Positions 1 through 29,924 of a stretch of 29,924 nucleotides of DNA are shown here, piece by piece. Under the pieces are notes generated by a model. That model was not told the origin of the DNA. It did not search any database and was given only the letters and a program-made list of their open reading frames with translations. The stretch is taken from NCBI GenBank assembly GCA_934376945.1, contig CAKRPI010000014.1, positions 1 to 29,924 on the forward strand. The letters run 5' to 3'. This DNA comes from an uncultured Lachnospiraceae bacterium. Lineage in GTDB: Bacteria; Bacillota; Clostridia; Lachnospirales; Lachnospiraceae. The first letter of the stretch is position 1. Each line of letters begins with the position of its first letter. The position numbers were made by a program, and so were the translations under genes.

Positions 1-51
1 CAGACGAGGTATCAGGACATGGCGAACAGAGTTTGGAGGAAACAGTCATGA
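1..51 (+). CDS. 3' end of an upstream gene, product unknown
   Basis: Frame 1 is open from the window edge to a TGA at 49-51 and ends in QTRYQDMANRVWRKQS. The TGA overlaps the ATG of the next gene as ATGA, which is typical of translational coupling, so these bases are probably the C-terminus of the preceding operon member. Heptad-repeat secreted proteins of the kind that follows are often next to MMPL-type transporters, but 16 residues are too few to recognise the product. Confidence 0.5.
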   Translation, partial: QTRYQDMANRVWRKQS

Positions 52-3000
52 ACAGAAACAGAAAGTGCAGTAAAAAGGTGGCTGCAGGGATTGCAGTCGG
101 AATGGCAGCAGTAATAAGTGCAACACCGGTATGGGCTGCAGAAGAGAGTGCATCCGTATCGAAGGAGGAAACCGTCTATGTCAACGCGGATGCTTCCGGA
201 AATAAAGAAAATGTTACCGTTTCAAGCTGGCTGAAGAATGCCGGCTCAGAAAAGGAACTGAAGGATTCCAGTAATCTGCAGGATATCGTAAATGTAAAAG
301 GTGATGAAACTTTTTCACAGGATGGAGAGGGGCTTACCTGGAGCACGGATGATGAGGATATTTATTATCAGGGAACGACGGATAAAGATCTTCCGGTTAA
401 TGTAAAGCTGACCTATTATCTGGATGGGCAGGAGATGGCTCCGGAAGATCTGAAGGGAAAGAGCGGTCATCTTGAAATTCATGTAAAATATGAAAATACG
501 GAGAAACAGACTGTTAAAATCGGAGGGAAAGATCAGACCATCTACAGTCCGTTCGTGATGGTGACCGGAATGATCCTTCCGGGCGAGACGTTTAAGAATG
601 TCACGATCGATAACGGAAAAATCGTTTCGGACGGAAACCGAGAGATCGTCGTTGGCTTTGGCATGCCTGGAATGCAGGAAAGCCTGAATCTTGATCAGCT
701 TCAGGATATGATTGATGATCTGAAGGAAACCGAGGCGGAGACGGAAGAGGACTCGAAGTCTGAGACGGATGCAAAGGAAAAGGCAGAGACAGAAACAGAA
801 ACGGAGACAGAAGCTGAATCCGAGGACGATGAGGATGAGCTGAATCTTCCGGAAGGCTTTGTCGTATCGGCAGATGTGGAAGATTTTTCCATGAGCTCTA
901 CCTTTACAGTCGCATTGACGGATATTCTGAAACAGCTTGATACCGATAAGATTACGAATATTGATGATCTGAAGGATTCTCTAAATGATCTCGAAGATGC
1001 AGCGCTGAAGCTGGTGGATGGTACTTCAGATCTCTACGATGGTGTTGAGGAGCTGGATGACAAATACGGTGAGTTTGATGATGGCGTAAAAGAGTTAAAA
1101 GAAGGAATCGAAAAGCTGGTTGACGGAAGTGCTGACCTTCGCAGCGGTGCAGGAGAGCTGAAGGACGGAAGCTCTGATCTGGTGAGTGGTGTTGGTACCT
1201 TAAAGGATGGAAGCTCACAGCTGGTAAGCGGCGCAGCTTCCTTAAAGGATGGCACAGCAACCTTGAAAAATGGTACGTCTTCCCTTGTAAGCGGCGCAAA
1301 ACAGGTGAATGACGGTACGTCTTCTCTGGCAGCAGGTGCAGGAGAGCTGAAGAGCGGAAGCGCGACGTTGAAGGCAGGAGTGGATCAGTATACCAGCGGA
1401 GCAGACGAGCTGAACAGTGGAATCCAGACGTATCTTGGAACGAAGGGAGCACTTTCGGGAAAGGTAGGGGAATTCCAGAAGGGAATCGCAACGCTGTCAA
1501 GTGGCGTGAAAGCGTATACAAAGGGAGCTTCTGATCTGGCAGACGGCATAACGGCATACGTGGCAGGCGAGACTGAAATGGCAACAAAGGCACAGGGGCT
1601 GAAGCCGCTTGTGACCGGACTGCCGACAATCCGTACTTCTTTAAATAAATTGTATCAGTCAGTAGACGGAAAAGGAGATAACGATCTCCTTGCAGGTGCA
1701 AAAACACTGGCAGGAGGTCTCGCACAGCTTGAGGCGGAGATTGAAGGAACGGATGTAACTTCCCTGATCCAGCTGGTAGACAGTATGATTGCTTCCGGAA
1801 AAGAATTGATTTCCGAGGCCGGCACAATGCAGGGTATATTGAACGATGAAATCAGTGGTCCGATGACAGAGATGCTGACAACAGGTGCAAAGCTGCAGCA
1901 GGGAATCAGTGGTCTCTCCGGTCAGCTTGCAGATTCTAAAAAGCAGGTGGAAACACTGAAGAATACGGTTAACAAATCGCTGGCAAGCCAGATTGCAGCA
2001 CAGAATCAGAAACTTGCAGATGCGCAAAGTACAATGGACAATGCCGGCAATACATTTAAAGAAAAGGTAGATGCGGTAAATGACCAGATCGGCACAGTAA
2101 ATCAGAAGATTGAAGCGTTCAATCAGGCAGCAGCGCAGCAGAATGCTACCGCGCAGCAGGCGGTAGATGCAGCGAAACAGGCAGCGTCTGATACGGCAGC
2201 ACAGGCGTCCACAGCGGCATCCGCAGCCGGTTCGGCCTCGGGTACGGCAAGTGCAGCAAGTGGCAGTGCGGGTGATGCGGCAAATGCAGCTTCCGCTGCG
2301 GCGAACGATGCGGCAAATGCATCCAGTGTGGCGGGAAATGCAGCAGCACAGGCAAACCAGGCGGCCAGCGTGGCAGGGCAGGCAGCATCTGCAGCGCAGG
2401 CACTCTCAGAGACAAATCCGGAACTTGCAAGTCAGTTAAGCAGCCTTGCTTCCAGCCTGAGTGCTTCAGCCAATGAGCTGAGCAATGCGCAGGGCTCTCT
2501 TGGAAATGCATCAAATACGTTAAATGGTGATGCAGGTAATTTAAGCGGTGCGGCACAGACACTTTCCGGAAATGCAGGAGAGCTGAGCACATCCGCAGAC
2601 AGCCTTTCTGCTTCTGCATCAGCGGCAGGTGGTGTATCTGCATCTTTGCCGGCTGTCAGCACGGAAACGGTTGCACCGATCGATCTGATTACTGCGGATG
2701 CGAGTCTTGGTACGCTTCCGACACTGGATACCATCGGACTGGATGAAAGTCTGACACAGGCATTAAACAGCATTCAGCTTCCGGATACGACCGCCCTTGA
2801 GCAGGGACTTGCTTTGATTCAGACAGATTACAATAAAGTTCAGAATACTGTAGCAAAGAAGTTGAATCCGGCCCTTCAGGATGTTCAGACGAAGCTGGAC
2901 GGAATTAAGGCGATGGAAAAACAGATTCCGGCGAACCCACTTGGCAAGCTTCCGGCCGCAGTAAAGAAACTGAGCGACGGAGCGCAGGAGCTGAGTGCTG

Positions 3001-3848
3001 GTATGACGACACTTTCCACGAGCGTTGCAGCCTTCTACAAGGAAACCGAATCACTGCCGACAGCGGCAAATGGCATTCAGGCTCTGCTGGATGGATTTAC
3101 GCAGCTTAGCAGCTATAATAAGTCACTGACAGACGGTGCGGCAGCGTTGAAGAAAAACAGGACAACGCTGGATAAGGGAGTTGACAGTCTGACAAGTGGA
3201 GCAAAGCAGTTAGCAGGCGGACTGAACACATTAAGTACACAGCTTTCTGCAGGCGCAGGCAAGCTGGCAGCAAACAGCAGCGCTCTCAGATCTGGTGCAA
3301 GTGATCTTGCTTCCGGTGCGGCGACCTTAAAGAGTGGTGCGGACACACTGGAAAATGGTACAGGAAGCCTGTACAGCGGATCCAGGACATTGGCTTCCGG
3401 TGCAGAAACGCTGGAGAGCGGAGCAGGCGCACTGTACGATGGAACGAAGACACTGGATTCCGGTGTATCGACCTTAAAGAGCGGAGCAGAGACACTGGAG
3501 AGCGGAGCAGGCGCACTGTACGATGGGGCGGAAACACTGGAAAGCGGTGTAAATGATCTCAACGACGGTGCAGAGACACTGGAGAGTGGAAGTACGGAAG
3601 TAAAAGACGGTATCTCTGAACTGAAGGATGGTGCAGAAGAGCTGCGTGACGGTATGAAGGAATTTGACGAAGAGGGAACGAGCAAGCTGCAGAAAGCAGT
3701 TGATGAAGATCTTTCCGATATTCTTGACCGGATTCGCATCCTGAGTTCTGCGGATTATGCATACAGCACCTACAGCGGACGTGTGGACGGAATGGATGGA
3801 AATGTAAAATTCATTATTGAAACCGCCCCGATTGAGCAGGAAGACTGA
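48..3848 (+). CDS. Large secreted X-X-X-Leu-X-X-Gly heptad-repeat protein
   Basis: A 1266-residue exported protein. The ATG at 48 is preferred to the upstream in-frame TTG at 33 because GGAGG (35-39) lies 8 bases before it. Residues 1-30 form a signal peptide (basic MNRNRKCSKK, hydrophobic core, ATPVWA then AEE). Residues 31-225 look globular. Residues 226-265 are a Glu/Asp/Thr/Ser-rich acidic linker. Two long blocks of LxxGxxx heptads (about 318-465 and about 980-1215; units such as LKDGSSQLVSG) flank a middle part with an Ala/Ser/Gln-rich low-complexity stretch (about 690-880). The repeat matches the TIGR03057-type heptads also found in YhgE/Pip proteins. I see no LPXTG motif and no C-terminal membrane segment, so it is probably released or held by a partner. 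Heptad blocks of this sort suggest a long coiled or stalk structure; the function is unknown. Confidence 0.85.
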   Translation: MNRNRKCSKKVAAGIAVGMAAVISATPVWAAEESASVSKEETVYVNADASGNKENVTVSSWLKNAGSEKELKDSSNLQDIVNVKGDETFSQDGEGLTWSTDDEDIYYQGTTDKDLPVNVKLTYYLDGQEMAPEDLKGKSGHLEIHVKYENTEKQTVKIGGKDQTIYSPFVMVTGMILPGETFKNVTIDNGKIVSDGNREIVVGFGMPGMQESLNLDQLQDMIDDLKETEAETEEDSKSETDAKEKAETETETETEAESEDDEDELNLPEGFVVSADVEDFSMSSTFTVALTDILKQLDTDKITNIDDLKDSLNDLEDAALKLVDGTSDLYDGVEELDDKYGEFDDGVKELKEGIEKLVDGSADLRSGAGELKDGSSDLVSGVGTLKDGSSQLVSGAASLKDGTATLKNGTSSLVSGAKQVNDGTSSLAAGAGELKSGSATLKAGVDQYTSGADELNSGIQTYLGTKGALSGKVGEFQKGIATLSSGVKAYTKGASDLADGITAYVAGETEMATKAQGLKPLVTGLPTIRTSLNKLYQSVDGKGDNDLLAGAKTLAGGLAQLEAEIEGTDVTSLIQLVDSMIASGKELISEAGTMQGILNDEISGPMTEMLTTGAKLQQGISGLSGQLADSKKQVETLKNTVNKSLASQIAAQNQKLADAQSTMDNAGNTFKEKVDAVNDQIGTVNQKIEAFNQAAAQQNATAQQAVDAAKQAASDTAAQASTAASAAGSASGTASAASGSAGDAANAASAAANDAANASSVAGNAAAQANQAASVAGQAASAAQALSETNPELASQLSSLASSLSASANELSNAQGSLGNASNTLNGDAGNLSGAAQTLSGNAGELSTSADSLSASASAAGGVSASLPAVSTETVAPIDLITADASLGTLPTLDTIGLDESLTQALNSIQLPDTTALEQGLALIQTDYNKVQNTVAKKLNPALQDVQTKLDGIKAMEKQIPANPLGKLPAAVKKLSDGAQELSAGMTTLSTSVAAFYKETESLPTAANGIQALLDGFTQLSSYNKSLTDGAAALKKNRTTLDKGVDSLTSGAKQLAGGLNTLSTQLSAGAGKLAANSSALRSGASDLASGAATLKSGADTLENGTGSLYSGSRTLASGAETLESGAGALYDGTKTLDSGVSTLKSGAETLESGAGALYDGAETLESGVNDLNDGAETLESGSTEVKDGISELKDGAEELRDGMKEFDEEGTSKLQKAVDEDLSDILDRIRILSSADYAYSTYSGRVDGMDGNVKFIIETAPIEQED
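3411..3526 (+). repeat. Pair of exact 32-bp direct repeats inside the heptad-repeat gene
   Basis: The 32 bases at 3411-3442 recur exactly at 3495-3526. They begin CTGGAGAGCGGAGCAGG and end TACGATGG. The period is 84 bp, which is 28 codons or four heptads, so loss or gain of one unit would keep the frame. This marks a recent duplication or homogenised part of the second heptad block. Confidence 0.85.
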
Positions 3849-3883
3849 TCGAAAAAATCAGAAAAATTGAAAAACGATGAAAG

Positions 3884-3926
3884 AAGAAGCCGTAAAACCA
3901 TTGCAAAAATGGTTTTGCGGCTTCTT
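3884..3926 (+). terminator. Rho-independent terminator after the heptad-repeat gene
   Basis: A 17-bp stem with one G-T pair (3884-3900 against 3910-3926), loop TTGCAAAAA, followed by GTATTTG. The T-tract is weak, but stem length and position 35 bases after the stop support termination. Confidence 0.7.
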
Positions 3927-3961
3927 GTATTTGAACGCAGATAAGAATTCCCTCACCGACA

Positions 3962-4023
3962 GGTCGCAAAGCGACTGTGTTCATGAGCAAGTAGCGAAGT
4001 GGATTGCGAATGTCCGCTTTACA
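3962..4023 (+). repeat. Dispersed two-hairpin repeat, copy 1
   Basis: These 62 bases match 7481-7542 with three differences. The unit contains a GTCGC-AAA-GCGAC hairpin followed by an AGTGGA/TCCGCT hairpin (one G-T pair), with GTTCATGAGCAAGTAGCGAA between. The outer arm GAACGCAG (3933-3940) is separated from the unit by about 20 extra bases that are absent from copy 2. It is non-coding and intergenic, resembling REP/BIME-like repeats. Its function is unknown. Confidence 0.8.
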
Positions 4024-4072
4024 AGATATCGTAAAAGCCGGTAAATGGAATGAACGGAAATTTTTCGAAGGC

Positions 4073-4101
4073 TTGCGGCAGCGGAATATCTGTGGTATAG
4101 T
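4073..4101 (+). promoter_or_regulatory. Predicted sigma-A promoter for the GtrA-family gene
   Basis: TTGCGG (4073-4078), a 17-base spacer, and TATAGT (4096-4101) with the extended -10 dinucleotide TGG just before it. Transcription would start near 4108, giving a leader of about 146 bases before the ATG at 4254. I see no riboswitch fold I can name in that leader. Confidence 0.6.
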
Positions 4102-4253
4102 AAAGAACACAGGGCGAGCATTTTACACTTATTTTATGAAATTTTGCTTGGCTCTGAACAGTTACAAATAATCGAAAATCAGAGCATATAGGAACTGACG
4201 GCAAAAATGAGCGGGAATGTTCGTGTTACATTTGCTCTGGGAAAGAATCAGAA

Positions 4254-4703
4254 ATGAAAAAAGAAAACAGATTTCCGGTCTTATCAGGGAGCTTTTTGGG
4301 AAAGTTTTTGGATATTACGACATTGAAATTTCTGGCTGTCGGAGTGATCAATACGCTGGTCGGAACAGGTCTTATGTTTGTGCTTTATAATATTTTTTCA
4401 GTAAATTACTGGATTTCATCTGCTTCGAATTATATCGTGGGCAGTATCGTCAGCTATTTCCTGAATAAATATTTTACCTTTCAAAATAGAGAACGGTCAG
4501 TAAGGCAGATCATTCGATTTGTTGTAAATATTACTTTGTGCTATCTTGTTGCGTATGGAATGGCCAAACCATTGGTTTCCGCTGTGCTTTCCGGAATGAG
4601 TGAAAAGGTTCAGGGAAACTGTTCCATGCTTTGTGGGATGTGTCTGTTTGTGGCACTGAATTATCTGGGCCAGCGTTTTTTTGTGTTTGGTGAAAATAAA
4701 TAA
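4254..4703 (+). CDS. GtrA-family polyprenyl-linked sugar flippase
   Basis: A 149-residue protein with four predicted membrane segments (about 23-45, 50-70, 85-108 and 122-142). The family hallmarks are visible: KFLAVGVINTLVG near residue 25, NYIVGSIVSYFLNKYFTF, and a C-terminal LGQRFFVFG. GtrA/GtcA proteins are small membrane proteins thought to flip undecaprenyl-phosphate-linked monosaccharides. They work with a CsbB/GtrB-type GT2 enzyme and a GT-C transferase. In this window those partners could be the GT2 at 14658 and the YfhO protein at 18594, although this gene has its own promoter and terminator. The ribosome site is weak (GGGAAAG). Confidence 0.85.
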   Translation: MKKENRFPVLSGSFLGKFLDITTLKFLAVGVINTLVGTGLMFVLYNIFSVNYWISSASNYIVGSIVSYFLNKYFTFQNRERSVRQIIRFVVNITLCYLVAYGMAKPLVSAVLSGMSEKVQGNCSMLCGMCLFVALNYLGQRFFVFGENK

Positions 4704-4724
4704 AAATGGATCTGCATGTTTTGT

Positions 4725-4773
4725 GACAAACCACAGCTGCACTGCATTTTCAAACGTGCGGCTGTGGTTTGTC
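4725..4773 (+). terminator. Rho-independent terminator after the GtrA-family gene
   Basis: An 18-bp stem with one wobble pair: 4725-4742 (GACAAACCACAGCTGCAC) against 4756-4773, followed by TTAACTTT. It lies 22 bases after the stop and closes the single-gene unit. Confidence 0.8.
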
Positions 4774-4884
4774 TTAACTTTACGAACTTTTTTCGGTTCT
4801 GCTCAAAACTATTTAAGATTTTGTTTAAGAACTGTTCATGAAAATACGTTATCCTTAAATGAAAAGATGCGGGCGGAGGGAAAA

Positions 4885-5649
4885 ATGGGAAAAAGCAGTG
4901 CAAAAAGAAACGGCATGGAAGAGAACCGCTTCCGGAAAAAGAAAACGGCGACAGGTGTGCTGGCATGGGCAGAACGGATTGTACCGATGTATATCTGGAT
5001 TCCTTTGCTTTTTGAATTTGTATTTAATACATGTGTTTACACCGGCGCGAAAATAATTGCGGGAGGCTGGTATCATTACAATATTGAGACGAGACTGGAT
5101 CTGGCGATTCCGTTTGTTCCGTGGACGGTTGCGATTTATTTTGGCTGTTATCTGTTCTGGGCGGCAAATTATGTTCTGAGCGTGCGGGGGGATGCAGCGT
5201 CTGCGTGGCGCTTTTTGAGTGCAGATTTCCTTGCAAAATGTGTCTGCCTGTTCTTTTTCCTGGTGTTTCCAACGACAAATACGCGCCCGGAGGTAGTCGG
5301 AAATTCGGTTTGGGATATTCTGATGCGCTTTTTGTATCGGGTAGATGCGGCAGACAATCTGTTTCCGTCGATCCATTGTCTGACAAGCTGGTTCTGTTAT
5401 ATTGGGATAAGAGGAAAGAAAGAGATTCCGAAGGCATATCGGGCTTTTTCCTGTCTGATGGCAGTTGCGGTATTTTTGTCAACCCTGACAACGAAACAGC
5501 ATGTACTGGCTGATGTAGCTGCGGGAGCACTGCTTGCAGAAGCGACGTATGTACTGACTGTGAAAACCGGATTTGTTAAAAAATATCAGTCGTTTTTTGA
5601 GTGGGCGGACAGAACGCTGCACCTGAAACAGAAACCGGAGAGAAGGTAA
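4885..5649 (+). CDS. PAP2-family membrane phosphatase/phosphotransferase
   Basis: A 254-residue integral membrane protein. The ATG at 4885 is chosen because GGAGGG (4875-4880) precedes it; an upstream ATG at 4867 lacks a ribosome site. PAP2 core motifs are present: NLFPSIH (158-164) and the S199...H206-xxx-D210 block in STLTTKQHVLADVAAG. The first PAP2 motif (KxxxxxxRP) is represented at best by TNTRPEV at 131-137. About six hydrophobic segments are visible. The family dephosphorylates or exchanges lipid phosphates such as phosphatidate, undecaprenyl-PP or inositol lipids. The neighbours (LPG-synthase-like protein, PssA, Psd) suggest membrane lipid metabolism. The substrate cannot be read from sequence. 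Confidence 0.8.
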   Translation: MGKSSAKRNGMEENRFRKKKTATGVLAWAERIVPMYIWIPLLFEFVFNTCVYTGAKIIAGGWYHYNIETRLDLAIPFVPWTVAIYFGCYLFWAANYVLSVRGDAASAWRFLSADFLAKCVCLFFFLVFPTTNTRPEVVGNSVWDILMRFLYRVDAADNLFPSIHCLTSWFCYIGIRGKKEIPKAYRAFSCLMAVAVFLSTLTTKQHVLADVAAGALLAEATYVLTVKTGFVKKYQSFFEWADRTLHLKQKPERR

Positions 5650-6729
5650 ATGAAAAATAAAAAGAAGGTATTTTGGAATACAGTCCTGTTTCTGACGATT
5701 CTTGGTCTTACTCTGTATGGGGTATTTCATGGAGAAGACATGGGAGAAATGAAAGCGGCACTGATGCAGACGAAGGTGCGGTGGCTGGTTCCGGCAGCGG
5801 GCTGCGTATTTGTTTTTATCTGGGGCGAATCGATCATTATCTGGTATATGCTTCGGACATACGGAATTCATATAAAAGAAGCACTCTGCTTTTTGATTTC
5901 GTCAGTCGGATTTTTCTTCAGCTGTGTGACACCGTCGGCGACGGGCGGACAGCCAATGCAGATTTATTTTATGAAGAAGGAAAAAATACCGATTCCGGTT
6001 TCGACAGTGATACTTATGATCGTGACGATTACTTATAAGCTGGTACTGGTCGTAGTGGGAGTAAGTATTCTGTTATTTGGAAGAGGATTTCAGGAACAAT
6101 ATCTTACCGGAATTCTTCCAATCTTTTATCTTGGCATTGCGCTTAATGTGTTTTGCGTATCTTTTATGATGATTCTTGTATTTCACCCGTCACTTGCAAA
6201 AAAGATGATGATCTGCGGACTGAAGCTGCTGGAACATCTTCATTTCATGAAAAAGAAAGAAATGCGTCTGCAGAGGCTGGAAGCTTCCATGGATATGTAC
6301 AATGAAACGGCAGCCTTTATGAAGGAACATAAGCTTCTGATGGTAAATGTATTTCTGATCACACTCGGACAGAGACTTGCATTGTTTGCGGTAACGTGGT
6401 TTGTCTGTCTGGCGTTTTCTATCAGCGGACAGTCGGCCATAAAGGTGATCCTGCTTCAGGCTGTAATTTCCGTATCTGTAGATATGCTTCCGCTTCCGGG
6501 TGGAATGGGAATCAGTGAAACGCTGTTTCTGGCTATTTTTCCTCCGATATTCGGGGAACTGCTGCTGCCGGCCATGGTACTCAGCAGAGGACTTGGGTAT
6601 TACAGTGAGCTTCTGATTTCCGCGATATTTACAGTGGTAGCAATGTTTGTTTTTGATCACAGAGAAGCGAAAAGAGAGAAAATACAGAAGCGAAATCAGA
6701 TGCCCGGAAACAAGCAGAGCGTCGGCTGA
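5650..6729 (+). CDS. LPG-synthase-TM / flippase-like (UPF0104, YbhN-type) membrane protein
   Basis: A 359-residue polytopic protein whose ATG directly follows the stop of the PAP2 gene, with AGAAGG as ribosome site. Family signatures are SCVTPSATGGQPMQIYFM (about residue 92) and LPLPGGMGISE (about residue 280), both typical of the transmembrane domain of lysylphosphatidylglycerol synthase (PF03706). It has no C-terminal aminoacyl-transfer domain, so it is a stand-alone domain. Such proteins are proposed to flip or bind phospholipids or glycolipids. It is probably co-transcribed with PAP2 and pssA. Confidence 0.82.
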   Translation: MKNKKKVFWNTVLFLTILGLTLYGVFHGEDMGEMKAALMQTKVRWLVPAAGCVFVFIWGESIIIWYMLRTYGIHIKEALCFLISSVGFFFSCVTPSATGGQPMQIYFMKKEKIPIPVSTVILMIVTITYKLVLVVVGVSILLFGRGFQEQYLTGILPIFYLGIALNVFCVSFMMILVFHPSLAKKMMICGLKLLEHLHFMKKKEMRLQRLEASMDMYNETAAFMKEHKLLMVNVFLITLGQRLALFAVTWFVCLAFSISGQSAIKVILLQAVISVSVDMLPLPGGMGISETLFLAIFPPIFGELLLPAMVLSRGLGYYSELLISAIFTVVAMFVFDHREAKREKIQKRNQMPGNKQSVG

Positions 6730-6778
6730 GCAGAAAAAATTTAATAACAAAAGGAAGAAGAGAAAAAGGGGAAAAGCT

Positions 6779-7459
6779 ATGTTGGGATTTTATGATTATA
6801 CGGTTATTTTGACGTACTGCAGTCTTGCGTCATCGATATGCGGAATGTTCTGGGCATTTTCCGGTCATTTACACTGGGCGATCTTTTGCCTGGCGTTGTC
6901 AGGACTGTTTGATACGTTTGACGGAAAGGTTGCCAGAACGAAAAAAAACCGTACAGAAGATGAAAAAAATTTTGGAATTCAGATCGATTCCCTGTGTGAT
7001 GTTATTTGTTTCGGTGTATATCCGGCGATCCTGTGTTATTTTTCCGGGATGCAGGATCTGATTGGGCTGGCAATTCTTGTATTTTATTGCCTGGCAGGTA
7101 TGATTCGTCTTGCGTTTTTTAATGTTATGGAAACGAGCCGCCAGCAGCAGACGAGTGAGAACCGCAAATATTACCAGGGACTTCCGATCACCTCAATTGC
7201 AGTGATTCTTCCGCTTGTATATGTGAGCTCTTCACTGTATGCGCAGCATTTTATTATGGTACTTCATATTGTGATGCTGGTAACCGGGCTTCTTTTTATC
7301 CTGAATTTCCGTTTCCGTAAGCCGAACAACAAGGAGCTGGCAGCGCTGATCTGTATTGTGGCTGCGGCGGTCATTTATATCCTGATTTATTTCAGATGGA
7401 GAGGTTATATGCAGTGGAGTTGGAAGAATGTGATGAATCTGCTGCGCAGGCACAAATGA
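6779..7459 (+). CDS. pssA: CDP-diacylglycerol--serine O-phosphatidyltransferase
   Basis: A 226-residue membrane enzyme that makes phosphatidylserine from CDP-diacylglycerol and serine. The ATG at 6779 follows AGGGG; the frame is open further upstream but without a ribosome site. The complete CDP-alcohol phosphotransferase signature is seen: D45xxD48G49xxA52R53, then G66xxxD70xxxD74 (DTFDGKVAR...GIQIDSLCD). YYQGLPIT near residue 133 is also typical of PssA. About six to seven membrane segments follow. With psd just downstream, it gives the two-step phosphatidylethanolamine route. Confidence 0.9.
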   Translation: MLGFYDYTVILTYCSLASSICGMFWAFSGHLHWAIFCLALSGLFDTFDGKVARTKKNRTEDEKNFGIQIDSLCDVICFGVYPAILCYFSGMQDLIGLAILVFYCLAGMIRLAFFNVMETSRQQQTSENRKYYQGLPITSIAVILPLVYVSSSLYAQHFIMVLHIVMLVTGLLFILNFRFRKPNNKELAALICIVAAAVIYILIYFRWRGYMQWSWKNVMNLLRRHK

Positions 7460-7473
7460 GTTTGCAGGAAATT

Positions 7474-7542
7474 GAACGCAGGTCGCGAAGCGACTGCGTT
7501 CATGAGCAAGTAGCGAAGCGGATTGCGAATGTCCGCTTTACA
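7474..7542 (+). repeat. Dispersed two-hairpin repeat, copy 2
   Basis: GAACGCAG-GTCGC-GAA-GCGAC-TGCGTTC forms a near-perfect hairpin with a one-base bulge (7474-7501). AAGCGGA/TCCGCTT forms a second 7-bp hairpin. Bases 7481-7542 match copy 1 at 3962-4023 with three substitutions. Copy 2 lacks the 20-base insertion that splits the first hairpin arm in copy 1. It lies between pssA and psd and has no long T-tract, so it is not an ordinary terminator. Confidence 0.82.
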
Positions 7543-7668
7543 TTCTGTAAAGCAGAGCTGTGCTGCTGAAATTCTCTGATGTACAGGGCGGAAAATGAGA
7601 GATGAATGGTGCCAGAACGCGTAATATACAGACAGGGCAGAGAATACAGGACAGGAGCGTGAAAAAAA

Positions 7669-8550
7669 TTGTTACATAAAAAGAAAAAACAAAATATAAC
7701 TGTGCAGGAAAAAAACAGTCAGGAAAAGCTGCTTTCCCTGCTCTATGATCATGCCGCGGGAAGAATCCTCCTGCGGCCTTTTCTGATGCCGTGGTTTTCA
7801 AAAGCAGGCGGGTGGCTGCTCTCGACCAGGCTTTCTTCGCTTGCGGTGAGGCCGTTTGCAAGGGCGAATGGGATTGATCTTACCGAGTGTAAAAAAGAGC
7901 GCTTCGTTTCCTTTAATGATTTTTTTACAAGAGAGCTCAGGAAAGGGATGAGGCAGATTGATGCGGAGGAGAATGCGTTCATCAGTCCGTGCGATGCAAG
8001 GCTTTCCGTTTATCCGGTGACGGAGAATGGCCGTTTCACGGTCAAGCATACGGAATACACCTTAAAAAGCCTGCTGCGCAGCAAGACATTGGCACATCGC
8101 TTTGATGGCGGATTGGTCTGGATCTATCGTCTTTGTGTCGATGATTATCATCGTTATATTTATCCTGCTGATGGTGTAAAATCTGAAAATGTGTGTATTC
8201 CCGGCATTTTTCATACGGTCAATCCAATCGCAAATGATCATTATCCGATTTATAAAGAAAATACCAGAGAATACTGTCTGCTTCAGACAGAGAACTTCGG
8301 GACACTGCTGATGATGGAGGTCGGAGCACTGCTGGTCGGAAAGATAGAGAACCGTATGGGCGGGCAGGCAGAAGTAAAGCGCGGAGAGGAAAAAGGAAAT
8401 TTTGCGTTCGGAGGCTCTACGATCATTGTCGTGAGCGGACGCAATCAGGTACTGCCACTTCCGCAGATCAAAGAAAAAGCAGGTACAGCACAGGAAATTC
8501 GTGTGCGGATGGGAGAAAAAGTCGGGACAGGGGAAATGGAAAAAGAATAG
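7669..8550 (+). CDS. psd: Phosphatidylserine decarboxylase proenzyme
   Basis: A 293-residue enzyme that decarboxylates phosphatidylserine to phosphatidylethanolamine with a self-generated pyruvoyl group. The frame starts at TTG 7669, 11 bases after AGGAG. The self-cleavage site is FGGST with Ser250 (GGST in place of the commoner LGST). The catalytic Asp109 (SPCDAR) and His161 (DDYHRYIYP) are present. FNDFFTREL near residue 82 is a further hallmark. Length and domain order are those of the usual soluble or peripheral Psd. It pairs with pssA, from which the dispersed repeat separates it. Confidence 0.9.
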   Translation: MLHKKKKQNITVQEKNSQEKLLSLLYDHAAGRILLRPFLMPWFSKAGGWLLSTRLSSLAVRPFARANGIDLTECKKERFVSFNDFFTRELRKGMRQIDAEENAFISPCDARLSVYPVTENGRFTVKHTEYTLKSLLRSKTLAHRFDGGLVWIYRLCVDDYHRYIYPADGVKSENVCIPGIFHTVNPIANDHYPIYKENTREYCLLQTENFGTLLMMEVGALLVGKIENRMGGQAEVKRGEEKGNFAFGGSTIIVVSGRNQVLPLPQIKEKAGTAQEIRVRMGEKVGTGEMEKE

Positions 8551-8580
8551 TTAGATATGAAGAAAAAAATATGTTATAAT
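8551..8580 (+). promoter_or_regulatory. Predicted extended -10 promoter upstream of the GNAT gene
   Basis: TATAAT (8575-8580) preceded by TGT, an extended -10. A poor -35 (TTAGAT, 8551-8556) stands at 18 bases. It begins right after the psd stop codon. The predicted start near 8587 lies just ahead of a terminator-like hairpin at 8617-8642. Confidence 0.5.
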
Positions 8581-8616
8581 AAATAACATGGGTATTAAAG
8601 GTAATTGTGCCATAGT

Positions 8617-8642
8617 ACTTAATCGTAGACATTAAGTTTTTT
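8617..8642 (+). terminator. Terminator or leader attenuator before the GNAT gene
   Basis: ACTTAAT (8617-8623) pairs with ATTAAGT (8631-8637), followed by a run of Ts to 8642. The 7-bp AT-rich stem is weak but has a good T-tract. It could end psd transcription. Because a promoter lies just upstream at 8575, it could equally attenuate the GNAT transcript. Confidence 0.5.
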
Positions 8643-8689
8643 GCGGAATGATTGTGTATTAAATAAACAGAGAGGATTTACTGAAGAAT

Positions 8690-9355
8690 ATGAAAGCAGA
8701 ATATTTTGAAAATATGGATTATGAAACAATCGAACTGGATGAAATGACACAGATTTTTGAAAATAAAAAGACCTATTCGCGCCTTTCTGTTCCATCGGCA
8801 AATGAGAATATTGATTTTTTCTACAAGAAGGGATATGTATTAGTTGACCGAACGTTAGAGGTAAAAGTACCGTTGACAAGAAATAAGACGGATTTTGAGA
8901 AAATGGTACGATTGGATATAGAGAGAACGGTAGGCTGCAGGGAAGAAATTGCAAAAATCGCAATGGAGAGTTTTAAAGAGGATAACAGATTCCAAATTTT
9001 GAATCAGAAAGATCTGTATGGAAAAATTTTAGACCAGTGGTTAAAAAAAATGAAAGAAGCTTTTGTTTGTATTTATAAAGGCGAAATAGTTGGTTTTGCG
9101 GAAATTACAGAGGAGGATACTGATACGCCGTTTATTCATTTGGCGGCGACTGATGAAAAATATCGGCTTACGGGAGCTGGAATGAGCTTGTATGCATATT
9201 GCGCAGATTATTATAAAAAAGAAGGAAAAAGGGCGCTTACAGGAAGAATTTCCTCAAGGAATGTTGCTGTGATGAACCTGTATACAAGCTTAGGCGGACA
9301 GTTTTCAAAACCATGGGATATTTTTGCGAAACGTGTTAGTACATGCAATGAATGA
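8690..9355 (+). CDS. GNAT-family N-acetyltransferase (WecD/RffC-like)
   Basis: A 221-residue protein with an N-terminal region (about 1-75) and a GNAT fold (about 76-215). The acetyl-CoA-binding part is visible as ATDEKYRLTGAGMSLYAY (about 152-169), followed by the C-terminal ISSRNVAVMNLYTSLGGQF of GNAT enzymes. The layout resembles the dTDP-4-amino-4,6-dideoxyhexose acetyltransferases WecD/RffC, which fits the aminosugar genes downstream. The acceptor is inferred from context only. AGAGGA at 8671 is rather far (13 bases) from the ATG, so the start is moderately certain. The gene looks more AT-rich than the lipid genes to its left. Confidence 0.75.
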   Translation: MKAEYFENMDYETIELDEMTQIFENKKTYSRLSVPSANENIDFFYKKGYVLVDRTLEVKVPLTRNKTDFEKMVRLDIERTVGCREEIAKIAMESFKEDNRFQILNQKDLYGKILDQWLKKMKEAFVCIYKGEIVGFAEITEEDTDTPFIHLAATDEKYRLTGAGMSLYAYCADYYKKEGKRALTGRISSRNVAVMNLYTSLGGQFSKPWDIFAKRVSTCNE

Positions 9356-9417
9356 TAGAGAACAGCAATGGAAAAATGACGTTTCTTACGTTTATTATTG
9401 CCATGAAAATAAAAATA

Positions 9418-9446
9418 TTGCAAACAATAGTGTGTTAGAGTATAAT
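9418..9446 (+). promoter_or_regulatory. Predicted main promoter of the deoxyaminosugar operon
   Basis: TTGCAA (9418-9423), a 17-base spacer, and a perfect TATAAT (9441-9446). It lies in the only sizeable gap (9356-9556) of the sugar cluster. Transcription from about 9453 would give a 5' leader of about 104 bases before the ATG at 9557. Confidence 0.65.
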
Positions 9447-9556
9447 AAAACGCAGAATACTGATTTTATACAAAAGCATAACGAAAGTTGTGGCTGAAAA
9501 AAAGGAATAGATTAACTGTTTCTAAAAAAGAAAAATGGGTAAGGAGCAATAGCTTT

Positions 9557-10594
9557 ATGGTTAGAATTGGCATATTATGTCCTTCAGAAATTGCATTTCG
9601 ACGTTTTCTTCCGGCGCTTGGAAATTGTAAAGAATTTTCTTATGTGGGAGTAGCAGTTGCGGATTGTGATGAATGGTTTGGAGATACTAAACCGGATGAG
9701 ATGGTTTGCAGAGAAGTTCTCGGCAAAGAGCTGGAAAAAGCAAAAAGTTTCCAGGAGAATTATGGCGGCAAGATTTTTTTAAGTTATAGAGAATTGATTG
9801 AAAGTGATGAAATTGATGCAGTTTATATTCCGCTTCCGCCGGCACTTCATTATAAGTGGGCGAAGACGGCGCTTCTTTCTAAAAAGCATGTGATGGTTGA
9901 AAAACCGGCTACGACAGAAAATTCGAAGACGGAAGAATTAATTGCAATTGCATCTGAGCACGGACTTGCCTTGCATGAGAACTATATGTTTGCATTTCAC
10001 AGACAGCTGGAAGAAATCAGTGAGATGGTTGCAGAAAAGAAGCTGGGCGATGTGCGTTTGTACCGGATTAATTTTGGCTTTCCAAGGCGTGCAAAAAATG
10101 ATTTCAGATATGCGAAAAAGCTTGGTGGCGGCGCACTTCTTGACTGTGGCGGTTATACATTAAAATATGCGTCAATGCTTCTTGGTGATACCGCGAGAAT
10201 TGCATATGCGAATCTGAACTATACAGATGAATTTGATGTGGATCTGTATGGTTCTGCTGCGCTTGTGAATGATGCAGGAGAAACGGTACAGGTTTCTTTT
10301 GGAATGGACAACAGCTATAAATGTGAACTGGAAGTATGGGGAAGTACAGCAACACTCCAGACAGGACGTGTGCTGACGGCTCCTGCAGGATTTGTGCCTT
10401 CTTATACGATCACGGATAATCAGGGTGTTACAAATGGAACATTTTCTGCTGATGATACTTTTTCGAAGTCTCTGAATCGTTTCCTGAGCTGTGTAAATGA
10501 CGAAAAAACAAGAACAGAGAATTATGAAGTAATTCACAGACAGGCATTGCTTGTGGATGAATTCGTAAAAAAGGCTGTTTCCTATGGAAAATAA
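9557..10594 (+). CDS. Gfo/Idh/MocA oxidoreductase, probable NDP-sugar 3-ketoreductase
   Basis: A 345-residue NAD(P)-dependent enzyme. The ATG at 9557 has AAGGAG 10 bases upstream. The Rossmann start is VRIGILCPSEIAF. The family Lys is in VEKPATTE (Lys116), and the C-terminal domain has GGGALLDCGGYTL with Asp196 and Tyr200. A Tyr here, rather than the His of many Gfo/Idh enzymes, is consistent with the sugar 3-ketoreductases KijD10, SpnN and TylC1. Those enzymes act right after a 2,3-dehydratase to give 2,6-dideoxy-4-keto sugars, and such a dehydratase is encoded at 12154. The gene overlaps the next one by 11 bases. Confidence 0.8.
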   Translation: MVRIGILCPSEIAFRRFLPALGNCKEFSYVGVAVADCDEWFGDTKPDEMVCREVLGKELEKAKSFQENYGGKIFLSYRELIESDEIDAVYIPLPPALHYKWAKTALLSKKHVMVEKPATTENSKTEELIAIASEHGLALHENYMFAFHRQLEEISEMVAEKKLGDVRLYRINFGFPRRAKNDFRYAKKLGGGALLDCGGYTLKYASMLLGDTARIAYANLNYTDEFDVDLYGSAALVNDAGETVQVSFGMDNSYKCELEVWGSTATLQTGRVLTAPAGFVPSYTITDNQGVTNGTFSADDTFSKSLNRFLSCVNDEKTRTENYEVIHRQALLVDEFVKKAVSYGK

Positions 10595-11018
10595 AAAAGA
10601 ATTTGGAAAGATCCGGTTTAAAATGAATCAGGATCCGGATGGTACGCTTACGGTCGCAGAATGCGGAAACGAGCTGCCATTTCTGGTAAAACGTTTTTTT
10701 ATGATCAGTGATGTTCCGCCTGATGGTAAGCGAGGAGAGCATGCATGTAAAAATTCCGATTTTGTTTATTTGTGTGCGCATGGAAGTGTAAAGGTTTTAC
10801 TGGATGATGGAATCAAAAGAGAAGAATATATTCTTAGACAGGATGAAGGTTGTGGGGTGTTTGTGCCTAAAATGACATGGATGGAGATCTATGAGTTTTC
10901 GGAGGACGCCGTGCTGCTGGTCCTGGCAAGTGAAAAATATGAAACGGGACAGTATTATAGTGACTACACCTGTTTTCGAAAAAAAGTAAGTGAAAGAGGA
11001 AGAGAAAATGAAGAATAA
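10584..11018 (+). CDS. FdtA/WxcM-like cupin, sugar 3,4-ketoisomerase homologue with altered active site
   Basis: A 144-residue cupin matching FdtA/QdtA/Tyl1a, which isomerise dTDP-4-keto-6-deoxyglucose to the 3-keto form. Visible motifs are LPFLVKRFFMISDVP (31-45), RGEHACKN (50-57), GSVKVLLDDG (67-76), VFVPKMTWMEIYEFSEDAVLL (split over 92-112) and VLASEKY. Family members have His-x-His in RGxHAHK. Here the second His is Cys55 (His53 kept), so catalysis may be changed or lost. It overlaps both neighbours by 11 bases, so it belongs firmly to the operon. Confidence 0.8.
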   Translation: MENKKEFGKIRFKMNQDPDGTLTVAECGNELPFLVKRFFMISDVPPDGKRGEHACKNSDFVYLCAHGSVKVLLDDGIKREEYILRQDEGCGVFVPKMTWMEIYEFSEDAVLLVLASEKYETGQYYSDYTCFRKKVSERGRENEE

Positions 11019-12129
11019 GAAACCAATATTAGTAGTAAGTCCATCGTTGCCTCCGATGCAGGAATATTTTGATGAGATCAGCACGATATGGGAGACAAAG
11101 CAGCTGACACATACGGGACCAAAGCATGTAAAGCTTCAGGCTGAGCTTGAAAAATATCTGGATGTAAAGCATGTGGAACTTTTTGCAAATGGTCATCTTG
11201 CACTGGAACTTGGACTTCAGGCGCTTGGACTGACCGGAGAGGTAATTACAACACCGTTCACATTTGCCTCTACGACACAGGCAATTCTTCGCTGTGGTCT
11301 GACACCGGTTTTTTGTGATATCAATCCGGATGATTACACAATGGATGTAGATAAGATCGAAGCATTAATCACAGATAAGACGAGCGCGATTCTTCCGGTT
11401 CATGTATATGGAAATATCTGTAATGTGGAAAGGATTGAAGAGATTGCGAAAAAGCATAATCTGAAAGTGATTTATGATGCTGCCCATGCCTTTGGTGAGA
11501 CGTACAAAGGAAAAAATGCGGCAGCTCTTGGTGACATGTCCATGTTTAGTTTTCATGCGACAAAAGTATTTAATACTGTAGAAGGTGGATGCCTGTCTTT
11601 TGCAGATGATTCCTATGTGCAGACTTTGATCAGTCTCAGACAGTTTGGACAGACCCTTCATACAGATCACGTTCCGCTGGTCGGTACAAATGCAAAGATG
11701 ACAGAAATGCATGCGGCAATGGGATTATGCAACCTTCACCATGTAGATGAGTACATTGAAAAACGTGCAGAGGTATTTGCATGTTACAGAGAACGTCTCA
11801 GCGGTGTTCCTGGAATTAAGCTTTGTGCTCCGCAGAAAGATGTCAAGAGCAATTATGCGTATTTCCCGGTTGTTTTTGATTCAGAGAAATTTGGTGCAAC
11901 GAGAGATCAGGTAGCAGATCTGCTTCAGAAAGAGCAGATTTTTGCAAGAAAATACTTCTACCCGCTTACAAGTGATTTTGAGTGCTGCAAGGAGCGCGGA
12001 ATTACGGCAGATGTACCGGTTGCTGAGTATATGGCATCGAATGTTCTTACACTTCCGTGCTTTTCAGATCTGTCTTGCGAGTCAGTCAATGAAATTTGTG
12101 ATATCATACTTTCTGCTACAGAAAAATAG
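11008..12129 (+). CDS. DegT/DnrJ/EryC1/StrS PLP-dependent sugar aminotransferase
   Basis: A 373-residue enzyme that transfers an amino group from glutamate or another donor to a keto-sugar nucleotide. The ATG at 11008 follows AGAGGA; an in-frame GTG at 10990 is less likely. PLP-site motifs are complete: TTPFTFASTT (81-90), Asp157 in YDAAHAFG, and the Schiff-base Lys186 in SFHATKVFNTVEGG. It resembles the VioA/FdtB/QdtB branch. With a 2,3-dehydratase and a ketoreductase next to it, the likely product is a 4-amino (or 3-amino) 2-deoxysugar. C3 versus C4 cannot be decided from sequence. Confidence 0.88.
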   Translation: MKNKKPILVVSPSLPPMQEYFDEISTIWETKQLTHTGPKHVKLQAELEKYLDVKHVELFANGHLALELGLQALGLTGEVITTPFTFASTTQAILRCGLTPVFCDINPDDYTMDVDKIEALITDKTSAILPVHVYGNICNVERIEEIAKKHNLKVIYDAAHAFGETYKGKNAAALGDMSMFSFHATKVFNTVEGGCLSFADDSYVQTLISLRQFGQTLHTDHVPLVGTNAKMTEMHAAMGLCNLHHVDEYIEKRAEVFACYRERLSGVPGIKLCAPQKDVKSNYAYFPVVFDSEKFGATRDQVADLLQKEQIFARKYFYPLTSDFECCKERGITADVPVAEYMASNVLTLPCFSDLSCESVNEICDIILSATEK

Positions 12130-12153
12130 AAAATACGGGTTGAGGGCGTGAAA

Positions 12154-13542
12154 ATGAAAAGCGATATTATCAAGATTCTTAAGTCGTGGAAAGAACGCAA
12201 CAGTAAGTTTAATTCAACGGAATCATTGATTAGCTGGATTGAGCAGATGAATAAAGTGACAGATGTTCAGATCCAGAGGATAGATTTTACAAAAGCAAAT
12301 GACTGGTATTTTAATCCGGAAAATGGGTATATAGAGAATCATGAAAACCGCTTTTTTTCCGTAAGAGGGATTAAATATTATGAAGACGGTAAATTGATTC
12401 AGGAACAGCCGATTATTTATCAGCCTGAGATCGGTTATCTTGGGATTATTTGCAAAGAATTTGATGGTGTGATGCATTTCTTGATGCAGGCAAAGGTGGA
12501 GCCTGGAAATGTGAACTGTGTTCAGATTTCGCCGACGATTCAGGCAACAAAAAGTAATTTTGAGCAGGCGCACGGCGGAAGAGTGCCTTATTACTTTTCC
12601 TATTTCAAGAATGCGCAGAAATATGAGATTATATTTGACCAGATACAGTCAGAGCAGGGAATGCGTTTTTACCGAAAACGAAATCGAAATATTATGATAC
12701 TCGTAGATGAAGAGATCGAAGTATTGCCTGCATTTCGTTGGATGACGCTTGGACAGATCAAGGAATTGATGAAACTTGATAATCTTGTAAATATGGATAC
12801 GCGTACGGTTTTGTCCTGCATTCCGTTTTCTACCTATTCATTCAGCCAAGAAGAAAAAGAAGAGATAAAAAACTATATTGAAGATGATGCATTGTTTGCA
12901 TCAATGTTTCTGGCAAATATCCAGGATGGATTAGATCGGGTTTTTAACTATCAGAATAATATAAAGATGTTCAGAAATATCAGTTCGAAGTTGGCACCGC
13001 TGAATTCACTGGAAACATGGAAGGTAAATAGAGATGGTGTTTTTTGTGAAAAGGCAGCAAATTTTGATGTAGGTTATTATGATATTGCAATATCGGGAAG
13101 AGAAGTAAAAAGCTGGAAACAGCCTCTGGTCTGTGCAAAGGGAATGGGAATATTTGGTATGATGCTTTGCCATCATGAAGGAATGCTGAAATTTCTGGTT
13201 GCAGTACGGACAGAGATTGGAGCTTTTGATAAAGTGGAAATTGGACCTTCTGTATTTTTAGAACCAGTTTCTAATGCGGAACCGGATTTTGTAGAGAAAC
13301 TGTTTAAAGAAAAAATGGAAAAGCAGGAAGGAATTTTGAAAGACAGTATCTTTTCCGAAGAAGGCGGACGCTTTTATCATGAGCAGAATCGCAATGTTAT
13401 AATGATGGTTGATTATATTGAGCCAGAACAGTTGCCAAATGGATATTTTTGGCTTTCTTTTGGAAGTTTAAACAGCCTGATTCAAATTAACAACTGTCTC
13501 AATATTCAGCTTCGAAATTTGCTCAGCATTATTGATGTCTGA
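12154..13542 (+). CDS. NDP-hexose 2,3-dehydratase (TylX3/SpnO/EvaA family)
   Basis: A 462-residue enzyme that removes water across C2-C3 of dTDP-4-keto-6-deoxyglucose, the entry step to 2-deoxysugars. The ATG at 12154 follows GAGGG. The protein is an internal duplication. The first half has ENRFFSVRG (65-72), GVMHFLMQAKVEPGN (105-119) and ISPTIQATKSNF (125-136). The second half repeats the pattern with SGREVKSWKQPL (314-325), GMLKFLVAVRTEIG (343-356) and IGPSVFLEP (363-371). This two-repeat Nudix-like layout is typical of EvaA. The family is best known from actinomycete antibiotic sugars, which makes its presence beside surface-glycan genes notable. Confidence 0.88.
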   Translation: MKSDIIKILKSWKERNSKFNSTESLISWIEQMNKVTDVQIQRIDFTKANDWYFNPENGYIENHENRFFSVRGIKYYEDGKLIQEQPIIYQPEIGYLGIICKEFDGVMHFLMQAKVEPGNVNCVQISPTIQATKSNFEQAHGGRVPYYFSYFKNAQKYEIIFDQIQSEQGMRFYRKRNRNIMILVDEEIEVLPAFRWMTLGQIKELMKLDNLVNMDTRTVLSCIPFSTYSFSQEEKEEIKNYIEDDALFASMFLANIQDGLDRVFNYQNNIKMFRNISSKLAPLNSLETWKVNRDGVFCEKAANFDVGYYDIAISGREVKSWKQPLVCAKGMGIFGMMLCHHEGMLKFLVAVRTEIGAFDKVEIGPSVFLEPVSNAEPDFVEKLFKEKMEKQEGILKDSIFSEEGGRFYHEQNRNVIMMVDYIEPEQLPNGYFWLSFGSLNSLIQINNCLNIQLRNLLSIIDV

Positions 13543-13558
13543 TGGAAAAAATTGTATA

Positions 13559-14641
13559 ATGAAAAAATATGCGTTTTATATAACGAACCACGGATTTGGG
13601 CATGCATCCAGAAATATTCCCTTGATAGAGGGAATTCTGGAGCGCGAGCCTGAGTCCATAATTTATGTAAAGACAGATGCAGTTCGGTGTGAATTTATAC
13701 GACGAAATTTGAAAGCTTATATTGGAAATATCCGTTTTTGCGAAGAATACCAGGATGTAGGTTTGGTATTACAGAAAAACAGCTATGAAATTGATGTTCA
13801 AAAATTAAAGAAAACTGTTGCAGAAGAACAGAAAAGATGGCATACTTATGGACAAACAGAGATTCAATTTTTGAAAAAACACAAGATAGATTTTGTTGTA
13901 TCAGATATTATTCCGTGGATTTTACCGGCAGCACGAAAATGCGGAGTACCGTCTGTCCTTTTGTGTAATTTCACCTGGTATGAAATGTATAAAGATTTTT
14001 TACCAGAGGAGCTATGCCTTCCATACAGAGATGCGTATCGCTGTGCAGATAAGATATTTGTATATGAGTTTGCAAATCCGCTGATCGATGTTATTTATCC
14101 GGGATGTGAAAGAGTATCGATGCTGTGTCGCAAAGTAAATGAAGAAAAGGCAGCTGAAATTGCTAAACAGTATCCGCATCCGATTGTGTTTGTCAGTGTT
14201 GGAAAATCGATCGAGATGCATCAAAGTTATGATGTGTCAGATGCACCGGGAACATATTTGATAACAGCAGGTGTACAGCTATCGGGAAATAATGTGATAC
14301 AGCTTCCGGAAAATCTTATCAATACACAGGATTATCTGAGGGCCTGTGATTATGCGATCATAAAAGGCGGCTGGTCTACGATGGCAGAGGTTCTCCTGAA
14401 TAAACGTAAGGCTGCAGTAATTTTACGTTGCAGTAATTCAGAGGATGATGCAGTTCGTCAGATGATTCATAACTATGCCTGCATGCAGGAAATTTCTTTT
14501 GAGAATCTTACACAGATGAATGAAGTTCTGGAGAAAATAGAAAACATAAAAAAGGATGTATTTGCAAAGTTTAAAGATGATAAAGAAACAATACTAAATT
14601 ATTTTATAAATCATGAATCGATAAGAAAATCAAACATTTGA
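13559..14641 (+). CDS. GT-B glycosyltransferase (GT1/MurG-like)
   Basis: A 360-residue soluble or peripheral enzyme without membrane segments. The N-terminus YAFYITNHGFGHASRN (4-19) has the GxGHxxR loop of GT-B enzymes such as MurG. The C-terminal donor pocket is CDYAIIKGGWSTMAEVL (263-279). The start is uncertain: ATG 13559 keeps the conserved MKKYAF start, while ATG 13535 would overlap the dehydratase by 8 bases, and neither has a strong ribosome site. In this context it probably transfers the deoxyaminosugar or an adjoining sugar. The acceptor is unknown. Confidence 0.72.
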   Translation: MKKYAFYITNHGFGHASRNIPLIEGILEREPESIIYVKTDAVRCEFIRRNLKAYIGNIRFCEEYQDVGLVLQKNSYEIDVQKLKKTVAEEQKRWHTYGQTEIQFLKKHKIDFVVSDIIPWILPAARKCGVPSVLLCNFTWYEMYKDFLPEELCLPYRDAYRCADKIFVYEFANPLIDVIYPGCERVSMLCRKVNEEKAAEIAKQYPHPIVFVSVGKSIEMHQSYDVSDAPGTYLITAGVQLSGNNVIQLPENLINTQDYLRACDYAIIKGGWSTMAEVLLNKRKAAVILRCSNSEDDAVRQMIHNYACMQEISFENLTQMNEVLEKIENIKKDVFAKFKDDKETILNYFINHESIRKSNI

Positions 14642-14657
14642 AAGCAGGAGAAGAGTA

Positions 14658-15602
14658 ATGAAAAAGTTTTCTATTGTATTGCCGATTTATGGGAATGAAA
14701 AAAATCTTCCGGTAACAATACCTTATATTATAGACCATTTAGATCTGTTCTCTAATTATGAAACAGAGATTATCATGGTATGTGATGGCTCACCGGATAA
14801 TTCATATGAAGTAATGAAAGAATTTCAAAAAAAGTATCCAAAACTGATTCGAATTGCAAAGTTCACAAAGAATAATGGCCAGCGAGCCGCTGTAAATTGT
14901 GGCATGGCAATGGCTCGCGGTGATGTAATAGGAGTTATTTCAGCAGATTTGCAGGATCCGTTTGAATTATTTACCGAAATGCTTGCTTACTGGGAGCAGG
15001 GGGAAAAGCTCGTATTGGCAAAGAGAGAGGATCGCGCTGAAAAAGGGATAGCAGCAATGTGCTCCAAATTCATGCATAAATTGATCCATAAGTATGTAAG
15101 CTCAAATTATCCGGATGGGGGGTTTGACTTTTTTGTTGTGGATCGTTCGATTGCGCAGGCATTTATTCAATCTGATACAATAAATAATTCCATGCAATTA
15201 TTATTGCTTGAACTCGCAGGAAAAGGAAAGTGGATCGGATATACAAGGAAAAAGAGAGAAATTGGAAAATCAGGCTGGAGTTTAATTAAAAAACTGAACC
15301 AGGTGGTTAATATTATAACGATATATTCAATAGCACCATTTTACCTTTTGGCTGGAATTGGTGGAGTCAGTATAGTAGTTAGCCTGATATGTTTTATCTT
15401 TAAAATTGTGGATATTATTCGCTTTGGCTTTGAGCATGGGTATGCTGGTCTATATAGTGCATTGTTTATAGTCTCGGGTATTTTGTGTGAAGCGATTGCT
15501 CTTTTTGGAATATATATGTTTAAATGGATGCAGAATATGCGCAAAGTACCGCGTTACATCGTTGAAGAGAAGATTGATGAAATGGAGCTAGATAATAAAT
15601 GA
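14658..15602 (+). CDS. GT2 polyprenyl-phosphate glycosyltransferase (DPM1/GtrB/CsbB-like)
   Basis: A 314-residue enzyme with a GT-A domain (1-about 215) and two C-terminal membrane helices (about 226-252 and 265-290). The nucleotide and metal motifs are FSIVLPIYGNE (4-14), VCDGSPDNS (41-49) and SADLQDP (95-101); NNGQRAAVNCGMAMARGD precedes the last. This architecture is that of dolichol-P-mannose synthase-like enzymes that load one sugar onto undecaprenyl phosphate at the inner membrane face. AGGAGAAG precedes the ATG. Together with a GtrA flippase (4254) and YfhO (18594) it would complete a CsbB/GtcA/YfhO-type glycosylation set. Confidence 0.85.
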   Translation: MKKFSIVLPIYGNEKNLPVTIPYIIDHLDLFSNYETEIIMVCDGSPDNSYEVMKEFQKKYPKLIRIAKFTKNNGQRAAVNCGMAMARGDVIGVISADLQDPFELFTEMLAYWEQGEKLVLAKREDRAEKGIAAMCSKFMHKLIHKYVSSNYPDGGFDFFVVDRSIAQAFIQSDTINNSMQLLLLELAGKGKWIGYTRKKREIGKSGWSLIKKLNQVVNIITIYSIAPFYLLAGIGGVSIVVSLICFIFKIVDIIRFGFEHGYAGLYSALFIVSGILCEAIALFGIYMFKWMQNMRKVPRYIVEEKIDEMELDNK

Positions 15603-16255
15603 TACTTGCAATTTATGGAACAGGCGGAGCTGGAAAAGAGACATTACAGGTTTCTCTGGATATAAAAAGGGCAGGAGCAAAGTGGCAGTCGATTGTATTT
15701 ATTGACGATACAAAACCGACAGGCAAATTTAAAGGTTACGAGATGCTTCCATATGTGGAATTTAAAGAAAAATATGGGACAGAAAAAGTAGAAATACATG
15801 TAGCCCTTGGCGAAGTCAGTTCAAAAAGAACAGTTGCACAGAAAATGTTGGCAGACGGGTATCAGTTGGCAACATTGGTACATCCGCGAGCACATATTGG
15901 TAAAAATGTTGTGATTCATCCAGGAGCCCAAATTAAAATGGAGGCAGTAATCGGTGATAATGCAGTCATTGGTATAGGAAGCTGGATTCAGGCCTATACA
16001 ATAATTGCTGACAGCTGTCGGATCGGGGCGTTTTGCCAGATTGGCGCAAAGGCAGTCCTTGGTGAAAATTGTTGCATTGGAGATACGGTTTTTGTTGGAA
16101 TGCATGCCGTGATTTCAAATAATATTGAGGTTCAAGAAGATGTGATCGTCGGAATGGGAGCTTGGGTAAATCAGGATTTACAGTCATATGATACTTGTAT
16201 TGGCAATCCGTGCAGAGTGGTTAGTAAAGATAAAAATCATCGTGTTTTTGGGTGA
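15599..16255 (+). CDS. Left-handed beta-helix acyltransferase, NeuD/PglD-like, catalytic His missing
   Basis: A 218-residue protein beginning inside the GT2 stop (ATGA overlap). It has an N-terminal Rossmann-like domain (IYGTGGAGKETL, 5-16) and a C-terminal hexapeptide beta-helix (about 95-207; IGKNVVIHPGA, IGDNAVIGIG, IGNPCRVV). This is the PglD/NeuD fold, which N- or O-acylates sugar nucleotides. The catalytic His expected in the HDxxIG position is replaced: residues 137-145 read ADSCRIGAF. The tandem neighbour keeps HDSKLG. It may therefore be a non-catalytic partner or use another base such as His169. Confidence 0.78.
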   Translation: MILAIYGTGGAGKETLQVSLDIKRAGAKWQSIVFIDDTKPTGKFKGYEMLPYVEFKEKYGTEKVEIHVALGEVSSKRTVAQKMLADGYQLATLVHPRAHIGKNVVIHPGAQIKMEAVIGDNAVIGIGSWIQAYTIIADSCRIGAFCQIGAKAVLGENCCIGDTVFVGMHAVISNNIEVQEDVIVGMGAWVNQDLQSYDTCIGNPCRVVSKDKNHRVFG

Positions 16256-16266
16256 GGAGAAATGGA

Positions 16267-16854
16267 ATGAAGTTAATAATATTATCGTTTGATTATACCG
16301 GAAAGAACGTAGAGGCACTGGCAGAAGAAATTGGGAAATGGGAAAGCATTCAGATGGTTTCGTGTCAGGATCAGGAAGAGTTAGAAGTCAGTCAGGCAAA
16401 AGATGTTGAATATATAATTGCGTCAGATAAGCCGGAGATGCGGGAAAAGGTCTTTATGAATTTAAAGGATAAAAATGTGCAGATAGCGACATTGATTCAT
16501 CCGGAAAATTACATAAGTGAAGGCACGGATATTGGAGCAGGATGTATTTTACATAGAGGAGTAATCGTCTATTATGATAGTACGATAGGAGAAAATACAG
16601 TGATGAAAGAGTATTCGTCTCTTTCACATGACTCGAAACTTGGAGAACATTGTGTTATAATGGAAAAATGTACAATTGGTGGCTATTCCCAGATAGGAAA
16701 TAATGTTTTTTTCTCAGCGGCAACGGTTGCAAAAGATGAATTGGTGATTGGAAATAATGTGTGTACCAATCCGGGTGCAGTAGTTATGAAAGATATAGAA
16801 CCGGATCAGACTGTAATGGGAAATCCGGCTAGAATAATAAGAAAAGAGAGGTAG
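16267..16854 (+). CDS. Left-handed beta-helix acyltransferase, NeuD/PglD-like, intact active site
   Basis: A 195-residue paralogue of the preceding gene. The ATG at 16267 has GAGGAG seven bases upstream; an in-frame GTG at 16252 overlaps the upstream stop. A short N-terminal Rossmann-like part (1-about 75) is followed by a hexapeptide helix (76-190; IHPENYISEGTDIGAG, IGENTVM, IGGYSQIGNN). The presumed catalytic His121 sits in SLSHDSKLGEH. It probably transfers an acyl group to an aminosugar nucleotide. The ACP and ligase directly downstream suggest an ACP thioester donor rather than, or besides, acetyl-CoA. Confidence 0.82.
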   Translation: MKLIILSFDYTGKNVEALAEEIGKWESIQMVSCQDQEELEVSQAKDVEYIIASDKPEMREKVFMNLKDKNVQIATLIHPENYISEGTDIGAGCILHRGVIVYYDSTIGENTVMKEYSSLSHDSKLGEHCVIMEKCTIGGYSQIGNNVFFSAATVAKDELVIGNNVCTNPGAVVMKDIEPDQTVMGNPARIIRKER

Positions 16855-16861
16855 AGTAGGT

Positions 16862-17098
16862 ATGACAAATTTAGAGAAATACAATGATGCATTTATGGAC
16901 GTTCTTTCTGTAGGGGAGGATGAATTAGAAGGTCTGGTTTATGGGAAAAGTGCAAACTGGGATTCTGTAGGGCAGATGACGCTGGTTACTGAGCTTGAGG
17001 ATGCATTTGATATTTATTTTGAGACCGACGATCTTCTTGAATTTGTATCCTACGAAGCAGGCAAGGAAATTTTGAAAAAATACGGAGTTGAAATTTAG
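16862..17098 (+). CDS. Stand-alone acyl carrier protein
   Basis: A 78-residue acidic four-helix protein. The phosphopantetheine site is Ser35 in NWDSVGQMTLV, a DSV variant of the usual DSL, followed by helix-2 sequence TELEDAFDIYFE. Size matches DltC and free NRPS/fatty-acid-type carriers. It is placed seven bases after the acyltransferase and 12 before an AMP-forming ligase. This suggests a dedicated carrier whose cargo is loaded by that ligase, rather than the housekeeping AcpP. Confidence 0.87.
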   Translation: MTNLEKYNDAFMDVLSVGEDELEGLVYGKSANWDSVGQMTLVTELEDAFDIYFETDDLLEFVSYEAGKEILKKYGVEI

Positions 17099-17110
17099 GA
17101 GGCATGAAGT

Positions 17111-18508
17111 ATGTTTCGAAATTTTGGAGAACAATGCGCAGTTATAGATGAGAAAGGACAGAAGTATTCATATAATCAGATTTTTGAAGATGTTGAAGCT
17201 CTTTATAGCCACATCGGAAGGCGCTGTTTGATATTTATTATGTGCAGAAACGTGAAAGATTCTCTTGTTGGATACGTATCCTCCATCAATCATCACGTTG
17301 TACCATTGCTTCTTTCAGCAGAGCTGGATGAGGAGCTGTATACACATTTAAAAGAAACGTATCATCCGGAATATATTTGGGCTCCGGCAGGAAGCGGATA
17401 TACAGATGGGATGGAGTGCGACTGGATATTAGACGATTATGGACTGTATCACACTGGCCTTGAGCCGTATGCACTGAATGAGAAGCTGGCATTACTGCTG
17501 ACGACATCTGGTAGTACGGGAAGTCCGAAACTGGTAAGGCAGAGCTATGAAAATATCCGTGCGAACACAGAGTCGATTGTAGAGTATCTGGAGATTACAC
17601 CTTCGGAAAAGCCGATCACTTCCCTGCCAATGAATTATACGTACGGTTTGTCAGTTATTAATACACATCTTTATACAGGCGCCACTATTTTGATGACAAA
17701 CTATGCGGTTGTACAAAAAGAATTCTGGCAGATTATGCGGGAGCAGGGAGCCACTTCTATTGCAGGAGTACCATATACTTATGAGATGCTGAACCGTTTA
17801 AGATTTTTCGGGATGGATCTTCCGGCGCTCAAAACGATGACGCAGGCAGGCGGCAAGCTTTCTCCGGAGCTGCATCGTAAGTTTGCGGAGTATGCGTCAG
17901 AGAAAAAGAAGAGATTCATTGTAATGTACGGTCAGGCTGAGGCAACTGCACGAATGGCTTATTTACCGGCAGAACGGTCACTTGAAAAGTATGGAAGCAT
18001 GGGAATCGCAATTCCGGGTGGCCGATTGGAGCTGATCGATGTAAATGGAAACGTAATTGAGGAAGCAGATACCGTCGGAGAGCTTGTATATTACGGTAAA
18101 AATGTAACTCTTGGTTATGCACAGAAAGGCGAAGATCTTGTCCTTGGCGATGAAAGAAATGGACGTCTTATTACTGGGGATATGGCAAAGCGTGATACAG
18201 ATGGTTTTTATTATATTGTAGGAAGAAAGAAGAGATTCCTGAAGATATTCGGAAACCGCGTGAATCTCGATGAGACAGAGAGAATGCTGAAGACGCATTT
18301 CCCGGAAAATGATGTGGCATGTGCCGGCGTCGATGATAAGATGTATATATTTGTCACAGAAGATCTGGATGAGGCGGAGCTACGAAAATATTTGTCTGAA
18401 AAAACAGGCTTGCATATCAGTGCATTCTGTGTAAAGAGAATCGAGGAGATTCCGAAAAATGATGCCGGGAAGACGCTCTATAAAGCACTTGAGCAGTATT
18501 ACAAATAA
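17111..18508 (+). CDS. AMP-forming acyl--ACP ligase (ANL superfamily)
   Basis: A 465-residue adenylate-forming enzyme. AGGAGG lies eight bases before the ATG. Motifs in order are LLTTSGSTGSPKLVRQS (P-loop, about 129-145), SLPMNYTYGLSV (about 175), VMYGQAEATARMAYLP (about 275), NGRLITGDMAKRD (about 350), GRKKRFLKIFGNRVN and the catalytic Lys region IPKNDAGKTLYK (near 455). It activates a carboxylic acid as an adenylate and, by context, loads it on the adjacent ACP. At 465 residues it is a stand-alone A-domain-like ligase, similar in size to DltA or FadD relatives. The substrate pocket cannot be read with confidence, and no DltB/DltD are present. Confidence 0.87.
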   Translation: MFRNFGEQCAVIDEKGQKYSYNQIFEDVEALYSHIGRRCLIFIMCRNVKDSLVGYVSSINHHVVPLLLSAELDEELYTHLKETYHPEYIWAPAGSGYTDGMECDWILDDYGLYHTGLEPYALNEKLALLLTTSGSTGSPKLVRQSYENIRANTESIVEYLEITPSEKPITSLPMNYTYGLSVINTHLYTGATILMTNYAVVQKEFWQIMREQGATSIAGVPYTYEMLNRLRFFGMDLPALKTMTQAGGKLSPELHRKFAEYASEKKKRFIVMYGQAEATARMAYLPAERSLEKYGSMGIAIPGGRLELIDVNGNVIEEADTVGELVYYGKNVTLGYAQKGEDLVLGDERNGRLITGDMAKRDTDGFYYIVGRKKRFLKIFGNRVNLDETERMLKTHFPENDVACAGVDDKMYIFVTEDLDEAELRKYLSEKTGLHISAFCVKRIEEIPKNDAGKTLYKALEQYYK

Positions 18509-18525
18509 AAAAGTAGTGTAGAAAA

Positions 18526-18556
18526 GTGCTTGAGATCTGTAAAAGATCTTAAGCAC
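18526..18556 (+). terminator. Hairpin between ligase and YfhO genes
   Basis: A 13-bp stem with one G-U pair, GTGCTTGAGATCT (18526-18538) against 18544-18556, loop GTAAA, then ATTTTGC. The T-tract is short, so it could be a partial terminator or an RNA-stability element. It sits in the longest gap within this part of the cluster and might lower expression of YfhO and genes beyond. Confidence 0.55.
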
Positions 18557-18593
18557 ATTTTGCATAAGAAAAAAAGAAGAAAGTAGGTCTTAC

Positions 18594-21449
18594 ATGAGAA
18601 AGAAACTGACTTCTGGAGAAAACATATATAAAAAGTATACGATACTGTTTTCGATATTTTTTGTATGTGTTTTTTCTGTTTTTTCAATCTATGGAAAATC
18701 TTATTTGTGGAGTTCGGACGGAATGGGGCAGCATTATCCGTCTGCTGCGTATTCACATAAATGGATTGTTGATATTGTCAAGAATTTTTTTAAGACAGGA
18801 AAGCTTCACGTTGCGTTGTGGGATTTTTGCCTTGGATTTGGACAGGATGTTTTTGGAAATGCCATTAATTTCCGCCCGATGAATTTTCTGATGTGCTTAT
18901 TCCCAAGCGCACAAATAGAAGCTTTTTTATTTGTAAGGACGATATTAAGCTTATACCTGGTCGGAATCGCATTTATTGCATTTGCAAAGACGAAGACAAA
19001 TGATCAGGACGCACTTCTGATTGGAAGTATGGTTTATACCTTTTGTGGTTTTTCTCTCTATTTTGCGGCGCGTCACACATTTTTCTGTGAAATGATGTTT
19101 TATTTACCGCTTATGCTGATGGGAGTAGACCGCATTCTGGAAAAGAAGAAAAGCTGGATTTTTATATGGATGGTCTTTTTCAGCGTGATCAGCTACTTTT
19201 ACTTCCTTTATATGGTGACAATTCCTGCAGTGATTTATGCAGTGTTTCGCTATTTCGAAGTGCGGGAAAAAGAACAGCAGAGTGTTGCAGATTTCTTCAG
19301 GACGATTTTAACCTTTGCAGTTCATTATTTGATTGCACTTATGCTTGGTATGTTCAGCCTGCTTCCGTCTTTGATCCGTACACTGCAAAGCAGCCGGACA
19401 AGCGCACAGACTGGAATGAATTATCTTATTCATGAGACAGCCTATTATCTGGATTTTGTTCGCGGTGTGATAGATACGACGGAAATCGGAATTTATGGCC
19501 ATATGGCGTTTTCCGGCATTGCTGTTTTTTGCCTGTTATACATGATTTTTAAGAAGCATAAGGACAGACGGCTGTATCTTGGACAGATGGCAGTGTACAC
19601 GCTTGTTTATCTGATTCCGCTTCTGGCGATGGTATTCAGTGGGTTTGCTGGTAGTACGCAGAGATGGTGCTTCATCTATGCCTTCTGGATTTCCATGATT
19701 GTGGTAGAAATGCTGCCGGGATTTTGTAAAAAAGATGTGCCGATCATGCTGAAAAGCAGTCTCTGCACAGTAGGATATCTTGTTGTATATTTGCTGGTGG
19801 TGCGGGTACAGCGTTCCGAAATGGGTTCAGGCGTGATCTGGCTCGTTGTTTACCTGCTGATTCTTATGGTGATCAATCTTACATCCTTTTTCGAACAGAA
19901 AAGAAGACTGTTGAGTGTATGTTTGCTGCTTGTACTCTGTGCAGAGACAACGATGAAATCATATGAATTGTTCGGGACAGACGGGGAAGGTTATATTAAG
20001 TCATACCATGACAGCGGTAAAGTAATAGAAGCCGGAAGAGATAATGCGGCTTCCGCAAGATACATGGTTGATGACGATTCGGTATATCGAATCGATGCAG
20101 TACAGGGAAATCTGTCGGAAAAATATCAGCAGGTAAACTACGGCTTCCGCGATCGTGTTCCTGGGGTGTCGAGTTATTATAGTTTTTCTTCGGGCTGGAT
20201 TTCGGATTATTCAATTGGACTTGGAAATTCACAGCAGAACGTCAGCTTTTTAATCCTGGATCTAGATCAGCGGACGGTATTAAATGAGCTGGCTGCGGTA
20301 AAATATGTGGCAACGACGGAGGAGCGCTCAGACAGGGTACCTTATGGATATAAGCTTGTCGGGAGCAATGTAAAGACTTATTCTGACGGTCATACGGAGA
20401 ACCAGTATCTTTATGAGAACGAATATGCACTTCCGCTGATGTATGTGTATGATTCTTGTATTTTGGAATCAGATTATGAAGAAATGCAGACTTACGAAAA
20501 GGAACAGGCGATGCTGCAGGGACTGGTTCTTGAAGATGATGTTCAGCAGGAGATGGATTACAAAAAGTCGGATGTAAAATTTGATTATACAGTTCTGATG
20601 GATCAGGACGAAATACTTCAGCAGCTAAAAGAAAAGGCAGAAAAAAATGACAATATTGAAGTCTATGACGACCATTTTGAGGTAACAAAAAACAATGCAT
20701 CTATTTCCCTGAACGTGGATCAGGAGGAGACCGGCGAAATTTACTGGGTTATGAATAACGTCCGGTATGATTCTGTGAATCTAATGGAAAAGGAACTGGA
20801 AGCACTTGGTGAGGATGCTACTACCTATGCAAAACAGCTGATTCGTGAAAAGTATAACGGGTGGTCAGAAACAAAGTCTGCCTTGATTACAGTAACGATG
20901 GGGAAACTGTACGATACGTGTCCTCTTTTAAATAAAACTCACCAATATTATTTTGGAGAACGTGATATTTTGATGAATCTCGGTTATGCGAAATCAGGAT
21001 CATTAAAATTAACATTTAATCGTGCAGGAGTCTATTATTTCAAAGATCTTCAGCTGGTATGCCAGCCGATGGATGAATATGAGGACCGGGTAGCAGAATT
21101 GAAAAAAACGCCGGTGAGTGAGATCAGCGTTGCCGGAAATTCAATCAGAGGGGTCGTCACGGCAGATGACAAGAAAATGGTTTGCATTGCTGTACCGTAT
21201 GCAACTGGCTGGAGCGCGTATGTAAATGGGAAAAAGGCAGATGTATATCGTGCAAATGGCATGTATATGGCGGTTCAGGTGGAAGCTGGAGAAAATGAAA
21301 TTATATTAAAATATCGGACTTCCGGATTAATTGCCGGTACTGTTGTTTCGACTGTAACCGTATGCGTGTTGGTGGCTCTGTGGTATGTATATGATGGACC
21401 TGGAAAGAAGAGAAGGCAGAGAAAAAAAGGAAAGCAGGAAAAAGAATGA
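18594..21449 (+). CDS. YfhO-family GT-C membrane glycosyltransferase
   Basis: A 951-residue membrane protein. An N-terminal helix is followed by SSDGMGQHYPS (about 41-51, the acidic GT-C loop), then about 11-12 membrane helices to about residue 460, a large outer domain (about 470-900) and a last helix (about 910-935) with a basic tail. Features such as FCLGFGQDVFGNAINFRPMN (split over 80-100) and YATGWSAYVNGKKADVYRAN (862-881) are typical of YfhO (PF09586). In Bacillus and Listeria, YfhO-type enzymes transfer a sugar from undecaprenyl phosphate to lipoteichoic acid outside the cell, with a CsbB-type GT2 and a GtcA/GtrA flippase. All three classes occur in this window. Confidence 0.85.
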   Translation: MRKKLTSGENIYKKYTILFSIFFVCVFSVFSIYGKSYLWSSDGMGQHYPSAAYSHKWIVDIVKNFFKTGKLHVALWDFCLGFGQDVFGNAINFRPMNFLMCLFPSAQIEAFLFVRTILSLYLVGIAFIAFAKTKTNDQDALLIGSMVYTFCGFSLYFAARHTFFCEMMFYLPLMLMGVDRILEKKKSWIFIWMVFFSVISYFYFLYMVTIPAVIYAVFRYFEVREKEQQSVADFFRTILTFAVHYLIALMLGMFSLLPSLIRTLQSSRTSAQTGMNYLIHETAYYLDFVRGVIDTTEIGIYGHMAFSGIAVFCLLYMIFKKHKDRRLYLGQMAVYTLVYLIPLLAMVFSGFAGSTQRWCFIYAFWISMIVVEMLPGFCKKDVPIMLKSSLCTVGYLVVYLLVVRVQRSEMGSGVIWLVVYLLILMVINLTSFFEQKRRLLSVCLLLVLCAETTMKSYELFGTDGEGYIKSYHDSGKVIEAGRDNAASARYMVDDDSVYRIDAVQGNLSEKYQQVNYGFRDRVPGVSSYYSFSSGWISDYSIGLGNSQQNVSFLILDLDQRTVLNELAAVKYVATTEERSDRVPYGYKLVGSNVKTYSDGHTENQYLYENEYALPLMYVYDSCILESDYEEMQTYEKEQAMLQGLVLEDDVQQEMDYKKSDVKFDYTVLMDQDEILQQLKEKAEKNDNIEVYDDHFEVTKNNASISLNVDQEETGEIYWVMNNVRYDSVNLMEKELEALGEDATTYAKQLIREKYNGWSETKSALITVTMGKLYDTCPLLNKTHQYYFGERDILMNLGYAKSGSLKLTFNRAGVYYFKDLQLVCQPMDEYEDRVAELKKTPVSEISVAGNSIRGVVTADDKKMVCIAVPYATGWSAYVNGKKADVYRANGMYMAVQVEAGENEIILKYRTSGLIAGTVVSTVTVCVLVALWYVYDGPGKKRRQRKKGKQEKE

Positions 21450-22150
21450 AATTGTTTTGTATTCCGTTTGCCGGTGGAACTGCACAATTTTTTAAACCAT
21501 TGGAAGAGGTTTTGAAAAATCGGATTGAAATATATGCGATTGAGTATGCAGGGCATGGATACCGGACAAAAGAGCCTTTCTATAAAACATTTGATGAAAT
21601 GGTGGAAGATGTGGCTGGACAGATCAGAAGGAAATTGAAGCCGGGCGATCAATATGCTTTGTTTGGCTATAGTCTTGGAAGCCTGGTGGCTTATGAAACT
21701 GCAAGAAGAATGGGAGCAATGCACGTGTTTTTGGCAGCGCATGCAGCACCGAGTATTCGAAGCGTGAAAAAGGGATTTCATGACTTGCCGGATGAAGAAT
21801 ATGCGGATGTACTTTCAGGATATGGGGACATTGATCCGCGGATTCGAAATAACAAGCGCTTTTTGAATCTTTATCTTCGTCCAAGCCGCGCAGATTATGC
21901 GCTTTTGGAAGAGTATCCGTTTGATGAAAAGCACCCTGCAGTGGCGACCGGTGCAACGATGTTTTATTCATCGGAAGATACCGGATTTGAGACAGTCAAA
22001 CCATGGAAAGAGTGTTTTAGTGAAAGGTTTGAGTGGATTGAGCTGAGTGGAAAGCATTTTTTCCTCAGACAGCATTTAAAAGAAATAGCCAACATAATAG
22101 AAGAAACAATAAAAGAAACGGGGCAGCCAGGTCAGAAATCGGGTTGCTAG
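21446..22150 (+). CDS. Type II thioesterase (alpha/beta hydrolase)
   Basis: A 234-residue cytoplasmic hydrolase overlapping the YfhO stop as ATGA. The family pattern is clear: LFCIPFAGGTAQFF (3-16), nucleophile Ser76 in FGYSLGSLVAYETAR, Asp178 in SSEDTGF and His204 in GKHFFLRQH. Such enzymes free misloaded acyl groups from carrier proteins, normally beside NRPS or PKS genes. Here the only carrier is the free ACP at 16862, so it may edit that ACP or release its cargo. The TAG stop (22148-22150) lies inside the end of the inverted-repeat element, so the last residues may have been changed by its insertion. Confidence 0.85.
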   Translation: MKLFCIPFAGGTAQFFKPLEEVLKNRIEIYAIEYAGHGYRTKEPFYKTFDEMVEDVAGQIRRKLKPGDQYALFGYSLGSLVAYETARRMGAMHVFLAAHAAPSIRSVKKGFHDLPDEEYADVLSGYGDIDPRIRNNKRFLNLYLRPSRADYALLEEYPFDEKHPAVATGATMFYSSEDTGFETVKPWKECFSERFEWIELSGKHFFLRQHLKEIANIIEETIKETGQPGQKSGC

Positions 22151-22310
22151 TATGAACCACCCCAATTGGCTGACTGATTCATGCAGGATAAATTTTTATC
22201 TGCAAGGCGGAGGAATGAGCCGTAGCGGTGGCTACGGCGATTGACAACAACGTAGCAGATAGAAATTTAGACAAATGAAGCAGACTGTTAATTGAGGTGG
22301 CTCATACTAG
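22147..22310. mobile_element. 164-bp MITE-like element with long imperfect terminal inverted repeats
   Basis: The outer nine bases CTAGTATGA (22147-22155) are mirrored exactly by TCATACTAG (22302-22310). The pairing continues inward: from the ATGAACC side 24 of 31 positions match, then AAATTTTTATCTGC (22190-22203) against 22255-22268 with one mismatch. The centre has its own hairpin GCCGTAGC-GGT-GGCTACGGC. It has no coding capacity. The ends carry CTAG, which could be part of the repeat or a target-site duplication. This could be a non-autonomous transposon or a structured RNA element. Confidence 0.7.
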
Positions 22311-22339
22311 GAGTATCAATCGAAGGAAAGGAGCAAAAA

Positions 22340-23284
22340 ATGGGAAAGAAAGTATCTATAATTGGTGCAGGAAATGTTGGTTCTGCAGTTGCATATACGC
22401 TTGCAATGCAGTATGAAGATATAGAAGAACTGCTGCTGATTGATATAAACGAAAAGAAAGCAGTCAGTGAAGCATTGGATATTGAACAGAGTACCGCTTC
22501 ACGTGCGCCTGTTTGCGTGCGCGCAGGAAAATATGCAGATGCTGCAGGATCGGATTTTGTGGTGATCACGTCCGGAATTGGAAGGCGGGCAGACCAGAGC
22601 AGGCTTGACCTTATACAGACGAATGTTAATATTATGAAAGAGATTACGCCTGAAATTGTGAAAGCAGCGCCAAATGCAAAATATATTATTGTGAGCAATC
22701 CGGTTGATATCACAACGTATGTGTTCCTTAAGCTGTCCGGACTTCCGGAGCGGCAGGTAATCGGAACAGGGACACTGCTTGACACGGCGCGGCTGCAGTG
22801 TGCACTTAAGAGTTACAGTCAGACAGATTCAAAAAACGTTCAGGCTTATGTGCTTGGTGAACATGGGGATACATCATTTATTCCCTGGTCATTAGTAAAA
22901 ATTTCAGGTATGGGTTATGAGACGTATTCCAAAAGCATGAAAGCAGAAGGAAAAAGTATGCCTGACCAGGATTTGCTGATGGAATATGTGCGTAAATCCG
23001 GTGCAAGGGTTATTTCAGGAAAAGGCTCTACTTCTTATGCAATTGCGTCAGTAGTCAGTCGACTGTACAAAGCATTGACAGGTTCAGACGATGTTCTTGT
23101 TCCGGTTTCTGTGATGATGCATGGAGAGTATGGAATTGAGGATGTTTGTATCAGTATCTTTACACGGTTAAATAAAGACGGGAATTGTGGAGTTGTTCCG
23201 ATTCGGCTTACTACAGATGAAATACGTCAACTGAAAAGTAGTGCGGATACATTGCACGAATGGACTGAAAAAATAGAATTTTAG
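22340..23284 (+). CDS. L-2-hydroxyacid dehydrogenase of the LDH/MDH family
   Basis: A 314-residue NAD-dependent enzyme. The ATG at 22340 follows AAAGGAG; the open frame reaches further up into the inverted-repeat element. Motifs are GAGNVGSAVAYTL (9-21), Asp148 and Arg151 (GTLLDTARLQ), and catalytic His175 (GEHGDTS). The specificity loop reads SGIGRRADQSRLDL. The position equal to Gln102 of lactate dehydrogenase is Arg82, as in malate dehydrogenases, so a plain lactate dehydrogenase label may be wrong. It is followed after 11 bases by the flippase gene. It may supply a 2-hydroxyacid for the ACP/ligase module. Confidence 0.85.
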   Translation: MGKKVSIIGAGNVGSAVAYTLAMQYEDIEELLLIDINEKKAVSEALDIEQSTASRAPVCVRAGKYADAAGSDFVVITSGIGRRADQSRLDLIQTNVNIMKEITPEIVKAAPNAKYIIVSNPVDITTYVFLKLSGLPERQVIGTGTLLDTARLQCALKSYSQTDSKNVQAYVLGEHGDTSFIPWSLVKISGMGYETYSKSMKAEGKSMPDQDLLMEYVRKSGARVISGKGSTSYAIASVVSRLYKALTGSDDVLVPVSVMMHGEYGIEDVCISIFTRLNKDGNCGVVPIRLTTDEIRQLKSSADTLHEWTEKIEF

Positions 23285-23295
23285 AGGGAGATACC

Positions 23296-24570
23296 ATGAG
23301 ATTTTTGTTTGAAAATAAAAAAATGTCGGTTCAGCAAAGCAGTTATATCTGGAATATGACGGCAGGAATGATTTTTGGTTTTCAGTCCGTATTTTTACTT
23401 ATGGTAATCACACGAGCGCTCGGACTTTATGAAGCCGGGCTGTTTACGATTGCATATGCAAATGCGAATCTTTTTCTGACCATTGGAAAATATGGAATGA
23501 AAAATTATCAGGCAACCGATGTGAAGAATCAGTTCAGCTTTGGCGAGTATCTCACATCAAGATACCTTTCCAGCGCAGCAATGATTGTTGTCTCCGCCGG
23601 GTATATTCTGTATACAGGACATACCCTGGACTACACAAAAGAAAAAATGCTGATCATTTTCTTTATGTGTTTGCTCAAAGTGGTTGATGCGATGGAAGAT
23701 GTTTATCTTGGCTGGTATCAGCTGAAAGGAAGACTGGATGTTGGCGGAAAAATTATGACGCTGCGTCTTATTTCTACTATGCTCGTCTGGATTGCGGGGA
23801 TGATTATTCTGAAAAGTCTTCTGTATTCCCTGATTGTGGCATGTGTATTCTCTGTCATTGTCCTGATCTTTTTTGTGAAGGAAACTTATCCTCAGTTCAA
23901 AGAGGATAATAAAAAAGAAAGTGTTCAGTTTGGAAAAGTATGGAAACTTCTGGGCATCTGTTTTCCTTTATTCCTGGGTACTTTTTTGGCATTTTACATA
24001 GGAAATGCGCCGAAGTATGCAATTGATGCGCAGCTTACGGATGAGGTGCAGGCATGCTATGGATTTATTTCGATGCCTGTATTTATCATTGGTCTCTTGA
24101 ATGGATTTATTTACCAGCCGATTCTTACACAGCTTGCTGTTTTATGGAAAGAAAAAAAGGTAGCTGTTTTTGTGAAAAAGGTATTGCTGGAGTGCGTTGT
24201 GGTTGCAGGAATCACGGCAGCTGCGTTGATTGGAGGATATTTGCTTGGAATACCGGTTCTTTCGATCCTGTACCATACAGATCTGACGGATTACAAGGCG
24301 GAATTGCTGATTCTGCTTGTGGGAGGCGGTTTTCTGGCATTGTCTGGCTTCCTTCTGGTCGCTCTTACGATTATCCGTATGCAGACGATCAGTGTGGTCG
24401 GATATTTGATCACAGCAGTTCTGGCATATATACTGTCACCGGTAATGGTAAGAAAAAGTGGCGTGATGGGAGCTTCTGTGCTGTATACCTTGCTGATGCT
24501 GCTGCTTGCGGTGCTGTTTGCGATTATGATGGCATATAAATTGATTTCTGCGATAAAAGAGAAAGACTGA
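23296..24570 (+). CDS. Wzx-like oligosaccharide flippase (MATE/MOP superfamily)
   Basis: A 424-residue polytopic protein with about 12 membrane segments. GAGGGAG precedes the ATG. The N-terminal SSYIWNMTAGMIFGFQSVFLL and TRALGLYEAGLFTIAYA are typical of polysaccharide-biosynthesis exporters, as is the later SMPVFIIGLLNGFIYQP. Wzx proteins flip undecaprenyl-diphosphate-linked oligosaccharides to the outer face. Its presence means the cluster may export a whole repeat unit, not only a single sugar. No Wzy polymerase or initiating phosphosugar transferase is recognised in the window. Confidence 0.82.
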   Translation: MRFLFENKKMSVQQSSYIWNMTAGMIFGFQSVFLLMVITRALGLYEAGLFTIAYANANLFLTIGKYGMKNYQATDVKNQFSFGEYLTSRYLSSAAMIVVSAGYILYTGHTLDYTKEKMLIIFFMCLLKVVDAMEDVYLGWYQLKGRLDVGGKIMTLRLISTMLVWIAGMIILKSLLYSLIVACVFSVIVLIFFVKETYPQFKEDNKKESVQFGKVWKLLGICFPLFLGTFLAFYIGNAPKYAIDAQLTDEVQACYGFISMPVFIIGLLNGFIYQPILTQLAVLWKEKKVAVFVKKVLLECVVVAGITAAALIGGYLLGIPVLSILYHTDLTDYKAELLILLVGGGFLALSGFLLVALTIIRMQTISVVGYLITAVLAYILSPVMVRKSGVMGASVLYTLLMLLLAVLFAIMMAYKLISAIKEKD

Positions 24571-24610
24571 GAAACGGTCAAAACGGGAAACGCCGGAAAA
24601 AGGAGGCTGT

Positions 24611-26350
24611 ATGGAACGGAAGACAGATCAGATTAAAAAAATATTTTATACGGTGCTGATTGGCTCGTTGTTTATTTTTGCTGTGTCGATCGTACTGACT
24701 CATTACGAATCTCTGAGGCTTTATCTGTGGAAGGCTGGTTCTTCGTTTTATGATTTTTTCATAAGCCTGAAGGGGAATGTTTACTGGCGGCGGGCAGAGC
24801 GGTACGCTCGCGGTGATTCTTATCCTCCGCTTGCGAATCTTTTTTATATGCTGATTACGCGGCTTATGTCAGTGGATACGCTGACAGAGCTTCTGGACTG
24901 GAAAAGTCTTGCGGAAGTGCAGGCATTACAGGAATGCAGCCTGTATTTTGTCCTTTATATGAATATTCTGCTGCTTTTTTATTATCTTGTATGTACGAAA
25001 TGGAAAAAGGGTTCGAGGCTTGAAAAAAACGTATTTGCGATTGCAATGCTGTTTACAGTTCCGTTTCTGTATCAGTTTGAACGGGCAAACCTGATTTTTC
25101 TGGTTATGACATTGACGATGCTGTTTCTGGCATGGAAGGATGAAAAAAATCCGGTTTTGCGGGAGCTGTCGTACGTATCGCTCGCTGCAGCCGCAGGAAT
25201 GAAGCTGTATCCGGCGATATTCGGTCTGCTTTTGATAAAAGAAAAGAAATACAAGGAGGCAGCAAGGCTGACCGGATATGGGATTGCGTTGTTTGTTCTT
25301 CCGTTTGTATGCTTTGATGGGATCGGAAAGGGACTGCGGTTATATTTTCATAATGTGGCGAACGCATCCGAAAATTTTGCGATCAGCAGGATCGGATGTC
25401 AGCTGGATTATGTCACAATTTTGAAAAATGCATTTTCAGGAATCGGCGGAAACAGTATTTTCCTGGCAAATGTGTGCTTATTTCTGTTTCTTTTTTTCGG
25501 GATATGGGCTATTCTCGGATTACAGCAGAGCTGGAAAGCCATTCTGCTGATGTCATGTATGGTCATCGGTGTTCCGTCGATCAGTTATGTTTATACGGCA
25601 ATATTTATGATCCTTCCGATCATCGCTTATTTAAACAGCGAGGAAAAAGAAAAAAAGGATTTGATCTATCTGATCGGAATGCTGCTGGTGGTGATTCCGC
25701 TTCCATTTGGATGGAAGGAGGCTGCCGGGGACAGATATTATACTTATATGCATGTGACAGTTCCGGTATGGGTGGAGGGCCTTTCCATTGTTTTCATGAC
25801 AGTTTTGCTGATTTTTGAAGGACTGGCAAAATTTATCAGAAAGAAAGCCGCCTTTTCACTGGCCGGAATTGTATTGATTGTTCTTGTTTCTGTTGTGGCA
25901 AACCGCGGAAAATACAATGCGCCGTATGCATTCACCAATTATCTGACGAAAACGCTGAGCGGCTATGTGGAAGTGCAGGATGGAGCGGAAATTGTGCAGT
26001 CATTTACGGCAAACAGAAAACATCTCGATTCAATCACCTTGCATTATGTGCCTCCAAAAGATGGAAAAATTATGGTTTCTGTTGAGAAAGCATCCGATGG
26101 AGCCATAATTGACCAGACGGAGTTCCAAAGTGAGAAGAAAAAGGGTGGATACTATGAGATCGATTTTAGTGACTGTACACTTGAGGTCGGAACCAGATAT
26201 GTGCTCCGAGTATTGGTGGACGCTCCGGAGAACAAGAGTGTAAAATTCTGGAAGACGATTCCTTATCTGGATACGGGGGAAGAATACTTTAAAGTAAACA
26301 GTGAGTCAAAAGAAGGCGCACTTGCCGTACGTTTTGTGGAAGCTTTATAA
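24611..26350 (+). CDS. GT-C-like membrane glycosyltransferase (GT87/DUF2029-like) with C-terminal outer domain
   Basis: A 579-residue protein; AGGAGG stands just before the ATG. About 10 hydrophobic helices span residues 12-435. The part FERANLIFLVMTLTMLFLAW followed by AAAAGMKLYPAIFGLLLIKE matches polyprenol-phosphate-dependent alpha-mannosyltransferase-like proteins (GT87). YARGDSYPPLANLFYML (about 66-82) resembles the first outer loop of that group. Residues about 436-579 form a hydrophilic, probably extracellular beta-rich domain (VEVQDGAEIVQSFTANRKHL). It is the last gene before a strong terminator and likely adds a sugar outside the cell. Confidence 0.72.
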   Translation: MERKTDQIKKIFYTVLIGSLFIFAVSIVLTHYESLRLYLWKAGSSFYDFFISLKGNVYWRRAERYARGDSYPPLANLFYMLITRLMSVDTLTELLDWKSLAEVQALQECSLYFVLYMNILLLFYYLVCTKWKKGSRLEKNVFAIAMLFTVPFLYQFERANLIFLVMTLTMLFLAWKDEKNPVLRELSYVSLAAAAGMKLYPAIFGLLLIKEKKYKEAARLTGYGIALFVLPFVCFDGIGKGLRLYFHNVANASENFAISRIGCQLDYVTILKNAFSGIGGNSIFLANVCLFLFLFFGIWAILGLQQSWKAILLMSCMVIGVPSISYVYTAIFMILPIIAYLNSEEKEKKDLIYLIGMLLVVIPLPFGWKEAAGDRYYTYMHVTVPVWVEGLSIVFMTVLLIFEGLAKFIRKKAAFSLAGIVLIVLVSVVANRGKYNAPYAFTNYLTKTLSGYVEVQDGAEIVQSFTANRKHLDSITLHYVPPKDGKIMVSVEKASDGAIIDQTEFQSEKKKGGYYEIDFSDCTLEVGTRYVLRVLVDAPENKSVKFWKTIPYLDTGEEYFKVNSESKEGALAVRFVEAL

Positions 26351-26387
26351 AGCGAAGCGTGAATAATCAAACAGCTGCTTCGCTTTT
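26349..26387 (+). terminator. Rho-independent terminator at the end of the glycan cluster
   Basis: A 10-bp stem AAAGCGAAGC (26349-26358) against GCTTCGCTTT (26377-26386), with an 18-base loop and terminal Ts. The first arm overlaps the stop codon of the GT-C gene. Confidence 0.75.
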
Positions 26388-26395
26388 GCTGCATC

Positions 26396-26414
26396 CTTAT
26401 GAATGGTTCATAAG
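26396..26414. repeat. Perfect 8-bp inverted repeat upstream of ftsH
   Basis: CTTATGAA-TGG-TTCATAAG, 40 bases before the ftsH start. It could be an operator for a dimeric regulator or a small leader hairpin. No clear promoter could be aligned around it. Confidence 0.4.
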
Positions 26415-26453
26415 ACACAGCTAATAAAGAGAAAGGAAAAGGATGGTGGTATT

Positions 26454-28307
26454 ATGCAAAAAGTAGATAAACCAAAGAAACCATTGATGGTTTATTACCT
26501 GATTGTGCTTGCGGTACTGGTGGTCATGAATCTGTTTCTGTTTCCCGCGCTGGTCAAGGAAAAGGTAAAGGAAGTAGATTACGGTACATTTCTGAATATG
26601 CTGGAAGAAAAAAAGGTGGCTACCGTACAGCTCGACGGGTCTGAAATCTATTTTACCGGAAAGGATGAGCAGCTCTACAGCACGAATACGTTTCAGGATT
26701 TGAATCTGGTTGACAGGCTGCAGGCAGCTGGCTGTTCCTTCGGACAAGTAAAACAGGAAGAGCTGAATCCGATCCTGAGCTTTTTGCTTTCTTTTGTGGT
26801 ACCGATTGCGATCTTTTTTGTGATCGGCCAGCTTCTGTCGCGGTCGCTGATGAAAAAAATGGGCGGTGCAGGTCTTGGAAATGCCATGTCGTTTGGAAAG
26901 AGCAATGCAAAAGTGTACGTGGCAAGCGAGACAGGTATCAAGTTTAAAGATGTGGCCGGAGAGGATGAGGCAAAGGAGGCACTGCAGGAGATCGTTGATT
27001 TTCTTCATTCTCCGCAGAAATATCAGGAGATCGGAGCAAAAATGCCAAAAGGTGCACTTCTGGTAGGCCCTCCGGGTACCGGAAAAACGCTTCTTGCAAA
27101 GGCAGTGGCCGGAGAGGCGGAAGTTCCGTTTTTCTCAATTTCCGGCTCGGAATTCGTGGAAATGTTTGTTGGTATGGGCGCGGCGAAGGTGCGTGATCTG
27201 TTTAAGCAGGCAAATGAGAAAGCACCGTGTATCGTCTTTATCGATGAAATCGATACGATCGGTAAAAAGCGTGATGCGCAGGGGATGAGCGGAAATGACG
27301 AGCGTGAGCAGACCTTGAATCAGCTGCTTACGGAGATGGATGGATTCGATGGCTCCAAGGGTGTTGTGATTCTTGCAGCAACGAACCGGCCTGAGTCACT
27401 GGATCCGGCGCTTTTGCGTCCGGGGCGCTTTGACCGGAGAATTCCGGTGGAGCTTCCGGATCTTCAGGGCCGCGAAGCGATTCTGAAGGTGCATGCGAAG
27501 AATATCCGTCTGAGCGATGGTGTGGATTTTGGCGCGATTGCACGTGCAGCATCCGGAGCTTCCGGAGCGGAGCTTGCCAATATGGTAAATGAAGCAGCAC
27601 TTCGTGCGGTGCGAAATGGAAGAAAATTTGTCACACAGTCTGATCTGGAGGAAAGCATAGAGGTTGTTATTGCCGGATATCAGAAGAAAAATAAAGTACT
27701 TTCCGATAAGGAGCGGCTGATCGTTTCTTATCATGAGATTGGTCATGCACTGGTGGCGGCGCTGCAGACACATTCCGCACCGGTAACAAAAATTACGATC
27801 ATTCCAAGAACCTCCGGTGCGCTTGGCTATACAATGCAGGTAGATGAACAGGAGAGAAATCTTCTGAGCAAAGAGGATCTGGAGAATAAAATAGCAACAC
27901 TTACAGGCGGTCGTGTAGCGGAAGACCTGATTTTCCATTCGATCACGACAGGGGCATCGAATGATATTGAGCAGGCAACAAAGCTGGCACGTGCTATGAT
28001 CACGAGATACGGAATGGCGGATGCATTTGGCATGGTGGCGCTTGAAACGGTGACGAACCAGTATATGGGTGGAGATGCGGCACTGGCATGTGCAGGCGAT
28101 ACAGCGGCAAAGATTGATGATATGGTCGTGGCGCTTGTGAAAAAAGAGTATGAAAAGGCAGAACAGCTGCTTTCCGGAAATATGCCGAAGCTTCATGAGC
28201 TTGCAAAATATCTGTATGAAAAAGAGACAATTACAGGAGAAGAATTTATGAAGATCCTGAATGAAAAGCCGGAGGAATCTGAAAAAGAGAGCCAGCAGGA
28301 AGCATAA
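26454..28307 (+). CDS. ftsH: ATP-dependent zinc metalloprotease FtsH
   Basis: A 617-residue membrane AAA+ protease for quality control of membrane proteins. The ATG at 26454 follows GGATGGTGG; an upstream ATG (26403) lies in the inverted repeat and has no ribosome site. Two membrane helices (about 12-32 and 107-128) flank an outer loop. Walker A is GPPGTGKT (205-212), Walker B VFIDEID (261-267), SRH region [20 protein letters not shown] (310-329), zinc site HEIGH (427-431) and third ligand Asp504 in SNDIEQATK. The pore loop is [12 protein letters not shown], slightly unlike the usual MFVGVGASRVRD, as in secondary FtsH copies of clostridia. It is a single-gene unit. Confidence 0.93.
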
Positions 28308-28366
28308 AGAGGCAGGCAGCAATACGGATTATAAAGATTTGTTTTGACAAAGAGAAAAACAGAAAG

Positions 28367-28405
28367 AAAATGCGCTTTCCCGATCAAACGGAGAAGCGCA
28401 TTTTT
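28367..28405 (+). terminator. Bidirectional terminator between ftsH and tRNA-Pro
   Basis: AAAATGCGCTT (28367-28377) pairs with AAGCGCATTTT (28394-28404) around a 16-base loop. T-runs on the plus strand (TTTTTAAT) and, read on the minus strand, TTTTCTTTC serve ftsH and the convergent tRNA unit respectively. Confidence 0.8.
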
Positions 28406-28430
28406 AATAGTGATCTGTTGAAAAATTTAC

Positions 28431-28504
28431 TCGGGGCAACAGGATTTGAACCTGCGACCTCTCGGCCCCCAGCCGAGCGCGCTACCAAGCTACGCCATAC
28501 CCCG
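28431..28504 (-). tRNA. tRNA-Pro (anticodon GGG)
   Basis: The minus-strand sequence folds as a full cloverleaf. Acceptor CGGGGTA/TGCCCCG with discriminator A; D-stem GCGT/GCGC with AGCTTGGTA loop; anticodon stem CTCGG/CCGAG with loop CTGGGGG; variable AGGTC; T-arm GCAGG-TTCAAAT-CCTGT. Anticodon GGG reads CCC and CCU proline codons. CCA is not encoded. Confidence 0.95.
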
Positions 28505-28514
28505 CAACAGATTT

Positions 28515-28543
28515 ATTTTACTAAAGAATCCTTTATTTGTAAA
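28515..28543 (-). promoter_or_regulatory. Promoter of tRNA-Pro
   Basis: Read on the minus strand: TTTACA (28543-28538), 17-base spacer, TAAAAT (28520-28515). The start would be about 28508, four bases before the mature tRNA 5' end. The nucleotidyltransferase gene upstream could also read through, as I see no terminator between them. Confidence 0.65.
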
Positions 28544-28578
28544 GGAAAAAATTCAAGTTGCAGAGCAGCGTATGCAGC

Positions 28579-29508
28579 TTATTCGGCAGGGAACAGCTTT
28601 TCCGGATAGATGCCGCGATTTACAAGGTCGCGAAATGCTGTCCGGACGTAAGGAACATCTTCTTTAAAGGTAACACCAAACCAGCGATCCATGGAAGGAA
28701 GCACCGCAAGATCAACGCGTTTTTCCTGTAGCAGCCGGTCAACGATCGTTGGCAGCAGATATTCTGCCTTTTGTTCATTGCCGGAGAGATTGCCAAGAAA
28801 GGCTTCGAAGCCGGAAGATAATTCATCCATAAAATCAGGAGTAAATCCCCAGAAATTCATGGAAACCAGACTTTCTATGTCAATTGGCCTAAGTATCTGG
28901 TTTTCATCCGGTGCAAATGCGCCGGATGCTTTTTTTATGATTCCGTGCGTTTCTTCGATTGACAGAAGCTCCTTTTGTTCATTTATATGGCAGATTCCAC
29001 GTGTGACCCCGCCGTTTTCGGAGAGGGTATTTTTCAGAATAAATCCGGCCATACAGAAGTGGTATCTGGAATCAGCGGTTGGCTTTGGTCTGAGCAGAAA
29101 ATCATGTACTTTGCGAAACGCATCTTTTCCATAGTAGTCGTCTGCATTGATAACGGCGAACGGTTCATTGACAATTCCGCGGCAGGAAAGGATCGCCTGA
29201 CCGGTACCCCATGGCTTTACACGCCCTTTGGGGACTGCGAATCCGGAAGGAAGGTCATCTAATTCCTGAAATGCATATTCAACCGGGATGACTTTCGAAA
29301 TCCGTTTTCCGATAATATCCTGAAAATCCTGATACATGTCTTTGCGGGTAACAAAGACCACTTTATTAAAGCCGGCTTCGATGGCATCATAGATGGAATA
29401 GTCCATAATGATTTCCCCGGATGGGCCAAAAGAAGTGAGCTGTTTGATACCGCCGCCGAATCTGCTGCCGATTCCGGCAGCCATAATGATAAGAGTTGTA
29501 TTTCCCAT
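28579..29508 (-). CDS. Sugar-phosphate nucleotidyltransferase family protein
   Basis: A 309-residue cytoplasmic enzyme with GGGAG six bases before its ATG. The N-terminal nucleotide-binding signature is LIIMAAGIGSRFGGGIKQL (6-24), a form of the GxGxRxxxxxxxxPK loop with Gln after Lys. VINADDYYG near residue 120 carries the metal-binding Asp, and KPWGTGQAILSC is characteristic of this subgroup. Such enzymes make NDP-sugars from sugar-1-phosphates. It is divergent from RmlA, lies on the opposite strand from the glycan cluster, and is not clearly part of it. The sugar is unknown. Confidence 0.8.
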   Translation of the reverse strand: MGNTTLIIMAAGIGSRFGGGIKQLTSFGPSGEIIMDYSIYDAIEAGFNKVVFVTRKDMYQDFQDIIGKRISKVIPVEYAFQELDDLPSGFAVPKGRVKPWGTGQAILSCRGIVNEPFAVINADDYYGKDAFRKVHDFLLRPKPTADSRYHFCMAGFILKNTLSENGGVTRGICHINEQKELLSIEETHGIIKKASGAFAPDENQILRPIDIESLVSMNFWGFTPDFMDELSSGFEAFLGNLSGNEQKAEYLLPTIVDRLLQEKRVDLAVLPSMDRWFGVTFKEDVPYVRTAFRDLVNRGIYPEKLFPAE

Positions 29509-29676
29509 AGCTTCTCCCTATTTTTTTTGTAAATTTGCGCATGGATTTTTCGGAAGATCTATTTGCAGAAAAAGATGCAAATACAAACAGGATGCGGGAC
29601 AAGGATGACGAAATGATCTGCCGAAAATGATGCATGTGCTTATAAGAAATGTACTGGTAACTGTAAATATATATAA

Positions 29677-29685
29677 ATCATACCA
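29677..29685 (-). promoter_or_regulatory. Possible extended -10 promoter for the nucleotidyltransferase gene
   Basis: On the minus strand the bases read TGG-TATGAT, an extended -10 (29685-29677). No good -35 is present at 16-18 bases. The leader would be about 160 bases long. The region 29509-29676 otherwise shows no gene. Confidence 0.35.
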
Positions 29686-29798
29686 TATTAAGATAAAAAA
29701 AGCACTATACTTTTTAACATAAAACAAGCAAGAATTCTCCCACCTCTGCAGGTGGTGAGATGAATTGCAAAATATTTTCTTGAAATGAAAAAGAACAC

Positions 29799-29827
29799 TT
29801 GTTTTATCTTCCGAAATGTGGTATAAT
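29799..29827 (+). promoter_or_regulatory. tnpA promoter and start-adjacent hairpin
   Basis: TTGTTT (29799-29804), 17-base spacer, TATAAT (29822-29827) with TGG before it. Right after the -10, ATAATCAGT (29828-29836) pairs with ACTGATTAT (29853-29861), ending at the base before the tnpA ATG. No good ribosome site is visible, so translation is probably kept low. Confidence 0.65.
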
Positions 29828-29861
29828 ATAATCAGTCGAAAATGAAAAGAATACTGATTAT

Positions 29862-29924
29862 ATGAAAGAAATGGACCATAATGCTCATTCAGTATATCTC
29901 ATGTATTACCATCTGATTATGGTT
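29862..29924 (+). CDS. tnpA: IS200/IS605 transposase TnpA, N-terminal 21 codons
   Basis: The frame is open from ATG 29862 to the window edge and contains DHNAHSVYLMYYHLIMV, the conserved start of Y1 HUH transposases of the IS200/IS605 family (HSVYLLYYHLV-type). The HUH motif and catalytic Tyr lie beyond the window. An internal ATG at 29871 is an alternative start. These enzymes excise and insert single-stranded DNA by recognising hairpins at the element ends. Confidence 0.8.
   Translation, partial: MKEMDHNAHSVYLMYYHLIMV

Follow-up and report, generated by a model that had tools for sequence, protein, structure and literature searches.

The window, that is, the whole stretch of 29,924 nucleotides analysed here from an uncultured Lachnospiraceae bacterium (contig CAKRPI010000014.1), carries a gene cluster that lies entirely on the plus strand and whose families were assigned by Pfam and NCBIfam profiles. 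A first-pass annotation had described here a dense plus-strand cluster of a 2,3-dehydratase, a Gfo/Idh protein, an FdtA-like cupin, a DegT aminotransferase, an acyl carrier protein (ACP), a ligase, a thioesterase, a GT2 and a YfhO protein, and profile matches, some of them below cut-off, bear this out; its gene list omitted GTx, the LDH-like gene and the upstream GNAT. The genes from Gfo/Idh to the ligase form a tight run (9488-18508) with intergenic gaps of -29 to +18 bases. The features are as follows, with identities given relative to a second Lachnospiraceae genome, G411.

4254..4703, plus strand: GtrA-family protein (PF04138, 88 bits), a candidate for flipping a polyprenyl-phosphate sugar, not part of the set
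8690..9355, plus strand: GNAT, weakly like WecD/RffC (dTDP-4-amino-4,6-dideoxygalactose acyltransferase), core gene (39% to the GNAT within the G411 cassette)
9418..9446, plus strand: promoter-like site, TTGCAA-17-TATAAT
9488..10594, plus strand: Gfo/Idh, predicted NDP-sugar C3-ketoreductase (45%)
10584..11018, plus strand: FdtA-like cupin, accessory (PF05523, 132 bits, cut-off 23)
10990..12129, plus strand: DegT aminotransferase, predicted C4-specific (DegT family, 328 bits; 67%)
12148..13542, plus strand: NDP-hexose 2,3-dehydratase (PF03559, 417 bits, cut-off 25; 52%)
13532..14641, plus strand: GTx, GT-B-like glycosyltransferase assigned via its relatives, core gene (36%)
14658..15602, plus strand: GT2, predicted polyprenyl-phosphate sugar transferase (PF00535; 51%)
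15599..16255, plus strand: LbH1, NeuD/PglD-like, with PglD_N domain, catalytic His replaced (45%)
16252..16854, plus strand: LbH2, hexapeptide acyltransferase with His, no PglD_N match (43%)
16862..17098, plus strand: free ACP (weak PF00550 match plus WDSV motif; 51%)
17111..18508, plus strand: LIG, AMP-forming acyl-ACP ligase (PF00501, 125 bits; 60%)
18526..18556, plus strand: terminator-like hairpin with a 13-pair stem, after the ligase and ahead of YfhO (the region has 17 comparable sites, shuffles 10.3)
18594..21449, plus strand: YfhO, predicted GT-C transferase to a surface acceptor (PF09586, 340 bits; 47%)
21446..22150, plus strand: type II thioesterase, accessory, predicted ACP proof-reading (PF00975, 121 bits)
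about 22337..23284, plus strand: L-lactate/malate dehydrogenase-like (LDH-like) gene, probably outside the set (profile match)
23296..24570, plus strand: putative flippase, named from sequence reading alone

In G411, eleven of the window genes, including GNAT and GTx, occur in one run at 36-67% identity, with the gene order rearranged. Since these eleven recur together in another genome, the cluster in the window is real and beyond chance, and GTx, like the GNAT, is a core gene of the set. Nothing in the 39.9 kb of G411 that was read matches the cupin, the thioesterase, the LDH-like gene or the putative flippase; these four look like accessory, local additions, and three of them (cupin, thioesterase and flippase) had been counted as parts of the system. 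The flippase had been so named in the first-pass annotation, but its product matches no Pfam or NCBIfam family, so the name stands unconfirmed. The GtrA-family gene likewise has no match in that part of G411. The promoter-like site is weak evidence, given that the region holds 43 such sites against 46.3 in shuffles, and the hairpin may only attenuate, as YfhO sits inside the run in G411.

The dTDP-4-keto-6-deoxyglucose on which such a route would draw requires RmlA and RmlB. Neither has a match among the window ORFs of at least 50 aa, and G411 has only weak matches more than 13 kb distant, so that the substrate would come from RmlA/RmlB encoded elsewhere. The 2,3-dehydratase, aligned to EvaA, keeps the equivalents of both catalytic glutamates, E139 and E190, and from its family and these residues we would expect it to take off the C2 hydroxyl. 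The Gfo/Idh protein, which among solved structures scores best with the sugar 3-ketoreductase 3rbv (198 bits) and keeps the Lys of EKP and the Tyr of GGY, would then reduce C3. For the DegT aminotransferase, which would aminate C4, the closest NCBIfam model is DesI (300 bits, below that model's cut-off of 650), and the best solved relative is 2po3, a C4 aminotransferase (218 bits against 132 bits for QdtB). In a tree of 26 rows, the aminotransferases of the window, G411 and a third genome, G186, form one clade with a support of 100/100.

These three steps have a counterpart in the forosamine genes of the spinosyn pathway, in which SpnO, SpnN and SpnR represent the 2,3-dehydratase, 3-ketoreductase and C4 aminotransferase classes. 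The window has the same three, the dehydratase with an intact active site and the other two typed by their nearest solved relatives. Unlike the forosamine route, the run has neither an N-methyltransferase nor a 3-dehydratase of the SpnQ type, the latter because its sole DegT-family gene retains the PLP Lys (in SFHATK) where 3-dehydratases carry His (PMC8987622, in its available text); moreover, acylation of the amine and a surface-bound sugar are predicted here.

The cupin within the run raises the question of whether the sugar is instead a 3-amino-2,3,6-trideoxyhexose, with nitrogen introduced at C3 through the cupin or by direct transamination of the 3,4-diketo product. Antibiotic routes in which C3 amination follows a 2,3-dehydratase do exist, as with EvaB. 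In FdtA 3,4-ketoisomerase the His pair of the H-A-H motif is catalytic; the window's cupin keeps the first His and has Cys for the second, where WlaRA, a named ketoisomerase, has Asn. We nevertheless find amination at C3 decidedly unlikely, as the cupin is missing from the G411 sequence read, the 3-ketoreductase would eliminate the C3 ketone, and the DegT protein lies nearest to a C4 enzyme, 2po3.

The sugar genes adjoin a set for activating and moving an acyl group. The ACP, which scores 16.7 bits with PF00550 (cut-off 20.8) and carries a W-D-S-V motif common to its relatives, is separated by a 12-base gap from the ligase, in which all four motifs checked are present; from adjacency and family, the ligase would activate an acid and load it onto the ACP. 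There are three acyltransferase candidates, LbH1, LbH2 and the GNAT. The two beta-helix acyltransferases of the first-pass annotation are indeed both NeuD-like hexapeptide proteins and score best with the model for NeuD-family sugar acetyltransferases (154 bits for LbH1 and 125 bits for LbH2, below the cut-off of 160.8), but LbH1 has Asp in the column of the catalytic His, as its G411 counterpart has Glu. LbH1 has a sugar-binding PglD_N domain (36 bits), and LbH2 retains the His. Since LbH1 is without the His kept by LbH2, and LbH2 without the domain found in LbH1, it is possible that the two form a split enzyme. The acyl group could thus be moved to the amine by LbH1 and LbH2, perhaps as one mixed enzyme, or by the GNAT.

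Alternatively, the GNAT, as a WecD-like enzyme, might N-acetylate the 4-amine from acetyl-CoA, while the acyl group of the ACP goes via LbH2 to a hydroxyl of the same or another sugar. This is unlikely in our view. The GNAT is a core gene with a weak match to a dTDP-4-amino-4,6-dideoxygalactose acyltransferase model, and LbH2 also matches LpxA/LpxD-type models; however, the top NCBIfam match of the GNAT, PRK10975, reaches 21 bits, far below the cut-off of 219, and the best model for both hexapeptide proteins remains NeuD, though below cut-off. Of 31 other ligase loci, 6 have a similar GNAT no more than 6 kb from the ligase (two of the six supplied search seeds), a recurrence that fits an enzyme using acyl-ACP equally well. 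A type II thioesterase lies near the ligase in 3 of these 31 loci, and LuxE or LuxC adjoins it in 27; in the latter, the acyl-ACP is likely reduced rather than transferred. Both cassette copies, in the window and in G411, are without LuxE and LuxC.

As for the acid itself, one proposal would be that the LDH-like gene makes it, giving the sugar a 2-hydroxyacyl group of malyl or lactyl type. This gene lies between the thioesterase and the putative flippase, 11 bases from the latter, and its protein has an Arg at a position where, in the superfamily, this residue favours dicarboxylic substrates. An unrelated malate/lactate dehydrogenase (PF02615) is found downstream of the dehydratase in another locus, L039, and the acid of Vibrio cholerae RfbL is stated as 2,4-dihydroxybutanoate in the available text of PMC3441752 and PMC12208996. 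We regard such an origin as very improbable: the closest relatives of the LDH-like protein (up to 55%) stand in a shared context elsewhere, the same Arg is common to 13 of the 15 relatives read, and the gene is preceded by a 186-base gap and absent from the G411 sequence read.

2,3-Dehydratases recur in Lachnospiraceae glycan loci; in one branch they are accompanied by ACP machinery and, in two copies, by YfhO as well. The first-pass annotation had named the absence of the ACP and ligase genes from most homologous loci as grounds for rejecting its reading; taken to the letter, they are absent, as ACP and ligase of the window's type are found in 1 of 14 such loci and free-ACP machinery of any kind in 2. 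The other 12 have no match to free ACP, ligase or KAS III, although three of them have less than 4.1 kb on one side. A Gfo/Idh gene lies within 9 kb of the dehydratase in all 14, whereas the DesI-like aminotransferase occurs in two, both with ACP machinery, of different kinds. In the second of these (locus L045 of G186), the same three sugar genes are joined to KAS III, SDRs, two ACPs, another ligase and a NeuD-type acyltransferase with its His. This two-of-two association is small and not independent, because G411 shares its genus with G186 and came to light in a search of that genus. Five of the 12 loci have another DegT-family gene, so that not all can be assigned to a non-amino branch. A weak carrier-like domain is present in one of the 12, L039, where it is confined to the end of a membrane protein; the aminotransferase next to the dehydratase of L039 is of a different kind, and the locus has no ligase match.

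It could be argued from these counts that two unrelated pathways happen to be neighbours, a deoxysugar route and an ACP module serving a separate residue. The ligase family is mostly without a 2,3-dehydratase: among 397 genomes, the ligase (at E 1e-60) is present in 45 and a full-length dehydratase in 12, with G170 alone having both, on different contigs, and PF03559 matched in 0 of 6 ligase genomes, in a search in which no control gave a signal. Nevertheless, the whole set recurs in G411 despite its rearranged order, and ACP machinery accompanies the dehydratase in each of the two loci that carry the DesI-like aminotransferase, which makes a chance neighbourhood quite unlikely. The earlier idea of a 2-deoxy aminosugar, N-acylated from an ACP and displayed at the surface, is strengthened by these same two observations and weakened by the rarity of ACP and ligase in dehydratase loci.

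Transfer and display would fall to GT2 and YfhO. The best NCBIfam models for GT2 are PgfS (129 bits) and an ArnC-type transferase (119 bits), and YfhO matches PgfM2 (69 bits), all below cut-off. GTx has no Pfam match of its own, and its relatives match PF13528/PF04101, partly below cut-off. These relatives share contigs of equal size with the closest 37 dehydratases in six cases and with the next 83 in none; three protein matches, one to the ligase, one to GTx and one to the dehydratase, are each known from a single contig, and the contig size is 49,981 in all three cases. L192 and L197 are two more loci that combine DegT, GT2 and YfhO. GT2 would attach the sugar to polyprenyl phosphate, flipping would be done by a GtrA-type protein, and YfhO would deliver the sugar to the acceptor, as in CsbB/GtcA/YfhO. 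The resemblance to that system lies in the polyprenyl-phosphate-type GT2 and the GT-C protein YfhO, both also in G411; its known donors are GlcNAc, Gal or Glc in the available text (PMC8035078), whereas the window's donor is predicted to be a purpose-built acylated aminosugar and its GtrA gene lies outside the set.

A product released as an antibiotic-like small molecule, rather than a surface glycan, has to be weighed here, as every 2,3-dehydratase named in the available text of a 2022 review (PMC8987622) comes from an antibiotic pathway. The same text states, in general terms, that sugars from 2,3- and 3-dehydratases become part of the LPS and capsules of Gram-negative bacteria or of secondary metabolites. 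However, the families found in the window by Pfam and NCBIfam include no polyketide or peptide scaffold genes, and GT2 and YfhO are core genes, so that a released product seems to us barely credible.

For the acylation itself, the nearest parallel is V. cholerae O1, in which perosamine is N-acylated with tetronate, RfbL (WbeL) being the ligase and RfbK a putative carrier (PMC3441752, PMC12208996, in part). Both there and here, a ligase and a putative dedicated carrier would feed N-acylation of a 4-amino-deoxysugar, and the window has a C4 aminotransferase and a sugar N-acyltransferase as judged by family and nearest solved structures. Unlike the window's sugar, perosamine retains its C2 hydroxyl, being 4-amino-4,6-dideoxymannose, and it belongs to a Gram-negative O-antigen; the comparison is one of described roles. 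In the Pseudomonas syringae viosamine island, ACP-linked genes and an acetyltransferase likewise modify a dTDP-4-aminosugar, using KAS III and a reductase (VioS, VioR) and a methyltransferase (PMC3927599, in part). Among the window families scanned there is no KAS III, 3-oxoacyl-ACP reductase or methyltransferase, nor does anything in the window match the KAS III of L045; on this point, L045 is nearer to that island. ACP and AMP synthetase also meet in the ACP-ligase-LuxE-LuxC modules of flagellin glycosylation islands (PMC7874193, PMC4875605, in part), which name the LuxE and LuxC missing from both cassette copies.

Taken together, the gene evidence fits ACP-derived N-acylation of a 4-amino-2,4,6-trideoxyhexose. 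The fuller reading, that the eleven-gene set makes the dTDP-linked form of this sugar, N-acylates it from a dedicated ACP and transfers it via polyprenyl phosphate to a surface acceptor, we consider just about probable. We put forward more tentatively, as a doubtful possibility, a mobile Lachnospiraceae sugar-tailoring cassette in which a split N-acyltransferase (LbH1 binding the nucleotide sugar, LbH2 giving the catalytic His) takes the acyl group from its own ACP, loads the 4-amino-2,4,6-trideoxyhexose obtained by antibiotic-type 2-deoxygenation and hands it to YfhO, which displays it at the surface; the acyl module would be swapped among strains of one genus and the sugar module remain constant. 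The kinds of parts are already known, namely, RfbK/RfbL-type acylation and CsbB/YfhO-type display, and here they stand in a new variant. The first-pass annotation had taken the combination to be undescribed in Firmicutes, and this holds among the matches listed for open-access papers, in a search in which terms with a comma, such as 2,3-dehydratase, were not searchable. If the pathway is as proposed, it would link the sugar chemistry of antibiotics to the decoration of bacterial surfaces, add a second chemistry for YfhO-type decoration along with a possible split acyltransferase, and provide, for a large anaerobic family, a route that can be tested towards a surface residue not yet described.

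The plus-strand gene run spans 8690-26350 in the window, and from the Gfo/Idh gene (9488) through the ligase gene (18508) its intergenic gaps range from -29 to +18 bases; the arrangement of 9488-18508 is that of one transcription unit. The idea of a single unbroken operon reaching 24570 is weakened by a hairpin at 18526-18556 and by a 186-base gap 5′ of the LDH-like gene. YfhO is counted in the set despite the hairpin because it sits within the equivalent run of a second genome, G411. The family names that the first-pass annotation gave to the cluster were borne out by Pfam and NCBIfam, except for its flippase (23296-24570), which matched nothing in either collection even at E 1. Three genes had been left unnamed, namely the LDH-like gene and the following two:

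8690-9355, plus strand, GNAT
13532-14641, plus strand, GT-B-like glycosyltransferase (GTx), without a family match of its own; its relatives match PF13528 and PF04101, some of them under the cut-off

Queries with RmlA, RmlB, LuxE, LuxC, and KAS III gave zero matches among the window ORFs. Upstream of the run, 4254-8550 carries GtrA, PAP2, YbhN-like, CDP-alcohol phosphatidyltransferase, and phosphatidylserine decarboxylase genes, all in the same direction, and 3-3848 encodes, by eye, a repetitive protein of more than 1270 residues with many LxxGAxxLxxG-like units that is open at the window start. The window FtsH shares 85% identity with the FtsH of the Lachnospiraceae genome G175, which makes it probable that the window belongs to this family as well; synteny of the flanks was rejected, as six FtsH-centred loci of the nearest genomes match the window at no further gene.

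A second copy of the eleven-gene set was found in G411, which comes from the genus of G186, a genome itself taken from the family of Lacrimispora aerotolerans (G005, Lachnospiraceae); 37 genomes of that genus were searched for the dehydratase, and 2 have it. The gene order in G411 (L212, L213), with the identity to the window in brackets, is Gfo/Idh (45%), dehydratase (52%), DegT (67%), GT2 (51%), the beta-helix acyltransferases LbH1 (45%) and LbH2 (43%), ACP (51%), GNAT (39%), YfhO (47%), ligase (60%), and GTx (36%). An integrase-family gene lies upstream, between this run and a second, divergent one on the minus strand (L212, 1-7656) with another ACP, ligase, and GNAT, a hexapeptide protein, a glyoxalase-like gene, and an ATP-grasp gene. 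Across 39.9 kb of G411, there is no match (E 0.05) to the FdtA, thioesterase, LDH-like, putative flippase, GT87, or GtrA genes of the window; by eye, L214 3495-4949 resembles a polysaccharide flippase of another kind. FdtA is thus weakened as a required step. An FdtA domain is present in P0166 and P0167, two fused relatives of GTx, through which the accessory cupin is connected with GTx in some way.

Comparisons with solved structures bear on the sugar itself. EvaA was the sole match to the dehydratase (292 bits), and an excerpt of a review states that changing E139 or E190 abolishes EvaA activity (PMC8987622). In an alignment, equivalents of both residues are retained in the dehydratases of the window, L212, L045 (the G186 locus), and L039. 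The nearest solved relative of the Gfo/Idh protein is the sugar 3-ketoreductase 3rbv (198 bits), which we take to be KijD10; the protein retains the EKP Lys and the GGY Tyr, and this Tyr is Phe in chain 3rc7. The best NCBIfam model for the DegT aminotransferase is DesI, and among solved structures it scores 218 bits against 2po3 (presumably DesI), 190 against perosamine synthetases, and 132 against QdtB, a C3 enzyme. C4 amination of a 2,6-dideoxy-4-ketose would be the best reading of the sugar genes because the aminotransferase lies nearest 2po3 and then the perosamine synthetases, with QdtB far below.

GTx associates with the closer dehydratase group, as indicated by shared contig sizes: among the matches listed, GTx matches lie on equal-sized contigs for at least 6 of the 37 closest dehydratases and for 0 of the next 83, with the boundary set by eye at a step from 58 to 56% identity and the counts being underestimates, since the best 120 matches per list were used for ligase and dehydratase. 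For instance, P0219 (dehydratase), P0128 (GTx), and P0038 (ligase) are each on one known contig, and all of these contigs are 49,981 long.

The first-pass annotation had forecast that the dehydratase and the ACP machinery would co-occur across Lachnospiraceae. We compared 14 dehydratase loci, 12 from a PF03559 survey plus G411 and G460, leaving out three genomes with partial or weak PF03559 matches (G201, G276, and G366). Gfo/Idh is found within 9 kb of the dehydratase in all 14. As written, the forecast failed, with ACP machinery at 2/14 loci, but it held for loci with a DesI-like aminotransferase (more than 300 bits), of which there are two, G411 and G186, both with ACP machinery. Seven ACP, two ligase, and two KAS III sequences, together with LuxE and LuxC, were run against the other 12 loci; neither a free ACP nor a ligase, KAS III, or Lux gene matched there, and L039 gave a weak match to a carrier-like domain. 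The chance of 2/2 versus 0/12, calculated by hand, is 1 in 91, in a comparison limited by the shared genus of the two loci, by the discovery of G411 through a search of that genus, and by short flanks at 3/12 loci. In a 26-row aminotransferase tree, the sequences of the window, G411, and G186 group together (100/100, stem 0.48), and the remaining 23 lie outside this clade. Among 110 relatives of G175, 3 have the dehydratase, two of them known already and the third being G460, which has no match to the ACP machinery; genus searches around G175, G053, G180, and G171 (1, 1, 2, and 1 genomes) gave no new loci.

A DegT-family gene of another kind (72 to 173 bits) lies within 9 kb at 5 of the 12 other loci (L036, L039, L040, L042, and L043), so a nitrogen-free sugar is not established for all of them. 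At L039, another DegT-family aminotransferase adjoins the dehydratase, and an 855-residue membrane protein ends in a weak carrier-like domain (27 bits; 16.7 bits for PF00550, with a cut-off of 20.8). Because of these two features, our confidence in the best explanation, a 4-amino-2,4,6-trideoxyhexose N-acylated from a dedicated ACP and displayed on the surface via YfhO, was lowered slightly and now stands only just above even. Of the dehydratase loci from whole genomes, L039 (1-14000) is the closest found; it also has ATP-grasp, MmgE/PrpD, and malate/lactate dehydrogenase (PF02615) genes, and is perhaps a third acyl solution.

In G186, DegT, Gfo/Idh, and dehydratase genes are consecutive and are followed (several names by eye) by an SDR, KAS III, ACP, two SDRs, a second kind of ligase, a second ACP, KAS III-like and GNAT-like genes, a metallo-hydrolase, and a NeuD-type acyltransferase retaining the His. 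Thus, the sugar genes shared with the cassette adjoin a different ACP-based acyl set.

On the acyl side, the ligase has all four motifs checked and the ACP has a W-D-S-V site. The ligase family is large, with 7998/7998 scored candidates passing E 1e-20. We read 31 other ligase loci (L001-L006, L107-L126, and L142-L146), 25 fetched from 49 ligase places and six earlier ones; counting same-strand genes up to 6 kb away, an ACP is found in 24/31, as in the cassette, and LuxE or LuxC in 27/31, unlike both cassette copies, from which they are absent. ACP and ligase with LuxE or LuxC, frequently accompanied by a split transketolase and an SDR, make up a widespread module at these loci. In Lacrimispora aerotolerans (L005, 7424-21359), an ACP-LuxE-LuxC-ligase run is followed, by eye, by thiolase-, crotonase-, hydroxyacyl-CoA dehydrogenase-, and acyl-CoA dehydrogenase-like genes. 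In a 52-row tree, the ligases of the window, G411, and P0038 fall inside one 15-row clade (99/96) without any LuxE/LuxC-linked locus, 13 of its rows being database proteins whose gene neighbours lie outside the data; this suggests that their branch may deliver the acyl group onward instead of reducing it. Among 72,556 plasmid records, 101 have a match to the ligase and 83 a match to the dehydratase, every match being below 60% identity.

The LDH-like gene (22337-23284) was considered as the acid source, and this is weakened by the lack of a G411 match and by the different context that its relatives share. Its nearest relatives (L127-L141) have, by ORF lengths, one neighbourhood in many Lachnospiraceae. 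Arg occupies its substrate-selecting position, as in 13/15 relatives compared, and the clade may be of malate rather than lactate type.

Three acyltransferases are candidates for the transfer. LbH1 has the PglD_N sugar-binding domain, with Asp (Glu in G411) at the position of the His that is catalytic in NeuD-type enzymes; LbH2 has no PglD_N match and retains the His in both copies. Since the active site in this family is located between subunits, a mixed enzyme in which the two proteins share the work is an attractive candidate. Single-sequence structure models (mean pLDDT 43 for LbH2 and 46 for LbH1) were too poor to inform. The GNAT is the third candidate.

Excerpts of published work describe comparable arrangements: in V. 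cholerae O1, N-acylation of a 4-aminosugar involves a ligase together with a putative carrier (PMC3441752, PMC12208996), and ACP genes lie within glycan loci in P. syringae (PMC3927599) and in Aeromonas and Enterobacteriaceae islands (PMC7874193, PMC4875605). Among the literature matches listed, no paper combined ACP-type glycan acylation with a 2,3-dehydratase or YfhO.

GT2 and YfhO are core genes of both the window and G411. Systems of GT-A, GtrA, and GT-C proteins decorate teichoic acids and other polymers, the sugars being GlcNAc, Gal, or Glc in the excerpt of the source (PMC8035078). By analogy, the simplest reading is that the finished sugar would be passed on by a GT2/YfhO route. In the DegT survey, 20 of the 30 DegT places turned into loci were read; DegT (DesI-like), GT2, and YfhO also adjoin one another at L192 and L197, without an ACP or ligase match, and YfhO-mediated aminosugar display may thus be common in Lachnospiraceae. 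The 12 dehydratase loci without a DesI-like aminotransferase (L035-L044, L046, and L218) have a 3-ketoreductase and lie mostly among glycan-type genes, and they possibly provide a 2,6-dideoxyhexose in Lachnospiraceae surface polymers.
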